Origin: Chitinophaga lutea
Lineage (GTDB): Bacteria > Bacteroidota > Bacteroidia > Chitinophagales > Chitinophagaceae
Length of the DNA stretch: 64,000 nt
Direction: 5' to 3'
Assembly: GCF_003813775.1 (NCBI RefSeq)
Contig: NZ_RPDH01000001.1
Span: forward strand, 1,798,001 to 1,862,000
A program made the translations under genes and the position numbers. Below the pieces are notes generated by a model, which saw nothing but the letters and a program-made list of their open reading frames with translations, searched no databases and was not told where the DNA came from. Shown here piece after piece: positions 1-64,000 of this stretch. The number at the start of each line of letters is the position of its first letter. Position 1 is the stretch's first letter.

Positions 1-799
1 GCTGGATGCCGGCGTTTTTGATGGTGATCTCGCTCTGCGTCATGGCGGCCAGGCCGATAAATGAGCCGATCTCGATCATGTCGGGCAGCATGGCGTGCGT
101 ACAGCCGCCGAGGCTGCTTACGCCTTCGATCACGAGCAGGTTGGAACCGATGCCGCTGATTTTTGCGCCCATGCTGGTGAGCATTTTGCAAAGCTGCTGC
201 AGGTACGGTTCGCAGGCTGCGTTATAAATAGTGGTAGTGCCCTGGGCCAGTACGGCGGCCATCACGATGTTGGCGGTGCCGGTTACGGAAGGCTCGTCGA
301 GCAGCATGTAAGTGCCTTTGAGCCCGCCGTTGGATTCGAGGCGGAAATAGTTATCGTCGGTATCGTATACGAAATTGGCGCCCAGTTTCTCGAAGCCGAT
401 CACATGCGTGTCGAGGCGGCGGCGGCCGATTTTGTCGCCCCCGGGTTTGGGAATGTACGCTTTGCCGAAACGGGCCAGCAGCGGGCCGGCCATCATCACG
501 GAACCGCGCAGGCGGCCTGATTTCTTTTTAAATTCGGGGCTTTCCAGGTAGGCGATATCGATATCGTCTGACTGAAACTCACAGCTGGCGCGACTGATGC
601 GGTTTACTTTCACACCGATGTCGCCCATCAGCTCGATGAGCAGGTTTACATCCAGAATGTCCGGGATGTTGTTGATGGTCACTTTTCCGGGGGTCAGCAA
701 TACTGCGCTGATGATCTGTAATGCTTCGTTCTTTGCTCCCTGCGGTATAATATCTCCTTTCAGACGGTTTCCGCCTCTTACTTCGAACACGCTGCTCAC
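1..799 (-). CDS. murA: UDP-N-acetylglucosamine 1-carboxyvinyltransferase (MurA), C-terminal part cut by window edge
   Basis: First committed step of peptidoglycan synthesis: transfers enolpyruvate from PEP to UDP-GlcNAc in the cytoplasm. Only the first ~266 codons are inside the window. The N-terminus reads FEVRGGNRLKGDIIPQGAKN, which carries the KN substrate-binding pair of the family, followed further on by GRLRGSVMMAGPLLARFG. The loop residue that is Cys115 in E. coli is Asp here (PGGDKIG, residue 122), the change that makes MurA insensitive to fosfomycin in mycobacteria. The GTG start overlaps the stop of the upstream DUF4290 gene (GTGA), so the two are translationally coupled. An ATG start is not available at this position. 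Identity is certain from sequence; fosfomycin insensitivity is inferred. Confidence 0.95.
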   Translation of the reverse strand, partial: MSSVFEVRGGNRLKGDIIPQGAKNEALQIISAVLLTPGKVTINNIPDILDVNLLIELMGDIGVKVNRISRASCEFQSDDIDIAYLESPEFKKKSGRLRGSVMMAGPLLARFGKAYIPKPGGDKIGRRRLDTHVIGFEKLGANFVYDTDDNYFRLESNGGLKGTYMLLDEPSVTGTANIVMAAVLAQGTTTIYNAACEPYLQQLCKMLTSMGAKISGIGSNLLVIEGVSSLGGCTHAMLPDMIEIGSFIGLAAMTQSEITIKNAGIQ

Positions 800-1506
800 T
801 TGTTCCTGTTTTTGTATTTGTGTTTATTTTTTCCTGCGTTGTTGTTGTTATCGTTCCTTTTGAACTTGTTCTGCTGGTACGTTTTGCGTTTGCCGCCGCC
901 ACCGCCGCTGCCGCCGGTGTTACCGCTGCGGAACTGCTGTTCGCCGCCCTGCAGGCTGAAAGATGCCGGGGACGCGCCGCCGCCGGAACCGGGTGCATAT
1001 TGCAGCTGGCCTTCGGTGATGATGTTCAGTTCGGATTTGATGGCGTCGTCGTGCACGCTTTCTTTATGCCAGTTGCCGTAGGCGAGTTTCATGTAATTGC
1101 CGATCACCTGTGTAAACCCTTCTTTCATGTCGGGGTCCTTTTCCTTCAGCGCCTTGTCGATCACCATCTCCAGGTTTTTACCGAAGTGGCGGAAGCGCGG
1201 GTATTTTTTAGGATACGGTAAACGGTCGGGTTTGGTGCGCAGCGTTTCGCGGGTGGGGATGGGATACGGGGAATCCACGTCCAGCTTGAAGTCGGACACC
1301 AGAAAAAGGTGGTCCCACAGTTTATGCCGGAAATCTTCCACGTTGCGCAGGTGCGGCTGCAGGGTGCCCATCAGTTCGATAACGGCCATTACCTGCTGCT
1401 GCCGGTGCTCCCGGTCCTTGATCGTCAGAATATATTCGATCATCCGCTGGATATTCCTTCCATACTCACGCATGATCAAATGGTTACGTGCGGTATTATA
1501 TTCCAT
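796..1506 (-). CDS. DUF4290 family protein
   Basis: A 236-residue cytoplasmic protein with no signal peptide or membrane segment. The first ~170 residues match what I know of the Bacteroidota DUF4290 family (starts MEYNTARNHLIMREYGRNIQ; central YPKKYPRFRHFGKN). The last ~65 residues are low complexity: Gly/Ser-rich, then Lys/Asn/Arg-rich, ending KNKHKYKNRNK, a basic tail that could contact nucleic acid. It lies directly upstream of murA with overlapping stop and start, and this pairing suggests co-transcription with cell-wall synthesis. Function is unknown; the tail makes an RNA- or ribosome-related role possible but nothing proves it. Confidence 0.85.
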   Translation of the reverse strand: MEYNTARNHLIMREYGRNIQRMIEYILTIKDREHRQQQVMAVIELMGTLQPHLRNVEDFRHKLWDHLFLVSDFKLDVDSPYPIPTRETLRTKPDRLPYPKKYPRFRHFGKNLEMVIDKALKEKDPDMKEGFTQVIGNYMKLAYGNWHKESVHDDAIKSELNIITEGQLQYAPGSGGGASPASFSLQGGEQQFRSGNTGGSGGGGGKRKTYQQNKFKRNDNNNNAGKNKHKYKNRNK

Positions 1507-1732
1507 TGTAGTAATTTAAAAGTATTGTGCTTGATTACCAGCCATTCATACGCGAAGTAACGCTAGGTGCCTTGGTGCGGAACGGCTTCAGGTGAAGTCA
1601 ACTTCTGCAAACCTAATGAAAAATATTTATAAATGACGCCGGCTTCCGTTCAGGCGCCGATTCGTTACATTTACGGCAGGAAACGGGGCATGGCGGATTT
1701 CTGGCCGCACCCCGGCATAAACGAACGAACCG

Positions 1733-2518
1733 ATGAAACTTTCACTGACAGGAAAAACCGCCGTGGTATGCGGCGCATCGCAGGGCCTGGGCCTTGCCTC
1801 CGCCAGGGAACTGGCTTTGCTGGGAGCTTCCTGCATTCTGCTGGCCCGCAACGAAAAACTGCTCGAAACCGCCGTAGCCTCGCTGGATACCAGCCAGGGG
1901 CAGCAGCACAACTATTATGTGGCCGACTTTTCGGAGCCCGCCAAAGTGAAAGCCACCATCCAGGCGATCGTGGACGACCAGTTCGTGCACATCCTCGTCA
2001 ACAATTCCGGCGGCCCCTCGTCCGGGCCCATCCTGGCAGCGGAAGGCGGGGCTTTCCTGAAAGCCTTCGAGATGCACGTGGTGTGCAACCAGCTACTGAC
2101 GCAGGCTGTAGTGCCCGGTATGAAAGCCACGGGTTACGGCCGCATCATCCAGATCATTTCCACCTCCGTGAAAGTACCCATCAAAAACCTCGGCGTGTCC
2201 AACACCATCCGCGCCGCTGTGGCCAACTGGGCTAAAACCATGGCCAACGAACTGGCGCCTTTCGGTATCACCGTCAACAACGTGCTGCCCGGGGCGATGA
2301 CCACCGACCGGCTGAAGAGCCTCTTCAAAGCCACCGGCGAGGCCCGCGGGGTGCCTGAAGAAACGATCGCGGAAGAGTGGCGCCAGGAAATTCCCATGCA
2401 GCGCTTCGGCGACCCTTCCGAATTCGGCGCAGCCGTGGCTTTCCTCGCATCGCCCGCCGCCGGGTACATCACCGGCATCAACCTGCCGGTAGACGGCGGT
2501 AAAACACCCAGCTTGTAA
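1733..2518 (+). CDS. atypical short-chain dehydrogenase/reductase (FabG-like, catalytic tetrad not conserved)
   Basis: A 261-residue Rossmann-fold protein. The cofactor motif GASQGLG is at residues 14-20 and NNSGG near 90, as in SDRs. The usual catalytic YxxxK is absent: where it should fall after STSVK, the sequence reads LGVSNTIRAAVANWAK, so Tyr becomes Ser and Lys becomes Arg. This matches the 'SDR-like' beta-ketoacyl reductase subgroup known to lack the tetrad. The end, GYITGINLPVDGGKTPSL, is the normal SDR C-terminus. A TACATTTA box about 60 bases upstream is a plausible promoter. Substrate unknown; it may bind NAD(P) without acting as a classical ketoreductase. Confidence 0.85.
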   Translation: MKLSLTGKTAVVCGASQGLGLASARELALLGASCILLARNEKLLETAVASLDTSQGQQHNYYVADFSEPAKVKATIQAIVDDQFVHILVNNSGGPSSGPILAAEGGAFLKAFEMHVVCNQLLTQAVVPGMKATGYGRIIQIISTSVKVPIKNLGVSNTIRAAVANWAKTMANELAPFGITVNNVLPGAMTTDRLKSLFKATGEARGVPEETIAEEWRQEIPMQRFGDPSEFGAAVAFLASPAAGYITGINLPVDGGKTPSL

Positions 2519-2642
2519 GCTGCCTGCTTATTCCTATTTTTGCCGCGCATGAACATCTGGAAAAATATCATCAAAAGCCCCACCTGAGGAGCTTCCGCTT
2601 ACCCGGAACAACCTTTTATTTCCCCAGTTTAAACACTTTCAG

Positions 2643-3683
2643 ATGAATACCAACGTGCAATACGGTGAATACCTGCAATTAGATAAAATACTCAACGCCC
2701 AGCATCCCGAAAGCGACAAACATCAGCAGCCCGCGCATGATGAGATGCTTTTCATCGTGATACACCAGGCTTACGAGCTCTGGTTCAAACAGCTGCTGTA
2801 CGAAACCGAATCGGTGGCGGACATTCTCAAAAAACCGGTGAACGACAATTCGCCGGAACTGCAAACCATCGTGCACCGCCTCTCCAGGATGGTGACGATC
2901 CAGAAACTGCTCGTGCAGCAGATCGACGTGATGGAAACGATGACGCCGATGGATTTTCTCGACTTCCGCGATATGCTGCGGCCCGCGTCGGGTTTCCAGA
3001 GCTGGCAGTTCAAAGTACTGGAAGCAAGGCTGGGCCTGCAATACGGCCAGCGGTTCGGGCAGGAATATTATATTTCGCAGCTCACGCAGGATAAAATCGA
3101 CATCATCCGCCGCGCCGAACAGGAGAAGTCGATGTTGATGCTAGTGAACGACTGGCTGGAACGGATGCCGTTTTTTGAGGAGGCCGCGAACTGGGAAGAT
3201 TACCAGCCGGTATCGGGCGCGGAGCCCCCGGTGGGAGGCCATGTGTTCTGGAACGATTACCGGCAGATCTACCGGCAAAGTCTCGCCGAAGCCGAGCAAA
3301 ACAACCTGGCGCAGTTCGACGCCGTGTTTTCGGATGAAGCGGCGGCCAGCGGCGGGCTATCGCCCAAAGCATGCAGGGCGGCGCTGTTCATCATGCTGTA
3401 CAGAGGTTACCCCCTGTTGCAGCTGCCTTTCCAGCTGCTGAACGGTTTGCTTGAAATAGACGAGCAACTGAGCACCTGGCGCTACCGGCACATGAGCATG
3501 GTGCACCGGATGATCGGTTCACGCATCGGCACAGGCGGGAGCACCGGGCGCGATTACCTGAAAGGCGCGCTCGACAAACATTATATATTCGCCGGCGTAG
3601 CGAGGCTCACCAGCTTTTTAATTGAACGGAGAAAACTGCCGGCGCTGAGCACGGCAATGGGCAGAAGACTGGGCTTTACCTGA
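2643..3683 (+). CDS. kynA: tryptophan 2,3-dioxygenase
   Basis: Heme enzyme that opens the indole ring of L-tryptophan to N-formylkynurenine, the entry step of kynurenine catabolism. The 346-residue protein has the active-site helix HDEMLFIVIHQAYELWFKQ (residues ~33-51), including the substrate-contacting His-Gln pair, and the C-terminal heme-ligand region VHRMIGSRIGTGGSTGRDYL, where the first His is the expected proximal ligand and GTGGS is the substrate loop. It is longer than the ~280-residue Xanthomonas enzyme, as usual in Bacteroidota. No other kynurenine gene is adjacent. It is convergent with an Lrp/AsnC regulator and shares a bidirectional terminator with it. Confidence 0.95.
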   Translation: MNTNVQYGEYLQLDKILNAQHPESDKHQQPAHDEMLFIVIHQAYELWFKQLLYETESVADILKKPVNDNSPELQTIVHRLSRMVTIQKLLVQQIDVMETMTPMDFLDFRDMLRPASGFQSWQFKVLEARLGLQYGQRFGQEYYISQLTQDKIDIIRRAEQEKSMLMLVNDWLERMPFFEEAANWEDYQPVSGAEPPVGGHVFWNDYRQIYRQSLAEAEQNNLAQFDAVFSDEAAASGGLSPKACRAALFIMLYRGYPLLQLPFQLLNGLLEIDEQLSTWRYRHMSMVHRMIGSRIGTGGSTGRDYLKGALDKHYIFAGVARLTSFLIERRKLPALSTAMGRRLGFT

Positions 3684-3695
3684 TACGGGTTAAAC

Positions 3696-3738
3696 AGCAA
3701 AAAGGGTGACGGCTGCCGCCATCCTTTTTGCTTTTTTT
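3696..3738. terminator. bidirectional intrinsic terminator between kynA and lrp-type gene
   Basis: A 10-bp stem (AGCAAAAAGG at 3696-3705 with CCTTTTTGCT at 3723-3732) followed by a T-run on the plus strand; the A-rich left arm gives a T-run on the minus strand. It sits between two convergent genes. Confidence 0.8.
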
Positions 3739-3764
3739 GCGTCGTCAAACCGCAGGAAGCCGGC

Positions 3765-4232
3765 TTATTCCACTACGTTGATCGTGCGGGTGAAGCTTTC
3801 TTCCAGGGAAATAAATGTTTCGGTGCGTTCAATCCCTTTGATTTTCTGAAGCTCGTCGTGCAGTACGCGGCGCAGGGATGAAATGTCTTTACAGATAATC
3901 TCGGCAAACATGCTCCAGCCACCGGTAGTGTAATTCAGCCGGACAATCTCAGGCATTTTGCGCAGTTCCTTGGCTACCGCATCGTACATGGAGCTTTTTT
4001 CGAGGAAAATCCCGATAAAAGCGATCACATCGTAGCCAATCATTTTTAAATCTACGTGTAATCTTGTACCTTTAACAATACCAAGCTCCTGTAGCTTTTT
4101 CATACGTACGTGGATAGTACCCCCTGAAACGAAGAGTTTCTTCCCCAGGTCTGCGTATGAGATTTCTGCGTTAGACATCATCTCGCTGATGATCTGGAGG
4201 TCCAGTTTGTCAATATTCAAATTGTGGCTCAT
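3765..4232 (-). CDS. Lrp/AsnC family transcriptional regulator
   Basis: A 155-residue regulator with the family layout: N-terminal winged helix-turn-helix (IDKLDLQIISEMMSNAEISY, with LGKKLFVSGGTIHVRMKKLQ as the recognition region) and a C-terminal RAM/AsnC ligand-binding domain with the beta-alpha-beta-beta pattern. Such proteins usually bind an amino acid and form octamers. The start is followed by an A/T-rich intergenic region shared with the divergent RNA gene at 4316-4613, so its promoter is back to back with that of the RNA. Neighbouring kynA suggests an amino-acid catabolic regulon, which is inference only. Confidence 0.9.
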   Translation of the reverse strand: MSHNLNIDKLDLQIISEMMSNAEISYADLGKKLFVSGGTIHVRMKKLQELGIVKGTRLHVDLKMIGYDVIAFIGIFLEKSSMYDAVAKELRKMPEIVRLNYTTGGWSMFAEIICKDISSLRRVLHDELQKIKGIERTETFISLEESFTRTINVVE

Positions 4233-4315
4233 TTTGACAAATTGTTTTTGAATGTTTTAAACTTACATGCAAATATTTAAAAAATATCGAAATTTCCAAA
4301 ATTCTTCTTAAAATA

Positions 4316-4347
4316 TTTGCAAAAAATACCCCCTCTCTTTAGATTTG
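4316..4347 (+). promoter_or_regulatory. consensus Bacteroidota promoter for the tRNA-like RNA
   Basis: TTTG at 4316-4319, 20 bases, then TAGATTTG at 4340-4347, an exact match to TAnnTTTG. Predicted start of transcription is near 4353-4355, about 78 bases before the tRNA-like fold. The leader between contains a strong hairpin (CGG/AAAC/GC arms near 4384-4412, loop TTGAAAGAA) enclosed by GTCC/GGAC. Confidence 0.7.
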
Positions 4348-4431
4348 CATCATAATCGTTGACAAACAAGCCGTCCCTGTAAGCCGGCAAACGCTTGAAA
4401 GAAGCAGTTTCCGACAGGACCGCTCCAACTT

Positions 4432-4573
4432 TGTGGGGTGATGGAATTGGCAGACATGCCCTCTCGTCTCGGGGGTGAGGACAACGGGATAAACGTAGCG
4501 TAATGGGTTGACCACTAATCTTCTTTGTGCTATGGCTAACTGCCTCGTGTAGGTTCGAATCCTACTCCTACAG
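4432..4573 (+). ncRNA. tRNA-like RNA with a 73-nt variable region and non-standard anticodon loop
   Basis: Folds as a tRNA of the Leu type: 7-bp acceptor stem (TGTGGGG 4432-4438 with TCCTACA 4566-4572), 3-bp D stem and a D loop with GG (GAATTGGCAGA 4444-4454), 5-bp anticodon stem (CCCTC 4459-4463 / GGGGG 4471-4475), and a canonical T arm (GTAGG-TTCGAAT-CCTAC). The loop TCGTCTC has C at position 33, not U, and would present GUC, which is not a Leu anticodon; base 73 is G. The variable region (4476-4548) closes with TGAGG/CCTCG and contains a 10-bp helix (4494-4503 with 4525-4534). A normal long-arm tRNA has about 15-20 nt there. It has its own promoter and terminator. Probably a stable RNA that is not an ordinary decoding tRNA; an annotation pipeline may call it tRNA-Leu or a pseudo-tRNA. 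Confidence 0.65.
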
Positions 4574-4578
4574 CTTTC

Positions 4579-4613
4579 AAAAGGCTGACCGCTTTAAATG
4601 GTCAGCCTTTTTT
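4579..4613 (+). terminator. intrinsic terminator of the tRNA-like RNA
   Basis: A perfect 12-bp stem (AAAAGGCTGACC 4579-4590 with GGTCAGCCTTTT 4600-4611) and a T-run, six bases after the T-arm/acceptor end. It makes the RNA a separate transcription unit. Confidence 0.85.
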
Positions 4614-4915
4614 GTTTGAGCCCCTTTCGTAGACATGCAGCTCCTAAAACCCTTCGGGGCTACCGCCAGATTTTAGGATGGGTCACCCCATTAAGGCCTG
4701 CCCAGGATAACGACAGATTTTCAACTATATACCGCAACCACCGGGTTCTGATTTTGGAGGTCAACAAGCACATTACTCATAAAATATTGATTTTCAGCCC
4801 TCCAGACCAGACGCAACAAATTTCATTGCCCAAGCCGTTGCGACCTCATTCCTCTAAAACATTGTTTTCCATTCACTTACATGAATCCCGATAAATTCAA
4901 CCGGCTGAAACCCGC

Positions 4916-5060
4916 CATCCTCCTGCGATCCTTCGCTCATCCTCCTGTGATCCTCCTGTCAAACACCTTCAAATCGGCCAGGGTCGCGAACAGCACAGGA
5001 GAATCACAGGAGGATCACAGGACAACCACAGGTGGATCGCAGAAGGATGACAGGAGGATG
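4916..5060. repeat. short-unit inverted repeat in a gene-free stretch (4614-5223)
   Basis: The left arm (4916-4960) is built from repeats of ATCCTCCTGTG-like units and the right arm (4994-5060) from the complement (CACAGGAGGATC-like units), e.g. GATCCTCCTGTC on the left against GACAGGAGGAT on the right. Single-base variants such as GGAGAA, GGTGGA and GAAGGA interrupt the units. I see no convincing gene from 4614 to 5210; the reading frames there have no recognisable protein signature. Confidence 0.7.
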
Positions 5061-5210
5061 CGGCATCTTTCCGCTGATAAATTGGGGCCCGGATGGGAAG
5101 CCAGGCTGTCCTGATAGAAGTTGAGCCCGGATCTGCCGTCAACCTGAGGCAAACGCGGTTTTCCCCTCCCCAAAACGCTTTTTTGACTGCCGGCCCGCAA
5201 CAATTTTATA

Positions 5211-5218
5211 ATTTTGCC
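5211..5218 (+). promoter_or_regulatory. TAnnTTTG box immediately before trmB
   Basis: TAATTTTG at 5211-5218, with TTTG at 5184-5187 (23-base spacing, slightly long). The trmB ATG begins only five bases after the box, so a transcript from here would have almost no leader. Confidence 0.5.
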
Positions 5219-5223
5219 CCCTC

Positions 5224-5934
5224 ATGGGACAAAAGAAATTACAACGGTTCGCAGAGATCGAGACCTTTCCGAATGTGCTGATTTACCCGCAGAACATGCA
5301 GGGCGCCTGGGCGAAGCACTTTGACAACAACAACCCGCTGACCCTGGAGCTGGCCTGCGGGAAGGGGGATTACACCCTCGGCCTGGCCCGCCGCTACCCG
5401 GCCGGCAACTTCCTGGGGGTAGACCTCAAAGGAAACCGCATCTGGCGCGGCGCCAAAACGGCGCTCAACGAAAAGCTCGCCAACGTGGCCTTCCTGCGCA
5501 CGCAGATCGAACAACTGACGGATTATTTTGCCCCACAGGAAGTGACCGATATCTGGATCACCTTCCCGGACCCCTTCCTCCGGCAGTCGAAAGCCCGCAA
5601 GCGCCTCACCCACCCGAGGTTCCTCGCGCTGTACCAGCAGGTGCTCAAACCCGGCGGCACCATTAACCTGAAAACGGATTCCGCCGAACTGTACCATTTC
5701 ACCCAACAGGTGGTAGCGGCTGTGGGCTGCCCCGTACTGGAAGATATCCCGGACGTATACGCCCTCGACCCCGTGCCGGAGCTGCTCCGTATACAAACGT
5801 ATTACGAAGGCATGCACCTGGCCGACGGCAGAACCATCCGCTTCCTTAAATTTACATTGCCGGCCGAGCCGATCGACTGGCGGGCATTCAAACTGGAACT
5901 GGAAGATGAAGAAGCCGCTGGAGGAGAACATTGA
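5224..5934 (+). CDS. trmB: tRNA (guanine-N7-)-methyltransferase
   Basis: Methylates G46 in the variable loop of tRNA using S-adenosylmethionine. The 236-residue protein has the SAM-binding motif LELACGKGDYTLGLA (~residues 39-53), the acidic loop FLGVDLKGNRIWRG, and the family signature WITFPDPFLRQSKARKRLTH (~111-130) with the catalytic Asp in FPDP. First gene of a plus-strand run; its 3' end overlaps the following DUF5522 gene by 29 bases. The start is fixed by the MGQKKLQRF N-terminus common in the family. A promoter box ends five bases before the ATG, so translation may be leaderless. Confidence 0.95.
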   Translation: MGQKKLQRFAEIETFPNVLIYPQNMQGAWAKHFDNNNPLTLELACGKGDYTLGLARRYPAGNFLGVDLKGNRIWRGAKTALNEKLANVAFLRTQIEQLTDYFAPQEVTDIWITFPDPFLRQSKARKRLTHPRFLALYQQVLKPGGTINLKTDSAELYHFTQQVVAAVGCPVLEDIPDVYALDPVPELLRIQTYYEGMHLADGRTIRFLKFTLPAEPIDWRAFKLELEDEEAAGGEH

Positions 5935-6100
5935 TTTTTATTACAACGAGCAGGGATATGTAGTGCTCACGGAGAAATATCACCGGGAGCGGGGTTATTG
6001 CTGCGGGAACGGTTGCCTGCACTGTCCTTTTGATTATGAAAAAGTACCCGAAGATAAAAAAAGCCGCCTCCTCGCCGCCCGCCAGCAGCGGGGCGCCTAA
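5906..6100 (+). CDS. DUF5522 small cysteine-rich protein
   Basis: A 64-residue protein with four cysteines in a tight cluster (GYCCGNGCLHCPFDYE; Cys32, 33, 37, 40), the pattern I associate with DUF5522. The spacing would allow binding of zinc or an iron-sulfur cluster, but this is inference. It overlaps the end of trmB and the start of the alkyltransferase-like gene, so the three are probably one transcript with coupled translation. No signal peptide; cytoplasmic. Function not known. Confidence 0.8.
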   Translation: MKKPLEENIDFYYNEQGYVVLTEKYHRERGYCCGNGCLHCPFDYEKVPEDKKSRLLAARQQRGA

Positions 6101-6677
6101 CTTCATGCACACGGTGTATGCCATCGTACGTAAAATCCCCAAAGGACGCGCGACCAGTTACGGCGCCATCGCCGAAGCATCGGGCATACGCCTTACCGCG
6201 CGGATGGTGGGCTGGGCCATGAATGCCGCCGGCCGCGCCAAACCGCCGGTGCCCGCCCACAGGGTGGTCAACAGCAAAGGCGAGCTTTCCGGCAGGAATT
6301 TTTTCGCCACCCCCACCCTTATGCAGGAGCTCCTGGAACAGGAAGGCGTCAAAGTCAAAAACGATAAAATAGAAAACTGGGATACGATTTTCTGGGACCC
6401 GGCCGGGAAACCGAAAGCCGCATCCCTGCCGGAAAGAAAGGAGAAGACCCCGGCTATAAAGAGCAACACTGCCGCGCAAACGGCGCGCACAGGTAAAAAA
6501 ACAAAACCGGCGGCAGCAAAAGGCCCGGCCGCAAAAAAAGCCGCAAAGCCGGCCGCGAAGGCCACTTCAACAAAACCCGCTCCGAAAAAAGCATCGGCAA
6601 AAAAACGCTCCGCCGCCCAAACGGCCAAAAGCACCAACAAACGCGCTGCGGACCCCAAATCCAAAAAAGAAAAATAG
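6030..6677 (+). CDS. alkyltransferase-like protein (MGMT family, Cys replaced by Ala) with histone H1-like tail
   Basis: Residues ~25-135 form the DNA-binding domain of O6-alkylguanine-DNA methyltransferases (VYAIVRKIPKGRATSYGAIA, then VPAHRVVNSKGELSGRNFF). The acceptor motif PCHRV is PAHRV here, so it cannot accept the alkyl group and belongs with the alkyltransferase-like proteins, which flag O6-alkylguanine for nucleotide excision repair. The last ~75 residues are Lys/Ala/Pro-rich with AAKKAAKP-type repeats, like bacterial histone H1-like tails, and would bind DNA non-specifically. Start: ATG 6030 or 6036 (MKKYPKIKK); the later ATG at 6105 would cut the Asn-Phe usually found before the first helix. 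It overlaps the DUF5522 gene by 71 bases. Confidence 0.85.
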   Translation: MIMKKYPKIKKAASSPPASSGAPNFMHTVYAIVRKIPKGRATSYGAIAEASGIRLTARMVGWAMNAAGRAKPPVPAHRVVNSKGELSGRNFFATPTLMQELLEQEGVKVKNDKIENWDTIFWDPAGKPKAASLPERKEKTPAIKSNTAAQTARTGKKTKPAAAKGPAAKKAAKPAAKATSTKPAPKKASAKKRSAAQTAKSTNKRAADPKSKKEK

Positions 6678-6724
6678 ATGCCGCATAGTTTAAATACCTT
6701 TACGCAAGCATTTTTCTTTCTGAT

Positions 6725-7168
6725 ATGTCCGTATTAAAACTCAAGCTGGATCAGGAACAACTGGTGGAAGATTTTTTCGAAGACACCTGGTTGGCCGGAA
6801 TCATCTCGCAGGCAAAGGATTACCAGCTCTGCTGGCAGATCAACAAACAACTGGGGTACGATTTCAGGGTCAACAATTCGCTCGAAATCAATCTCACCAA
6901 AAACCGCCGCGCTTTTTATTTTACGGTGTTCGAATACCAGGAGCTGACAAAATCCGCCGCGCATTACCTGTACAACAATCATTGCAAGGCAGAATTCCTG
7001 CTGCCGGAGCTGAAACACGTAGACTATATCTGGCTCATCAAAGGCAATTACTACCAGGACGCGGACGTTAAGAATCTGATCGAGCAATGCAGAAAAGCAG
7101 AGTTGGTACAGCTGGTATCCTTACTGGACATGAAAGATATCCGGAATAAGATCAACTTAATATTTTAA
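6725..7168 (+). CDS. IPExxxVDY family protein
   Basis: A 147-residue cytoplasmic protein recognised by its family signature, here LPELKHVDYIWLIKG (~residues 98-112). The family is small and restricted to Bacteroidota; function unknown. A TACCTTTA box about 20 bases upstream is close to the promoter consensus, so it may begin its own transcript. It is followed 70 bases later by the pterin dehydratase. Confidence 0.85.
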   Translation: MSVLKLKLDQEQLVEDFFEDTWLAGIISQAKDYQLCWQINKQLGYDFRVNNSLEINLTKNRRAFYFTVFEYQELTKSAAHYLYNNHCKAEFLLPELKHVDYIWLIKGNYYQDADVKNLIEQCRKAELVQLVSLLDMKDIRNKINLIF

Positions 7169-7238
7169 GCCATCGTTTAACTTGTGGACGTAACCCCGGA
7201 GCACCGCTTTCGTTATGTTCCCCTCAAATTAATTGTAT

Positions 7239-7478
7239 ATGTGGCAGGAAAAAGATCATCAACTTTACCGGGCTTTCCGATTTAGCGATTTTAAGGAAGC
7301 TTTTGCTTTCATGACAAAAGTGGCGCTGGTAGCGGAAAAAATGGATCATCATCCCACCTGGACCAATACCTACAATCAGGTCGACATCCATCTTTCCACC
7401 CATAGCGCAGGCAATGTGGTAACAGCAAAAGATCATGCCCTGGCCCAGGCGATCGACAAATTGTATGAACCTTCTTAA
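7239..7478 (+). CDS. pterin-4a-carbinolamine dehydratase (PCD/DCoH)
   Basis: Dehydrates 4a-hydroxytetrahydrobiopterin so that the pterin cofactor of aromatic amino-acid hydroxylases can be recycled. The 79-residue protein (ATG at 7239; an in-frame TTG lies two codons upstream) contains the signature [20 protein letters not shown] with the His-His pair and the Pro-Trp of the active site, and ends [14 protein letters not shown]. It is shorter at the N-terminus than the ~100-residue family average. It overlaps the start of the next gene, a sensor kinase, by 14 bases, which suggests coupling. The partner hydroxylase is not in the window. Confidence 0.9.
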
Positions 7479-9555
7479 CAACCGGAGCCTTGTGAACCGT
7501 CTCGTTTTTACATGCCTGTTGTTTTGTTGCGCCCTGCACCATTCCGTCAATGCAGTTGCACAGGATACCCTGGCCATCGACTTCAATGCGCCGGTATGCG
7601 GGCCCGACCTGCGCGCGCACGTGCAGGTATTCCGCGGTTCCCCCGACATCGAAACACCCGCGGGCATTCCCGCCGAGGCATTCCAATACGACACCTCCGT
7701 TTTTCATTCCCGTAAAAAAGCGCTGACTTCCGTTAACGACCTGTGGCTGCGGCTCAACATCCGTAACACCGGCGACAAAACCCGCACGCTCTATTTTTTT
7801 ACTGGCTGGCATGAACAGCTCACCTGGTTCCCGCCCGCACCCCATCAGCCCGTAGCAACCGGCCTGATGATCGACCGGCGGGGCGTGCAGCGCTGGGACC
7901 GCTCCGCTTTTCCCGTTCAGCTCGGGCCCGGGCAGGCAGGCACTTTTTACCTGCATATAGTGAACAACTTTTACCGCGAAAACAATTTCATGCCCGTGCT
8001 GTTCGACGAGGTGGGCTACGCCGAATTCCGCCAGCAGCAGACGGACGGCTATAAAAGAGAAGTGTTGGTGATACAGGTGCTGATCGGCATGCTGCTCGTA
8101 CTGCTCAGCATCACCATCATCAATTACATCCAGCTGCCGGACCGTTCTTCGTTGTATTTCGCGGCATACCTGCTGGGGCTGATCGTCTATTTCACGCTGC
8201 GGCTCGAAACGAAACCTTACCAGCTGTCGTTTTTCCACTTCTGCCCGATGTTCAAATATTACTGGGACACGCCGGCCATGATGTTCTGTTTTTACCTCAT
8301 GTACATGCTGTTCGGCAACGTATTCCTCAGCCTCCGGGAGCGCTACCCGCTGATGGAAAAGATCTACCGTTACGGCGCCATGGCCACCGCCGCGCTGATC
8401 GTGGTCAGCATCACGCTCATCGCGCTGGGCAACTACCAGGTGCCCGCCCTGATATACACCTGGATGTATTACATCACCCTGGTGCCGCTGGGCATTTCTT
8501 TCATCGCCATGGCCCGCCGTTCGCGCCACCATCCGCTTATCCGGTTTTTCCTCTTCGGCTCCATCTGCCTGTACGTACTGTCTATATACGCCTTCATCAC
8601 CAACACCGAACCCGTGTCCTTTACGCCGCTGCCGGAACTGGTGGCGCCCTATAACATCCTCGTGCTGGGCGTTTTGCTGCATGTGCTGTTTTTTGCCGCC
8701 GGGCTGAGTTACCGCAACAAACTCGTGCACCAGGAAAAAACGAAAACGCAGGAGATGCTCATCAAACAGCTCAACAAGAACAAGGACCTCCAGCGCAAGC
8801 TCAACGTGCAGCTGGAGGAGCTGGTGAAGGAACAGACCACGGAAATCCTGCGCAAGAAAATGGAGCTGGAAGAACAGCGCAAACTGCAGCTCGACATCGA
8901 ATACAGTAAAAAACTGGCGGAAATAGAGCTCAAGGCGATACGGGCGCAGATCAACCCGCACTTTATTTTCAACTGCCTCAATTCCATCCAGCTGTTCGTG
9001 ATGCAGCGCGATTTCGAGCATGCGCAGAAATACCTCTCGGATTTTTCTTATCTCATCCGCAAAACCCTCGACTTTTCACGGCGGAATTTTATTTCGCTGG
9101 CCGACGAAATTACTTATTTAAATACCTATCTTGGATTAGAGAAAATGCGGTTTGAGCACAAGATGAGCTATGAGATCACGGTAGACCCGGTCATCGCCAC
9201 CGCAGAGCTCGAAGTGCCCGCCATGCTGCTGCAGCCTTACGTGGAGAATGCCGTAAAACACGGCATGAATAATGATGACAGGGCCTGCGGTTTGCTGACG
9301 ATCATTTTCAGGATGACGGCCCCCGATATGCTCGAATGTGTGATTGAAGACAACGGCATCGGCATCGAACGCTCCAAAGCCCTGCGTACCCTGCCCTCGC
9401 ACCACCAGTCGTCCGGCATGGAGATCAGCCTCAACAGGGCGGAATTGCTTAACAAAATGTATAACACGGATATCCAGATAGAAATCATCGATAAATCAGG
9501 AAAACAGGCCAGTGATAGCGGAACCATTATCAAAATACTCATACCCCAGTTATAG
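7465..9555 (+). CDS. 7TMR-DISM sensor histidine kinase of the LytS type
   Basis: Membrane sensor kinase, 696 residues from ATG 7465, chosen because it gives a signal peptide ([20 protein letters not shown]). Layout: a periplasmic 7TMR-DISM extracellular domain (~40-190), seven transmembrane helices (~195-420), a coiled coil with heptad Leu/Glu/Lys (~425-490), then a HisKA-type LytS kinase domain. The phospho-acceptor is in [12 protein letters not shown] (His499). The ATPase N-box reads [12 protein letters not shown] and the G-box EDNGIGI. It is followed 26 bases later by its LytTR response regulator. The signal is unknown; 7TMR-DISM domains are thought to sense small molecules or carbohydrates. 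Confidence 0.93.
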
Positions 9556-9581
9556 TGGCCTGCAACAATTTTTAAACGCTT

Positions 9582-10331
9582 ATGATCCGCGCAGTAATTA
9601 TAGACGACGAAAGGAACAGCAGGGACATCATTTCCCTGATGCTGGGCAAGTACTGCCCTGAAATTGAAGCAGTGGGCATGGCCGCCAATTGCCGCGAGGG
9701 GATAGAACAAATCCGCATGCACCAGCCACAGTTGGTGTTCCTCGATCTTGAAATGCCCGATGGCACCGGTTTCGATGTGCTCGCCGGCGCTTACGACGCT
9801 TCCTTCGAGGCCATTTTCGTAACGGCTTTCGAAAAACGTTTCCTGCATACCATCCGCCTGAGCGAAGTGGAGCTCATCCTTAAACCGATCGACAAAGAAA
9901 GCCTGCTGCAGGCCGTAGGCACGGTAGTGCAGCGCATCGGCCAGGAACGGCAGCACGACCGGTACGAGGTGCTCCTCCGCAACTTCGGCAAACCAGCCGG
10001 GGAAGTACGCCAGCTGGTATTGCCCGGCACCGGCGGCAGCGAAGAGATCGTGGCAGTGGCCGATATTCTTTATCTCGAAGGGCAGGCCGACAAAACGGTG
10101 TTTTACCTCGCAGATGGCCGCGTGTTGCCTTCCACGCGCAACTTCCGGTATTATACGGAACTGTTCGCCCAGATGCGTTTCTACCAGATCAACAACACCC
10201 ACATGGTGCAGATAGCGCAAATACAGCGGATAGACCAGCAGGCGTACAAATTATACCTGCCCAACGACCTGAGCCTCGATATCACCGAGCGCAGGATGCG
10301 GGAACTGCACAGCCTCTGGAAGCAGCATTAG
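9582..10331 (+). CDS. LytTR-family response regulator
   Basis: A 249-residue DNA-binding response regulator, partner of the kinase just upstream. The receiver domain (~1-120) has the acidic pair Asp8-Asp9, phospho-acceptor Asp55 ([10 protein letters not shown]), Thr81 and Lys101 (LKPID). The C-terminal LytTR domain (~145-245) has the family pattern [20 protein letters not shown] and [18 protein letters not shown]. Its stop codon overlaps that of the convergent chromate transporter by three bases, leaving no room for a terminator between them. Confidence 0.95.
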
Positions 10332-11599
10332 GCCCCCTTCAGCAGCCAGCCCGCCAGGATGCAGGCAATAACGATCACGGGAGACGGCAGTCGGGTAAAA
10401 CACAAAATGGCGAGCGTGCCGGCCATGATGAGGAGGTTATACCAGGTCAGGCTGATGGAAAGGAAGAGGAAAAAAGTAGCGGCCCACATAATGCCCACCA
10501 CCACGGCGTTGATCCCCTCCAGCGCCCGGTAGATCATCACATGTTTTTTAAGGTTGTTCCAGATCGGGAAAAAGAATAATACCAGCAGCAGGCTTGGCAG
10601 GAAGATGGCCACCGGCGCCAGGATGCAGCCCAGAAACTGCGCGCCCGTACCGAGGTTGCGCATCACCATCCCCCCCACATAGGCGGACACCGAAAAGGTA
10701 GGGCCCGGCATGGCGCGCATGATACCGGCGCCTGTCAGCAATTCTTCCGACGTCATGAAGGTAGACTTGGCCCGGAACACATACTGCTCCAGCATCATCG
10801 CGATAAGAATATCCCCGCCGCCGAACACGAGGCTGCCGAAACGGTAAAAGTTTTCGAAGAGGTTGAAGGGACGCCGTGTGATCCAGTTATTGGCGCGCGC
10901 CATTTCGGAGAAAAAACCGGCGAGGATAAAGATGAGCGCAAACAACCAGAGGTTGCCCCACTGTATCTTTTTGGGTTTCTCCGCGATATCGGGAATACGT
11001 TTGTTGCTGAAGTTGGAAATAATGCCCCCGAGGATGATGAGGGCGGGAAAGGTCCATGGTGATTTCAGGAAATAACTGGCCAGCATCGCCACCAGCATGA
11101 TGATGAACGTGGCCATGCTGCGGATGCTGATCTGGTAAGCCTTGATGCCTCCATAAGCCAGGAAACCCACGGCCATCGGCTGCACGTACTTGAAAATGTC
11201 TACCTGCAGGGCGCGCTTATCGAAATACTGCAATAAAAAACTGAGAGAGCCCATGAGCAGGCAAGCCGGGGTTATCCAGATCAGGAGGGTCGCCACGGCC
11301 AGCATCACCCCGCCGCGTTTGTACCCGATCAGGGTGAGCGTCTGGGACGAAGAGGCCCCCGGCAGCAACTGGCAGAAGGCGTTGTATTCCATCAGTTCCT
11401 GTTCCGTTACGTCTTTTCGCTGCTGCACAAAGGTTTTCATCATCATCGCCAGATGCCCTTGCGGGCCGCCGAATGCGGTGAGGCTATGCAACAAAACTGC
11501 CTTCAAAAAAGAAATGTGACGTAAAAACACTATAGGTTTTGGATAAAGCTGCCCAATTTCCAGTAAAATACTGAATTTTTCAAATTCCACCCTACCCAT
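10328..11599 (-). CDS. chrA: chromate transporter family (ChrA) protein
   Basis: A 423-residue inner-membrane protein with about 10-12 hydrophobic segments and two CHR domains. The first CHR motif, [18 protein letters not shown] (~36-53), and the second, [16 protein letters not shown], are both intact, as is the [16 protein letters not shown] stretch. CHR proteins export chromate or sulfate-like anions. The ATG at 11599 gives a ~30-residue N-terminal extension before the first domain; a later start cannot be excluded. It is divergent from the hydrolase at 11711. Confidence 0.88.
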
Positions 11600-11710
11600 T
11601 GTTTTTCAAGGGCTTGCAGGAGGGCATGGAACTTGTACTGAAAACAGGTGAAAGCACGAAACAAATGCCTTCGTTTAGGCGTTAAAGAAAAACAGCTCAA
11701 TCGAATCTAT

Positions 11711-12760
11711 ATGAAGCGATTTTTGTTGGCAACCCTTCTCGTTGCCAGTATCGTAACAGCCCGGGCACAGTCGGCCGCATACAATAGCAATGAGCATTGG
11801 GAGCAATTCCACCTACAACCCCAAACCCTTCTGCCGCAGGTTACAAGCGATACCTGCCTCGTTTTCGTGAGCAACCGGTACATTCACCCGGACAGTCTTC
11901 GTTTTGCGGACGAGTACCTCGACACCGCTTCCCTCAAATATTTTTTCCTGGCCAAAGCCGGCGGCAAATGGCAGGTATTCCAGGCCGCCTCGCTGGCAGA
12001 TGCCATGGAGCACATGCCCCGCGGGAAAGACATCGTAGTGTATGCGGAAGGGATGGGCAAGGTTTTCCCGGCCAATGTGGCCCGCGCCAAACTGATGGCC
12101 ACACAATACAATGTGAACGTGATCATGTTCGATTACGCCAGCATCAATAATAGCTACAAACCCTCCAGGAATTTCAAATTCGCCCGTCATAACGCAAAGA
12201 TGTCTGCACGGCAATACTTCGCCCTGATGAGAGAGCTGCAGCAGGCCCGGGAAGCGCGCGCCCCGTGGATAGACGGTGCAAGGCTCACCACATTTTACCA
12301 CAGTATGGGTAATATTATTCTCGAAGAAATGGTACGGCAACTCGACATTGGAACCCTCAACGGCCAGCCCTTTATCGACAACCTGGTGATCAACGCCGCC
12401 TGCGTGCCGGTGAAGCGGCACGCGGAATGGGTGGAGCGCATCGGGTTCGCCCGGCAGGTATATGTTCATTATAACCGTACCGACCTTCAACTGAAAGGCG
12501 CGCACCTGCTGATGATGAAAAGGCAACTGGGCGAAAAAGTGAAACCCCGCGCCCGGGCGGGGAATGCCGTGTATGTGAACTTCCACAGCATGGTGGGCTG
12601 GCAGCATAGTTATTTCATGAATTTCCCCAACAACGAATTCAGGCTCAACCCGGCCATGGTGGCCTACTTCTCCAGGATCTTCAATGGCCAGGAGGTTTCT
12701 TCCAACGAAGCCATCAGCCTGCTCGATACGGGCAAAGAAAGCAGCACTTCACGCTTATAA
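11711..12760 (+). CDS. secreted alpha/beta-hydrolase-like protein (DUF900-like)
   Basis: Starts with a signal peptide (MKRFLLATLLVASIVTARAQ), which is why ATG 11711 is preferred over 11648. The 349-residue protein has a nucleophile-elbow motif FYHSMGNIILEEM (~residues 197-209), the GxSxG-like HSMGN seen in the DUF900 hydrolase group, preceded by a strand-loop FDYASINNSYKPSRNF. A His near the C-terminus (NFHSMVGWQHSYFM) could complete the triad. Likely periplasmic or exported. Substrate unknown. Monocistronic, with a terminator directly after the stop. Confidence 0.7.
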   Translation: MKRFLLATLLVASIVTARAQSAAYNSNEHWEQFHLQPQTLLPQVTSDTCLVFVSNRYIHPDSLRFADEYLDTASLKYFFLAKAGGKWQVFQAASLADAMEHMPRGKDIVVYAEGMGKVFPANVARAKLMATQYNVNVIMFDYASINNSYKPSRNFKFARHNAKMSARQYFALMRELQQAREARAPWIDGARLTTFYHSMGNIILEEMVRQLDIGTLNGQPFIDNLVINAACVPVKRHAEWVERIGFARQVYVHYNRTDLQLKGAHLLMMKRQLGEKVKPRARAGNAVYVNFHSMVGWQHSYFMNFPNNEFRLNPAMVAYFSRIFNGQEVSSNEAISLLDTGKESSTSRL

Positions 12761-12788
12761 AAAAACCGGGCGTTAACCCGGCTTTTTT
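12760..12788. terminator. bidirectional intrinsic terminator
   Basis: CCGGG/CCCGG stem (12766-12770 with 12777-12781), flanked by an A-run on the left and a T-run on the right, between the convergent hydrolase and oxygenase genes. Confidence 0.8.
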
Positions 12789-12792
12789 GTGA

Positions 12793-13749
12793 TTATTTTT
12801 TCAGGCCGATCTCCCGCAGGCGCTCGTCGAGGTACTCGCCGGCAGTGATGGGCGGGTAGGCGGCGGGGTGTGCCGCGTCTATGGTCGACGGCAGGCAGGT
12901 GAGGTCCATGTCCGATTTGGGATGCAGGAAAAAGGGGATGCTGAACCGGGAAGTGTTCCACATTTCCCGTGGCGGGTTTACCACGCGGTGGGTAGTGGAT
13001 TTTAATTTGTTGTTGGTCAGCCGCTGCAGCATATCGCCCACGTTCACCACAATCTGGTCGGGCAGCGATGTTACCGGCACCCAGTTATCCTGTTTGTCGA
13101 GCACCTGCAAACCGTCTGCAGAAGCGCCTACCAGCAGGGTGATCAGGTTGATGTCTTCGTGCTGTTCGGCGCGGATGGCGCTTTTCGGCTCCTGCGTAAT
13201 GGGCGGGTAATGAATGGCCCGCAGAATGGAATTGCCGTTATGGATCTTGTCGTCGAAATAATGTTCGTCGAGGCCGAGGTACAATGCGATGGCCTGCAGC
13301 AGCGCCCGGCCTGATTTTTCGAAACCGCGGTAGGCTTCGAACAGGGTGGGCGTGAAAGCAGGCACTTCTTTCACCTGCACATTATCCGGGTATTCGGATT
13401 TCACGGGGTCGTTATCTTCCACGGTTTGCCCGAACTGGAAAAACTCTTTCAGATCGGGGGCATCAAAGCCCTTGGCGTGTTCCTTACCGAAAGAGGTATA
13501 ACCGCGCTGGCCGGCCAGGGCAGGGATTTCATACGATCTTTTGGTTTCGGAAGGCAACTGAAAGAACTCCTGCACATATTTGTACAGGTCGGCAATTACA
13601 TTGTCCGGTATGCCGTGGTTTTTTACGGCCACAAAACCTACTTCTTCGTAAGCTTTTCCGAGTTTCTGCACAAATACCGATTTACGTGCGGAGTCGCCGG
13701 AAGTGAATTCCGCCAGGTCAACGGAAGGAATGGAATTAACGGTAGCCAT
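12793..13749 (-). CDS. isopenicillin N synthase-like 2-oxoglutarate/Fe(II) oxygenase
   Basis: A 318-residue non-heme iron oxygenase of the IPNS superfamily. The N-terminal DIOX_N region reads IPSVDLAEF and FVAVKNHGIPD; the iron ligands are in the facial triad HEDINLITLL (His and Asp) and STTHRVVNPP (His); the 2-oxoglutarate-binding Arg-x-Ser is in SRFSIPFFLHP. The YPPI..QEP stretch is typical. Bacterial members hydroxylate small metabolites, but the substrate cannot be read from sequence. It stands alone, convergent with the hydrolase upstream. Confidence 0.9.
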   Translation of the reverse strand: MATVNSIPSVDLAEFTSGDSARKSVFVQKLGKAYEEVGFVAVKNHGIPDNVIADLYKYVQEFFQLPSETKRSYEIPALAGQRGYTSFGKEHAKGFDAPDLKEFFQFGQTVEDNDPVKSEYPDNVQVKEVPAFTPTLFEAYRGFEKSGRALLQAIALYLGLDEHYFDDKIHNGNSILRAIHYPPITQEPKSAIRAEQHEDINLITLLVGASADGLQVLDKQDNWVPVTSLPDQIVVNVGDMLQRLTNNKLKSTTHRVVNPPREMWNTSRFSIPFFLHPKSDMDLTCLPSTIDAAHPAAYPPITAGEYLDERLREIGLKK

Positions 13750-13880
13750 ATGTTTTGTTTTGGAATACTAAAGGTAAGGGAAAATCGCCTGAGTATTCCG
13801 GTCCGTTCTTCCAACAATTCCGGTCTCCGGGTGTTATACGCGCGGGCATGGCAGGCCCGGCTCATTTCTTCGCGGATAAC

Positions 13881-14428
13881 TCATCTCGATATTCCTTCCT
13901 GTTCTTCCAGCAGCGCCATTTCTTCGGCCGTAATGTCCACCAGCGCATAGCGGGCCACCCGGTTGATCTTCATTTCGTCGAGCGCATCCACCACGCTGCG
14001 GTAAGGCGCACTGTCGGCCGCCTTGATCATCACTACCAGCGCATCCGCATCACCGGCGGACTGCGCCACCTTCTGCTGTTTGGCGCGTATCACATTGCCG
14101 ATGCCGTCGTTCAGGGAAAAGCTGCTCGCATACAATACGGGCGGGTGCTGCGGATCCTGCCCCTGTCCGTCGTACCACGATACGCTGTTGTTGCCGTGAA
14201 TGAGCAGGGTGAGCGCCTTGCTGTCGCCCACAGGCGTGGGAGGTCCGTCGGCCGGCATGATCAGGGCCATGGCGCCGGTTTGGTGAGCACAGTGGTAAGC
14301 ATAAAAAAGGTGATGAGCAAAAAACCAAGGTCTACCATGGGTGTCATGTCCACGCGGGTAGACAGTTTTTTGCTGCGCCTGCCGCCGCGCTGGCGGCCGG
14401 TTTCGTGGGAGGAATTCATTTCTGCCAT
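13881..14428 (-). pseudogene. exbD: ExbD/TolR-type biopolymer transport protein, split by a -1 frameshift
   Basis: Read in two frames this is a complete ~182-residue ExbD. Frame one (14428 to 14261, 55 codons) has the cytoplasmic tail and the membrane helix [19 protein letters not shown] with the essential Asp of the proton channel. It runs into TGA just after TKPAPWP. Frame two (14270 to 13881) continues at MALIMPADG with the periplasmic domain to DALDEMKINRVARYALVDIT. The two frames overlap by ten bases. A single -1 step at GGCGCC near 14270 restores the family consensus (KP-x-AM-x-L-x-MP). No exbB or tonB is adjacent. It is a pseudogene, a coupled pair, or a base dropped in a GC-rich palindrome during sequencing. 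Confidence 0.8.
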
Positions 14429-14642
14429 AGATCAGGTTTTAAGGTAAAAAACGGGCAGCGGGCACAAACACCCGCTGCCGTGGGATAACACACACTTTGC
14501 ATTGTTTGCTCTGTTAGGAGATTCATAAAAAAAGAAATTCCATAAGGGAGGAAGAAAGATTGACTGTGCCCGGCACAACACGGTATTTGAGCGTTTGGGG
14601 CCAACGTTATGGAGGGGCCCGGGACGGCTGGGGCCAATAGAA

Positions 14643-14671
14643 GAAGGCTGCTCCTTTTACAGGAACAGCCT
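14643..14671 (-). terminator. intrinsic terminator after asnS
   Basis: AAGGCTG...CAGCCTT stem about 25 bases after the asnS stop, with a pyrimidine-rich TTCTTCT tail on the minus strand. The rest of 14429-14695 holds nothing I recognise. Confidence 0.65.
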
Positions 14672-14695
14672 TCGTATAGTGAATACAGTTATAAA

Positions 14696-16132
14696 CTAAA
14701 ACTCTGCGTTCTTCGGTGTGCGGGGGAAAGGAATCACGTCGCGGATATTGCCCATACCGGTTACGAACAGTACGAGGCGCTCGAAGCCGAGCCCGAAACC
14801 TGCGTGCGGCACGGTACCGAAGCGACGCGTGTCGAGGTACCAATAGAGCTCTTCCACGGGGATGTGCAGCTCGTTCATGCGGCGCACCAGTTTGTCGTAG
14901 TTCTCTTCCCTTTGCGAACCGCCTACGATTTCGCCGATACCGGGGAACAGGATGTCCATCGCGCGCACCGTTTTACCGTCGTCGTTCTGTTTCATGTAGA
15001 ACGATTTGATGGCGGCCGGGTAGTCGGTCAGGATCACCGGTTTTTTGAAGTGTTTCTCCACGAGGTAACGCTCGTGCTCACTTTGCAGATCGGTGCCCCA
15101 TTCTTCCACCAGGTACTGGAACTTCTTGTTCTTGTTGGGTTTGCTGTTCTTCAGAATGTCGATCGCTTCGGTGTAAGTGATGCGCACGAATTCGTTGTTG
15201 AGCACAAACTCCAGCTTTTCGATCAGCCCCATTTCGCTGCGTTCGGCCTGGGGTTTGTTTTTTTCTTCTTCCACGAGGCGTTGCGCCAGGAAGTCGAGGT
15301 CTTCGCGGTTGTTATCGAGCGCATACCGGATAACGTATTTGATGAATTCCTCGGCCAGGTCCATATTGTCTTTCAGGTCATAAAAAGCCATCTCCGGCTC
15401 GATCATCCAGAACTCCGCGAGGTGACGGGCGGTGTTGGAGTTTTCCGCCCGGAAAGTGGGGCCGAAGGTGTAGATGTCGCCGAAAGCCATCGCGCCGAGC
15501 TCGCCTTCGAGCTGGCCGGACACGGTGAGGTTGGTGGAACGGCCGAAAAAGTCTTCTTTAAAATCGATGTCGCCGTTTTCCGTGCGGGGCGGGTTCTTCA
15601 GGTCGAGCGTGGTGACACGGAACATTTCGCCGGCGCCTTCCGCGTCGGATGCCGTAATAACGGGCGTGTGCAGATACACGAATCCTTTTTCGTTGAAGAA
15701 TTTATGCACGGCAAATGCCAGCGCATGGCGCAGGCGGAAGATAGCCCCAAAGGTGTTGGTGCGGAAGCGCAGGTGCGCGATTTCGCGGAGGAACTCCAGG
15801 CTTTGTTTTTGCGGCTGGATGGGATATGCTTCCGCATCACAGTCGCCCAGTATTTCCAGTTGTTTTGTTTTCAGTTCCACCTTCTGGCCCTTGCCCAGGG
15901 AGGGAATGATTTCGCCGGTAACGGCAATGGAAGCGCCGCGGGTGATGCGTTTGAACAGCGCAGGGTCGAGGTCCGCCTCATTCACCACCACCTGCAGGTT
16001 ATTATTGGTAGAGCCGTCATTCAAAGCTATAAACTGGTTATTTCGGAAGGTGCGGATCCATCCTTTTACCGTTACTTCATAGTTTGTACTGTCGCTAAGC
16101 AAAATCTGCTTGATCTTTACTCTTTGGCTCAT
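14696..16132 (-). CDS. asnS: asparaginyl-tRNA synthetase
   Basis: Charges tRNA-Asn with asparagine in the cytoplasm. The 478-residue class IIb synthetase has an N-terminal OB fold ([20 protein letters not shown]), motif 2 [20 protein letters not shown], and motif 3 [15 protein letters not shown], with HAGFG before it. The start at 16132 (MSQRVKIKQ) is preferred over the in-frame ATG at 16174, because a TATTTTTG promoter box at 16162-16169 would place the transcription start between them. Followed by an intrinsic terminator; monocistronic. Confidence 0.96.
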
Positions 16133-16161
16133 ATCAATGATATTTTTTTTGAAATTGACTG

Positions 16162-16169
16162 CAAAAATA
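16162..16169 (-). promoter_or_regulatory. TAnnTTTG box of asnS
   Basis: TATTTTTG on the minus strand, about 30 bases before the chosen asnS ATG; predicted transcript start near 16155. I see no TTTG at the expected -33 position. The divergent 338-base region 16170-16507 before rho holds no other element I can support. Confidence 0.5.
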
Positions 16170-16507
16170 GACAAAACGCGCTAAAACTGGCCGGTAATTT
16201 GCATGTAAAAGGGGGTAATCGATGGGGTTCATGGACGGGTAAAACGGTCGATACCCCTGCTGGCAGATGATGTACAGGGATCAACATTTTTTTGGATATT
16301 ATGAAAACTTGTTTTAATCTTGTACCCACAATCTGTCTGATTAAGTTCCATTTTGCCATCTTCATCAGCAGTCCTTAACTCAAGCGATCCCTATCAATTT
16401 AATGATCAAAGCTTTATTATTGACTCAAAACAATTATTTGTTAATTGGTGTATGTTGGTATGCAGTGGTACCCTCCTTACGACACTTCTAAAATTTGACA
16501 AACGCAG

Positions 16508-18187
16508 ATGATGTACGACATCTTACAATTGAACGACATGCTCGTTCCCGAGCTGCTTGACATTGCAGAAAAACTGGACATTTCAAACCCAAAGAAACTC
16601 GACAAGCAAGCATTAATTTATAAAATACTAGATAAACAAGCCGTGATAGCATCAGAAGACCAGCAAGGTAACGGAGACGAAAAGAAATCAAGGAAGCGGA
16701 AACCGGTCTCGAAAAAAGAAGAAACACCGCCGCCCCCCTCAGAACCCACTCCCTCCGAAGAAAAACCTTCCGCAAAAAAAGGCAAAAAAGCCGCCACCAA
16801 AACATCCTCCAAACAAGAAGAAGAGACAGAAGCTCCCAAAAAACGCAAGCTCGACATTGATCTCGATATTCCTTCCCTCACATTCGACGACGACGACGAC
16901 CTGGTGCTGCCAGCTCTTTCAGACGAAGAGGAAGAAGAAGAAATCGTGCTGCCGGAAGAAGAAGACCTGGAAGATGATTTTGTAACCGTGCAGGAGCCTG
17001 TACTGCAGCCTAAAGCCGCAGCTCCGGCCAATAAGTACCCGAGCAAAAAAGAACCTGTATTCAATATCGAGTTCGATGGTGTGATCGTCAGCGAAGGCGT
17101 ACTGGAAATGATGCCCGACGGCTATGGTTTCCTCCGTTCTTCCGACTATAACTACCTGAGTTCTCCCGACGATATTTATGTGTCTCCTTCGCAGATCAAA
17201 CTGTTCGGCCTCAAAACCGGCGATACCGTACGCGGCAGCGTACGCCCGCCGAAAGAAGGCGAGAAATACTTTGCCCTGCTGAAAGTGGAGACCATCAACG
17301 GCAAGAGCCCCGAAGAAGTGCGCGACCGCGTGCCTTTCGACTACCTCACGCCGCTGTTCCCCTTCGAAAAGCTGACCCTTACCACCACGTCCAATAACTA
17401 CTCTACCCGTATTATGGACATGTTCACACCCATCGGTAAAGGACAGCGCGGCCTCATCGTAGCGCAGCCGAAAGTGGGTAAAACGATGCTGCTGAAGGAA
17501 GTAGCCAACGCCATCGCCACCAACCATCCGGAAATTTACCTGATGGTGGTGCTGATCGACGAACGCCCTGAAGAGGTGACCGATATGGAACGCAGCGTGA
17601 AAGCGGAAGTCATTGCTTCCACGTTCGACGAACCTGCGGAAAAACACGTAAAAGTATCTGCCATTGCGCTGCAGAAAGCAAAGCGCCTGGTGGAATGCGG
17701 CCACGATGTGGTAATCCTGCTCGACTCCATTACCCGTCTCGCCCGCGCCCACAACACCGTGGCGCCCGCATCCGGCAAGGTATTGAGCGGTGGTGTGGAA
17801 GCCAACGCCATGCAGAAGCCCAAGCAGTTTTTCGGCGCCGCCCGTAAAATCGAAAACGGCGGTTCCCTCACCATCCTGGCGACCGCCCTGATCGATACCG
17901 GCTCCAAAATGGACGAGGTGATCTTTGAAGAGTTCAAAGGTACCGGCAACATGGAACTGGCGCTCGACCGCAGACTGGCCAACCGCCGCATCTTCCCGGC
18001 TATCGACGTAACGGCGTCTTCTACCCGCCGCGACGATCTGCTGCTGGAAAAAGACATGCTGCAACGTATCTACATCCTCCGCAATCACCTGGCGGACATG
18101 AATACGGAAGAAACCATGAACTTCATGCTGCAACATATGAGAGGCACCCGCAACAACGAGGAGTTCCTCATTACCATGAACAGGTAA
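16508..18187 (+). CDS. rho: transcription termination factor Rho with a long disordered insert
   Basis: Hexameric RNA helicase that terminates transcription. Of 559 residues, 1-45 are the N-terminal helix bundle ([19 protein letters not shown]), ~48-180 are a highly charged, low-complexity insert (Lys/Pro/Ser-rich first half, then runs of Asp and Glu), ~188-260 the RNA-binding cold-shock fold ([20 protein letters not shown]), then the RecA-like ATPase with Walker [10 protein letters not shown] (~residue 320), Walker [17 protein letters not shown] and the arginine-finger region [16 protein letters not shown]. coli Rho is 419 residues; the extra length is the insert. Such inserts are known in Bacteroidota Rho. 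Monocistronic with a strong terminator. Confidence 0.96.
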
Positions 18188-18206
18188 ACTATCCCACGAT
18201 ACGAAT

Positions 18207-18246
18207 AAAAAAAGGGCTGTTACGCGATGGTGTAACAGCCCTTTTG
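18207..18246. terminator. bidirectional terminator after rho
   Basis: A 13-bp stem AAAGGGCTGTTAC (18211-18223) with GTAACAGCCCTTT (18232-18244), A-rich before and T-rich after, between rho and the convergent small lipoprotein gene. Confidence 0.85.
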
Positions 18247-18267
18247 CTTTCGTTCAATGTGCCTGTG

Positions 18268-18483
18268 TTATCGATGCGGGTATGCTATGGTAAGATCTGT
18301 GATCTGCTGCGGTTCCGCGTCCGTCGGCCCATTCGGCGGCTTCGGAGGACTAGGCGGCCTCGGCGGTGCGCCAGGCGGTGTGGGCGGAGCAGGTGGCCTT
18401 GGCGGCAACTTCGGCGCCGCACAACCAATAGCCAGGAACAAAACAGCTATCGCTACGCCACATAACTTTTTCACATTTTTCAT
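18268..18483 (-). CDS. small proline-rich lipoprotein
   Basis: A 71-residue predicted lipoprotein: MKNVKKLCGVAIAVLFLAIGC gives a signal peptide with lipobox LAIG-Cys. Mature chain: ~30 residues almost entirely of Pro-Pro-x units with Ala, Arg, Lys and Gly, then a short polar tail. Such rod-like polyproline segments often span periplasm or peptidoglycan. ATG 18483 is used; a TTG two codons earlier is possible. It lies 13 bases downstream of another small lipoprotein on the same strand and the two are probably co-transcribed. No family known to me. Confidence 0.6.
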   Translation of the reverse strand: MKNVKKLCGVAIAVLFLAIGCAAPKLPPRPPAPPTPPGAPPRPPSPPKPPNGPTDAEPQQITDLTIAYPHR

Positions 18484-18495
18484 ATCCAATCACTT

Positions 18496-18672
18496 TTAAT
18501 GTTTCTTCCGCTGACCCGGAGCAAAAGGCTTGGCAGACTTGGTCCCGTATATCTTTTTTGCCTGCCCCGGCGGAATACGTTTGCCGGAAGCATCATGATA
18601 AACGGTACAACTGCCCAGCAAAATGCCGGAAGCCAGCATGAGTAACAAGTGTACCCGGTTCAATTTCATCAT
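18496..18672 (-). CDS. small lipoprotein of the PPGQAKK type
   Basis: A 58-residue predicted lipoprotein. The signal is MKLNRVHLLLMLASGILLGS followed by the lipobox Cys; the mature part contains the motif IPPGQAKKIYGTKSAKPFAPG and ends in a basic KKH. I recall similar tiny Bacteroidota proteins with PPGQAKK...KSAKP...PGQ, sometimes labelled 'quinol oxidase subunit 4', a name with no support here. Two adjacent ATGs (18672, 18669) are possible starts. It is followed immediately by the proline-rich lipoprotein. Confidence 0.65.
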   Translation of the reverse strand: MMKLNRVHLLLMLASGILLGSCTVYHDASGKRIPPGQAKKIYGTKSAKPFAPGQRKKH

Positions 18673-18842
18673 TAGGTTGTTTTATTCGGTCAATTAGATA
18701 ATAGCTAAAACTCTGCCAAAATGGAAGGCCGTTATGATGCCCTCTTTTTCAATCAGTTAGACATGTATAAAACATGCCTGCTCCTTCCTGTAGCGATAAT
18801 GCCCGTCATTTATGCCCCAATCCGGGTGCAAATATAGTTGTA

Positions 18843-18876
18843 AAAAAAAGTGCGCCGATGGCCGGCGCACTTTTTT
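18843..18876 (-). terminator. intrinsic terminator after the beta-barrel gene
   Basis: AAGTGCGCCG (18848-18857) pairs with CGGCGCACTT (18863-18872), with a T-run on the minus strand. The flank on the other side, 18673-18842, shows only leader sequence of the small lipoproteins. Confidence 0.8.
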
Positions 18877-18898
18877 GATTATTTCATTCCGCGTTCGA

Positions 18899-19513
18899 TT
18901 AGAACAGGAAGCTAACGCCTACGTTGATTTCTTTAGTGAAAGTCAGGTCGAAGGAGTTGGTTTTAACCTTAGTTCCGGTGGGTTGCGGCTCGGTGCTGAT
19001 GTTAGAGTAGTTCAGGCCCCCGAAAGAACCTTCCAGTACAAAACATTTGGTCACGAAGTAGCTGATACCGGGCAGCACGTTGGCTGAAATGGTATTGATT
19101 TTAGCAGTTTCGGTACCGTTGGTTTTGTTAGTTCTGAAACCATAACCTACGTTTGCTTCGCCGAAGAAAGCAAATTTGGATTCGCCCAGCTGGTGGTAGT
19201 TACGTACAAACACACCAGGCATGAATTCAGTGTGTTGTGTTTTTGTTTCCACAGTGCCTACTTTTTCTTTCTCAGTACCGAAATCAGTACCAACGAACAC
19301 ACCGATCATCCATTTGTCGCTCAGTGCGTAGCCAGCTTTAGGGCTGATACCGAAAGTGGTGTTGGTGATTTTGTTGTCGGAACCATCGGGTTTGGTGGTG
19401 CTGGTCGAAACATTCACGTTGCCGCCGAGCAGGAAATTACCTTTCTTCACCTGTGCTTTCGCAAACTGGGTGCCCATCAGGCCCAAAACGGCCATAACGA
19501 TCATTTTTTTCAT
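18899..19513 (-). CDS. outer-membrane beta-barrel protein
   Basis: A 204-residue exported protein with signal peptide MKKMIVMAVLGLMGTQFAKA. The mature part alternates short amphipathic strands and turns (e.g. KGNFLLGGNVNVSTSTTK, KAGYALSDKWMIGVFVGTDF, KEINVGVSFLF), ending in Phe as outer-membrane barrels do. About 8-10 strands are predicted, typical of the OmpW/OmpX-like 'outer membrane beta-barrel' group. Function unknown. Single gene with its own terminator. Confidence 0.8.
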   Translation of the reverse strand: MKKMIVMAVLGLMGTQFAKAQVKKGNFLLGGNVNVSTSTTKPDGSDNKITNTTFGISPKAGYALSDKWMIGVFVGTDFGTEKEKVGTVETKTQHTEFMPGVFVRNYHQLGESKFAFFGEANVGYGFRTNKTNGTETAKINTISANVLPGISYFVTKCFVLEGSFGGLNYSNISTEPQPTGTKVKTNSFDLTFTKEINVGVSFLF

Positions 19514-19620
19514 CTGTCGTACAATTTTAATTTAATATATCAATAAGTGATTCTGCTAACAATGCTCTACATACATTCGTTAAACGATTGGGGGAAGAAG
19601 AAGCTGGCTGATGATACGGG

Positions 19621-20229
19621 TTACCTCAATCCCTGGAAAAAGATGGTTAATACCGCCCTTTCCCGGTTCATGAATTCTTTAATATTATCTGAATCCTGAA
19701 GTTCAAAACCTGCGGCCTGCCATTTGCACCAGATCACCCACAAACCAAACAACACGTGCACCAACAAATCGGCCGTTTTTTCCGGGTCATGCCCCGCTGC
19801 TACTTCTCCAAGGTCTTTCCCCTTGCGAAGCCAGGCAGACAAAAAGCGAATCTCCGACTGGTGTACCAGATCCCCCACCTGCCTCATCAGGCTGCTGGGT
19901 TTGTCGCTCACCCACTCGTGGATGCCGAACAGAAAATGATAGTCCAGTAAAATCTGTTCTTTCACCGACAAATATTTCTCCATCACCTCTTTCACCGATA
20001 CTGCGCTTTCCAGTGTTGCGCTTACTTCTGCAAAGCACTGTGACACAATCCTTTCAATCACTGCCACATATATCCTATCTTTGTCGGGAAAATAATAATA
20101 CAAAGAGCCTTTCGAAATCTCCAGGTCCCGCGCTATTTCTTCCATGGTGGTCTTCGCCAGGCCAAAGCGCTTGAAACGCTTCAACGCAGCTTCCAGTATC
20201 ACTTCCCTTTTTTGATCCTGTTCCGCCAT
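19621..20229 (-). CDS. TetR/AcrR family transcriptional regulator
   Basis: A 202-residue one-domain repressor. The N-terminal HTH reads ILEAALKRFKRFGLAKTTMEEIARDLEISKG split over residues 10-42, followed by SLYYYFPDKDRIYVAVIE, the canonical TetR helix 3-4. The C-terminal ligand domain is divergent. A palindrome TTTGAC-N7-GTCAAA lies 29-47 bases upstream of its start and is a good candidate for its own operator. No efflux pump or other obvious target is adjacent, so ligand and regulon cannot be inferred. Confidence 0.92.
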   Translation of the reverse strand: MAEQDQKREVILEAALKRFKRFGLAKTTMEEIARDLEISKGSLYYYFPDKDRIYVAVIERIVSQCFAEVSATLESAVSVKEVMEKYLSVKEQILLDYHFLFGIHEWVSDKPSSLMRQVGDLVHQSEIRFLSAWLRKGKDLGEVAAGHDPEKTADLLVHVLFGLWVIWCKWQAAGFELQDSDNIKEFMNRERAVLTIFFQGLR

Positions 20230-20257
20230 CTCGGAATTGCAAAGAACCTTTTGACTT

Positions 20258-20276
20258 TTTGACTTTGCGGGTCAAA
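20258..20276. promoter_or_regulatory. candidate TetR operator
   Basis: TTTGACTTTGCGGGTCAAA is a perfect 6-bp inverted repeat with a 7-base spacer, just upstream of the tetR-type gene. A further TTTTGAC half-site lies at 20249-20255. 20277-20522 is AT-rich and otherwise empty. Confidence 0.5.
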
Positions 20277-20522
20277 TGTACGCCCTTTTTTGAAACAGCA
20301 AAAAGATTTTTATCCGCATTTATAAAGAACTACCAAAAGTGTAATGCATAACTCAATTGTAATGCAAACATAAAGAAATATTTAATAATTATATATGTAA
20401 TTGGAAAAAGAATTGTTAAAACCGCGGGGATAGGGATTTAGACGGAAGCAGGTAGCGGGAAGCAGGGGGTTTTAATTTATCAAGCCGCAGAAAATAGTGG
20501 GTTCAGCAGGCATGCCGGGCGT

Positions 20523-20550
20523 AAAAAAGGACCGCTTGCGCGGTCCTTTC
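20523..20550 (-). terminator. intrinsic terminator after the deoxyhypusine synthase-like gene
   Basis: GGACCGC...GCGGTCC stem with a T-run on the minus strand, about 40 bases after the stop codon. Confidence 0.8.
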
Positions 20551-20590
20551 GGGAGTCTATATGTAATAATGCTATGATGCGGCGATATGC

Positions 20591-21565
20591 TTACCAGCCC
20601 AGCAGGTAAGCGAAAATCAGCGGCGCTACGATGGTGGCGTCTGATTCGATCACGAACTTCGGTGTATGGATATCCAGCTTGCCCCAGGTGATTTTTTCGT
20701 TGGGCACGGCGCCGGAGTAAGAGCCGTAAGAGGTGGTTGAGTCGGAGATCTGGCAGAAATAGCCCCAGAACGGCACGTCAGTCCATTCAAGGTCCTGGTA
20801 CATCATCGGCACCACGCAGATCGGGAAATCGCCGGCAATGCCGCCGCCGATCTGGAAGAAGCCCACGCCTTTACCGCCTGAATTCTTGCGGTACCAGTCG
20901 CTCAGTTCCACCATATATTCGATACCGCTCTTCATGGTAGAAGCTTTCAGCTCACCCTTGATGCAATAGGAGGCAAAGATGTTGCCCATGGTGCTGTCTT
21001 CCCAGCCCGGCACCACGATGGGGATGTTTTTTTCGGCTGCGGCCAGCATCCAGCTGTTTTTGGGGTCGATCTCGTAATGTTCTTTCATTACCCCGCTCAG
21101 CAGCAGCTTGTACATATATTCGTGGGGAAAATAGCGTTCACCGGCGGCTTCGGCATCTTTCCAGATTTTGTAGATATGTTTCTGGATACGGCGGAAAGCC
21201 TCTTCTTCCGGTATGCAGGTATCGGTTACGCGGTTATAGCCGCCTTCCAGCAGCTCCCATTCGTCTTTCGGGCTCAGGTCCCGGTAATGGGGCACGCGTT
21301 TATAGTGGGTATGCGCCACCAGGTTCATGATATCTTCTTCCAGGTTAGCGCCTGTGCAGGAAATAATATCCACTTTACCGGCGCGGATCATTTCTGCGAA
21401 AGAGATACCCAGCTCGGCCGTACTCATTGCTCCGGCGAGGGTTACCATCATTTTACCACCTTCCAGCAAATGCGTTTCATAGCCTTTGGCTGCATCCACC
21501 AGTGCCGCAGCGTTGAAGTGGCGGTAATGGTGCTGGATAAACTGAGAAATCGGTCCTTTATTCAT
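20591..21565 (-). CDS. deoxyhypusine synthase-like protein
   Basis: 324 residues from MNKGPISQFIQHHYRHFN (ATG 21565; another ATG eight codons upstream). It follows deoxyhypusine synthase throughout: GGKMMVTLAGAMSTAELG and the NAD region SCTGANLEEDIMNL, PIVVPGWEDSTMGN, then SYGSYSGAVPNEKITWGKLD, where the Lys in WGK corresponds to the lysine that carries the aminobutyl group in the eukaryotic enzyme. Archaea and eukaryotes use this enzyme on eIF5A; bacteria have no eIF5A, so the acceptor must differ, with spermidine chemistry (for example homospermidine formation) the obvious alternative. Single gene with terminator. Confidence 0.9.
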   Translation of the reverse strand: MNKGPISQFIQHHYRHFNAAALVDAAKGYETHLLEGGKMMVTLAGAMSTAELGISFAEMIRAGKVDIISCTGANLEEDIMNLVAHTHYKRVPHYRDLSPKDEWELLEGGYNRVTDTCIPEEEAFRRIQKHIYKIWKDAEAAGERYFPHEYMYKLLLSGVMKEHYEIDPKNSWMLAAAEKNIPIVVPGWEDSTMGNIFASYCIKGELKASTMKSGIEYMVELSDWYRKNSGGKGVGFFQIGGGIAGDFPICVVPMMYQDLEWTDVPFWGYFCQISDSTTSYGSYSGAVPNEKITWGKLDIHTPKFVIESDATIVAPLIFAYLLGW

Positions 21566-21619
21566 AACTATAAATGTTTCAAACGGCAAAGGTAAGATAA
21601 TGGCGCATTAAATAGGGGG

Positions 21620-21658
21620 CAAAAAGAAAACCGTTCCGGAACAACCGGAACGGTTTAT
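21620..21658 (-). terminator. intrinsic terminator after the PepSY-like gene
   Basis: A 12-bp stem AAACCGTTCCGG (21628-21639) with CCGGAACGGTTT (21645-21656), then TTCTTTTT on the minus strand. Confidence 0.8.
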
Positions 21659-21705
21659 ACTGATCTATAACTAAAACTAAAACCAGGTCGGCGAACGGCG
21701 TGCCG

Positions 21706-22152
21706 TTATGCTTTTCTTAATTTTTTAAGCGTTGTGAGGCCACCGGTGGAGGCGGCTTTCAGAACGGTCCAGTGCGAGTCGCTTTCCAGTGTGATCACAT
21801 AGGTAGTGGCGCCTTCGGCTTCATATTCCACTACGTTCTGGATTTTCTGGTCAGGGAACTTCTTCATCAGCCGGGTAATAACGTTCAGGGGCAATTCCGT
21901 GTCGGTAATGTAGCGGGAGGTAGCCAGCAGGTTGCCGTCCCGGTCGAAATGCGCGGTCACTTTCGACGCCTTGATGGTGAATTTGGCTACATACTTGTCT
22001 GCGGTGCTGTACCAGGAAACATCAGAAGCTCCTACGAATTCTTTGTTAAAGGCATCCATCACTTTTTTGTTGTTGACGGTTGCGTCGCGTGCAAACAATG
22101 CACTGCTGCTGAATACTGCAGCGATGGTCAGAATGGCGATAAGTTTTTTCAT
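21706..22152 (-). CDS. exported PepSY-like (BLIP-fold) protein
   Basis: A 148-residue protein with signal peptide MKKLIAILTIAAVFSSSALFA. The mature chain has the pattern of small periplasmic PepSY-like proteins of Bacteroidota: FNKEFVGASDVSWYSTADKY, then KVTAHFDRDGNLLATSRYIT (the 'F-D-x-x-G-x-L' turn), and ELPLNVITRLMKKFPDQKI. These proteins resemble beta-lactamase-inhibitor folds; function unknown. Its promoter region faces the 410-base gap before the ACP phosphodiesterase gene. Confidence 0.75.
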   Translation of the reverse strand: MKKLIAILTIAAVFSSSALFARDATVNNKKVMDAFNKEFVGASDVSWYSTADKYVAKFTIKASKVTAHFDRDGNLLATSRYITDTELPLNVITRLMKKFPDQKIQNVVEYEAEGATTYVITLESDSHWTVLKAASTGGLTTLKKLRKA

Positions 22153-22442
22153 GGCGGAAAAATTTTATCCAGGTTATTTAAATTGTTTTTGTCTGATTGA
22201 CGATGTAAAAGTACCAACGGTTGCAGCGCATGGCAAGCGAATAGTTATGATTGGTTTACCAAGATTAATTCAATGTTATGCGTGTTGCCACACCTACCTA
22301 AACGCATCTAGTGAACACCCCTCAAACCCTTACCAGCAAAGCAGTTGAGCGAAAAGAGCAAATGTTGCACGCGCGAAGGTTAAGACTTTGTTAAACTGGA
22401 ATGCTGGTGACAACCGGTAGGCGCAAAAACGTTGGTTTCAAA

Positions 22443-22473
22443 AGCGGACACCCCTTCCCGATAGCGGACACCC
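22443..22473. repeat. direct repeat in the 22153-22562 intergenic region
   Basis: AGCGGACACCC occurs at 22443-22453 and again at 22463-22473, exactly 20 bases apart (about two helical turns), 90 bases before the ACP phosphodiesterase start. The arrangement suits a dimeric regulator, but no regulator can be named. The remainder of the 410-base gap holds no gene I can support. Confidence 0.4.
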
Positions 22474-22562
22474 TCGTTATTTATCGTTATCTTCGACAAG
22501 GTGGCGCCCTTTGTTTATCGGGTTTTTACCGTTCATTTATTATCAATACCGCTCAGCAACCG

Positions 22563-23141
22563 ATGAATTACCTCGCGCATGCATATCTTTCTTTTAACGA
22601 CCCGCATATCACGGTAGGGCAGATGATCGCAGATTTTGTGAAGGGGAAACAGGTATTTACCTACCCGGATACGATACAGCAGGGCATCCGCATGCACCGG
22701 GCGCTGGATGAGTTTACGGACAAACATCCCGCCACCCGCCGCGCCAAAGCCATCTTCCAGCCCAGCTGCGGCCCGTACGGCGGCGTATTCATGGATGTGG
22801 TGTACGACCATTACCTCGCCAACGACGCCACCCATTTTACCCTGCCGGCCCTGCAGGAGTTCGTAGCCTCCGTGTATGGCGTGCTGGAGGATAACCATCA
22901 CCTGCTGCCCCCGTTCTTCCAGCAGGTATTTAAATACATGCGCACCGAGAACTGGCTGTACCGCTATCATGAAAGGGACGGGATTTTCCGCAGCTTCTCG
23001 GGCATCGTGCGGCGGGCGAAGTATTTCGAACACCCGGCCGACGTCCCTTTCGGCGTATTCGAACACCACTACCTGACGCTGGGCGACTGTTACCGCGAGT
23101 TTTTCCCCGACGCCCTGGCATTTATGAAAAACCAGGAGTAA
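22563..23141 (+). CDS. acyl carrier protein phosphodiesterase (AcpH/DUF479 family)
   Basis: A 192-residue protein of the HD-fold family that removes 4'-phosphopantetheine from holo-ACP. The N-terminus MNYLAHAYLSFNDPHITVGQ is the family start and fixes ATG 22563 against longer open frames. Metal-site residues appear in GIRMHRALDEFTDKHP and FMDVVYDHYLAND. Whether this member acts on ACP is not certain, since DUF479 proteins are little studied outside E. coli. Single gene. Confidence 0.88.
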   Translation: MNYLAHAYLSFNDPHITVGQMIADFVKGKQVFTYPDTIQQGIRMHRALDEFTDKHPATRRAKAIFQPSCGPYGGVFMDVVYDHYLANDATHFTLPALQEFVASVYGVLEDNHHLLPPFFQQVFKYMRTENWLYRYHERDGIFRSFSGIVRRAKYFEHPADVPFGVFEHHYLTLGDCYREFFPDALAFMKNQE

Positions 23142-23301
23142 CGGGGGCCGAAGCGCTATTTATAAAAGAGGGACAGAACCGCCGCAATTGTTAACGAACA
23201 TCCCCGGGGAAACCAAACAATACGTTTACCCTGCGTTTTTGGAAAGAATGAAATAGGGGCAGGATGTTCCGCGCGCGTCTGTCTACACCCGCCCCGCGCG
23301 T

Positions 23302-23332
23302 TTTGAGGATTTTGCAAAAACGCGTAGGTTTG
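23302..23332 (+). promoter_or_regulatory. consensus promoter of the DUF2911 gene
   Basis: TTTG at 23302-23305, 19 bases, then TAGGTTTG at 23325-23332: a full match to the Bacteroidota consensus. The predicted start near 23339 favours the ATG at 23377 over that at 23347. Confidence 0.75.
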
Positions 23333-23376
23333 GGGCAGATTTTAACATGAACACCCATTCAAAAGTACTACAGGTT

Positions 23377-23991
23377 ATGAATACAGTTAAAAAGCTATTA
23401 GTTGCCGTGTGCCTGATATCCGCCACGCAGGTGGTAGCTGCACAGGATAAGAAAATGCCGCCCGTAGACCCCAGTCCCATGGACATGGCCTACTTCCCCG
23501 TAATGTACCCTTACGTGTGCAAGGTAAAGGGAGAGCCCGGCACCCTTGTGGCCCGTACCGTATTCAGCCGCCCGCAGAAAAAAGGGCGCCCGATTTTCGG
23601 CAACCTGGTGGAATATGGAAAAGTATGGCGGCTCGGCGCGAATGAAGCCACCGAAATCGAGTTTTTCCGGCCGGTGACCATCGGGGGCAAGCTGGTACCC
23701 AAAGGAAGGTATACCCTCTATGCCATTCCCAACGAAACAAAATGGACCGTCATCCTCAATAAACAAACCGACATCTGGGGATCTTACAAATACGACCAGG
23801 CCCTCGATCTGCTGCGTACAGACGTGCCGGTGACTCCCTCGGACGAAGAACTGGAAGCGTTCAGCATGGTGTTCGAAAAAGCGGGATACGGCGCCAACCT
23901 CCTGATGGGCTGGGACAAAACACAGGTAAGCCTGCCCATCCGCTGGGCTGAAACCCCGGCAACCGCCAACACCGGCAAGAAAAAGAAATAA
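23377..23991 (+). CDS. DUF2911 domain protein, exported
   Basis: 204 residues from ATG 23377, with signal peptide NTVKKLLVAVCLISATQVVAA. The DUF2911 domain is clear: RTVFSRPQKKGRPIFGNLVE, then YGKVWRLGANEATEIEFFRP and GKLVPKGRYTLYAIPNETKW. Periplasmic or secreted, function unknown. It has a near-perfect promoter (23302-23332) and a palindromic terminator, so it is monocistronic. The C-terminal tail is Lys-rich (TGKKKK). Confidence 0.9.
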   Translation: MNTVKKLLVAVCLISATQVVAAQDKKMPPVDPSPMDMAYFPVMYPYVCKVKGEPGTLVARTVFSRPQKKGRPIFGNLVEYGKVWRLGANEATEIEFFRPVTIGGKLVPKGRYTLYAIPNETKWTVILNKQTDIWGSYKYDQALDLLRTDVPVTPSDEELEAFSMVFEKAGYGANLLMGWDKTQVSLPIRWAETPATANTGKKKK

Positions 23992-24012
23992 CCCACTTGT
24001 TATCAGCAACAT

Positions 24013-24042
24013 AAAAAGGCAGCGGGTACCCGCTGCCTTTTT
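24013..24042. terminator. terminator after the DUF2911 gene
   Basis: Perfect palindrome of 30 bases centred on GGGTACCC with outer AAAAAGGC/GCCTTTTT; works on both strands. Confidence 0.8.
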
Positions 24043-24072
24043 GTTTTATAATAATGTATGATAATGTGCATG

Positions 24073-24129
24073 AAAAAAGGCGGTAAGAATACCGCCTTCA
24101 GAAATTTTAACCATATCCTATGAAAAACC
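24073..24129 (-). ncRNA. putative small RNA, copy A of a five-member family
   Basis: Minus-strand unit of about 57 nt. It begins GGTTTTTCATAGGATATGG (24129-24111), continues TTAAAA, and ends in a terminator hairpin GGCGGTA-TTCT-TACCGCC (24096-24079) followed by six T. Upstream, TAATTTTA (24142-24135) is one base off TAnnTTTG. A further block matching copies C, D and E lies at 24168-24200. No protein frame runs through it. It faces the 3' end of the DUF2911 gene. Confidence 0.7.
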
Positions 24130-24360
24130 TACGGTAAAATTAAGCCAACAACCGTTACGGGAAAACCCGTTTCTGGTGAACGCATCAAATTTCCTCGTAA
24201 GTGAGCGGATATGGAAGGTGTGATAATTTTACGTTATCAAATTCCCCGCAAAGGCCCGTAGTATTTGGTCTGCGGGCGATGCGTACTACTACGTATGTGT
24301 TATCCCGTTATGGCATACGGGCGTAAAAGCAGGCCCCTCTGGCCCAAGATTCAAATTCCG

Positions 24361-24368
24361 TACCTTTG
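24361..24368 (+). promoter_or_regulatory. TAnnTTTG box of the trans-sulfuration gene
   Basis: TACCTTTG at 24361-24368; predicted transcript start near 24375, leaving a leader of about 19 bases. No TTTG at the expected upstream spacing. Confidence 0.5.
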
Positions 24369-24393
24369 GTATTCCCATAAAATATAGCAAACC

Positions 24394-25533
24394 ATGAAGT
24401 TAGGCACCAAACTGATACATGCCGGCGTGGAACCGGACCCTTCAACAGGGGCGATTATGACACCCATCTTCCAGACGTCCACCTACGTGCAGAAAGCGCC
24501 GGGCGACCATAAGGGCTACGAATACGCCCGTACGCAGAACCCCACGCGCGACGCCCTGCAGAACGCGCTGGCTGCCATCGAGAACGGCACACATGGTATT
24601 TGCTTCGGCAGCGGCCTCGCTGCGACCGACGCCGTCATCAAGCTTCTGGAGCCGGGCGACGAAGTGATCGCCTCCAGCGACCTTTACGGCGGCACTTACC
24701 GCATTTTTACCAAAGTATTTGCCCGCTACGGCATCAAATTCCATTTCGCCGATCTCCAGGACGCCAATAACCTGCGCCGGCACGTAAATGACCGTACGAA
24801 AATGATATGGGTGGAAACGCCCACCAATCCCCTGCTGAACATCATCGATATCGCCGCCTGTGCTGCCGTGGCCCGGGAGCGGAACATCCTGCTGGCGGTG
24901 GATAATACGTTCGCTTCCCCCTACCTGCAGAACCCGCTCGACCTGGGAGCCGATATCGTGGTGCATTCCGCCACCAAATACCTCGGCGGCCACAGCGACG
25001 TGGTGCATGGCGCGGTGATCGTGAAAAACGATGCGCTGGCGCAGCAGCTCGCCTTTATACAGAACAGCTGCGGGGCGGTGCCGGGCCCTCAGGACTGCTT
25101 CCTGGTGCTCCGGGGCCTAAAAACCCTCCATGTGCGCATGCAGCGGCACTGCGAAAACGGCGAAGCGGTGGCCCATTTCCTGCGGCAGCACCCGAAAGTG
25201 GGGAAGGTTTTCTGGTGCGGTTTCGAAGACCATCCCAACCATGCCGTGGCTAAAAAACAGATGCGCGGCTTCGGGGGGATGATTTCTTTCACCCTCAAAG
25301 ACGATAGCATGGATGCCGCGCTGAAAGTGCTGAGCGGCACCAAACTCTTTTCCCTGGCCGAATCGCTGGGCGGTGTGGAATCGCTGATCGGCCATCCGGC
25401 CAGCATGACCCATGCTTCCATCCCCCGCGAGGAACGGATGAAAAACGGGCTGGTGGATTCGCTGATACGCCTCAGCGTCGGCATCGAAGACGCCGAAGAT
25501 CTGATCAACGACCTGAAAGAGGCAATTGGTTGA
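24394..25533 (+). CDS. PLP-dependent trans-sulfuration enzyme (cystathionine gamma-synthase/lyase family)
   Basis: A 379-residue Cys/Met-metabolism enzyme that handles cystathionine in methionine or cysteine synthesis. Features: [19 protein letters not shown] (phosphate-contacting Tyr-x-Arg), [11 protein letters not shown], the PLP-stacking DLYGGTYR, the Asp of [11 protein letters not shown], and the Schiff-base Lys in [15 protein letters not shown] (~residue 197). The end [21 protein letters not shown] carries the Glu that separates gamma-lyases and gamma-synthases from beta-lyases. Which of the two reactions dominates cannot be read from sequence. Own promoter; hairpin after the gene. Confidence 0.92.
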
Positions 25534-25590
25534 TAAACAGGGATTTTTAAAGTTGGCATAAACTACTTACTTTTAACGCATACACCTACG

Positions 25591-25614
25591 CCTCCCGGAA
25601 GTACCGGGAGGTTT
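25591..25614 (+). terminator. hairpin after the trans-sulfuration gene
   Basis: CCTCCCGG (25591-25598) with CCGGGAGG (25604-25611) and a short TTT tail; a weak terminator or attenuator before the TIGR02757 gene. Confidence 0.5.
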
Positions 25615-25632
25615 CCATATACCGAAGAAGCC

Positions 25633-26406
25633 ATGAAGTCCCAACAACTGAGAGAATATTTAGATGCCAAGGCAGCTTATTACAATCAGCCGGCGTTTGT
25701 AGAAGGGGATCCCATCTGCATCCCGCACCGCTACCGCCAGCTGCAGGACATTGAGATCGCCGGCTTTTTTGCCGCCATACTGGCCTGGGGCAACCGTACC
25801 ACTATTATCAACAAGTGTACGGAGCTGATGGAGCTCTTTGACGACTCGCCGTATGATTTTATCCGGCATCACCAGCCCAGGGACCGTATGCGGCTGATGG
25901 GCTTCAAGCACAGGACCTTCAGCGGCCTGGACCTGTTGTATTTCGTGGAGTTCCTGCAGCACTATTACCAGAACCTGACGTCGCTGCAGTTTGCATTCAG
26001 CGGGCACATCACACCCGCAGACGCTAACGTGGAAAAGGCGCTCATCGGCTTCCGGCATATGTTTTTTGCGATGGAGCACCCGGAGCGCACCACTAAACAC
26101 ATTTCCACGCCGGCGCGCAACTCCGCCTGCAAGCGGCTCAATATGTATCTGCGCTGGATGGTGCGGAAAGACGAAAATGGCGTGGATTTTGGATTATGGG
26201 AGTACATTTCGCCCGCCCAGCTGATATGCCCGATGGATGTGCATGTGAGCAGGGTGGCCGCCAGGCTGGGCCTGATCGAAAAAGCAGACGCCAGCTGGAA
26301 AACCGCCGTGGAGCTGACAGACAGGCTCCGCGAGCTGGACCCTGAAGATCCCGTGAAATACGATTTTGCGTTGTTCGGATTGGGGGTGATTGAAAAATAT
26401 GTGTAG
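25633..26406 (+). CDS. TIGR02757 (DUF2400) family protein
   Basis: A 257-residue cytoplasmic protein, almost entirely helical, matching the TIGR02757 family of Bacteroidota and some other phyla: DIEIAGFFAAILAWGNRTTI, then PARNSACKRLNMYLRWMVRK and CPMDVHVSRVAARLGL, a pattern that resembles helix-hairpin-helix DNA glycosylases (the 'CPMDVH' region). Role unproven, possibly nucleic-acid related. Followed 17 bases later by the DUF6263 gene, so probably co-transcribed. Confidence 0.88.
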   Translation: MKSQQLREYLDAKAAYYNQPAFVEGDPICIPHRYRQLQDIEIAGFFAAILAWGNRTTIINKCTELMELFDDSPYDFIRHHQPRDRMRLMGFKHRTFSGLDLLYFVEFLQHYYQNLTSLQFAFSGHITPADANVEKALIGFRHMFFAMEHPERTTKHISTPARNSACKRLNMYLRWMVRKDENGVDFGLWEYISPAQLICPMDVHVSRVAARLGLIEKADASWKTAVELTDRLRELDPEDPVKYDFALFGLGVIEKYV

Positions 26407-26423
26407 ATCAATTTATCAGGATA

Positions 26424-27362
26424 ATGAAGAAACTTACCGTACTGCTGGCCATGTGCTGCTACGTTTTATCGCTCTCCGCGCAGGATTATGTGGAGCTGAA
26501 TTACAAGTTTAAAACCGGTGATGCGTTTGAGTTGCAACAACAGAGCCGCAGCGAAACCTATATTACGGTAAATGATGTGATCCAGCGCACCACCCGCGAC
26601 TACAACACCAAAATGAATGTGAAGGTGGCCGAAACCGGCGCCGGCTCTTTTGTGCTGCACTGGGCCTATTCAGACATCAAATTCAACTTCAACGCCAAAA
26701 ACCAGAACATTTTCGTGGATGCGAAAGTGGCCAACGCCCAGGAGCCCCTCCAGGGCGCCCTGAAGCTGATACTGGACCAGCCTTTTACCGTGGAGATACA
26801 GTCCACCGGCATGATCAAGAACGTTACCGGCCTCGACGCGCTGATGGATAAAGCCTCCGCAGCCTTTTCCAGCCTGAAATCGGACGAACAGGCGGCTTAT
26901 AAAAAGCTGCTGAAAGACCAGTTCGGCACCGACGCTTTCCGCTCCTGGCTGGAACAGCTCCTGGTGGTATATCCCGTTCACGGCATCAAAAACGGCACCC
27001 AGTGGGAAGAAAGCGTGCCACTGCGCACCGGTCTGAAAGGCAGGATAGACCTCTACTGGAACCTGAAGCACTGGGACAGCCAGACCGCCAAGATCGACGG
27101 CCAGGGCAATATCAAAACAGACAAGGTGGAAACCTTCACCGTGGAAGAAGGCATCCAGGCCACCGCCGCCATAGAAGGCACCCAAACCACCAACTACCTG
27201 ATCAACCGCGAAAGCGGCATGCCCAGCATTTGTGTACAGAACACAGAAATGAAAGGGGAATATATTTACCTCGCCAACCGCAAAAAGCAACTGAAAAAAG
27301 ACCTGAAAGTGCCGGTAAAGATCGTAACCAACGCTTCTTACAAGATCAAGCAGGTGAAATAA
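26424..27362 (+). CDS. exported DUF6263-like protein
   Basis: A 312-residue protein with signal peptide MKKLTVLLAMCCYVLSLSA. The mature chain is beta-rich with the layout of DUF6263 proteins (VELNYKFKTGDAFELQQQSR near the start; a YPVHGIKNGTQWEESVPLRT segment in the middle; GIQATAAIEGTQTTNYLINR near the end). Function unknown, likely periplasmic or surface. Its TAA stop overlaps the ATG of the next gene (TAATG), so the two are translationally coupled. Confidence 0.78.
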   Translation: MKKLTVLLAMCCYVLSLSAQDYVELNYKFKTGDAFELQQQSRSETYITVNDVIQRTTRDYNTKMNVKVAETGAGSFVLHWAYSDIKFNFNAKNQNIFVDAKVANAQEPLQGALKLILDQPFTVEIQSTGMIKNVTGLDALMDKASAAFSSLKSDEQAAYKKLLKDQFGTDAFRSWLEQLLVVYPVHGIKNGTQWEESVPLRTGLKGRIDLYWNLKHWDSQTAKIDGQGNIKTDKVETFTVEEGIQATAAIEGTQTTNYLINRESGMPSICVQNTEMKGEYIYLANRKKQLKKDLKVPVKIVTNASYKIKQVK

Positions 27363-27697
27363 TGGAAGACCGTTATCTACAGCAAACCGGGGCCTGGCTG
27401 CAGGAAAACGCCGGCATCCGTGTACCCGCCGCCGTGAGCATGGCCGACCTTGAAAAGATACTGGCGGAGAAACTGGAGATACTGGTGGAGCGGGACTTTC
27501 AGCAGTTCGTGCTGCTGCTGTACCAGGTGGATGTATCGGAACGGAAAGTGAAAGAGATTCTTGCCGCGCAAAACTACCCGGATGTTTTTATATCCATCGC
27601 CCGGCTGATCATCAGCCGGCAGACCGAAAAAATCAAAAGCCGCGAGAAATATAAACAGCCACCGGAAAACCTCCCGGACGATGAGGAGAAATGGTGA
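27362..27697 (+). CDS. small hypothetical protein coupled to the DUF6263 gene
   Basis: 111 residues, starting at the ATG that overlaps the previous stop. Predicted all-helical and strongly acidic/basic: VSMADLEKILAEKLEILVER, DFQQFVLLLYQVDVSERKVK, IARLIISRQTEKIKSREKY, ending DDEEKW. It looks like a small cytoplasmic helical-bundle protein; I do not recognise the family with certainty. Followed by a strong bidirectional terminator that closes the TIGR02757-DUF6263 operon. Confidence 0.7.
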   Translation: MEDRYLQQTGAWLQENAGIRVPAAVSMADLEKILAEKLEILVERDFQQFVLLLYQVDVSERKVKEILAAQNYPDVFISIARLIISRQTEKIKSREKYKQPPENLPDDEEKW

Positions 27698-27746
27698 GCA
27701 GGCTGAATGTCTCCGGCACGGTAACGTGAATGAACCAGAACGGCAT

Positions 27747-27782
27747 AAAAAAAGAGGGTGTTTCGCAACACCCTCTTTTTTA
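27747..27782. terminator. bidirectional terminator
   Basis: AAAAAGAGGGTGTT pairs with AACACCCTCTTTTT around a TCGC loop, between the plus-strand operon and the convergent hydroxylase gene. Confidence 0.85.
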
Positions 27783-28442
27783 TTTATCGAACATCAGTTC
27801 TTTTACTTTCGTTTTGTCTTCTTTTTCCTTATCCAGGTCGAAGAAGGTGCCGAACACCCGGTCCCAGAACGAGGAGCTTACGCCGAAGCCCTTCTCATCG
27901 TCTTTATAATGGTGCAGGTGGTGGTTGCGCCATACCGGCTTCATGAATTTGAACGGCGGGTTCCAGGCGTGGATGGCGTAATGCATGCTGCCGTAAATGA
28001 GGTAACCCAGGATGAACCCCGGCCAGAACATAAACGTGAGCCCGCCCATAACGAGGTACATCACCGCGAATATGATGGATGAAATGATGAGGCTGGGCAC
28101 AGGCGGCATGAAGAGCCGCTGCCGGTCGCGGGGATATTCGTGGTGATTGCCGTGCAGCACGTACACGAACCGCGTCAGCCGTTTATTTTCCGTTACCAGG
28201 TGGAACAGGAAACGGTGCATCACATACTCAAAAAATGACCAGAAGAAAATGGCACCCAGGAAAACCAGCGTAATTTTCCCGACGCTGTAACCGAGGGTGG
28301 CATTGCTGTAATACAGCATATACCCGATGATGGGGAGATACATACCCCAGATTACAAGGGGATGGGTTTTGGTCAGCATTTCCAGATAACGGCTCTCAAA
28401 CAATCGCGCCTGTCCTTTATTCTTGATCTTGTCGAATTTCAT
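27780..28442 (-). CDS. fatty acid hydroxylase / sterol desaturase family protein
   Basis: A 220-residue integral membrane di-iron enzyme. Three histidine clusters are present: FFEYVMHRFLFHL, VLHGNHHEYPRDR, and VWRNHHLHHYKDD (plus HYAIH), interleaved with four hydrophobic segments (e.g. LVFLGAIFFW and IISSIIFAVMYLVMGGL). The size and the HRxxFH...HGNHHEYP pattern resemble the hydroxylase domain of fatty acid 2-hydroxylase, without the cytochrome b5 domain. Bacteroidota make 2- and 3-hydroxylated sphingolipid acyl chains, so acyl 2-hydroxylation is a fair guess. ATG 28442 is used; a TTG lies three codons upstream. Confidence 0.88.
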   Translation of the reverse strand: MKFDKIKNKGQARLFESRYLEMLTKTHPLVIWGMYLPIIGYMLYYSNATLGYSVGKITLVFLGAIFFWSFFEYVMHRFLFHLVTENKRLTRFVYVLHGNHHEYPRDRQRLFMPPVPSLIISSIIFAVMYLVMGGLTFMFWPGFILGYLIYGSMHYAIHAWNPPFKFMKPVWRNHHLHHYKDDEKGFGVSSSFWDRVFGTFFDLDKEKEDKTKVKELMFDK

Positions 28443-28539
28443 GACTCCCAAATTTTTGATTAAACCTTAATAATTCATCATTATGTAACAGGAGTAGGGA
28501 ACTATTTGTTAGGTTATTGCCATTGCTGCCTGCATAAAA

Positions 28540-30480
28540 TCACAGATGAAGGGACAACAACCGGGGTACTGTAACCAATTCATATTGTTTACCCTGCAAA
28601 TATCGTATCAATTTCTCCAATTGTAAATAAAATTTATCTATTCTTCTCGGGTCCGTGCCTATATGTACCAGCAGCATAAAGCCGTTTAACCCCGCAGGGC
28701 GCTGGTTTTCAAAGTCTGTGACGGATTTCATGATACTGTCGCTGCCCCGGTAACTTTTCCCCATTTCGGGGTAGGTATAATCAGCCGTGCTCCGGGTGCC
28801 GGGGCTGAAATTCACCAGCTGCAGCCCCAGGGCGGCGGTCCATTTTACGATGGAATCGTTGTACCATTCATACGGCGGCAGAAAATAATGCGGGGCGGCT
28901 ATGCCATGCCGCGCCATGGCCCGGTAATTCAGGGCGAGATCTTCTTCGAATTCCCGCCGGGTCACCAGCAGGCTGTCCCGTTTCACCCAGTCGCAGTACA
29001 ACAGGTGCCGGCCGGAATGGCCCGCCAGGTAATGCCCGTCGTTTTTGAGGCGCCGGATAAGGGGGGCGAAGGCGGGGGTTTCGTAAAATGTGCCGGTCAG
29101 GAAAAACGAGGCGGGCACCTTGCATTTTTTCAGCACGGCGGCAATATGCTCGCCGCCGTCGGCAAACTCGTGGCCGGTAAACACGATGGCCAGCCGCCGG
29201 CGGGTGGTGTCGCCCCGGGTGATAGCCACCGGCGGTTGCCCCAGGCCGGCCGTGGCCTCTTCAAAAATACCGAGGTCGGGCGCGTGGGGGCGTTGGCGTT
29301 GCAGCTCGTATCCGTAAAAAATATCGCCCACTTCCTTAAAAAAGGGATATCCTTCCTCCTCGTACTCATATTTATTATCGTTCAGCACCCCGTCCCGGTT
29401 CACATAAATATTGGCGCTGAGCATAAACTCCACCTTGTTTTTGATGTCGGCGAAGTAAGCCACGTCTGTCAGGAATCCGTAGCTCCAGCCTGTTTTATTG
29501 AACACGCGGATGTGCGGGGGAATTTTGCCCCGGCCGGCTTTGAAGCGGAAAAATTTCGTGTAGCTGTCGAAAAACTCGCTGGTGTCGTACTTCGGGTGGT
29601 CGCTTTCAAAAGGGAGCGCGGCCATGTACCGGTACAGGAAGCGGTAGTCGTCGGGGCTGAGGTTGAAGCGCTGCGCGGCGGGTACGGAAGCGGGAAACAG
29701 CACCGACTGCAGCATCCGTTGCAGGTCCTGCAGCGGGGCATTGTTATGCCGCGTAAAATCCATCGGTTTATTGATCAGGGCATCGTTCCGGTCGTAGTGC
29801 TGCCGGCCCACGAACAGGGGCTTGCTGAAATCGTATACCAGCGTATTGACGGCGGCGGGCTGGCGGTAAACCGTATCGGCCCCCAGCACGAAATAAACGG
29901 GGTTGGTGTGCCGGTTCTCCTCTTCGGTCATCGGCACAAAACGGCGCACTATCCGCACATCAGGGTATCCTTTCGCCAACAGTTTTTCGCGGATGGTTTG
30001 CGGGCCGATGAACTCGTAAAGGCGGTTATAGGCGTCGTTGTCGCTGACGAGGAATATCTTTTTGATGTACTGGGCTATTGACGGCAGCCCGTTCTCCGCC
30101 GAGGTATCGCGCCGTACACGCGTTTGCCCGCTGAAAGCGCTGTCTGTCAACATCGGTGTGTATTTATCGATTCCCAGGCTGTTCAGTTTCTCCAGCGCCA
30201 GGAAAGCCAGCGGCATTTTGACCATGGAAGCGGGGTTGAAATAAACCGCTTTGTCGACATGATAATAATAATGCCTGAACGCCGGCCGGTTCTGCGCGTC
30301 GCGGTTGATCTGCGTGTAGATGAGCTGCACCTGGAAAGAATCGGGGTGTGCGAGGATGTGCCGCAGCTGCGGCGAGGCGTGTTTGTTCAACAGGTCTTTC
30401 ATGAACGCATCCGTGCGGGGCTGCGCCCGGGCTGCGGCGGCCAGCAGCAGCAACAACAGCGTGAACGTGGTACGAGACAT
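28540..30480 (-). CDS. serine beta-lactamase-like domain fused to a NodB-type polysaccharide deacetylase domain
   Basis: A 646-residue exported protein (signal peptide TFTLLLLLLAAAARA). Residues ~25-360 carry all three motifs of class A beta-lactamase/penicillin-interacting enzymes: SxxK (Ser85-Met-Val-Lys88), SDN (146-148) and KTG (329-331). Residues ~425-640 resemble the carbohydrate esterase 4/NodB fold: motif 1 reads EFADG (438-442) where TFDDG is usual, motif 2 HSGRH (488-492), motif 3 FLPPYEW. Metal ligands Asp441, His488 and His492 are kept but the catalytic-base Asp is Ala440. Likely acts on peptidoglycan in the periplasm; the deacetylase half may be inactive. Confidence 0.82.
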   Translation of the reverse strand: MSRTTFTLLLLLLAAAARAQPRTDAFMKDLLNKHASPQLRHILAHPDSFQVQLIYTQINRDAQNRPAFRHYYYHVDKAVYFNPASMVKMPLAFLALEKLNSLGIDKYTPMLTDSAFSGQTRVRRDTSAENGLPSIAQYIKKIFLVSDNDAYNRLYEFIGPQTIREKLLAKGYPDVRIVRRFVPMTEEENRHTNPVYFVLGADTVYRQPAAVNTLVYDFSKPLFVGRQHYDRNDALINKPMDFTRHNNAPLQDLQRMLQSVLFPASVPAAQRFNLSPDDYRFLYRYMAALPFESDHPKYDTSEFFDSYTKFFRFKAGRGKIPPHIRVFNKTGWSYGFLTDVAYFADIKNKVEFMLSANIYVNRDGVLNDNKYEYEEEGYPFFKEVGDIFYGYELQRQRPHAPDLGIFEEATAGLGQPPVAITRGDTTRRRLAIVFTGHEFADGGEHIAAVLKKCKVPASFFLTGTFYETPAFAPLIRRLKNDGHYLAGHSGRHLLYCDWVKRDSLLVTRREFEEDLALNYRAMARHGIAAPHYFLPPYEWYNDSIVKWTAALGLQLVNFSPGTRSTADYTYPEMGKSYRGSDSIMKSVTDFENQRPAGLNGFMLLVHIGTDPRRIDKFYLQLEKLIRYLQGKQYELVTVPRLLSLHL

Positions 30481-30520
30481 GCCTTAAAGCTATAAAAATC
30501 CCTTCGTTCCCCAAAAGGGC

Positions 30521-30528
30521 TATATTTG
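30521..30528 (+). promoter_or_regulatory. TAnnTTTG box of the FAH operon
   Basis: TATATTTG at 30521-30528; predicted start near 30535, giving a 74-base leader before the FAH gene. Confidence 0.55.
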
Positions 30529-30608
30529 GGCACAAAACACCAAAACTAAACTGTGGGGCAATCGATTCGTTTGTTCCATCCGGCAATTAAAAGATCAAAA
30601 ACATTTTC

Positions 30609-31625
30609 ATGAAACTTGTTACCTATATCCGCGAAGATGTAGACCAACTGGCCATACTGGTGGACGGCCAGCTGTACAACATGCAGGAGCTGCATCCAGA
30701 GCTGCCCACCACCATGCACATGTTCCTGCAGATGTGGGAAGAAGTGATCGACCTGGCCATCCACATCGATGCACAGCTGAAGGCAGGCAAAATGCCGAAA
30801 ATGAATACCTGGGGCGTGCCGTACGAAAGCGCGCAGCTGCTGGCCCCCGTTCCGTTCCCCACCTCCTGCCGCGACGGTTATGCATTCCGCCAGCATGTGG
30901 CCACCGCGCGCCGCAACCGGAAGGTGGACATGATCCCTGAATTCGACCAGTACCCGATATTTTATTTCACCAACCACAACGCCATCCAGGGCCCCGGCGA
31001 TATTCTCTGTATGCCCGACCATTTCCGCAACCTCGATTTCGAACTGGAAGCAGCCATCGTGATCTGCAAGCGCGGGCGCAACATTCCCGCCGCGGAAGCG
31101 GACGGTTACATCGGCGGCTACATGATCATGAACGACATGAGCGCCAGGGTGCTGCAGATGGAGGAAATGAAACTCAACCTCGGCCCCGCCAAAGGGAAAG
31201 ATTTTTCCACGGTCATCGGCCCCATGCTGGTGACGCCCGACGAACTGGAACCTTACCGCATCCCCACCAAAGACGGCCATACCGGCAATCAATACAATCT
31301 CAAAATGCGCTGCTGGGTAAACGGCGTACAGGTGAGCGAAGGCAATATGGGCGATATGGACTGGACCTTCGCCGAAATCGTGGAACGCTGCGCATACGGC
31401 GCAGACCTGCTGCCCGGCGATGTGATCGGCAGCGGCACCGTAGGCACGGGCTGCTTCCTGGAACTGAACGGTACCGGCAAGCTCAACGACCCTGATTACA
31501 AAGAACAATGGCTGCAGCCCGGCGATGTGGTGGAAATGGAAATAGACGGCCTGGGGCGTTTGAAAAACACGATCGTGGCGGAAGAATCCGATTTCTCCAT
31601 CCTTGCCCAGAAAAAGAACGTATGA
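30609..31625 (+). CDS. fumarylacetoacetate hydrolase family protein
   Basis: A 338-residue metal-dependent C-C hydrolase. It has the catalytic-region His (GYAFRQHVATAR), the acidic metal ligands in FELEAAIVICKRG and YMIMNDMSARVLQMEEMKL, the GKDFSTVIGPMLVTPDEL segment, and the C-terminal GDVIGSGTVGTGCFLELNG and GDVVEMEIDGLGRLKN of the FAH fold. FAH proteins end tyrosine or homoprotocatechuate breakdown, among other routes. Its stop overlaps the start of the flavin reductase (ATGA), so the pair works as an operon; no homogentisate gene is in the window. Confidence 0.9.
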   Translation: MKLVTYIREDVDQLAILVDGQLYNMQELHPELPTTMHMFLQMWEEVIDLAIHIDAQLKAGKMPKMNTWGVPYESAQLLAPVPFPTSCRDGYAFRQHVATARRNRKVDMIPEFDQYPIFYFTNHNAIQGPGDILCMPDHFRNLDFELEAAIVICKRGRNIPAAEADGYIGGYMIMNDMSARVLQMEEMKLNLGPAKGKDFSTVIGPMLVTPDELEPYRIPTKDGHTGNQYNLKMRCWVNGVQVSEGNMGDMDWTFAEIVERCAYGADLLPGDVIGSGTVGTGCFLELNGTGKLNDPDYKEQWLQPGDVVEMEIDGLGRLKNTIVAEESDFSILAQKKNV

Positions 31626-32503
31626 GAATAGTGCCCGGTGAAATCAAAACGGCCGAGCTGCATGCTTACCTGCTGGGCGCCGTAGCGCCGCGTCCCATCT
31701 GTTTTGCGAGCACGGTGGATGCCGATGGGCGGCCCAACCTGTCGCCTTTCAGTTTTTTCAACGTATTCGGCTCCAATCCCATCACGATGATATTTTCGCC
31801 GGCCCGCCGCGTACGCGACAACACGGTGAAACACACGCTTGAAAATATCCGCGATACCGGCGAGGTGGTGATCAACGTGGTGAATTACGCCATGGTGCAG
31901 CAGGCTTCCCTGTCGAGTTGCGAGTATCCCAAAGGGATCAACGAATTCGAGAAAGCAGGCTTCACGCCTCTTGCTTCGGAAAAGATAAAACCTTTCCGGG
32001 TGAAGGAAAGCCCCGTGCAATTCGAGTGCATCGTGAAGCAGGTGATCGAAACCGGCGACCAGGGCGGTGCGGGCAACCTCGTAATCTGCGAGCCGGTGGT
32101 CATTCATATCAACGAAAACGTGCTGAACAGCCAGGGTAAGATCGACCCGCATAAGATCGATCTTGTGGCCCGCATGGGCGCGGATTATTACTGCCGTGCT
32201 TCCGGCGATGCGGTGTTTGAAGTGGCCAAACCCAACCTGCAGCTGGGCATCGGGGTAGACGCGCTGCCTCAAAGCATCCGAAACAGTCATATCCTCACCG
32301 GCAACAACCTGGGGCAGCTGGGGAATGTGCATGAAATTCCCGCCATCGATGCGGCTTTCAGCGACGACCATCTCAAGAACATCATCCAGTATTACAGTGT
32401 GAGCCCGGAAGAAATGGAAAAGGAACTGCATCAATACGCCCGCAAACTGCTGGAGCAGGGGAAAGTCGCGGATGCATGGCAGGTACTACTGGCCGGGAAT
32501 TGA
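31622..32503 (+). CDS. flavin reductase-like protein (FMN-binding split barrel)
   Basis: 293 residues from the ATG overlapping the FAH stop. The N-terminal split barrel reads LGAVAPRPICFASTVDADGR, NLSPFSFFNVFGSNPITMIF, then TGEVVINVV, typical of FMN-binding flavoprotein reductases. The C-terminal third is an extension seen in the Bacteroidota members (QLGIGVDALPQSIRNSHIL, HEIPAID). It would supply reduced flavin or be a flavoprotein in the FAH pathway. The last ~95 bases of this gene are repeated twice more downstream. Confidence 0.88.
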   Translation: MRIVPGEIKTAELHAYLLGAVAPRPICFASTVDADGRPNLSPFSFFNVFGSNPITMIFSPARRVRDNTVKHTLENIRDTGEVVINVVNYAMVQQASLSSCEYPKGINEFEKAGFTPLASEKIKPFRVKESPVQFECIVKQVIETGDQGGAGNLVICEPVVIHINENVLNSQGKIDPHKIDLVARMGADYYCRASGDAVFEVAKPNLQLGIGVDALPQSIRNSHILTGNNLGQLGNVHEIPAIDAAFSDDHLKNIIQYYSVSPEEMEKELHQYARKLLEQGKVADAWQVLLAGN

Positions 32504-32685
32504 TAATCATGGAAAAGGAGCCGTATCAAAATTGCCCGGGCAGGGGAAAGCGGCGGATGCAGGGCAGCTGCTGCTGGCGGAAAATTGATAATCATGGAAA
32601 AGGGGCCGCATCCATGCGCCAACAAACCACCCAGGCAGGGAAAGTAGCGGATACATGGCAGATGCTACTCACGGAAAACAGATGA
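32414..32685 (+). repeat. three tandem, decayed copies of the 3' end of the flavin reductase gene
   Basis: Unit 1 (32414-32508) is the coding end of the gene, from ATGGAAAAGGA to TGATAATC. Unit 2 (32509-32593) and unit 3 (32594-~32685) begin with the same ATGGAAAAGG and end in CAGGGGAAAG...GGCAG...TGATAATC or its remnant. Unit 2 has lost about 10 bases and unit 3 ends in AACAGATGA. Neither extra unit keeps the reading frame. Confidence 0.8.
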
Positions 32686-32766
32686 CGGACAGATGAGCCA
32701 TGTACCGCAAACGCAATTGCGAACAGAACATCCCGACCGACATACAACAGACCGCATTGAACATAA

Positions 32767-32802
32767 AAAGAGGTTGCCGCAATAATTTGCGGCAACCTCT
32801 TT
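32767..32802. terminator. bidirectional terminator
   Basis: AAAGAGGTTGCCGCAA pairs with TTGCGGCAACCTCTTT around a four-base loop, between the flavin reductase repeats and the convergent DUF4197 gene. Confidence 0.85.
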
Positions 32803-32821
32803 CCTTTTAAAAAATATATGA

Positions 32822-33553
32822 TCAGCTTTTGCTGCCGAACACTTTCTTCAGCAATTCGCTGGTACGCGCCGCAGGGTTCTGGCGGATGGCCAGTTCTTCT
32901 TTCGCGATCTGGTCGAACAGCGCCTGCACGGCCTTTTCCGTTACATACCCTTTCAGGTCCGGATTGATTTTATTAAACGTGGTGGGCAGGCTGTTGTATT
33001 TGGTCACGAGGCTGCCGTAGTATTTCGTGGCGCTGGTTTTGTTCAGCGCGCTGTCGATCACCGGCGAGAAGGCGGTTTTCAGCGACTCGGTGGTTTTGTT
33101 CTGGAAATAATCCGTAGCGGAACGCTGGCCGCCCCGCAGCAGGTTCAGCGCGTCGGTGATGGTCATCTGTTTGATGGCGTTCACGAATATGGGTTTGGCG
33201 AAACCCACGGCCTGCTCCGCCGCGCGGTTGATCTGCAGGATGGCTTTGTCCACTTCGCCGCCCAGGCCGATGCTGCGCAATGCCCGCTCGGCTTTTAACG
33301 CATCGGGTGGCAGCAGTACTTTATACAGTTCGTTCCCGAAAAACCCGTTCTGTTTATTGAGCAGCGAAATACCTGCGCTTACGCCTTTTTCCAGCGCCTC
33401 CTTAATCCCCAGCCCCGCTTCGTTTTCGGTCACCGATCCGGTGGTGGAGCTGCCGCCGTTTAAAATGCCCGCGGCCTTTTTCAGGATCTGCGCCTGGGAT
33501 GCAGTGTGCAGGACGAGTGCGCCTGCCAGTAATACGATTGTTCTCTTTAGCAT
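32822..33553 (-). CDS. DUF4197 domain protein, exported
   Basis: A 243-residue protein with a short signal peptide (RTIVLLAGALVLHTASQA). The mature part matches DUF4197: IKEALEKGVSAGISLLNKQN, LLPPDALKAERALRSIGLGG, ITDALNLLRGGQRSATDYFQ, and the C-terminal ARTSELLKKVFGSKS. All-helical periplasmic protein of unknown function. It follows the universal stress protein gene on the same strand with 33 bases between them, so the two may share a transcript. Confidence 0.9.
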   Translation of the reverse strand: MLKRTIVLLAGALVLHTASQAQILKKAAGILNGGSSTTGSVTENEAGLGIKEALEKGVSAGISLLNKQNGFFGNELYKVLLPPDALKAERALRSIGLGGEVDKAILQINRAAEQAVGFAKPIFVNAIKQMTITDALNLLRGGQRSATDYFQNKTTESLKTAFSPVIDSALNKTSATKYYGSLVTKYNSLPTTFNKINPDLKGYVTEKAVQALFDQIAKEELAIRQNPAARTSELLKKVFGSKS

Positions 33554-33586
33554 AGTCTGTTATTCAAGATGTAGGATGAAAGGGAT

Positions 33587-34414
33587 TTATTCATGGATGG
33601 ACAATAACGGCACATGCGTGTTGAACGCGATGCGCGAAGTATGGCTGCGCTTGAAGATGCTGTCGAACAGCCCGTGTTTTTTCGGGATGATGAGCAGCAG
33701 GTCGGCGCTCTGCTGGTCCGCAAAACCGGTGATGCCTTCCACCACGTTGGGATGGTCGATGAAATGGTATTGCGGGTTATAGTTATGCAGCATGTTATCA
33801 AGCTCCTGGTTCTCTTCGGGATGCAGGTGCTCTTTTCCTTCTTTCTGCACGTTGAGCACCAGCAGTTCGGGTTTGAATTCGTCGAGCAGGCGGTAGAGCA
33901 CGTCTTTGCGGGTAGTTTTGGCCACCTTGCGCAGGTCGCAGGCGAACACCACTTTCCTGATGGGGCGGAAGGCAGCCTCCGTAGGCACCACGATCACGGG
34001 GTAGCTGGAGTTTTTCACCACGTCCACCGTATTGGAGCCCACCAGGATCTCTTCCAGCTGGCTGCCGCCGGTGATGCCCATCACGATAATATCCGCATGC
34101 TCATCCCGGCACACCTGGTCGATATTAGCCGCCAGCAAATGATTGTCCGCCCTGAAATCCACCGTGATGCCGGCCGGCACTACAGGCGCCAGTTCCGCCT
34201 TCATATGCTGCAAACCTTCGATACTGGAGGCTTTCAGGTCTTCCATATTGACCATCGGCACGGCGGTAGGCAGGTCGGGGATCGGCACGATCAGCTCGTA
34301 GGCATGATATAATAAAATGCGCGTGGCGCCGGTTTGCTGCGCCAGGCCCAACGCATAGCGGGCCGCGTTATAGGCGGTTTCGGAAAAATCAGTTGGAACA
34401 ATGATGGTTTTCAT
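33587..34414 (-). CDS. universal stress protein with two UspA domains
   Basis: 275 residues from ATG 34414 (MKTIIVPTDFSETAYNAARYA), the standard USP start; longer in-frame starts lack support. First UspA domain ~1-150 with the ATP-binding-type loop VMGITGGSQLEEILVGSNTV; second domain ~155-275, more divergent (RKVVFACDLRKVAKTTRKDV, then LLLIIPKKHGLFDSIFKRS). Such tandem proteins are cytoplasmic stress factors. The VMGxTGG(S) loop keeps the residues for nucleotide binding in the first half only. Confidence 0.92.
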   Translation of the reverse strand: MKTIIVPTDFSETAYNAARYALGLAQQTGATRILLYHAYELIVPIPDLPTAVPMVNMEDLKASSIEGLQHMKAELAPVVPAGITVDFRADNHLLAANIDQVCRDEHADIIVMGITGGSQLEEILVGSNTVDVVKNSSYPVIVVPTEAAFRPIRKVVFACDLRKVAKTTRKDVLYRLLDEFKPELLVLNVQKEGKEHLHPEENQELDNMLHNYNPQYHFIDHPNVVEGITGFADQQSADLLLIIPKKHGLFDSIFKRSHTSRIAFNTHVPLLSIHE

Positions 34415-34544
34415 GCCGGGGAGATTTTCTATAAAGTTACACAATAACCACACCAATCGCTGATGTAAAGTCATAAATAAATTATAAAAGATAGATATAT
34501 AGAAGGCTCGCCGTACTCGTGTAGACAAATCTCCACAAATCCGT

Positions 34545-34552
34545 TATTTTTG
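34545..34552 (+). promoter_or_regulatory. TAnnTTTG box of lysS
   Basis: TATTTTTG at 34545-34552, predicted start near 34559. This excludes the ATG at 34560 as a useful start and supports 34608. Confidence 0.5.
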
Positions 34553-34607
34553 CACTCCTTTGAAGGCGGGCGGGGCTGATTCCGCACGCCGTAGATCAGC
34601 AACAAAA

Positions 34608-36146
34608 ATGAGCGTAAACACCCAACAACAACTCTCCGAACAGGAAATTATCCGCCGGGAAAAATTGCAGGAACTGCAAAACCTGGGCATCGACCCGTAC
34701 CCGGCGCCGGAATATCCCGTAAACGCATACTCTACGGACATCAAAGCCGGTTATTCCGAAGCGACGAAAGACCAGTACCAGGACGTATGCCTGGCAGGCC
34801 GCATCATGCAGACCCGCGACATGGGCAAGGCGAACTTCGCCGTACTGCAGGACAGCAAGGGCCGCATCCAGCTGTACATCAAACGCGACGATATTTGTCC
34901 GGGCGAAGACAAAAGCCTGTACGACACCGTCTGGAAGAAACTCACCGACATCGGTGACTTCATCGGGGTGAAGGGATATGTGTTCACCACCAAAACCGGT
35001 GAAACTTCCGTACACGTGCGGGAACTGACCGTGCTTGCCAAGGCGCTGCGCCCGCTGCCCGTGGTGAAGGAAAAAGAAGGTGAAACCTTCGACGCCGTGA
35101 CCGATCCCGAATTCAAATACCGCCAGCGGTATGCAGACCTCGTGATCAACCCCGACGTAAAAGAAGTGTTCATCAAACGTACCCGTCTGATGCAGACGAT
35201 GCGTGATTTTTATAACGGCATGGGTTATCTCGAAGTGGAAACTCCCATCCTGCAGGCTATTCCCGGTGGCGCGACGGCCCGCCCTTTCATCACCCATCAC
35301 AATGCGCTGGACATACCGTTGTACCTGCGCATCGCCAACGAACTGTACCTGAAAAGGCTGATCGTAGGCGGGTTTGAAGGTGTATATGAGTTCGCGAAAG
35401 ACTTCCGGAACGAAGGCATGGACCGCACCCACAACCCCGAGTTTACGGTGATGGAGATGTACGCCGCGTATAAGGATTACGACTGGATGATGCGCACCAC
35501 CGAAACCCTGCTGGAAAAAGTGGCCGTCAACGTAAACGGTAGCACGGACGTACAGGCCGGCGAGCAGGTCATCAGCTTCAAAGCCCCCTACCGCCGCGTA
35601 TCGATGTACGACGCCATTAAAGAGCACACCGGCATCGACATCACCGGTATGGACGAAGCCCAGCTCCGCGACGTGTGCAAACAGCTGCACATCCCCGTGG
35701 AAGCCAGCTCCGGCAAAGGCAAACTGATCGACGAGATTTTCGGTGAAAAATGCGAGCACCATTATGTGCAGCCCACTTTCATCATCGACTACCCCGTTGA
35801 AATGAGCCCCCTCACCAAAAAACACCGCAGCAAAGAAGGGCTGGTGGAGCGTTTTGAACTGATCGTAAACGGCAAGGAAATCGCCAACGCCTACTCCGAG
35901 CTGAACGATCCCATCGACCAGCGCGCGCGTTTTGAAGAGCAGGTACAGTTGATGGAGCGTGGGGACGATGAGGCGATGTACATCGACTACGATTTTCTCC
36001 GTGCCCTGGAATATGGCATGCCGCCTACTTCCGGTATCGGGATCGGCATCGACCGCCTTACCATGCTGATGACGAACCAGCCCTCCATTCAGGACGTGCT
36101 GTTTTTCCCGCAGATGCGCCCCGAAAAAACCGGCGGCGAAGCATAA
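34608..36146 (+). CDS. lysS: lysyl-tRNA synthetase, class II
   Basis: Charges tRNA-Lys. 512 residues from [20 protein letters not shown]. The anticodon-binding OB fold is at ~60-150 ([20 protein letters not shown]). Motif 2 is [20 protein letters not shown], and motif 3 [16 protein letters not shown] close to the C-terminus, as in class IIb. [17 protein letters not shown] provides the lysine-recognition region. Length is as for E. coli LysS (505). Followed by an intrinsic terminator. Confidence 0.97.
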
Positions 36147-36168
36147 ACGAAGCGTTTTATTCCGCATA

Positions 36169-36203
36169 CAGGCTGTTCCGTTACCCGGGGCAGCCTTTTT
36201 TTA
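36169..36203 (+). terminator. intrinsic terminator of lysS
   Basis: GGCTG (36171-36175) with CAGCC (36191-36195), extended by TCC/GGG, followed by seven T. Confidence 0.75.
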
Positions 36204-36248
36204 TTTGAACTCCTTCCCCGTTCCCGCTGTTATAAACAGAAACTGCCC

Positions 36249-36623
36249 ATGCGATTCAACATCCCTACACAGGCAGCCGTGGTGCTGTACGCCCTCATGT
36301 GGGCCGCCTTTGGCGTCAATCATCTTGTGAATGCGAAGGAAATGGTGGCCATCGTGCCCGTTCCCGGCGGCGCCGTCTGGATATATTTAACGGGCGTGGC
36401 GATGCTGCTGGCCGCAGCCGCCATTATTTTCAACATACAGGCCCGGCTGGCGGGGTACCTGCTGGCCATCATGCTGTTGGTGTTCATTTTTTCGATACAT
36501 GTGCCGCAACTGATCAAGGGCAATTTTATGGCCCCGGTGAGCATACTGAAAGACCTGGGACTGATGGCCGGGGCGATCATCGTCGCCAACATCCGGCCTA
36601 TGCACAAACAAGGCAGTAACTGA
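36249..36623 (+). CDS. DoxX-like membrane protein
   Basis: A 124-residue inner-membrane protein with four hydrophobic helices (AAVVLYALMWAAFGVNHLV, IYLTGVAMLLAAAAIIF, LAGYLLAIMLLVFIFSIHV, LKDLGLMAGAIIVANIR), the size and 'F-G-x-N-H' start of the DoxX/DoxD-like family. These are thought to be small redox-linked membrane subunits; function here unknown. Its stop codon lies inside a stable hairpin that, on the minus strand, is the terminator of small-RNA copy B. Confidence 0.8.
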   Translation: MRFNIPTQAAVVLYALMWAAFGVNHLVNAKEMVAIVPVPGGAVWIYLTGVAMLLAAAAIIFNIQARLAGYLLAIMLLVFIFSIHVPQLIKGNFMAPVSILKDLGLMAGAIIVANIRPMHKQGSN

Positions 36624-36665
36624 GTTACTGCCCTGTTTGATTTTCGACCATATCCTATGAAAACC
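36605..36665 (-). ncRNA. putative small RNA, copy B (divergent)
   Basis: Minus-strand unit beginning GGTTTTCATAGGATATGGTC (36665-36646) and ending in GGCAGTAAC-TCA-GTTACTGCC (36632-36612). The stem is longer than in the other copies and has an A-T pair where A, D and E have G-C. The T-run is weak (TTGTTTG). The upstream box TACTTTAG is one base off consensus. It overlaps the 3' end of the DoxX gene, whose TGA forms the loop. Least certain member. Confidence 0.5.
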
Positions 36666-36845
36666 ACTGCTAAAGTAGCCGGTTTTTTATTCCCGCCGTT
36701 GCACCACTTCCTGCCCTGCGGCTTTCGCCGCATAACAGGCTATTTTCCGCCTGTAACCGGTACCGCCGGTATATTTCATTGCCATAATTCATATTTGATC
36801 TTTATTTTCGTCACCTCGAATCTGCAATCAACCTGAATAAAAATT

Positions 36846-38984
36846 ATGAGAAGCATGTATAAACCGATGCCAGCCTGGCTTACCGGAATTGCGTTACTGG
36901 TAGCCATCCCAGCCATTTCACAGGAAAAAAAGGAACTCACTTTCGACCAGATATTCACCCGTCCGGTCAACATCACCGAGCCCCTCCCGGCGGTACGAGG
37001 TTGGGCGGACAAGGACCATTTTATTGAAACCCGCGCCGGTAAGGCATTGACGGTGGATGTAAAAACCGGGCAGACGGCCGACTATACCCCGCCGCCGGCT
37101 ACCGGCAGAACGGTGAGCGTCCGCGGGAACGACGTTTATGTACAGGAGCCCAATGGCGGCGCGGAGATCCGCCTCACCAGCGACAGCGCCATCGAAAAGA
37201 ACGCCACCCTGTCGCCCGACGAAAAGTACGTGGCTTTCACCCGGAACAACGACCTCTATGCCGTGGAAGTGGCCACCAAAAAGGAAATCCGGTATACCAC
37301 CGACGGTTCCGACGTAATCTATAACGGCTGGGCATCCTGGGTGTATTATGAAGAAATCCTCGGCCGGCCTTCCAAGTACCGCGCATTCTGGTGGAGCCCG
37401 GATAGCAGGAAACTGGCCTTTATGCGTTTCGACGATTCCAAAGTGCCCGTATTTCCCATTTACAGCGAAGTGGGCCAGCATGGTTTCCTCGAAAACACCC
37501 GCTACCCCAAAGCCGGCGATACCAACCCCGAAGTGAAACTGGCCATTGTGCCCGTTACCGGCGGCAACATCACCTGGGCGGATTTCAATTCCAAAGACGA
37601 CCAGTATTTCGGTCAGCCCTTCTGGACGCCCGACGGCAGCGCTTTATGGGCCCAGTGGATGCCCCGTGAGCAGAACAACCTGGTCATCTACGCCATCGAT
37701 GCGCAGACAGGCGCCAAGAAGCCCATTTACAACGAAACGCAGAAAACCTGGATTGACTGGTTCACCGATATCTATTTCCTCGATAATAATAAAGGGTTCA
37801 TCATTAAAAGCGATAAATCCGGCTGGGACCACCTGTACCTGCATAATATGGACGGCAGCCTGAAAAAGCAGCTGACCACAGGCAACTGGCGTGTAAAGGC
37901 CGTACTCGAGCTGAACCAGCAGAAGCAGACGGTGTATTTCACCGCCCGCAAGGAAGCCAGCACCCGGTACGACCTTTATAAAATCGGCGTAAACGGCGGC
38001 CAGCCGCAGCGCCTCACTTTCGGCGAGTTCTCCCACGACGTGCGCCTGGCACCCGGCGGCGATCATTTCATCACCACCTACAGCAACCTCACCACCCCGC
38101 CGCGCATGGCGCTGGTGAACGAAAAAGGCAAGGTGGTGCGCGAACTGGGCAATGCCCGCGGCGCCGCGTTCGATACCTATAAAATGGCCCCCACGGAGCT
38201 GAAAACATATAAAACCCGCGACGGACTGGAGCTGCCCATCACCATCATGTGGCCGCTGAACATGGAGCCCGGGAAAAAATACCCCGTGCTGATCAGCATT
38301 TACGGCGGGCCCGATGCCGGCACCGTGTACGATGTATGGAAACCCTCCACGCTCATCTCCCAATGGTACGCCAAGGAAGGGCTCATCCAGGTGGCGATCG
38401 ACAATCGCGCCGCGGGGCACCTCGGCAAGGTAGGGATGAATTACATCCACCGCCAGCTGGGCAAATACGAGATCGAGGATTATATGGACGCCACCCGCTG
38501 GCTCACCAGCCTCCCCGGCGTGGACGCGGCCAAAGTGGGCATGACCGGCGGCAGCTTCGGCGGGTATATGACCTGCATGGCGCTGACCTACGGAGCCGAT
38601 GTGTTCTCCTACGGGATGGCCAACTTCGCCGTAACCGACTGGGCGCTGTACGACAGCCATTATACCGAAAGATTCATGGACACGCCGAAAGACAACCCCG
38701 AAGGATATAAAGTCACCTCCGTGCTCACCCATGCCGCCAAATACAAGGGACTGCTCCGCATCGTTCACGGCACCATGGACGACAACGTGCACCTGCAGAA
38801 CTCCATCCAGCTGGTCAACAAGTTCGAGGACCTGGGCAAACATTTCGAGCTGATGCTCTATCCCGGCGAACGCCATGGATGGGGCGGGGCCAAAGGCGCC
38901 CATCTCCGGAACGAAACCTACCGGTTCATATACGCCAACCTCTTGGGCAAACCCCTTCCGGCCGCTTTCAAAGGCTCCAACTAG
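36846..38984 (+). CDS. S9 family peptidase, dipeptidyl peptidase IV type
   Basis: A 712-residue exported prolyl dipeptidase (signal region AWLTGIALLVAIPAISQ). Residues ~60-440 form the eight-bladed propeller of the DPPIV N-terminal domain, including the WVYYEEILGR Glu-Glu motif that anchors the substrate amino end. The catalytic domain has the nucleophile in GGSFGGYM (Ser ~569; GWSYGG is the usual form), Asp in GTMDDNVH (~645) and His in GERHGWGG (~678). It releases X-Pro dipeptides in the periplasm. Directly followed by a long inverted repeat. Confidence 0.95.
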   Translation: MRSMYKPMPAWLTGIALLVAIPAISQEKKELTFDQIFTRPVNITEPLPAVRGWADKDHFIETRAGKALTVDVKTGQTADYTPPPATGRTVSVRGNDVYVQEPNGGAEIRLTSDSAIEKNATLSPDEKYVAFTRNNDLYAVEVATKKEIRYTTDGSDVIYNGWASWVYYEEILGRPSKYRAFWWSPDSRKLAFMRFDDSKVPVFPIYSEVGQHGFLENTRYPKAGDTNPEVKLAIVPVTGGNITWADFNSKDDQYFGQPFWTPDGSALWAQWMPREQNNLVIYAIDAQTGAKKPIYNETQKTWIDWFTDIYFLDNNKGFIIKSDKSGWDHLYLHNMDGSLKKQLTTGNWRVKAVLELNQQKQTVYFTARKEASTRYDLYKIGVNGGQPQRLTFGEFSHDVRLAPGGDHFITTYSNLTTPPRMALVNEKGKVVRELGNARGAAFDTYKMAPTELKTYKTRDGLELPITIMWPLNMEPGKKYPVLISIYGGPDAGTVYDVWKPSTLISQWYAKEGLIQVAIDNRAAGHLGKVGMNYIHRQLGKYEIEDYMDATRWLTSLPGVDAAKVGMTGGSFGGYMTCMALTYGADVFSYGMANFAVTDWALYDSHYTERFMDTPKDNPEGYKVTSVLTHAAKYKGLLRIVHGTMDDNVHLQNSIQLVNKFEDLGKHFELMLYPGERHGWGGAKGAHLRNETYRFIYANLLGKPLPAAFKGSN

Positions 38985-38989
38985 GCCGC

Positions 38990-39095
38990 GAACGAAGGAT
39001 GAACGAACCTTCCCTGGGGGATCAACGAAGGATCACCGAAAAGTTGATCCTTCGTTGAAGGTTCGTTCGTCCTTCGTTGAAGGTTCGTTGAACAC
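38990..39095. repeat. long imperfect hairpin made of short AACGAAGGAT units
   Basis: Inner arms TCAACGAAGGATCA and TGATCCTTCGTTGA are perfectly complementary over 14 bp around loop CCGAAAAGT. Outer arms (about 38990-39012 and 39057-39079) match over about 23 bases with one or two mismatches. Further GAAGGTTCGTT units extend the right side. It starts six bases after the DPP IV stop and could end or stabilise that transcript. Confidence 0.75.
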
Positions 39096-39247
39096 CGTGC
39101 AAATGCCCGCCTGGCACAGGCCGTTTTTCTGATTGTTTGTCTGGTGGCGGGTTTGAATACGTCGGTTTCCCTCTTTTTCCGGAAACAGGGGAGCATTCCT
39201 TTAAAAAAGACACTAAAAGCCATAACGGTGGGAATTTCCACCAAAAC

Positions 39248-39280
39248 AAAAGGTCATTCCGCGATGGAATGACCTTTTTT
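39248..39280. terminator. bidirectional terminator in the 38985-40052 gene-poor stretch
   Basis: AAAAGGTCATTCC (39248-39260) with GGAATGACCTTTT (39266-39278), T-runs on both strands. The 1.07-kb stretch 38985-40052 holds the hairpin repeat, this terminator and small-RNA copies C and D; I see no credible protein gene in it. Confidence 0.75.
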
Positions 39281-39294
39281 AATGACTTAGGGGC

Positions 39295-39357
39295 AAAAAA
39301 ACAGGGCTGCAAGAATACAGCCCCGAAAAATTTTAACCATATCTTTATTGAAAAACC
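39295..39357 (-). ncRNA. putative small RNA, copy C
   Basis: Minus-strand unit beginning GGTTTTTCAATAAAGATATG (39357-39338), then GTTAAAA, and ending in GGGCTG-TATTCTTG-CAGCCC with a run of seven T. Compared with copies A, D and E, one G-C pair of the stem is replaced by T-A on both sides while the TATTCTT loop side is kept. The box GAAATTTG upstream is one base off TAnnTTTG. Confidence 0.65.
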
Positions 39358-39861
39358 TAGTACAAATTTCAATAATTTAGAAGTAACCCTAATCTCCGAA
39401 TTTGTGAACGCTATATTTTTTCTGGTTAACGTAGCGAAAAGCACTTTAAACGATGACGCAAACAACCCGTTAACGAGCGAAAAACACCTTCAAGATAATT
39501 TTAAGACCATCTTTTACCGGCTCCTTCCGGCACCTCCGGCCGGGTGATCGCCGTGAACGTATCCCGGATGCTGTTAACGCGAACAACTGCAGGCTTTGTT
39601 ATCCGTCCACCCATGCACCTGATCTTTTTCAGGCGCACAAGGGGAAGTGACGGCAATACCTCCCGACTGGCGGAATACACCCGCAAACGGGCGCTCATGA
39701 ATCGAAAAAGCACGTCACGGCCTTGCCAATCCGGCTCCGGGCGTATTCTTCTCCGGCAGGAAACCGGTCCCCGGGAAATATATAACAAAAGGAAATATGA
39801 TAATTGCTGATATACGTGCTAATACGGCGGCGAGGCGGGGTTATGGGTGGGTCAGGAAATG

Positions 39862-39920
39862 AAAAAAGGCGGTAAGAATACCGCCTTTGTAATAATTTTA
39901 ACCATATCCTATGAAAAACC
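39862..39920 (-). ncRNA. putative small RNA, copy D
   Basis: Minus-strand unit beginning GGTTTTTCATAGGATATGG (39920-39902), then TTAAAA, ending in hairpin GGCGGTA-TTCT-TACCGCC (39885-39868) and six T. A perfect TATCTTTG box at 39933-39926 lies five bases before the predicted start. The upstream conserved block is at 39959-39990. No gene follows on the same strand for more than 20 kb of sense direction nearby, so it is not a leader. Confidence 0.72.
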
Positions 39921-40052
39921 TATACCAAAGATAAGGTGCTTCTTCTGCCGCGCAAGTCGATTTCCGTGAACGCCATAAAATTCCTCGTGAAGCATCGAAA
40001 TCACCTATTTTGCAGTCACATAGAAAATATATTTAAATTATGTTTTTTATCA

Positions 40053-40391
40053 CTACGCAATCCTGTGGCCATTTTTGACGGCTCTTTCCGGCTGCAGCAG
40101 CACAATTTCCTTCTCATCGCCCACAACGCCCAGCACCAGGCATTCCGAGAAAAAATTGGCGATTTGTTTGACCGGGAAGTTGATGACCGCCACTACCTGT
40201 TTCCCTATCAGCTCTTCCGGCTGATACAGCTTTGTGATCTGGGCGGACGAGCGTTTGATGCCGATTTCCGGCCCGAAATCGACCTCCAGCTGGTAGGCAG
40301 GGTTCCGCGCTTTTTCAAACACTTTGGCAGCCATAATGGTGCCGGCATGAATGTGTACCTTCTCAAAATCATTCCATGTAATGGTTTCCAT
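40053..40391 (-). CDS. csaA: CsaA-like tRNA-binding protein
   Basis: 112 residues from METITWNDFEKVHIHAGTIM, the usual start of this family. It is a stand-alone tRNA-binding (EMAP/Trbp111) OB fold: VHIHAGTI, AYQLEVDFGPEIGIKRSSAQ, KQVVAVINFPVKQIANFFSE and CLVLGVV. Dimers bind tRNA or act as export chaperones in Bacillus. A longer open frame runs upstream through small-RNA copy E but has no similarity before METI. The terminator of copy E lies 72 bases upstream of this start. Confidence 0.9.
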   Translation of the reverse strand: METITWNDFEKVHIHAGTIMAAKVFEKARNPAYQLEVDFGPEIGIKRSSAQITKLYQPEELIGKQVVAVINFPVKQIANFFSECLVLGVVGDEKEIVLLQPERAVKNGHRIA

Positions 40392-40453
40392 GCTATAAAT
40401 ATTTAATAGAGGGAAATTAAGGCGTTTGGGGGAAAAAGAGGAAGCGGGAGGGC

Positions 40454-40515
40454 AAAAAAACAGGGCGGTAAGAATACCGCCCTCCAATATTTTTAACCAT
40501 ATCCTATGAAAAACC
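40454..40515 (-). ncRNA. putative small RNA, copy E
   Basis: Minus-strand unit beginning GGTTTTTCATAGGATATGG (40515-40497), then TTAAAAA, ending in an 8-bp hairpin GGGCGGTA-TTCT-TACCGCCC (40482-40463) and TGTTTTTTT. A perfect TATCTTTG box at 40527-40520 lies four bases before the predicted start. The upstream block is at 40551-40592. It is the only copy placed directly before a same-strand gene (csaA). Confidence 0.72.
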
Positions 40516-40634
40516 AATACAAAGATAGGCAGGTACCTGATATCCGTAGAGGCGTTTCCGTAAAAGACCGGTTTTACTTCGTAAACGTTACGAATCATCT
40601 CCTGTTAACAGTAATTTAACCAATGCGCTTCGCC

Positions 40635-41624
40635 CTAGTGCGTACGTGCCTTGGGTTTAGTCTGCATAATACCGTCTATTTCCTCCATCACGGCATCTGT
40701 CAGCAACGGATATACGGCCAGCGCCTTCAGATTTTCAGTGAGTTGCGATTCTTTGGTAGCGCCAAGAATGGCGGAAGTAACATGGGGGTTGCGGATGCAC
40801 CAGGCAACCGACAGTGTGGCGAGGCTGGTGTTCAGCTTTTCGGCCACCGCTTCCAGTTTCACGACGCGGGCCACGTTGTCGTCGAGCAGGTTCCTGTTTT
40901 TCAGCCACTCGAACCCTTCCAGGCCCAGGCGGGAACCCTCGGGAATGCCTTTGTTGTATTTGCCGGTCAGCAGGCCGGATGCCAGCGGGCTGAAAATGGT
41001 GGTGCCCAGGCCCACGGTCCTGAACACATCGAGGTATTCGTGCTCCATCTTTTCTCTTCTGAACATGTTGTATTCCGGCTGCTCCGTTACGGGCCCGATC
41101 AGGTTGTATTGCCTTGCAACCATATGGGCTTCCATGATCTCGGCCGGGCTCCACTCGGAAGTACCCCAGTAGAGGATCTTGCCCTGCTGGATGAGAATAT
41201 TCATGGTCCACACCACTTCCTCCATCGGCACGTTTTTATCGGGGCGGTGGCAGAAGTACAGGTCGAGGTAATCGACGCCCATGCGCTCGAGGGCTTCGTT
41301 GCAGGCCTCTATCAGGTGTTTGCGGCTCAGGCCGGTCTGGTTGGGTTTGTTGTGATCGCCCCGCCAGCCGAAATATGCTTTGCTCGACAGTACATAGGAG
41401 GTCCTGTCCCAGTTCTTCTTCTTCAATATCCGCCCCATCATCTTTTCGGATTCACCGAGCGCATAGATTTCCGCGTTGTCGAAAAAATTGATGCCGTTGT
41501 CGTATGCCAGCCCCATCAGCCGGTCGGACAGGGAGTCGTCTATCTGTTTGTGAAACGTAATCCAGCTCCCGAACGATAACACGCTCAGTTGCAGGCCTGA
41601 TTTGCCGAGTCTTCTGTATTCCAT
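40635..41624 (-). CDS. aldo/keto reductase (Kv-beta-like)
   Basis: 329 residues from MEYRRLGKSGLQLSVLSFGS. An NADPH-dependent TIM-barrel reductase with the catalytic Asp-Tyr-Lys-His set: FFDNAEIYALGESEKMMGR (Asp and Tyr), VLSSKAYFG (Lys), LYFCHRPDKN (His). C-terminal NADPH-binding region: VTSAILGATKESQLTENLKA. The sequence is closest to the group related to potassium-channel beta subunits, which reduce aldehydes; substrate unknown. Single gene. Confidence 0.92.
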   Translation of the reverse strand: MEYRRLGKSGLQLSVLSFGSWITFHKQIDDSLSDRLMGLAYDNGINFFDNAEIYALGESEKMMGRILKKKNWDRTSYVLSSKAYFGWRGDHNKPNQTGLSRKHLIEACNEALERMGVDYLDLYFCHRPDKNVPMEEVVWTMNILIQQGKILYWGTSEWSPAEIMEAHMVARQYNLIGPVTEQPEYNMFRREKMEHEYLDVFRTVGLGTTIFSPLASGLLTGKYNKGIPEGSRLGLEGFEWLKNRNLLDDNVARVVKLEAVAEKLNTSLATLSVAWCIRNPHVTSAILGATKESQLTENLKALAVYPLLTDAVMEEIDGIMQTKPKARTH

Positions 41625-41757
41625 GATGTTTTTTGTGAGTTGATGTTCCAAAAATAATTATTCATTCCCCGAATTGGAAGCCTTGAAAAATAATACTTTG
41701 GCATGGTTGTTGGGCCACTTAGGCAGGAAATTTTAGGTTAAAAAATAGGTTAAAGCG

Positions 41758-41788
41758 CACAAGCCGGTCATCTGACCGGCTTGTTGCG
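41758..41788 (-). terminator. hairpin after lptC
   Basis: AAGCCGGTC and GACCGGCTT pair around a four-base loop about 20 bases after the lptC stop; the T-tract is poor, so it is a weak terminator. Confidence 0.45.
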
Positions 41789-41807
41789 TTATAATAAGTT
41801 ATGCGGA

Positions 41808-42362
41808 TTATTGGACGAAGCTGCTGTCCGGCGATTTGAATGATCCGTGCACGTTATGGAACTCGGACCAGGAAAAATCCTGGTTGGCATCGAACCCGAC
41901 GCCGTAGAGGGTATCGTACGGTGTGGAGAAGCGGCAGTATTTGTCGGTGGTGAACAGGGCACGCTTCGCGTCCCAGCGGAGGTCTTTACAATCGAGACGT
42001 TTGATTTCGGCAGGGTCTTTCAGGCTGATGAACACCACGCTGTCGCGGAGGTATACATCGTTCTCGCGGTCCATGTACTTGCCGTAGCGGGCCGTGAGCA
42101 CGCTGGATATCTTCAGGGAGTCGTAAAACACCACTTTAAGGCCGCGGGGGAATTCCGTATACGAAGGCGTGTTGGTATGCCGCTCCATGTAAGGCGAAGT
42201 AAGGATGCCTTTCACGTTGGCGGTCTGGCTCATGATGGTTTCCACATCAAACCCCTGTTCAACACCCAGTTTGTTAGCATCGAACTTACGTACGGCATTG
42301 ATGTCGTTTTCGCAGCTGCAGCAAACCAGTACAATCGCCAGGTATGACAGGAGTTGTTTCAA
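41808..42362 (-). CDS. lptC: LPS export protein LptC, lipoprotein form
   Basis: 184 residues. The N-terminus LLSYLAIVLVCCSC is a lipoprotein signal, as in Bacteroidota LptC. The body follows the family: KGILTSPYMERHTNTPSYTE, FPRGLKVVFYDSLKISSVLT, ARYGKYMDRENDVYLRDSVV, LDCKDLRWDAKRALFTTDKY. LptC receives lipopolysaccharide from LptBFG and passes it to LptA. It is the last gene of the coaX operon, four bases after the outer-membrane protein gene. Confidence 0.9.
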   Translation of the reverse strand: MKQLLSYLAIVLVCCSCENDINAVRKFDANKLGVEQGFDVETIMSQTANVKGILTSPYMERHTNTPSYTEFPRGLKVVFYDSLKISSVLTARYGKYMDRENDVYLRDSVVFISLKDPAEIKRLDCKDLRWDAKRALFTTDKYCRFSTPYDTLYGVGFDANQDFSWSEFHNVHGSFKSPDSSFVQ

Positions 42363-42366
42363 GCGG

Positions 42367-43662
42367 TTAGTCGTATTTGCTCTTGATAAACCAGCGGTCG
42401 CTGAGTGTGAAGCCGAGCGTGAGCCGGTAATAAGTTTCTTTCACGAGGTTGATATCGCCGCGCTGCCCTACTTCGAAGGCCGCATTGATCATGGTGAACT
42501 GGTTCATGGCCGGCATGATCCGCCTTACGGGGAAACCTGCGCCTACGGAGAAGCCCATGATGTTCATGTCTTTCCCGCCCACTTTCACGTAGTCCTTGCC
42601 GAAGAAGCCGCCCAGGCGGTATGTAACCTTGTTCCAGTAGCCGGTGAAGGAAGTGGCGTTGGGCACAAACTGGCCGCCTACGCTTACTCTCCAGCTGTCC
42701 TGTGTAGAGTCCGGGTCGCCGAAGCTGCGGAAATTGGCGTATTTGGAAGTGGTGAAGTCTGCGCCGAAGCTGAACTTGTCGATTTTGGTGAGCATGATAC
42801 CTCCGCCGATGGTCTGCGGGTAGATGATCTTGCCGTTGGCGCCCTTCTCGTACAGCACGGTATCCTGCGTATCGTATTCGTCGGAAGACGCGTCGTAGAA
42901 GAGGGTTTCGCGCATTCTTTCGCGGCGGGCCGTGAGCTGCTGCTCCAGGTTGCCGCTGAGGCCGAAGCTCAGTTCGAGGTCTTTGCTCAGGTCTACCGTT
43001 TGTTGTATGCCGAGGGAATAGAAGAAGCTGTTATAGCTGATGCGGCGGCTGTGCCTGCTGGGGAAGATGTTGGAGGTAACAGGGTACAGCTCTTTGGCGG
43101 TGTGCTGCACGTTCCCGAAAATATACCCGATGTTGGCGCCGATGCTGAACCCGCCGAAGCCGATACCGGTGCCTACATAGGCCTGGTAAGTGCCTCCGTT
43201 GCCTTCGTACTGATGCACGACGGGCACTTTCAGTGTATCGAAAAAGGTTTTTTCTTCAGCGTCCGCGATGTTGTAAGACACGCGGGTCATGGGCCGGAGA
43301 CCGATGTTCAGGCCCCACTTTTTGCCCAGGGGCATGCCCAGCTGAAGATAGCTCAGCGTACCGAAACCGGCGCGGGAGCTGATGTTGTTACCTGCCAGGC
43401 GGCGTACGCCACCGTTGAGTCCCACATCGAATGTAACAAGCTGCAGGTTGGAATAACTCGCCGGGTTGAGGAAGTTGATGGACTGGGCATCTGAATAAGC
43501 CTGCGCAACCCCTCCCATACCCAGATTAACGGCATTTTCGGAGCGCGAAAGCTCGCCTAATCCAAAGCGAGAGTACGGAGTGTTATCCTGGGCTGCAGCA
43601 TTTTTTGCCGAAAGCACTAAAACGCCTAACAGGCAAAAGAAGCTAGCTTTTGTCCAATACAT
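42367..43662 (-). CDS. outer-membrane barrel protein upstream of lptC
   Basis: A 431-residue exported protein (signal FCLLGVLVLSAKNAAA). NTPYSRFGLGELSRSENAVN and GMGGVAQAYSDAQSINFLNP resemble the FadL/PorV-like barrels of Bacteroidota, and the rest alternates strands with Gly-rich turns, ending FTLSDRWFIKSKYD. It overlaps the coaX gene by 20 bases and precedes lptC by four, an arrangement I recall as conserved in this phylum. A link to envelope assembly is likely; exact role unknown. Confidence 0.8.
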   Translation of the reverse strand: MYWTKASFFCLLGVLVLSAKNAAAQDNTPYSRFGLGELSRSENAVNLGMGGVAQAYSDAQSINFLNPASYSNLQLVTFDVGLNGGVRRLAGNNISSRAGFGTLSYLQLGMPLGKKWGLNIGLRPMTRVSYNIADAEEKTFFDTLKVPVVHQYEGNGGTYQAYVGTGIGFGGFSIGANIGYIFGNVQHTAKELYPVTSNIFPSRHSRRISYNSFFYSLGIQQTVDLSKDLELSFGLSGNLEQQLTARRERMRETLFYDASSDEYDTQDTVLYEKGANGKIIYPQTIGGGIMLTKIDKFSFGADFTTSKYANFRSFGDPDSTQDSWRVSVGGQFVPNATSFTGYWNKVTYRLGGFFGKDYVKVGGKDMNIMGFSVGAGFPVRRIMPAMNQFTMINAAFEVGQRGDINLVKETYYRLTLGFTLSDRWFIKSKYD

Positions 43663-44386
43663 TGAGTTCTACAATTGAATTTAAACCTTTATACATTAAA
43701 TATGGGCTTGCAAATATCTTACTTTTAAGGCGGGAAGCAAAAAAAACCAAATTCCCCCCTGTTAAAAGCACGTTAAAGTTCCTGTACCGCCTGGAATACG
43801 CGGCAATCATGCCTTCCACCTCCGCCAGCGCGCCTTCCTGCACGCCGCTCAATATGCTCTGGCGCGTATTGTAACCGATGAAGGAATACTGGGTGGAAGG
43901 CTCCACCAGCGGCAGTTTGTCGGTGAACGCATGCAGGGCTTTGAAGCGCATGTCGATGCCGGGACTGATCCCTCCGCCCATGAACTGCCCTGATTTGTGC
44001 ACGAAATTGTAGGTAATGGCCGAGCCCGTGCCGATGATCAGGCTGTGCCGGCCGGGAAACTCCTTCCACGCGCCCGCCGCCAGGGCAATGCGGTCTACCC
44101 CCAGCGTTTCGGGCTTTTCGTACGCGATGCCGATGGGAAGAGGGATGCTGTGATGCAGTCTGGTAAAGGAAGTATGCTCCGCCAGCAGGCTTTCCAGGGC
44201 AGACGGATGATCGATCACGGAGGATAGGATAGCCGCGGAGGGCCGGAACTGCCCCAATGCGGTGCGCACCTGCTCCAATACATCCTCTTCTGAAAAAAAC
44301 AGCTCCTGCTGCAGTTCCCCGTTCTGCATAACCCCGCACTTCAGGCGGGAATTACCCAGGTCGAGGCAAAAAATCGGCCCAATCAT
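43643..44386 (-). CDS. coaX: type III pantothenate kinase
   Basis: First step of coenzyme A synthesis. A 247-residue ASKHA-fold kinase with DLGNSRLKCGV (phosphate loop), the pantothenate-site motif ETLGVDRIALAAGAW, and IIGTGSAITYNFV, GGGISPGIDMRFKAL (the GGxxxPG motif). CoaX enzymes are not feedback-inhibited by CoA and need a monovalent cation. It lies nine bases after the Lon-substrate-binding gene and overlaps the next gene. Confidence 0.95.
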   Translation of the reverse strand: MIGPIFCLDLGNSRLKCGVMQNGELQQELFFSEEDVLEQVRTALGQFRPSAAILSSVIDHPSALESLLAEHTSFTRLHHSIPLPIGIAYEKPETLGVDRIALAAGAWKEFPGRHSLIIGTGSAITYNFVHKSGQFMGGGISPGIDMRFKALHAFTDKLPLVEPSTQYSFIGYNTRQSILSGVQEGALAEVEGMIAAYSRRYRNFNVLLTGGNLVFFASRLKSKIFASPYLMYKGLNSIVELNVLDKS

Positions 44387-44395
44387 GGCGCCAAG

Positions 44396-45031
44396 TTAAA
44401 AATTATCCACGGATAAATTCCGGAAGTGCCCGTTGAGCTTCACCCGGTCCTTGAGTCTTTCCATCTCCGTCATCATGGGAATCACCTTGTTGAGGTGGCG
44501 TTTGAGGTATTCGAGCCGCTGCAGTTCCTGGAAGAGATGGAGAAGCTCATATTCCTCTTCGAGGGAAAGGCCGGCGTGATGGGCGATGTCGTAAGCATGC
44601 AGCTGCTCGTCGGCGCGGGGGAACGATTTGCTGACCTGCAGTATATGGTGCAGCTCCCGCACGGCCGCCAGCACCTGTTTACGGAGGTTGTGGCTGCTGC
44701 GCAGGTGGTTTTCGGGATAGTTGACGATGGCGCCGGCGTAGAGTTTGTCCGGCACTTCCCGGATGATCTCCAGTATGCGGAATACCTTCACCCCGCGCGT
44801 ACGGATATCCAGCTCGCCGTTGTCGTATTGTTTTTCCACCGATTCGATCTCCACGAGCGTTCCGAACTCGTTCACTTTTTTATTGATCACGGCCGGTATG
44901 CCGAAAGGTTTGTGATCGCGGATGCATTCGGTGACCAATTGTTTATAACGTTGCTCAAAAATATGCAGGTTCAGCTGTTCACCCGGGTAAACAACAATCC
45001 CAAGCGGAAATATGGGAATAAAATTGGTCAT
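44396..45031 (-). CDS. LON peptidase substrate-binding (PUA-like) domain protein
   Basis: A 211-residue cytoplasmic protein consisting of the Lon N-terminal domain alone: IFPLGIVVYPGEQLNLHIFE, QRYKQLVTECIRDHKPFGIP, GTLVEIESVEKQYDNGELDI, then a helical C-terminus (HAGLSLEEEYELLHLFQELQ). No ATPase or protease domain follows, so it is a stand-alone member. First gene of the minus-strand operon with coaX, the barrel protein and lptC. Confidence 0.9.
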   Translation of the reverse strand: MTNFIPIFPLGIVVYPGEQLNLHIFEQRYKQLVTECIRDHKPFGIPAVINKKVNEFGTLVEIESVEKQYDNGELDIRTRGVKVFRILEIIREVPDKLYAGAIVNYPENHLRSSHNLRKQVLAAVRELHHILQVSKSFPRADEQLHAYDIAHHAGLSLEEEYELLHLFQELQRLEYLKRHLNKVIPMMTEMERLKDRVKLNGHFRNLSVDNF

Positions 45032-45156
45032 GGCAATACGAAATTAAATATTAAAACAAAAACCGGATACCCGTTTCTATACAGGCAACAGCATTTGAGT
45101 GATTTATTTTCTAGCTTTACGGGCCTGAACATACATATTATAAAAATAATAAAATC

Positions 45157-45164
45157 TATCTTTG
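45157..45164 (+). promoter_or_regulatory. TAnnTTTG box of the glycosyltransferase operon
   Basis: TATCTTTG at 45157-45164, predicted start near 45171, 37 bases before the first glycosyltransferase gene. No clear TTTG upstream at the right spacing. Confidence 0.5.
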
Positions 45165-45207
45165 GTCAACGATTTTATTAGCTACTGGTACCTACAACAT
45201 CCAACGA

Positions 45208-46257
45208 ATGGCACACATACTGATCGACTGTGAAAGAATGAAATACATTAACACGGGCCTTTATACATACTGTCATGAACTTGGAAGCGCGCTGTTAAAA
45301 AAGGCAGTGAACGATCAGTTATGCTTTTATCTGCCGCGTAAACTGGGCAAACATTTCGGGCCGGATGAATCTTATCTCTGGCAGCGTTCCCTTCACAAGT
45401 TTTACCTGCCGCACCGCCAGCAGTTCGATGTATGGCACAGCACTTACCAGACGTCTCTTTATCGCACGCTCAATAGCCGTACCAGAAAACTGCTGACCGT
45501 GCATGACCTTAATTTTCTACACGAATCCAAAAGCAAGGCCAGCCGCAAAAAATACCTCTCACTGCTGCAGCGGAACATTCATAAAGCGGATCATATCGTT
45601 ACCATTTCCGAGTTCGTAAAAAAGGAAGTGCTGCAATACACCGATACCGGCGGCAAGCCGCTGGATGTGATTTACAATGGCAGCCGCGTGGAAGAGTTCA
45701 GCGGTTTTGACGATCCCGTTTATCGCCCCGGCCGGCCTTTCCTGTTTGCGCTGGGCGTAGTACTGCCGAAGAAAAATTTCCATGTGCTGCCCTGCCTGCT
45801 GAAAAACAACGACCTGGAGCTCGTGATCGCCGGCCAGGTCAACGAGGAATACAAATCGAAGATTCTGCATGAAGCGGCGAAACATGGAGTGACGGGGCGC
45901 GTGAAAATACTGGGCGGCATACCGGCCAGTCAAAAATACTGGTACCTGAAAAACTGTTATGCTTTCATGTTCCCCTCACTGGCGGAAGGCTTTGGGTTGC
46001 CTGCCGTGGAAGCGATGCACTTCGGCAAGCCTGTTTTTCTCTCTACGACAACCAGCCTGCCCGAGATCGGCGGCGATGCCGCATATTATTTCGATAGTTT
46101 TGAACCCGAGCGTATGCGCCAGGTTTTTGAAACCGGCATGCAGGATTATTTGAAAAACCACCGCGCACCGGCCATTACCGACAGGGCGCGACTGTTTAAC
46201 TGGGACCATACGGCAGATGCCTATCTTTCGATATACCGGCAACTGGCCGCCCGCTAA
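45208..46257 (+). CDS. glycosyltransferase, GT4 family
   Basis: A 349-residue GT-B enzyme that transfers a sugar from a nucleotide donor, probably in surface-polysaccharide synthesis. N-terminal half: LLTVHDLNFLHE and HIVTISEFVKKEVLQYT. C-terminal donor-binding half: FLFALGVVLPKKNFHVLPCL, and the retaining-GT motif FPSLAEGFGLPAVEAMHFGK with the E-x7-E pair, then PVFLSTTTSLPEIGGDAAYY. First gene of a three-gene plus-strand set with 27 bases to the methyltransferase. Confidence 0.92.
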   Translation: MAHILIDCERMKYINTGLYTYCHELGSALLKKAVNDQLCFYLPRKLGKHFGPDESYLWQRSLHKFYLPHRQQFDVWHSTYQTSLYRTLNSRTRKLLTVHDLNFLHESKSKASRKKYLSLLQRNIHKADHIVTISEFVKKEVLQYTDTGGKPLDVIYNGSRVEEFSGFDDPVYRPGRPFLFALGVVLPKKNFHVLPCLLKNNDLELVIAGQVNEEYKSKILHEAAKHGVTGRVKILGGIPASQKYWYLKNCYAFMFPSLAEGFGLPAVEAMHFGKPVFLSTTTSLPEIGGDAAYYFDSFEPERMRQVFETGMQDYLKNHRAPAITDRARLFNWDHTADAYLSIYRQLAAR

Positions 46258-46284
46258 ACCATTTCTAACATTAAAGCACACTGC

Positions 46285-46998
46285 ATGAACAACCGTGTAA
46301 CAAGCGGGTTCAATCCAAACCTGTTCCATCCTTTTTATTTTGTCCGCAAGGGGCTCTACAGGGCCATCAGTCAATATGCGGGGCGGTTAGGCGGTACGCT
46401 GATGGACTTCGGGTGCGGGTCAAAACCGTATCAGGCCTTGTTCACGGTGGAAAAATACATCGGTGTGGACTATAACGGGGAAGGGCACACCCACGAAAAC
46501 GAAGCCATCGACGTGTTTTACGACGGGAAGAAAATTCCGTTCCCCGATGCATATTTCGACTCGGTTTTTACCAGCGAGGTATTTGAACACCTGTTCAACC
46601 TGGAAGAGATTTTGCCCGAGCTGCACAGGGTATTGAAGCCGAAAGGTAAAATGCTCATCACATGCCCCTTTGTGTGGAACGAACATGAAGTGCCGAATGA
46701 TTACGCCAGATACACCCGGTTCGCGCTGGAGCACCTGTTGGAAAAGCATGGTTTTAACATCCTTGTTACCGATAAATCCGGTACGTTCATCACCACCATT
46801 TTCCAGATGATGGTCGTGTATTTTTCGCAGCACCTGTTTCCCCGTTCCAGCTGGATAATGAAAACCGGCGTGTCCCGCTTCATTATCAAATTCCTGTTCA
46901 TCTTGATGCCCAATCTCACCGGCTACCTGCTGAATGCAATGCTGCCGGAGCGAAAAGACCTTTACCAGAACAACATTCTGCTTGTTGAAAAAAAATAA
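46285..46998 (+). CDS. class I SAM-dependent methyltransferase
   Basis: A 237-residue methyltransferase (type 11). SAM-binding motif I reads LMDFGCGSKPYQALF, followed by YIGVDYNGEGHTHENEAIDV, motif II YFDSVFTSEVFEHLFNLEEI and post-II LHRVLKPKGKMLITCPFVWN. The C-terminal ~60 residues are hydrophobic and may bind membrane. Between two glycosyltransferases, it most likely methylates a sugar or a lipid-linked precursor. The next gene starts directly after its stop. Confidence 0.9.
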   Translation: MNNRVTSGFNPNLFHPFYFVRKGLYRAISQYAGRLGGTLMDFGCGSKPYQALFTVEKYIGVDYNGEGHTHENEAIDVFYDGKKIPFPDAYFDSVFTSEVFEHLFNLEEILPELHRVLKPKGKMLITCPFVWNEHEVPNDYARYTRFALEHLLEKHGFNILVTDKSGTFITTIFQMMVVYFSQHLFPRSSWIMKTGVSRFIIKFLFILMPNLTGYLLNAMLPERKDLYQNNILLVEKK

Positions 46999-46999
46999 C

Positions 47000-47968
47000 A
47001 TGAAAGCCGTTTATACCATCTGCACACCGAGCCATATTGCAGAAGCGCAAACGCTTATTTCGTCCGTATCGGAGCAGAGCCCGGAGGCTGCCGGCATTAT
47101 CTTTTTATTCAACGCGGATGCCTTCGCGGCACAGTCGCTTTCATCGTTCGGCACCGCCGAAACCATCGTGGTGGATGCCATGCAACTGGCGCATTACGGC
47201 GAAATGAAAGCCCGCTACACAGCGTTTGAGCTCAGCTGTGCATTAAAACCTTACCTGGCGGATTACCTGCTTCACGAAAGAGGATATGAACAGGTGATTT
47301 ATTTCGACGCCGACATACTGGTCACGCATCCTTTGTTGCCGGTCTGGGAAAGTCTCGCGGAGAAAAAACTCATCCTCACCGGTCATGTCAACGGTACTGC
47401 AATCTGGGAGGGCGATGATATAGCAGTAAAAGCAAGGCGGTCCATTGAAAGGAATATGCTGAGAGGCGGCGTTTTCAACGGCGGCTTTTTTGCCGTTGAA
47501 AAAAGTACCGGCACCGGGGCATTTTTATCGTGGTGGATGAGAGTGTTGTTGGACGGGTGTTACAACAAACCATCCAAAGGGCTGTTTGTCGATCAGCTGT
47601 GGCTCGCCACAACTCCCCTGCTGTTCAACAACCTGTTACTGATCAGTAAACACCCCGGGTTCAATATGGCGTACTGGAACCTTGACGAAAGAAAGCTGGT
47701 GAAAAACGGAGACCTGTATGATGTAATCACATCAGAAGGTACCCGGGTGCCTTTGATATTTTTTCATTTCAGCGGGTTCAAAGCCGAAGCGGCAGGGGAG
47801 ATTTCCGTGTATCATCCCAACCTGTATTCTTTTGCATCGCGGCCCGAATTGAAGCCGCTTTTCGAAGACTATAAAAGCCGGTTGCTGGGGCACGGTTATA
47901 GCGCCATCAAAGCGCGGTATTCGAAAAAAAGCTTCTGGCAACGCCTCTTTTCCTCTTCCGGCAGCTGA
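47000..47968 (+). CDS. glycosyltransferase, GT8-like
   Basis: 322 residues from ATG 47000 (MKAVYTICTPSHIAEAQTLI). GT-A fold: the DxD metal motif is in QVIYFDADILVTHPLLPVWE, and NGGFFAVEKSTGTGAFLSWW and GLFVDQLWLATTPLLF match the acceptor-side pattern of GT8-like enzymes annotated simply as 'glycosyl transferase'. The C-terminus is basic. Last gene of the plus-strand set; the next gene is convergent and ends on the adjacent base. Confidence 0.85.
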   Translation: MKAVYTICTPSHIAEAQTLISSVSEQSPEAAGIIFLFNADAFAAQSLSSFGTAETIVVDAMQLAHYGEMKARYTAFELSCALKPYLADYLLHERGYEQVIYFDADILVTHPLLPVWESLAEKKLILTGHVNGTAIWEGDDIAVKARRSIERNMLRGGVFNGGFFAVEKSTGTGAFLSWWMRVLLDGCYNKPSKGLFVDQLWLATTPLLFNNLLLISKHPGFNMAYWNLDERKLVKNGDLYDVITSEGTRVPLIFFHFSGFKAEAAGEISVYHPNLYSFASRPELKPLFEDYKSRLLGHGYSAIKARYSKKSFWQRLFSSSGS

Positions 47969-48847
47969 TCAACGGATCACCCGGTAGTTTTTGTAATCGA
48001 ACAGCCGGACGCCCGTTTGCTGTTCTATCCAGTACAACAGGCGGCGTTTGAAACTGGAAAAATTCTTGCGGCTGATGTCGTACTCGAACTGCCAGTTTTT
48101 CCGGGCGATGCGGTCCTGCATCAACGCGGGATGCGTGCCGGTGAATTTCTTCAGGGAGTCGATGGCGGAGTAATCGAATTCTTCCGCCGATAAAACGCGG
48201 CTCATCATTTCCTTGTCGTGACCGTAATACAGCGAGGCGGAATTCTTGTTTTTCTTCGCCTGTTCAGCGGGGTTCTTCACCCAGCCGTAATGATACATCC
48301 AGGCTTTCACGGGTTTCACAAGCAGTTTCTCATTATTGAGACGGAAGCCCTGTGCGTCGCGGTAGGAGCGGATGCGGCGGTCGTTGCGGATGATGCGGAT
48401 CTCTTTGTTGTACCAGGTGCGTGAGTCGCCCAGGTAATCGTAGCTGCCGTAAAAGTGGCGGTAGTTGAAAAGCAGTCCCTGCACGCGGAGATCGTCTTTA
48501 TACTGTTCCATCGCGGCGCGGATGGCGGGATAATCGTCTTCATGCACCACCTCGTCTGCCTGGATATAAAACGCCCATGTACTGTCCGGGCTCACCTGAT
48601 CGAGCGCCTTATCCGTTTCCACGGCCAGGATGCGGCCGCCGGCCTTGAGAGAATCGTCCCATACCGAATGTACGATCCGCAATTTCGGAGAGCCGATCGA
48701 TTCAATCAGCCGGAGGGTGCCATCGTCCGAATCGCCCACGCTCACCACCACTTCGTCGCAGAGCGGCAGGATGGAACGGATGGCTTCCACCACCGGGTAA
48801 TCATATTTTACGGCATTCCGTACGAATGTAAATCCGGACACTTTCAT
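47969..48847 (-). CDS. glycosyltransferase, GT2-like
   Basis: 292 residues from MKVSGFTFVRNAVKYDYPVV. GT-A fold with SILPLCDEVVVSVGDSDDGT (nucleotide site) and WAFYIQADEVVHEDDYPAIR, where ADE takes the place of the DxD motif. The mid region (QGLLFNYRHFYGSYDYLGD) is typical of a GT2 group common in Bacteroidota. It is divergent from meaB with only 51 bases between, so the two promoters overlap. An earlier in-frame ATG at 48910 lies inside the meaB start and is unlikely. Confidence 0.85.
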   Translation of the reverse strand: MKVSGFTFVRNAVKYDYPVVEAIRSILPLCDEVVVSVGDSDDGTLRLIESIGSPKLRIVHSVWDDSLKAGGRILAVETDKALDQVSPDSTWAFYIQADEVVHEDDYPAIRAAMEQYKDDLRVQGLLFNYRHFYGSYDYLGDSRTWYNKEIRIIRNDRRIRSYRDAQGFRLNNEKLLVKPVKAWMYHYGWVKNPAEQAKKNKNSASLYYGHDKEMMSRVLSAEEFDYSAIDSLKKFTGTHPALMQDRIARKNWQFEYDISRKNFSSFKRRLLYWIEQQTGVRLFDYKNYRVIR

Positions 48848-48886
48848 GTATCGAGTATAAGCTGCAAAGATGTGGAAAATCATCGA

Positions 48887-48894
48887 TACATTTG
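48887..48894 (+). promoter_or_regulatory. TAnnTTTG box immediately before meaB
   Basis: TACATTTG at 48887-48894, four bases before the ATG of meaB. A transcript from here would start at or next to the start codon. Confidence 0.5.
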
Positions 48895-48898
48895 TTTT

Positions 48899-49804
48899 AT
48901 GTATCCGCAATTGCTCACCCGTTTACTCGCAGGCGACACCCGCGCGCTGGCCCGCAGCATATCGCTGGTGGAAAATGAAGCGCCGGGTTACACCGGCCTG
49001 CTGGAGGCGCTGCCCTCCAACGGGCACACGCGGGTGGTGGGTATCACCGGGCCTCCGGGCGCGGGAAAAAGCACGCTGGTGAATGCGCTGATCAGTGCGT
49101 TGACGGCACAGGGAAAGAAGGTGGCCATCATCGCCGTCGATCCTTCCAGCCCTTTTAATTTCGGCGCTTTGCTGGGCGACCGCATCCGCATGAGCAGCCA
49201 CTTCTCCGACCCGCGCGTGTTCATCCGCTCCATGGCGAGCCGCGGCGCACTGGGCGGGCTCAGCCCGAAAATACTGGAGGTAAGCGACCTGGTGAAAGCG
49301 GCGGGATTCGATTACCTGTTCATCGAAACCGTAGGCGTGGGACAAAGCGAAGTGGAAATCGCCGGCGTGGCAGACACAACGGTCGTAGTGGTGGTGCCGG
49401 AAGCCGGCGACGAAATACAAACGATGAAAGCCGGCCTGATGGAGATCGCGAATATTTTCGCGGTGAACAAGGCCGACCGCCCCAATGCAGATGCCTTTGT
49501 AAAAAACCTGCGGCTGCTCGCACATACCAAACGCACCGGCGACTGGGAAACGCCTGTGATCAAAACCATTGCAACTACCGGAACGGGCATTCCCGAGCTC
49601 ATTACAGCCCTCGACGCACACCGGTCGCAGGTACATGGCAACCGTTCCAGGAAAGCCCTTCTTTTGGCCGAAAAAGCCTATCAGTTGATACAGCACCGGC
49701 GCATGCAGCAGGTGGATAAAAAAGCCCTGTTCGAGCAGGTGCGGCAAATGCTGGATGATCCTCACTTTAATCTTTACCGCATTGTGCAGGAGTATGCTTC
49801 GTAA
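48899..49804 (+). CDS. meaB: methylmalonyl-CoA mutase-associated GTPase MeaB
   Basis: A 301-residue G3E-family GTPase that guards adenosylcobalamin loading of methylmalonyl-CoA mutase. P-loop GITGPPGAGKSTLVNALI (~residues 47-64), AVDPSSPF (the switch region), RIRMSSHFSDPRVFIRSMAS, then ETVGVGQSEVEIAGVADTTV and base-recognition FAVNKADRPNAD. Full length. No mutase gene is in the window. The 3' end overlaps the convergent chloride-channel gene by 38 bases. The promoter box almost touches the ATG, so the mRNA may be leaderless. Confidence 0.95.
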   Translation: MYPQLLTRLLAGDTRALARSISLVENEAPGYTGLLEALPSNGHTRVVGITGPPGAGKSTLVNALISALTAQGKKVAIIAVDPSSPFNFGALLGDRIRMSSHFSDPRVFIRSMASRGALGGLSPKILEVSDLVKAAGFDYLFIETVGVGQSEVEIAGVADTTVVVVVPEAGDEIQTMKAGLMEIANIFAVNKADRPNADAFVKNLRLLAHTKRTGDWETPVIKTIATTGTGIPELITALDAHRSQVHGNRSRKALLLAEKAYQLIQHRRMQQVDKKALFEQVRQMLDDPHFNLYRIVQEYAS

Positions 49805-50978
49805 GCACCGGCGCAGACACCGCGTATCCCGCCAGACCCGCCAGCACTACCGGCAGCACGGCATCCAGCCTTCCGCTGATCTCCAGCGGCAACACGATGG
49901 CGAGTAACCAGCAGCGCGTCGTTCCCGCCAGCATCGCTGCGGCTCCCACGAGCGCGGCAACCGGAGGATGAATGGGAACCGATGGAAAACACAATTGCAG
50001 CAGCAGCGCCGTGAGCAGGCCGAAAGCCGCGCCTGTCAACAGCAGCGGGGAAATGACGCTCCCCTGCATGCCCGTTCCTTTGGCGGCGGCAAACGCGATG
50101 AGTTTGTACATGCTCATCGAGATCAGCAGGCTGAGGGTGATGTTGTGCACCGACAGTATCAGCGCCGCGCGTTCATATCCCTGGCCATATGCATCCGGCC
50201 TGTACCATGCGATCAGTCCCACTACTGCGGCGCCTGCAACCGGCCACCAATACGATCGCATGCGTGCGGTCAACAGCCGGAGCGCCCATACCGCGTGTAT
50301 TGCGAGGGCCGCGGTGAGGCCCGTCAGCATGCCGAGTAGTATAAAAACAGGCAATGCGGGTAACGCCGTGTGCAACTCCCCGAACGGCCATACCAACGGT
50401 TGCCCGGTGATTCCGTAATGCACCGCTTTCCCTATGGTAGCCGCAAGTATGACCGGCAGTGGCCGGCGAGCGGAAATGAAACTAAGCGTACATACAACCG
50501 CGGCAACCGGCGTGCCGAGCGCACCGGTGAAACCCGCGGCCACGCCGCAGATCAGCAGCCATTCCTTTTCCGCTTCACTGAAGTGAGGCCGCAGCAAACC
50601 AGTTGCACCCAGGCGCATGGCGGGGCTTTCCACGCCAACAGGCATCGCTGCGGCCAGTAGCAGCAGGTCTGCCAAAATGCGCGCACGCGGCCACCTGCGT
50701 AGCAGCAATATCACTGCAACAGCGCCCACCGGCGGAATGATCGCGGCCCATACGCCGAGCTCGTGCGGCAGCGGGAAAGGCCGCAGCAGCACCGTTTCCA
50801 GGGCGCGGGCCAACATTGTCACCACCGCACCGAAAGATGCCGTGAGCACCGACCAGAGCAAACAACACCACAACATCCGCCCGCGCCGTTGCAGCGGCAG
50901 GTGAAGGTATTGTGGCGAAGGGCTGAAGTCCACCGGCGGCAAGCCTTTCCGGTGGGTGAAGAACTGCAGGAATTTCAA
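49767..50978 (-). CDS. ClC-type chloride channel/transporter family protein
   Basis: A 403-residue membrane protein with ~10 helices. Typical ClC segments are recognisable though altered: VGVESPAMRLGATG corresponds to the GREGP region, and FTGALGTPVAAVVCTLSF to the next conserved helix pair; MQGSVISPLLLTGAAFGLLT resembles GGIFAPSLxxGA. The first GSGIP motif is not evident (ESPAMRLG context instead), so selectivity and gating cannot be assumed. Its tail overlaps meaB. No regulatory CBS domain. Confidence 0.78.
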   Translation of the reverse strand: MKFLQFFTHRKGLPPVDFSPSPQYLHLPLQRRGRMLWCCLLWSVLTASFGAVVTMLARALETVLLRPFPLPHELGVWAAIIPPVGAVAVILLLRRWPRARILADLLLLAAAMPVGVESPAMRLGATGLLRPHFSEAEKEWLLICGVAAGFTGALGTPVAAVVCTLSFISARRPLPVILAATIGKAVHYGITGQPLVWPFGELHTALPALPVFILLGMLTGLTAALAIHAVWALRLLTARMRSYWWPVAGAAVVGLIAWYRPDAYGQGYERAALILSVHNITLSLLISMSMYKLIAFAAAKGTGMQGSVISPLLLTGAAFGLLTALLLQLCFPSVPIHPPVAALVGAAAMLAGTTRCWLLAIVLPLEISGRLDAVLPVVLAGLAGYAVSAPVLTKHTPAQCGKD

Positions 50979-51168
50979 ACTTTGTATTGATTATCGTTGT
51001 TATAAATATCTATTTAAGCTGTAAATCAACCAAACACAATTTTGTTTGATTTCCATCGTTTTATGGACGGTTTTTCAAACAACATGAAAGTGCTATTCGC
51101 ACACTGCCGAAATTTTGTATTTTTAGGCCCTTTTGGGCATCATGCTGCATATTTTCATATAACTAAAC

Positions 51169-51777
51169 ATGGCAAAGGAATCCACCTTTAATCCTGAACA
51201 CCAGGCAACCAATACCGCCAGCAAGGTGGTTGCGGCACTGGAACGGCTGTCGGAAGCGTTTCGCGTGTTGCTCTGGCAGGAAGCCAAACAGCATGGCATC
51301 AGCCCCATCCAGGTGCAGATACTCACTTACCTGCTGCACTATCCCGATAAGTTCAAAACCGTTACCAACCTCGCTTCGCACTTCAATATGACGAAAGCGA
51401 CGATCAGCGATGCGATAAAATCCGTGGAGTCGAAAGGTTTCCTGAAACGGAAAGAAGATGTGAACGACAACCGCAGCCATACTTTGCTGCTGACGCGCGA
51501 AGGAAAAAACATCGCGCGGAAAATTGAAGATTTCGCCAATCCCATCCAGGACTCGGTTAACAACCTGGCGCCCGACAAACAGGCCGGCCTGCTGGAACAG
51601 TTGCTGTATCTCATCCAGGACCTGAACCGCAACCTCGTCATCACGCCGCAGCGCATGTGCCTCAACTGCCGCTTCTATGAACAGAAAGGCAAGCTGCATT
51701 ACTGTAATCTCGTCAACGCGTTTCTGAACGCGGGCGATCTGCGGGTGGACTGCCCCGAATTCACCGTACCGGTGTAG
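51169..51777 (+). CDS. MarR-family regulator with a C-terminal cysteine cluster
   Basis: A 202-residue winged-helix regulator: ISPIQVQILTYLLHYPDKFK, NLASHFNMTKATISDAIKSV and ESKGFLKRKEDVNDNRSHTL, with the Asp-x-Arg wing. After the dimerisation helices it has an added segment with Cys164, Cys167, Cys179 and Cys195 (MCLNCRFYEQ, HYCNLVNA, VDCPEF), which ordinary MarR proteins lack. The layout fits a bound metal or Fe-S cluster and thus redox or metal sensing, which is inference. Gene is alone, divergent from the chloride-channel gene. Confidence 0.88.
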   Translation: MAKESTFNPEHQATNTASKVVAALERLSEAFRVLLWQEAKQHGISPIQVQILTYLLHYPDKFKTVTNLASHFNMTKATISDAIKSVESKGFLKRKEDVNDNRSHTLLLTREGKNIARKIEDFANPIQDSVNNLAPDKQAGLLEQLLYLIQDLNRNLVITPQRMCLNCRFYEQKGKLHYCNLVNAFLNAGDLRVDCPEFTVPV

Positions 51778-51784
51778 AGAAACG

Positions 51785-52005
51785 GGGCCTGAAGCAGTGC
51801 CCACAGTGCGTTTAACGGCACACGTTACTACCCGTGATTTCAACTCGAACTTTCCTGATCACCCGCCCGGATGAATCACAGATACCGATGGAGAGAGCCC
51901 GGTGGCCTGAAGAGCGCGTTCCATACATTTAACGGCACGCATTACTACCCGTGATTACAACACGAATTCCGTTCATCATCTGACCTGAGGGCTTACAGAT
52001 ACCAA
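51785..52005 (+). repeat. imperfect tandem duplication in the 51778-52162 intergenic region
   Basis: About 110 bases repeat twice. Both copies contain GGCCTGAAG, then TTTAACGGCACRC, TTACTACCCGTGATT, AACWCGAA, and end CAGATACC. Copy 1 is about 51785-51884, copy 2 about 51901-52000. No open frame is preserved. The rest of the 385-base gap holds nothing I recognise. Confidence 0.7.
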
Positions 52006-52162
52006 CTCTTCATAGCGTCGCTGAACAGACTTTTCATCTCCCCCATGAGAGGGATATCATCAATATATTCCAGTAACGTCAGGCACAGCTATCCGTCAAT
52101 ACATGCCATTCATGCAAATGCATCCATACAATGATGGATGCATCAATTTTTTTCAGGAAAAC

Positions 52163-52378
52163 TTACTGCGCTTTCTGGCTTCTCCACCAGCGGTAGCCGA
52201 GGAACGCCATCAGTGCGAGCGGCGTGAACGCCAGCATCAGGATGCCGTTGTTGAGGCCTTTGGCGGGCCCTTCACCCAACTGCTGGGCTGTTTTGGTGCA
52301 GAGGGAGCATTGCGCCAGCAATTCACTGCAGGGCAGCAGCAGCGCAAGGACGGTGAGTATAAAAAACAGCTTTTTCAC
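52163..52378 (-). CDS. small membrane protein at the end of the respiratory cluster
   Basis: A 71-residue protein: signal peptide (FFILTVLALLLPCSELLAQ), a short periplasmic part with a CSLC pair (AQCSLCTKTAQQ), then one membrane helix (GILMLAFTPLALMAFLGYRW) and a short basic tail. CxxC just after a signal could bind copper or heme but this is inference. It follows the DUF420 gene by about 63 bases on the same strand, so it probably belongs to the cytochrome oxidase assembly part. Confidence 0.7.
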   Translation of the reverse strand: MKKLFFILTVLALLLPCSELLAQCSLCTKTAQQLGEGPAKGLNNGILMLAFTPLALMAFLGYRWWRSQKAQ

Positions 52379-52441
52379 AATACCGGGTTTTGGACAAAGT
52401 TAAGCGATTCCATACTGTAATGAACTGATCTGCATCAGCTC

Positions 52442-53017
52442 CTAGCCGTAATATGGCGATATCATGATATAGACGATCACGCCGGTAATGGCCACATAAA
52501 ACCACAACGGCCAGGTGATGCGCGCAATCTTCCGGTGGCGCTCATTGTCGTTCTGGAAAGCGCGCAGCAGCGTGAACAGCACCAGCGGCACAATTACCAC
52601 AGCCAGCACGATGTGCGTCAGCAGCAGGAAATAATACAGGTACCGGATACCGCCCAGCACGGCGATCTCGGAGGCATCCACCACCTGGTCGTGATTGATG
52701 TCGCCGAATTTGGTGCTTTCGGTGAGGAAATGATACGTTACATAAGACAACAGGAAACACACCGACAGGATAACGGCCGTGATGTTCGTCCATTTATGCG
52801 CTTTGGTGTGCCCGTTTTTGATGAAATAGAGGCTCGCCAGCAACAGCACGGCCGTGGCAGAGTTCAGCACGGCATGGAAAAACGGCATCACGCGCACGTC
52901 GAAGTTGATGGCGATGTCCGGTTTCGGCAGTACAAACAGCACGGCCACTACCACCGGGATCAGGATGGAAACGATGGCAATAGGCAGGTTCAGGTTCTTG
53001 TTCTTCAGGTTACTCAT
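52442..53017 (-). CDS. DUF420 protein (CtaM-like oxidase assembly factor) with an EF-hand loop
   Basis: A 191-residue membrane protein with five helices. DUF420 proteins (Bacillus CtaM/YozB) are needed for maturation of cytochrome a-type oxidases. Histidines typical of the family are in FFHAVLNSATA, GHTKAHKWTN, VTYHFLTES and THIVLAVVI. Between helices 3 and 4, residues 106-117 read DINHDQVVDASE, which fits the calcium-binding EF-hand loop at positions 1, 3, 5, 9 and 12. It is 10 bases downstream of the SCO gene. Confidence 0.88.
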   Translation of the reverse strand: MSNLKNKNLNLPIAIVSILIPVVVAVLFVLPKPDIAINFDVRVMPFFHAVLNSATAVLLLASLYFIKNGHTKAHKWTNITAVILSVCFLLSYVTYHFLTESTKFGDINHDQVVDASEIAVLGGIRYLYYFLLLTHIVLAVVIVPLVLFTLLRAFQNDNERHRKIARITWPLWFYVAITGVIVYIMISPYYG

Positions 53018-53027
53018 CTCGGTCGGT

Positions 53028-53711
53028 TTATTTGGAAGAAGAAAACATGCGCTTCAGCAGGCCGGGTTTCTTCTTGTCTTTAGCAATATGCAGCACGGCG
53101 ATGTCGTTCACCATGCGGCTGATGTCGTTCGTGTCCAGGCCGTTGTAATAGCCGCGGATATAACGGTCTTTGTCGATCACCACGAATTTCTCCGTGTGTA
53201 TAAAATCGTCCGGGCCGCCATCCCCTTCCACGGCGTTCACAAAAAACTCATGCCGGGCCAGGTCGTAAATCTCTTTTTTGTCGCCGGTGAGCATCCACCA
53301 GTTTTTCGGGTCGATGTTATTACGGTCGGCGTACCGTTTCAGAGTTTCCACGGTATCACGGGTCGGGTCTACCGTGATGGAGATGATCTGGATGAGGCTG
53401 TCGTTTTTCGCGTATGCGTCCTGCACCCGTTTGAGGTGTTTGGTGAGGGTGGGGCAGATGGTCGGGCAACTGGTGAAGAAAAAATCCACCACGAGGATTT
53501 TGTTCTTCGCGTCGCTGAGGCGCACCTGCTGGCCCAGCTGGTTGGTGAGCTCGAAGTCCTTCACCTGGTGATACACCGTATCGTAGGTTGTTTTACCGTC
53601 TTTTACGATCGTGTCCACCCTTTCCGCGATGAGATAGGGCGGTACGTGTACTACATTCCTGCCATAATGATCCACAATGAGATAACCCGCGAGGGGCACC
53701 AGTATGGCCAA
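53028..53711 (-). CDS. SCO family copper-delivery protein
   Basis: Membrane-anchored thioredoxin-fold protein that loads the CuA centre of cytochrome oxidase subunit II. Copper ligands: Cys pair in FTSCPTICPTL (CxxxC) and the distal His in DDFIHTEKFVVIDKDRYIRG. No ATG or GTG lies before the first membrane helix: TTG 53711 starts inside the helix (ALAILVPLAGYLIV), while a positively charged AIKRKALLG precedes it in the same frame after CTG or ATT codons. The real start may therefore be one of these rare codons, about 12-13 codons upstream. It follows an intrinsic terminator. Confidence 0.85.
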   Translation of the reverse strand: MAILVPLAGYLIVDHYGRNVVHVPPYLIAERVDTIVKDGKTTYDTVYHQVKDFELTNQLGQQVRLSDAKNKILVVDFFFTSCPTICPTLTKHLKRVQDAYAKNDSLIQIISITVDPTRDTVETLKRYADRNNIDPKNWWMLTGDKKEIYDLARHEFFVNAVEGDGGPDDFIHTEKFVVIDKDRYIRGYYNGLDTNDISRMVNDIAVLHIAKDKKKPGLLKRMFSSSK

Positions 53712-53774
53712 TGCTACTCCTAATAATGCTTTCCGTTTAATGGCCGTCAGGTTTAAAAGTGATATAAATGCAAA

Positions 53775-53820
53775 AATGTAAAAGCGATCACTATCTGGTT
53801 GATGGAATCACTTTTACATT
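53775..53820 (-). terminator. intrinsic terminator between the oxidase genes and the SCO-DUF420 genes
   Basis: AATGTAAAAGTGAT (minus strand, 53820-53807) pairs with ATCGCTTTTACATT (53788-53775) with one mismatch, followed by five T. It separates the structural oxidase genes from the assembly genes or lets partial read-through. Confidence 0.75.
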
Positions 53821-53844
53821 CTGCGATTATCGTTGAACGATGTG

Positions 53845-54231
53845 TTAATGATGAGCGGGCGCGGGCGCTGCGGCTTCCCTGGGCGCTTTCGTGCCGGGGG
53901 AGAGATTCCTCCGCATGTTTTTCTGCGAGTCACCGTCGGCCAGGAAGGCGATGATGAACCAGATGAACAGCATCAGCGGCATGAGGATCGTCATGATCAG
54001 GTTTTTGATTTCATGCTTCAGGTGCATGAACTCCGCCACAATGTAAAATGCCTTGAACAGGGTGAGCAGGATGAACAGCGAGTTCAGCCATAATTTGCTC
54101 GGGAAGCCTGTGTAGAGGTGCAGGAATGCCATACCAACTTCCACGATGGTGATCCCTAACAAAATCCAGAACGTTTTCCAGATAACTTTTACCTGTGCGT
54201 CTTTATCGTGTGCTGAATGTGTATGCGCCAT
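53845..54231 (-). CDS. cytochrome c oxidase subunit IV-like protein
   Basis: A 128-residue protein with three membrane helices (WILLGITIVEVGMAF, LWLNSLFILLTLFKAFYIVA, LIMTILMPLMLFIWFIIAFL) and the KAFYIVAEFMHLKHE motif of prokaryotic oxidase subunit IV (COX4_pro). The N-terminus is His/Asp-rich and the C-terminus Ala/Pro-rich. Small non-catalytic subunit of the aa3 oxidase. Last gene before the terminator at 53775-53820. Confidence 0.88.
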   Translation of the reverse strand: MAHTHSAHDKDAQVKVIWKTFWILLGITIVEVGMAFLHLYTGFPSKLWLNSLFILLTLFKAFYIVAEFMHLKHEIKNLIMTILMPLMLFIWFIIAFLADGDSQKNMRRNLSPGTKAPREAAAPAPAHH

Positions 54232-54281
54232 GATCTAAAAAATTCAATTTCTTGTATGATAATAAGTTCAGTTCCGTTTGC

Positions 54282-54959
54282 TTACAGCAGGTAGAAACAG
54301 GTGAATACGAATACCCAAACCAGGTCTACAAAGTGCCAGTACAGGCCTACTTTCTCCACCATTTCGTAGTGGCCGCGGTGCTCGTAGGTGCCTTTCAGTA
54401 CGTTGATCAGCACAATGATGTTGAGGATCACGCCGGAAGTTACGTGCAGGCCGTGGAAGCCGGTGATGGTGAAGAAGAAGTCGGTGAAGTTAGTGGAGAT
54501 GGCTGCAGTACCGTCCGAATTCGGGAACGGGTTGCGGCCCCACCAGGCGCCTACTTCGTGCAGGTGCGTCCATTCCCATGCCTGACAGCCGAGGAACATG
54601 GCGCCACCGATGATGGTCAGTATCAGCCATTTGGCAACGGCCTGTTTGTCCATGTACTTGCCGGCATGCACCGCCAGTACCATGGTAACGGAACTCATGA
54701 TCAGGATAAAGGTCATCAGGCTCACAAACACCAGCGGGAGGTTTGCGTGCCCCATGAACGGGAATGAGTGGAACACTACGTTCGGGTCGGGCCAGGCTTC
54801 TGCCATGAAACGCTGCGTACCGTAAGCGATCAGCAATGCGCCGAACGTGAAGGCATCAGAGATCAGGAAATACCACATCATCAACTTGCCATAGCTCACG
54901 CTGAAGGGAGAATACCCTCCGTTCCACCATTTTTTCTTCGCTGTTACTGCGTTATCCAT
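54282..54959 (-). CDS. cytochrome c oxidase subunit III (larger copy)
   Basis: A 225-residue subunit III with about seven predicted segments. Typical motifs: FSVSYGKLMMWYFLISDAFT, the CQAWEWTHL helix (conserved Glu near the oxygen channel), FTITGFHGLHVTSGVILN, and GLYWHFVDLVWVFVFTCFYL at the end. No catalytic metal. It lies 47 bases downstream of a second, shorter subunit III gene; both are in the same transcript. Confidence 0.92.
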   Translation of the reverse strand: MDNAVTAKKKWWNGGYSPFSVSYGKLMMWYFLISDAFTFGALLIAYGTQRFMAEAWPDPNVVFHSFPFMGHANLPLVFVSLMTFILIMSSVTMVLAVHAGKYMDKQAVAKWLILTIIGGAMFLGCQAWEWTHLHEVGAWWGRNPFPNSDGTAAISTNFTDFFFTITGFHGLHVTSGVILNIIVLINVLKGTYEHRGHYEMVEKVGLYWHFVDLVWVFVFTCFYLL

Positions 54960-55006
54960 TTGTACGAATTATGAATTTTATTGGTTCTAAACAGTATCTT
55001 CTAAAA

Positions 55007-55570
55007 TTATCTTGCCAGGCTGAAAAATATCAGCAGGTAAATCCAAAGCCCATCTACAAAATGCCAGTAAGTGGAGGCCACTTCGATCGGCACTGCGCTA
55101 TAGGTTCTGATGCGGGTACGGTAGGCACGGAAAAACAGCACCATCAATACCACCACGCCGCCCAGCACGTGTAAAATGTGCGCGCCCACGATCACGTAAA
55201 TAAAGGAAGCGGACACAGTGCTGTCGAGCGCCAGGCCGTGATTCTTCATATCCGAAAAACCGATGATCTGGCATACCGCAAAACCGAGGCCGAGTAAAGC
55301 CGTAATGGTGATCAGCTGTTTGTAGCTGCTCATGTTCCGGGCTTTGAACTGGCGCTGCGCCAGGTAAATCGTGAGGCTGCTCAGCAATATCAGTGCGGTC
55401 GACACCCAGAAAATAGCAGGCAACTCAAAGCTCAGCCAATTGGCCTGCGCACGTTTTACCACATAAGCGCTCGTGAACCCGATGAACATCATGGTGATGC
55501 TCGCCATGGCGATCCACATGGAGTACTTATGGGGGTGTATCTTATTTTTTTGTGCGTTCATTGTAATCAT
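55007..55570 (-). CDS. cytochrome c oxidase subunit III (shorter copy)
   Basis: A 187-residue subunit III-type protein with five helices: SMWIAMASITMMFIGFTSAY, WVSTALILLSSLTIYLAQR, VIVGAHILHVLGGVVVLMVL and STYWHFVDGLWIYLLIFFSL. It shares the GAHxLHV and YWHFVDxxWI motifs with the next gene. Two ATGs (55570, 55561) are possible. It starts seven bases after ctaB. Two consecutive subunit III genes are common in Bacteroidota oxidase clusters. Confidence 0.9.
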   Translation of the reverse strand: MITMNAQKNKIHPHKYSMWIAMASITMMFIGFTSAYVVKRAQANWLSFELPAIFWVSTALILLSSLTIYLAQRQFKARNMSSYKQLITITALLGLGFAVCQIIGFSDMKNHGLALDSTVSASFIYVIVGAHILHVLGGVVVLMVLFFRAYRTRIRTYSAVPIEVASTYWHFVDGLWIYLLIFFSLAR

Positions 55571-55577
55571 CTCCTCA

Positions 55578-56480
55578 CTATTTTACTTTGTCAAACAGCA
55601 ATGCCAACAATATCACCGCCAGGTAAATGTACGAACCGAACATCAGCTTGCGGGCCGAAGGCACATCGCATTTACGGTACAGGGTGACAGCGCGGTACAG
55701 GTAAAACCCGCCGATGGCGATGGCCACGATGGCGGAAATGTATCCTGTAACCCCCAGCAGGTAAGGCGCTACGCCGGCCGGAATCAACAGCAGCGTGTAC
55801 ATCGCGCTCTGCAGGGCGATCATCTTGCCCGGCCCCTTGTCCGACGGCATCAGCTTGAACCCGGCACGGGTATAATCTGTATGCGCCACCCAGGCAATCG
55901 CCCAGAAGTGGGGGAACTGCCAGAGGAACTGGATAGCGAACAGCGCCCATCCGCCTTCGGTGAAAGCGTTGGCACCCGCCACCCAGCCGATCAGCGGCGG
56001 CAAAGCTCCGGGAAATGCGCCTACCAGTACGGCAAGCGAGTTCCATTTTTTCCAGGGCGTGTACACAAAACCGTACAGCACCAGGGAAAGGAGACTTACG
56101 CCGGCGGCCAGCCAGTTGAAACCGAAACCCAGAATAGCGATACCTGCGGCGCCGGTCACAATCGCCACCACACTGGCCTCGGAAACCGATAAACGCCCTG
56201 CGGGCAAAGGCCGGGGGGCCGTGCGCGCCATCAGTTTGTCTGTTTCCTTCTCCAGGATCTGGTTAATGATATTGGCCGAACCGGACACCAGGATACCACC
56301 TGCAAATAATAAAAGAACTTTGATCAAGTTAAATTCCACGCCAGGCACCAGCAGGTAGGCCACCACACAAGAGAACACGACCATGAACGTGAGCGTGAAC
56401 TTCATCATCATGAAGTAATCCCTCACCCTGCTTGCGATGGCGTATGATAAAGACAACTTTATGGAATTTTCTTGCAACAT
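55578..56480 (-). CDS. ctaB: protoheme IX farnesyltransferase (heme O synthase)
   Basis: Adds a farnesyl group to heme B to give heme O, precursor of the heme A of the oxidase. A 300-residue UbiA-family membrane enzyme with about nine helices; the prenyl-diphosphate motif NIINQILEKETDKLMARTAP contains N-x3-E-x2-D, and a second conserved loop AHTDYTRAGFKLMPSDKGPG follows. It lies between subunit I and the subunit III genes, in the order expected for a cta operon. Confidence 0.93.
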   Translation of the reverse strand: MLQENSIKLSLSYAIASRVRDYFMMMKFTLTFMVVFSCVVAYLLVPGVEFNLIKVLLLFAGGILVSGSANIINQILEKETDKLMARTAPRPLPAGRLSVSEASVVAIVTGAAGIAILGFGFNWLAAGVSLLSLVLYGFVYTPWKKWNSLAVLVGAFPGALPPLIGWVAGANAFTEGGWALFAIQFLWQFPHFWAIAWVAHTDYTRAGFKLMPSDKGPGKMIALQSAMYTLLLIPAGVAPYLLGVTGYISAIVAIAIGGFYLYRAVTLYRKCDVPSARKLMFGSYIYLAVILLALLFDKVK

Positions 56481-56591
56481 ATGATTTCACACTAAATCCG
56501 TCAACACAATATTCCTTCTCTCTCCTCATTCCTGTTTTGTGTTGTAACTGCCTGAAATTGATTGTAAAGCAGTTACAACAATGCTACAACA

Positions 56592-58421
56592 TTAGTGCTT
56601 GGACTCGTCGGGCGATACAGGCACGGTCTGCGGGATGAAATCCTTACCGTCTTTGCTGTAATCGTAAGCCCAGCGGTGAACTTCCGGAATCTCACCAGGC
56701 CAGTTACCGTGACCGGGGTTGATGGGGGTCGTCCATTCAAGGGTGGTTGCCTGCCACGGGTTAGGCGTGGTGAGCTTGCGGCCTTTGAATATGCTGTAGA
56801 AGAAGTTGAACACGAACAGTAATTGCGTAGCGAACACAATAATTACCACGAAGCTGATGAACATGTTCAGGCCCTCGAACTGGTTGAAAGATGCCCAGGT
56901 AGAGTAGTCGAAGTAACGGCGGGGCATGCCGGCCATCCCTTCGTAGTGCATCGGCCAGAAGATGAGGTATGCGCCTACCAGGGTGATCCAGAAGTGGATG
57001 AAGCCCAGGGTCTGGTTCATGTAACGGCCGTACATTTTCGGGAACCAGTGGTAAATACCGGCGAACATACCGAAGAATGCAGATACGCCCATTACGATGT
57101 GGAAGTGCGCAATTACGAAATAAGTATCGTGCAGGTGAATGTCGATCGCAGAGTTACCCAGCCAGATACCGGTCAGACCACCAGAGATGAAGGTGCTCAC
57201 GAAACCGATAGAGAACAGGGAGGCCGGGGTGAACCGGATGTTACCGCGCCAGATGGTGGTGATCCAGTTGAACACCTTGATGGCGGACGGCACCGCGATC
57301 AGCAGGGTGAGCAGTACGAAGAATGCGCCCAGGAAGGGATTCAGACCGGTCACGAACATGTGGTGCGCCCATACGAGGAAGGCCAGGATGGTGATCGCGA
57401 AAATGGAACCCACCATTGCCAGGTAACCGAAGATGGGCTTGCGGGAACTTACCGCCAGAATCTCGGATACCATACCCATCGCGGGGAGGATAATGATATA
57501 TACTTCAGGGTGCCCCAGGAACCAGAACAAGTGCTGGTAGAGGATGGCAGAACCGCCTTCGTTCGGCAGTACTTTACCCTGGATGAAAATTTCGCTCAGG
57601 TAGAAGCTGGTACCGCCATGACGGTCGAACAGCAGCAGTACGAAACCGCTCAGCAGAACGGGGAACGACAGTACGCCCAGTACGGCGGTGAAGAAGAAGG
57701 CCCAGATGGTGAGCGGCATCTTCGTCATGCTCATACCTTTTGTACGCATGTTCAGGATGGTGGAGATATAGTTCAGTGAACCCAGCAGAGACGACACTAC
57801 GAAGATTGCCATACTCATCAGCCAGAGGTCCATACCGATTTTGGAACCGATAGAAGCATCGCCCAGCGCGCTCAGCGGAGGATAGGAAGTCCAACCGCCG
57901 GAAGCAGGCCCGGTCTGCACAAACAGGGAGCTCATCATGATCACGCTGGCCAGGAAGAAGAACCAGTAGCTCAGCATGTTCATAAACGGAGAAGCCATGT
58001 CGCGGGCGCCAATCTGCAGGGGAATCAGCAGGTTGGAGAAAGTACCGCTCAAACCGGCCGTCAATACAAAGAATACGAGAATGGTACCGTGCATGGTAAC
58101 CAGGGCATAGTATGCTTCGGCAGTGATCCGGCCGTTTTCTGCCCAATGGCCCAGGATGCTTTCCAACCAGGGGAAGGTAGCGTCCGGATAACCCAGTTGC
58201 AAACGGAACAGTACAGAGAAGAAGGCACCGATGATCGCCCAGATGATCCCTGTGATCAGGAACTGCTTGGCAATCATTTTATGGTCCATGCTGAAAACAT
58301 ACTTCGAGATGAAGGTCTCCTCATGATGATGGTCGTGACCATCATGGCCATTACCATGCCCGTGCTCCACGTGGCCGTGATGCGCTAAATCTTGACTGTG
58401 CAATGTTGCTTCGTTACTCAT
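56592..58421 (-). CDS. ctaD: cytochrome c oxidase subunit I
   Basis: Catalytic subunit of an A1-type heme-copper oxidase: reduces O2 and pumps protons. 609 residues, 12 or more helices. The heme a ligand is in TMHGTILVFF, CuB and cross-linked Tyr in FWFLGHPEVYIIILPAMG (Glu of the D-channel and His-x3-Tyr), the HHMF copper pair in WAHHMFVTGL, and DTYFVIAHFHIVM carries the heme a3/a ligands. The N-terminus has 11 His between residues 8 and 33, ahead of the first helix. Confidence 0.96.
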   Translation of the reverse strand: MSNEATLHSQDLAHHGHVEHGHGNGHDGHDHHHEETFISKYVFSMDHKMIAKQFLITGIIWAIIGAFFSVLFRLQLGYPDATFPWLESILGHWAENGRITAEAYYALVTMHGTILVFFVLTAGLSGTFSNLLIPLQIGARDMASPFMNMLSYWFFFLASVIMMSSLFVQTGPASGGWTSYPPLSALGDASIGSKIGMDLWLMSMAIFVVSSLLGSLNYISTILNMRTKGMSMTKMPLTIWAFFFTAVLGVLSFPVLLSGFVLLLFDRHGGTSFYLSEIFIQGKVLPNEGGSAILYQHLFWFLGHPEVYIIILPAMGMVSEILAVSSRKPIFGYLAMVGSIFAITILAFLVWAHHMFVTGLNPFLGAFFVLLTLLIAVPSAIKVFNWITTIWRGNIRFTPASLFSIGFVSTFISGGLTGIWLGNSAIDIHLHDTYFVIAHFHIVMGVSAFFGMFAGIYHWFPKMYGRYMNQTLGFIHFWITLVGAYLIFWPMHYEGMAGMPRRYFDYSTWASFNQFEGLNMFISFVVIIVFATQLLFVFNFFYSIFKGRKLTTPNPWQATTLEWTTPINPGHGNWPGEIPEVHRWAYDYSKDGKDFIPQTVPVSPDESKH

Positions 58422-58511
58422 AATAAGTTCTGTTTATGATCAGCCGGTAAACGGGGCAGGCCTGCCGGCTATGTCTTTAATTTTTTCTCTTCAAAAATCG
58501 CTGGCTTCTGA

Positions 58512-59552
58512 TTAATGGGCAGTTACCGCGGCTACTGCCTTCGTGCTGTCTGATGCAGGTTTAGCTTCCGGTGCAGCAGGTGCAGGGTGTGCCTGAGAGT
58601 ACTGCGTGGGCTGGCTGGCAAGCCATGCATCATATTCCGCCTGTGTTTCCACGATGATGTTGGCTTTCATGGAGTAGTGCCCCTTGCCGCACATCTGATC
58701 GCAGGCCAGTTCATATACAAAGTCCGGATTGCCGGTACGTTTTCTCATTTCAGCGGTGGTGTACTTGGGCGTGAACCACAGGGTGGTCGGGATGCCTGGT
58801 ACAGCGTCCATTTTCAGGCGGAAGTGCGGCAGACCAACGTCGTGCACCACGTCGCGGGAACCGATGATCAGTTTCACGTTCTTGCCCACTACCACGTGCA
58901 GTTCGGAAGAGATGAAGTCGTCCTGGTTCAGGTTGTCTTTCCAGTCCTGGCCCAACGGGTTATTGCTTTCGTTGATCAGGTGGAAATTACGGCGGCCGAG
59001 CTGCCCGTCTTTACCGGGGTAGCGCATCATCCAGTTAAACTGTTTGCCGATCACCTCTACTACCATCGCATCTTTCGGTGCTTCGGAAGTGATACGCAGC
59101 CAGTGGCGGATACCGAATGCCACCAGGATGGTGAGCACGATAGCCGGGATAACGGTCCAGATCACCTCCAGTTTGTTGTTGTGCGGGAAATAAAAGGCTT
59201 TCTGGCCTTCTTTTTCCTGGTATTTGAACGAGAACCAGAACAGCAGTATCTGTGTTACCACAAACACGGCCATGGTGATGATAAATGTTACTTTAATGAG
59301 CTGATCGATGCCTTCACCCTGAACGGAAGCAGACTCTCCGAGCATCTTGTCATCCAGGAGGTCGTGGCACCACCAAACGGCAACCAGCCCCAACACCAGG
59401 AATACGATCATCAGGAAACCGTTGATGCGGTTGGACTGCTCACGCGATTTCTTTTCACCTTTCAGAATGGACACATATTCGCTGGCTTTCGCGATCTGGA
59501 AGATCACGACGAATATGAGAACAACTACTAAAACTGCTAAAAATCCTGACAT
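58512..59552 (-). CDS. ctaC: cytochrome c oxidase subunit II
   Basis: Carries CuA and accepts electrons from cytochrome c or directly from alternative complex III. 346 residues: three hydrophobic segments, then the cupredoxin domain. CuA ligands are visible: HDVGLPHFRLKMD (His) and ACDQMCGKGHYSM (Cys-x3-Cys-x3-His-x2-Met). The Glu between the two Cys in the mitochondrial protein is Gln here. A long Ala/Pro-rich C-terminal tail follows. 64 bases downstream of actF. Confidence 0.94.
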   Translation of the reverse strand: MSGFLAVLVVVLIFVVIFQIAKASEYVSILKGEKKSREQSNRINGFLMIVFLVLGLVAVWWCHDLLDDKMLGESASVQGEGIDQLIKVTFIITMAVFVVTQILLFWFSFKYQEKEGQKAFYFPHNNKLEVIWTVIPAIVLTILVAFGIRHWLRITSEAPKDAMVVEVIGKQFNWMMRYPGKDGQLGRRNFHLINESNNPLGQDWKDNLNQDDFISSELHVVVGKNVKLIIGSRDVVHDVGLPHFRLKMDAVPGIPTTLWFTPKYTTAEMRKRTGNPDFVYELACDQMCGKGHYSMKANIIVETQAEYDAWLASQPTQYSQAHPAPAAPEAKPASDSTKAVAAVTAH

Positions 59553-59616
59553 TGCTATGAATAATAATTAAGTTATCTAATGCTAAACGTTTATTCTCCT
59601 TTCGTTACCCCACGGA

Positions 59617-60816
59617 TCAGGTGTGGTGAATAATGCTTTCTTTCAGGTAAGGATGATTCTTCGGCGTCAGCGGCGCTTTTGCCAGTTGATGAGCCGTAAT
59701 CCAGATGATCAGGCCCACAAAACCGAGGCCGATACCGAGCTCGAACCAGGGGAAATTCAGTTCCTTCACGGTTGCGGGCATCACCATCTGGAAGAAATCG
59801 AGCCAGTGACCGAAGATAATCACGCCGGCCATTACGGCTACCAGTGTATAGTTACGCTTGGTGGAGCGTTTCATGAAAATCAGCAGCGGTGCGATGAAGT
59901 TGATGATCAGGTTCAGGAAGAAGATCGGCCTGAACGGACCCCAAACGCGCGGCTGGAAGTAAACAGTTTCCTCGGGCATGTTGGCGTACCAGATCAGCAT
60001 GTACTGGGAGAACCAGAGGTACGTCCAGAAAATGCTGAAGGCGAACATGAACTTGCCCAGGTCGTGCAGGTGCTCTTCGTTTACCCAGGGCAGGTAACCG
60101 TTACCTTTCAGATAGATCACGAACAGTGCGATCAGCGACAGGCCGGATACCCAGGTGCTGGCGAAGGTGTACCAGCTGTACATGGTGGAGAACCAGTGCG
60201 CGTCGATGCTCATGAGCCAGATCCAGGGAGTGGTGGAGCCCATGGTGAGGGCGTATACCACGATGAAACCGGCGCACCAAACGGTGCCGTTCCAGATCAG
60301 CTTTTTACGGCCTTCGTGGTCGAACTTCATGGTGTCCTGCTGGAGCGACATCCTGCGCAGCTTCAGCGTCAGCAGCGTCCATGCACCTATTGTAATGACA
60401 GAAGCAATCGAAATAAAGGTGGGGTTGAGGAACGGGGATTTGAATTCCAGGATCCGGTCGCCTTCGGGGTGAATCCAGTGGTAGATGTGCCCTTTGTTCC
60501 CGAAGATCAGGAACGCGAGTACCACCAGTACGATGGCGCCCAGCACCGGAACAGCCATGGAAATCGCTTCCGGCACGCGGCGAAAGCCGATCTGCCAGCC
60601 GCCGTGGGCCAGGGTGGTTGCCGCAATGAAGAAGGTACTGGCCAACACCACCATCAGGAAGAAAGTGCTGTTTTGCAGTAAACCTGCCCAGAAACGGGTG
60701 GAGCCATGCTCGCCATGGAATGCAAATAATCCGATCAATAAAGTCAGCAAGCCAATGCCCAAAAGCACGAAGCTGGTCGTTTTTAATCTTGCTGGTACTA
60801 CAAATTGGTCCTTCAT
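59617..60816 (-). CDS. actF: alternative complex III subunit ActF (quinol:cytochrome c oxidoreductase membrane subunit)
   Basis: A 399-residue NrfD-like membrane protein with about ten helices (e.g. FVLLGIGLLTLLIGLFAF, VPVLGAIVLVVLAFLIF, LSLIALFVIYLKG, PIFFLNLIINFIAPLLIFM). ActF and ActC are the paired quinol-interacting membrane subunits of alternative complex III, which replaces bc1. It follows actE by 46 bases and precedes oxidase subunit II, which fits a physical ACIII-oxidase supercomplex as seen in Flavobacterium. Confidence 0.9.
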   Translation of the reverse strand: MKDQFVVPARLKTTSFVLLGIGLLTLLIGLFAFHGEHGSTRFWAGLLQNSTFFLMVVLASTFFIAATTLAHGGWQIGFRRVPEAISMAVPVLGAIVLVVLAFLIFGNKGHIYHWIHPEGDRILEFKSPFLNPTFISIASVITIGAWTLLTLKLRRMSLQQDTMKFDHEGRKKLIWNGTVWCAGFIVVYALTMGSTTPWIWLMSIDAHWFSTMYSWYTFASTWVSGLSLIALFVIYLKGNGYLPWVNEEHLHDLGKFMFAFSIFWTYLWFSQYMLIWYANMPEETVYFQPRVWGPFRPIFFLNLIINFIAPLLIFMKRSTKRNYTLVAVMAGVIIFGHWLDFFQMVMPATVKELNFPWFELGIGLGFVGLIIWITAHQLAKAPLTPKNHPYLKESIIHHT

Positions 60817-60862
60817 TACCGTTGTATATTAAAATACTAAGTTGAAATGCGTTTAAAACAAA

Positions 60863-61504
60863 TTATTGGGCCGCTGCTACTGCAGGCGCTGCGGCAGGTG
60901 CGGTTGCTGCAGAGTCGGCGGCAGGTGCTGCAGCCGGCTCGGGTGCTTTACCACCGCCCTGGATGTTTTTGATGTAAGCTACCACTTTCCAGCGCTGCTC
61001 GATGTCGAGCTGGCTGGCGTAGCTGCCCATCACGTTGTACCCGTGGGTGATCACGTGAAAAATGCGGCCTTCGCTGTAACCCAGCACTTTACCTGCGATG
61101 AAAGAAGCAGGGGCTGCGGGGTACGGGCCGTCGCCGCCTTTGTAGAGCGGACCGTTCCCGTCGAGTTTCTGGCCGTGGCATACGCCGCAGTAAATATCAT
61201 AGAGGCGCTTGCCTTCCTTGATACCGGCTTCGTCCAACACCAGCGGATTTCTCACTGCGTTTGCCTGCGCTGTATCTTCTGCTTTCAGGTGATAAGGCAG
61301 CATCGCTCCCCTCTTTACCGTACCTTCCACCGGTTTCAAGCCGGCCAAACGGCCGCTGTAAAACTCATATGCACGGGATTCGTACATATCAGGTGCATAA
61401 ATCTTGCCCGGCTTTCTATTATGCGCTCCCTTGTTACCGCAGGCGGAGAGCAAAGCCCCACCGGCTAAGGCAGCTACAATCAGTATGTTGGAAGTCCTTT
61501 TCAT
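60863..61504 (-). CDS. actE: alternative complex III mono-heme cytochrome c, ActE
   Basis: A 213-residue lipoprotein cytochrome: signal SNILIVAALAGGALLSAC with the lipobox Cys; one heme site YCGVCHGQKLDG; a distal Met in THGYNVMGSYASQ. The C-terminus is an Ala/Pro tail (APAPA-type) similar in composition to that of oxidase subunit II. It moves electrons from the Act complex to the oxidase. 166 bases separate it from actD, a gap without a recognisable element. Confidence 0.92.
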   Translation of the reverse strand: MKRTSNILIVAALAGGALLSACGNKGAHNRKPGKIYAPDMYESRAYEFYSGRLAGLKPVEGTVKRGAMLPYHLKAEDTAQANAVRNPLVLDEAGIKEGKRLYDIYCGVCHGQKLDGNGPLYKGGDGPYPAAPASFIAGKVLGYSEGRIFHVITHGYNVMGSYASQLDIEQRWKVVAYIKNIQGGGKAPEPAAAPAADSAATAPAAAPAVAAAQ

Positions 61505-61670
61505 CCGTTGTTATTTATCTCGTTGTTGTTCGACTTTTTTAAGTGTCTCAGGGATCTACTTCGTCGATCTGTTTTCGGATGTTACCCGGCTGCTTCTTTA
61601 CACTCAAACGCTTTTAAAGCGTGCCTGGTATCATCTGTATTGTAATGTCTGACTGATCTTTCTGTTCTGT

Positions 61671-62264
61671 TTACGCTTTCAGCGGTTCGATCTGTTTGGT
61701 GAACAGTTTGTCTTCCCGGTCGAAGCGGCCCAACCACCAGCCTGCTTCGGCAGTCTGTTCGTTGATTTCTTTCGCGCCCACACTGTCCAGGAAAGCTTTC
61801 ACTTCCTCGGGCCGTGTTTTCTCCGTTACCTCGATGGCCATTACAAACAGGTCGTCGGTCTGGCGGGGGTGGAAGATATGTTTCTTCACAAAAGGAGCCA
61901 TCTGGCAGAGATACATAAACGTCATCACCATGCCCACCGCCGCAAACAGTACGGTCAGCTCGAAAGTGATGGGGATGAAAGCCGGCAGCGGAAAGTGCGG
62001 CTTGCCACCGATGTTCATCGGCCAGTCTGTTGTAAATACCCAGCTCATGAAAGATAAAGCGGTAGTGGTACCGGTAATACCGTAAATGAACCCGGCGGTG
62101 TGCAGGCTGGTTTCTCTCAGGCCCAGGGCATGATCGAGCCCGTGCACGGGGAAAGGCGTATACACATCGTGTATTTTGTAACCGGCCGCGCGTACTTTCT
62201 TTACCGCCGGGAACAATACCGCCTCGTCATCAAAACAGCCTACAACAAATTTTTTAACAGCCAT
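61671..62264 (-). CDS. actD: alternative complex III subunit ActD (DUF3341)
   Basis: A 197-residue protein with two helices (YGITGTTTALSFMSWVFTT and FIPITFELTVLFAAVGMVMT) and the family start VVGCFDDEAVLFPAVKKVRA. The motif VYTPFPVHGLDHALGLRET is the DUF3341 signature. Non-catalytic subunit of alternative complex III. It lies between actC and actE. Confidence 0.93.
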   Translation of the reverse strand: MAVKKFVVGCFDDEAVLFPAVKKVRAAGYKIHDVYTPFPVHGLDHALGLRETSLHTAGFIYGITGTTTALSFMSWVFTTDWPMNIGGKPHFPLPAFIPITFELTVLFAAVGMVMTFMYLCQMAPFVKKHIFHPRQTDDLFVMAIEVTEKTRPEEVKAFLDSVGAKEINEQTAEAGWWLGRFDREDKLFTKQIEPLKA

Positions 62265-62304
62265 ATGGATAGATATTCAATAATCCGTTAATCAAATTCA
62301 ATTC

Positions 62305-63738
62305 TTAGTGATGTGCCTGATCGTGTGCAAATTTCTCCGCATCCTCTTCTTCGTACTTCACCATTTTCTCTTTATAGTTCTCGCCGGAAGTTTTCAGGAT
62401 GGATTTGATCTCCGCCACTGCGATTACCGGGAAGTATTTGGCAAACAGGAAGTAACAGGTGAAGAACAGGCCGAACGTACCGAGGTAGAAGCCAACTTCG
62501 GGCCAGGACGGACGGTAGTAGCTCCAGCTCGACGGCAGGTAGTCGCGGTAGAGTGAAGTACAGATGATCACAAAACGTTCGAACCACATACCGATGTTCA
62601 CAATGATGGACATAATGAAAGTCACCATGATGTTCCTTCTCATTTTACGGAACCAGAACACCTGCGGGGAAATTACGTTACAGGTCATCATGATCCAGTA
62701 GCTCCAGCCCAGGGGACCCGCGGCGCGGAACTTGTAGAATGTATCGAATTCGTATTGCACGCCCGAGTACCAGGCCATGAATAATTCTGTGAGGTAAGCC
62801 ACACCCACGATGGAACCGGTCAGTACGATCACCTTGTTCATGGCCTCTACGTGGCCGAGGGTAATGTATTCTTCGAGGCCCAGGATTTTACGGGTGATGA
62901 TCAGCAAGGTCTGTACCATCGCAAAGCCGGAGAAGATCGCACCCGCAACGAAGTAAGGCGGGAAGATGGTGGTGTGCCATCCGGGGATCACTGAAGTGGC
63001 GAAGTCGAAAGATACGATGGTGTGTACGGACAGTACGAGGGGCGTCGACAGACCGGCGAGTACCAGCGACAGTGCTTCGTGGCGCTGCCAGTGTTTGGTG
63101 GAACCGGTCCAGCCGAAAGAAGCCACACCATATAAGTATTTACGCAGTTTGGTTTTGGCCCTGTCGCGCACGGTAGCGAAGTCGGGCAGCAGGCCCGAGT
63201 ACCAGAACAGCAGGGAAACGGTGAAGTACGTAGAGATCGCAAACACGTCCCAGAGCAGCGGTGAGTTGAAGTTTACCCAAAGCGGCCCGCGGGTGTTGGG
63301 ATAAGGCAGTACAAAGAAGGCCATCCAGACACGGCCCATGTGCCAGATCGGGAACTGGCCCGCGCACATTACGGCAAAGATGGTCATGGCTTCCGCAGCG
63401 CGGTTCACCCCTGTACGCCAGCCCTGGCGGAACAGCAGGAGGATGGCGGAGATCAGCGTACCGGCGTGACCGATACCTACCCACCATACGAAGTTGGTGA
63501 TGTCCCAACCCCAGCCGATTGTTTTGTTCAGGTTCCACACACCGGTACCCCAGTATACTTCCCAGGTTACGGAGAACACGCCGAACAGCAGCAGGGCTAT
63601 GGAAATAAATAAACCAATGTACCACAGCTTACCGGGCTTGGCCTCAATAGGACTGATAATATCCTCAGTTACCTGGTGATAATCCTTAACCCCATCTACT
63701 AAAGGTTCTCTCAGTGTGGATTCGTACTTCAAATGCAT
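62305..63738 (-). CDS. actC: alternative complex III subunit ActC (NrfD-type quinol-binding)
   Basis: A 477-residue NrfD/PsrC membrane protein with about ten helices: IGLFISIALLLFGVFSVTWE, FVWWVGIGHAGTLISAILLL, SVIPGWHTTIFPPYFVAGAI, GMWFERFVIICTSLYRDYLP. HAGTLISA is the recognised conserved stretch near the quinol site. C-terminal tail is acidic and His-ended. It follows actB by 113 bases and precedes actD by 40. Confidence 0.95.
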   Translation of the reverse strand: MHLKYESTLREPLVDGVKDYHQVTEDIISPIEAKPGKLWYIGLFISIALLLFGVFSVTWEVYWGTGVWNLNKTIGWGWDITNFVWWVGIGHAGTLISAILLLFRQGWRTGVNRAAEAMTIFAVMCAGQFPIWHMGRVWMAFFVLPYPNTRGPLWVNFNSPLLWDVFAISTYFTVSLLFWYSGLLPDFATVRDRAKTKLRKYLYGVASFGWTGSTKHWQRHEALSLVLAGLSTPLVLSVHTIVSFDFATSVIPGWHTTIFPPYFVAGAIFSGFAMVQTLLIITRKILGLEEYITLGHVEAMNKVIVLTGSIVGVAYLTELFMAWYSGVQYEFDTFYKFRAAGPLGWSYWIMMTCNVISPQVFWFRKMRRNIMVTFIMSIIVNIGMWFERFVIICTSLYRDYLPSSWSYYRPSWPEVGFYLGTFGLFFTCYFLFAKYFPVIAVAEIKSILKTSGENYKEKMVKYEEEDAEKFAHDQAHH

Positions 63739-63851
63739 AGTATTTTGAGCTTTGTCCGTCCCGGATTGCTCCGGAACTACGTTGTTTCAAAACTTAAAAC
63801 TGATTCTTTTCTAATTCAATCTTTGCTTTATCCCTTGCGGATGCGGCTTTC

Positions 63852-64000
63852 TTAGTGATGAGCTTTTTCTTCCTTGTGCGCTCCTGCAGCTACCGGCGCG
63901 GCATCCTTGTTACGGATTTTTGCGAGGTAGTTGATGGAAGGCAGCACGTGCGTTTCTTCCAGTACATAGTACAGGCGGTCAGTTTGCTCTTCGTTACGAA
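63852..64000 (-). CDS. actB: alternative complex III subunit ActB, last ~49 codons (cut by window edge)
   Basis: Only the C-terminus is in the window: NEEQTDRLYYVLEETHVLPS, then INYLAKIRNKDAAPVAAGAH, ending KEEKAHH. This is the end of the large molybdopterin-oxidoreductase-like plus iron-sulfur subunit of alternative complex III. The position directly before actC supports the call. The pentaheme subunit ActA would be further upstream on this strand, outside the window. Confidence 0.85.
   Translation of the reverse strand, partial: RNEEQTDRLYYVLEETHVLPSINYLAKIRNKDAAPVAAGAHKEEKAHH

Follow-up and report, generated by a model that had tools for sequence, protein, structure and literature searches.

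A multicopy family of predicted ~60-nt small RNAs in Chitinophaga lutea resembling Bacteroides FopS

Results

Five minus-strand units with a common 5′ segment

The stretch of Chitinophaga lutea DNA analysed here (64,000 nucleotides; hereafter the window) contains five short intergenic units on the minus strand, A to E (Table 1). All five lie where a sequence-only reading of this DNA had placed them, and the 5′ segment that it described, GGTTTTTCATAGGATATGG, is common to them, with changes in units B and C. The 19-mer segment occurs four times in the window at up to three mismatches, against 0.01 occurrences expected by chance; unit C is the fifth copy, in which CATAGG is replaced by CAATAAAG and which is beyond the three-mismatch limit. 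The units end in a hairpin and T-run as described, save that the T-run of unit B is one T shorter. At the fourth stem position units A, D and E have G-C, unit C has T-A and unit B has A-T, with pairing kept throughout. The hairpin of unit B overlaps the stop codon of a plus-strand ORF (36249-36623) that is DoxX-like at a score below the Pfam cut-off.

Table 1. Coordinates of the units and associated elements in the window
Feature	Position	Strand	Details
Unit A, predicted sRNA	24072..24129	-	5′ segment 24111-24129, terminator hairpin, T-run; 78.7 bits to R1
-7 box of A	24135..24142	-	TAATTTTA, one off TAnnTTTG
Proximal CGTTCAC repeat upstream of A	24176..24182	-	distal half 24197-24203, two mismatches (read from sequence)
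Unit B, divergent predicted sRNA	36605..36665	-	43.2 bits
-7 box of B	36670..36677	-	TACTTTAG, one off; read from sequence
Unit C, predicted sRNA	39295..39357	-	CAATAAAG variant
-7 box of C	39363..39370	-	GAAATTTG, one off; read from sequence
Three CGTTnAC-like repeats upstream of C	39404..39452	-	39404-39410, 39425-39431, 39446-39452; 21-bp period
Unit D, predicted sRNA	39860..39920	-	82.8 bits
-7 box of D	39926..39933	-	TATCTTTG
CGTTCAC and GCTTCAC (two mismatches) upstream of D	39966..39993	-	21-bp period; distal half read from sequence
tRNA_bind (CsaA-like) gene between E and D	40053..40391	-	marker of syntenic block
Unit E, predicted sRNA	40454..40515	-	90.7 bits; top score of the five
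-7 box of E	40520..40527	-	TATCTTTG
CTTTTAC (one mismatch) and CGTTTAC upstream of E	40560..40587	-	21-bp period

Promoter box and upstream direct repeat

As the sequence-only reading had noted, the promoter boxes of D and E are perfect, standing five and four bases ahead of the unit, respectively, and those of A, B and C are each one base off. Across a set of 101 non-redundant upstream regions from which B-type copies were left out, TAnnTTTG starts at -13 or -12 in 74 (shuffled mean 1.9), and 19 of the 101 lack a TAnnTTT box. Further upstream lies a direct repeat of CGTTnAC. Allowing one mismatch, its proximal half was found in 88 of the 101 regions, its distal half in 81 and both in 70 (control windows, mean 8.3), and the two halves are spaced by 21 in 68 of these 70; the repeat was not found upstream of unit B or of the tenth copy in the genome.

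Each copy would have a Bacteroidota-type promoter and an intrinsic terminator of its own, and a single activator probably binds the 21-bp-period repeat common to most standard copies of the genus. A response regulator of the LytTR type is a candidate: in the canonical LytTR operator two 9-bp direct repeats lie 10-13 bp apart (PMC11347149), and the 21-bp period agrees with this spacing. A literature search combining LytTR and Bacteroidetes returned no paper.

Copy number and distribution

The family-model search of this genome and other Chitinophagaceae that had been proposed as a check found ten copies in C. lutea, all at E 8.3e-5 or lower; the next match stood at 0.75. Five lie outside the window: four are arranged in tandem on contig C3, and the fifth is at C1:2585576-2585632. 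Matches at E<=0.01 were present in 60/60 genomes of the genus (5-19 each) and in 50/58 genomes from other genera of the family; these 58 belong to an order-level draw of 248 genomes, 73 of which had matches. Many matches in that draw have GGTTTTTCATAGGATATTGGATTTTAAA ahead of varied terminators. The sequence of unit C recurs identically in loci of eight other genomes within the 60-genome draw.

Terminator covariation and synteny

In the genus alignment 97.0% of the hairpin cells are paired, with two-sided changes in 7/10 pairs; the wider set gives 96.8% and two-sided changes in 10/10 pairs, a count also reached by 19 of 500 shuffles. Slid controls of the hairpin were at most 57.6% paired. A tRNA_bind gene adjoins the units in 16 of the 17 loci tested (15 genomes), and within the E-D-C block this flanking gene is 67-88% identical, whereas the 5′ segment shows no change.

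These observations bear on whether the units are a mobile repeat (MITE or REP-like) or a dispersed terminator with no regulatory role. Their multicopy nature would suit such an element, as would tandem arrays with a period of about 186-324 nt and the presence of one copy on a viral contig. However, synteny of the E-D-C block across the tested loci argues against mobility, the C variant is conserved as such across genomes, the hairpin covaries in the genus and the wider set alike, promoter and repeat stand at a fixed distance from the unit, and phage or plasmid records gave 0 matches. The sequence-only reading had said that an identical mobile repeat lacking covariation in other genomes would overturn it; synteny and covariation were seen instead, and we reject this explanation as very improbable.

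Translation of the units was also considered, since an ATG in GGATATGG falls within the conserved block of nearly all genus copies and might begin a leader peptide or small protein. Against this, 48 distinct sequences would yield 43 different peptides, several interrupted by stops, and the distance from ATATGG to the hairpin varies between 11 and 16 nt. A coding role is therefore scarcely credible and was rejected.

Taken together, the promoter boxes, upstream direct repeat, near-invariant 5′ segment, covarying terminators, synteny and multicopy conservation give good support to the view that the units are independent, paralogous sRNA genes, as the sequence-only reading had supposed. In our best reading, these are predicted sRNAs of ~60 nt, each transcribed on its own and regulated together.

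A putative start-codon seed and its candidate targets

We consider it probable that each unit is a gene for a trans-acting sRNA of ~60 nt and that this multicopy family works like FopS of Bacteroides. From what can be read directly (the family itself, promoter box, direct repeat, terminator covariation, synteny and FopS similarity) we infer transcription, an activator, base-pairing and repression. The near-invariant 5′ segment GGUUUUUCAUAGGAUAU, whose reverse complement AUAUCCUAUGAAAAA reads as a start codon with Lys codons after it, would be the seed; it should pair with AUGAAAA start codons and so prevent translation from initiating on mRNAs whose coding regions begin in this way.

Candidate targets were sought in several ways. 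SusC mRNAs are known FopS targets, whereas the seed complement CCTATGAAAA was found at none of the 30 SusC starts examined (56 listed; starts assigned by our own rule). Nor was CCATATCCT enriched upstream of ATGs in 1.26 Mb of the C. lutea genome compared with 1259 permutations. The exact site TATCCTATGAAAANND had 135 matches in the 60 genus genomes (summed columns), and permuted controls had 40 and 24. Sixty-three of the 135 continue with CC, the form expected of B-type copies (9 fetched), and 72 do not (71 fetched); the controls had 38 and 23 non-CC matches, and 20 of the 24 were fetched from the second. The share of start-like sites was no higher than in controls (48/80 versus 25/40 and 13/20). 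Start-like sites followed by a hydrophobic N-terminus made up 38/80 (37/71 of the non-CC sites) versus 13/40 and 8/20. Exact sites at secretory starts are about threefold as numerous as in controls across the 60 genomes, which is suggestive only: orthologues are counted more than once in target and control sets alike, and six or more of the non-CC target sites resemble copies of the sRNA itself (L409, L415, L438, L442, L444, L476).

Duplex energies beat shuffles only modestly. Among 30 shuffles, none was as strong at the 1st percentile, two were at the 0.1 and at the 5th, and three at the median. The start of L009 forms a duplex of -24.1 kcal/mol, the best of 2696 sampled ATGs being -24.3. The own-genome candidate targets L009, L012 and L015 matched no Pfam or NCBIfam family.

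The missing enrichment in the C. lutea sample and the start share equal to controls would also fit real sRNAs whose 5′ segment is mainly a protein-binding element, the units serving as decoys for an RNA-binding protein and not as antisense seeds. CAUA-GGA-UAUG is able to form a small hairpin that exposes GGA, a 5′ stem with these parts is predicted in units A and D, and the segment is near-invariant across the whole family. However, the stem is not kept in L287/L288 (GGATAAGG) or L093 (GGATAGTAAC), units C and E have a different minimum-energy fold, and FopS, whose 5′ segment pairs with mRNA (PMC11697453), has TTTTTCAT but lacks the stem. We therefore regard a decoy role as rather unlikely and keep to the antisense reading.

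Similarity to FopS

No Rfam family reached its gathering score in the 64 kb. That no such family was known, as the sequence-only reading stated, holds at this cut-off and needs qualifying below it: RF04319 (FopS, a published multicopy Bacteroides sRNA family) aligns in register with E, A and D across the whole model, at best with 29.3 bits in the window against a cut-off of 56. Units B and C were not among its matches, and 0/40 relatives reached the cut-off. At E<=1 RF04319 also picks up the controls, B. subtilis and M. jannaschii, so that a weak match by itself carries little information. FopS has a single-stranded 5′ seed region with TTTTTCAT and GGTTAA ahead of one terminator hairpin; in the alignment, over model positions 1-71, these sequence blocks and the hairpin are present, but folding predicts a 5′ stem for units A, B and D. 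BTnc060 (31.6 bits, 27748-27870), L20_leader and others among 25 weak Rfam matches were taken as terminator or A/T-rich chance similarity.

In the reverse direction we used R3, a model of the new family from which FopS sequences were left out. Of 26 over-cut-off FopS loci, 23 gave an R3 match at the FopS coordinates, in every case a weak one (E 0.023-0.99). Outside the family, 17 of 21 R3 sites were examined; three contain TTTTTCAT (L263, L268, L272) and the other 14 look like plain terminators or partial matches.

The likeness might instead reflect convergence on a start-codon complement (UUUUUCAU) by a working sRNA, and not common descent. Cross-scores are low (against R3, the best over-cut-off FopS copy reaches 21.7 bits, with E 0.023 in 90 kb), the common parts are short and one of them is a terminator, and DapZ scores C, D and E about as well. 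Register, length, promoter distance and the second block GGTTAA nevertheless agree, and there are intermediates: L287, found by both models, and L288 in Chitinophagaceae, and, from a different family of the same order, L018 with 44.1 bits to RF04319. Convergence therefore seems unlikely to us, though a serious alternative. The family, which passes no Rfam cut-off tested here, looks like a distant cousin of the translation-blocking FopS RNAs of gut Bacteroides.

Discussion

Trans-acting sRNAs are, to our knowledge and from a non-exhaustive search, hardly known in Bacteroidota outside Bacteroides. If the proposed mechanism is true, multicopy sRNAs targeting start codons would not be special to gut Bacteroides. 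The family described here extends across Chitinophagaceae. Its 5′ segment is constant, it has an upstream control element of its own and is distantly linked to FopS, and its promoter, seed and targets can be probed at exactly defined sites. More speculatively, and with considerable doubt, FopS, GibS and the Chitinophaga family could descend from one ancient class of Bacteroidota sRNAs, all with a 5′ end complementary to AUGAAAA starts; a single dedicated activator of the two-component type would then switch on most Chitinophaga copies together, damping translation of selected secreted, lipo- and small membrane proteins.

DapZ (RF02551) is an enterobacterial family. It gives sub-threshold scores of 27.7 (C), 26.0 (D) and 24.5 (E) bits, those of C and D slightly better than with FopS, but the model looks unrelated, the scores are at most half its cut-off of 56, and the alignment of E comprises an A/T-rich stretch and terminator. 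GibS of B. thetaiotaomicron has a 5′ seed, R1, in common with FopS and pairs at start codons (PMC7366714 and PMC11697453), but is 145 nt long with two seeds and a promoter of type PM2.

FopS differs from the units in that they fail the RF04319 cut-off, have the segment TAGGATATGG or TAGGATATTGG where FopS has GGTATTAGATTTAAGG and include tandem arrays; the SusC starts examined also set them apart, and the 21-bp upstream direct repeat seen in Chitinophaga may be a further difference. FopS is bound and antagonised by the RRM protein RbpB; C. lutea has two RRM_1 genes, and the one tested passes NF058537 (Rbp_regulator). In B. thetaiotaomicron FopS has 14 copies in size clusters of ~65 and ~70 nt, with a canonical promoter upstream (PMC11697453). 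The Chitinophaga family is likewise multicopy, has the canonical Bacteroidota promoter directly upstream and in its sequence runs from a 5′ TTTTTCAT through GGTTAA to a terminator hairpin.

Architecture of the units

The five minus-strand units (A–E) that the sequence-only reading had reported in the window are present where it placed them. A common 5′ segment was also borne out: within a limit of three mismatches, the window holds four copies of its 19-base form (0.01 expected), and C carries a fifth, variant copy. From 5′ to 3′, this segment is followed in each unit by a TTAAAA-like block, a linker whose sequence varies, a G+C hairpin and a T-run; a 5′ hairpin predicted in A and D is not conserved among other members. 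An ATG lies within the ATATGG motif, and translation from it in 48 distinct sequences yields 43 different peptides, several of them interrupted by stops; the hairpin lies 11–16 nt from ATATGG in 47 of the 48, those that were readable. Because the peptides differ and this distance varies, a protein product is unlikely.

The proposal that the hairpin stem changes while pairing is kept holds in larger alignments. Pairing was found in 97.0% of hairpin cells with two-sided changes in 7/10 pairs (genus), and in 96.8% with changes in 10/10 pairs (wider alignment), both alignments having been fitted to a covariance model and thus biased towards structure; slid controls reached at most 57.6%. The covariation score was matched by 0/500 shuffles in either alignment, and ten two-sided pairs were also attained by 19/500 shuffles of the wider one.

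Coordinates of predicted units and associated features
Feature	Coordinates	Strand	Remarks
A	window 24072-24129	minus	R1
B	window 36605-36665	minus	R1; divergent copy
C	window 39295-39357	minus	R1; variant 5′ segment
D	window 39860-39920	minus	R1
E	window 40454-40515	minus	R1
Tandem array, four copies	C3:489891-490531 (L323:7653-8293)		R1; each repeat is a whole promoter plus sRNA unit
Single copy	C1:2585576-2585632		R1
Possible divergent extra copy	L016:1501-1590 (C3:310652)	+	TTTTCATAGGATATATGG, about 60 nt further on a G+C hairpin and T-run; no R1 match
Copy on 236-kb viral contig	L541:5815-5872	+	Chitinophagaceae type; R3 63.3 bits; phage-like genes flanking
Large inverted repeat	window 38985-39110		around CCTTCGTTGATCC / GAACCTTCAACGAAGG; directly past DPPIV gene
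Candidate target start	C1:443538		CCTTATCCTATGAAAAA
Unit in G039, another family of the order	L018:1501-1569	+	GTTTTCATAGTTTTAAATTTTAAGGTTAA
Unit in two congeners	L024:1501-1570; L025:1501-1570	-; +	TTTTTCATAACGTGGAATTACAGGTTAAACG and terminator
Recurrent sequence in five congeners	L409, L415, L442, L444, L476 (about position 400)	reverse	AGTGTTTTTCATAGGATATGGTTTATAGCGCC
RRM_1 proteins, this genome (two)	L108:1495-1815; L109		L108 passes NCBIfam NF058537 (Rbp_regulator)

Distribution and synteny

The covariance-model search proposed from the sequence alone returned 10 copies in this genome (weakest E 8.3e-5; next match 0.75) and matches across the genus and family. R1, the model built from seven copies, matched 60/60 genomes of the genus at E≤0.01, with 5–19 matches each. 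An exact 25-mer occurs in at least 118 stretches of named genomes, and the 80 listed divide into 76 Chitinophaga, 2 Flavihumibacter MAG and 2 [Flexibacter] sp. R2, made from 90 matches, hit 73/248 genomes of an order draw (2 of the genus, 50/58 of other genera in the family, 21 of other families); its best same-family matches often carry GGTTTTTCATAGGATATTGGATTTTAAA, followed by varied hairpins. With R3, 34/395 genomes of a phylum draw matched: this genome, 12/13 of the same family and 21 weak matches elsewhere (E 7.6e-4 or weaker), TTTTTCAT being present in 3/17 inspected. No paper describing this family was found in the Chitinophaga sRNA, covariance-model and FopS/GibS literature, where subscription journals were thinly covered. 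Downstream of the tandem array lie apparent Crp-type and LacI-type genes, recognized by eye, and a SusC gene.

A block made up of E, D and C, with a tRNA_bind gene between E and D, recurs across the genus next to a DPPIV gene. In 17 synteny loci selected from those fetched, the tRNA_bind gene was present in 16 (15 genomes; 67–88% identity), with DPPIV and aldo/keto reductase matches within the fetched stretch in 13 and 11. One locus (L062) has four successive copies at the E position, spaced 212–214 nt apart. The alternative, an identical mobile repeat without covariation, is improbable. A copy is present on one viral contig, and a FopS copy in phage is likewise described in PMC11697453. Against mobility stand the recurring block, a unit C sequence identical in loci of eight other genomes of the same-genus R1 draw, and phage and plasmid records that gave no family match at E≤0.01; the block is syntenic in the loci tested and the stems covary. 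On these sequence comparisons, the distribution reflects descent rather than mobility.

Upstream elements

Upstream regions (70 nt) of 246 distinct copies were reduced by 75% clustering to 101, all with the standard or C-type segment (B-type and divergent copies escape the text pattern) and a few possibly from other genera. The promoter box noted before the shared start extends beyond the window: TAnnTTTG begins 13 or 12 bases upstream of the unit in 74/101 (shuffled mean 1.9), TAnnTTT in a further 8, and neither form in 19. The direct repeat CGTTnAC, at up to one mismatch, occurs proximally in 88/101, distally in 81 and at both positions in 70 (control windows, mean 8.3), with a spacing of 21 in 68/70; three such repeats precede unit C. 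A search of 1.26 Mb that took in the window gave 13 period-21 pairs with no more than one mismatch in all, a limit that the repeats of A and D exceed; 6 pairs lie upstream of sRNA copies and 7 elsewhere, all 7 lacking the TAnnTTTG box. Pairs without the box numbered 20 at period 18 and 10 at period 24. This spacing agrees with that of canonical LytTR sites, which in PMC11347149 are pairs of 9-bp repeats separated by 10–13 bp, and makes a LytTR-type protein a candidate regulator.

Candidate targets

The putative seed is the complement of AUAUCCUAUGAAAAA. Against pairing at start codons, no seed complement was found at SusC starts, chosen by our own rule, in the 30 examined of 56 listed, and the upstream half showed no enrichment in the own-genome sample. 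Across 60 genomes, 48/80 exact sites lay at start-like ATGs, a share no higher than in controls (25/40 and 13/20). In favour, those also having a hydrophobic N-terminus numbered 38; the control covered in full gave 13 and the second, covered for 20/24 sites, gave 8, orthologues being counted repeatedly and control sites also including conserved orthologues. Also in favour, the protein that starts at C1:443538 has 191 aa and a signal-like N-terminus, and its start matches 15/16 seed positions (computed duplex, -24.1 kcal/mol); TTTATCCTATGAAAACC, the start of an 83-aa protein, is kept in five genomes.

Relationship to FopS

The sequence-only reading knew of no such family. This stands in that the cut-off of RF04319 (FopS) is not reached; it does not stand in that FopS is similar in register and R3, built without FopS, weakly recovers its copies. 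On 30 RF04319 loci, holding paralogous and thus non-independent copies, R3 matched 28 times at E≤1. Of these matches, 26 coincide with RF04319 coordinates (23/26 over-cut-off and 3/4 below-cut-off loci) and the remaining 2 lie at other positions of L288; among over-cut-off copies the top score was 21.7 bits (E 0.023). Both models match G129 C18:28837 (L287) and L288. RF04319 at E≤1 also matches two unrelated control genomes, B. subtilis and M. jannaschii. With RF04319, A and D score 26.3 and 25.1 bits, and its window search listed no match for B or C; the DapZ model (RF02551) gives C 27.7 and D 26.0 bits.

The unit at L018 has the top RF04319 score among 40 relatives (44.1 bits, below cut-off). 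That at L024/L025 is possibly a 3′-UTR-derived relative resembling FopS-14. The AGTGTTTTTCATAGGATATGGTTTATAGCGCC loci, whose G006:C110 copy is also a weak RF04319 match, are perhaps a further FopS-like subtype.

FopS sRNAs, as described in PMC11697453, have a canonical promoter, about 65–70 nt and a terminator, and their 5′ seed pairs at SusC mRNA start codons, antagonized by RbpB. The Chitinophaga units likewise have a canonical promoter, a terminator and a 5′ segment as putative seed, but unlike FopS they miss the cut-off (best, E over the whole model, 29.3 versus 56 bits) and the family is not a formal FopS member. Because of the RF04319 and R3 scores together with the published FopS features, the family is probably related to FopS, and its predicted sRNAs would act in the FopS manner.
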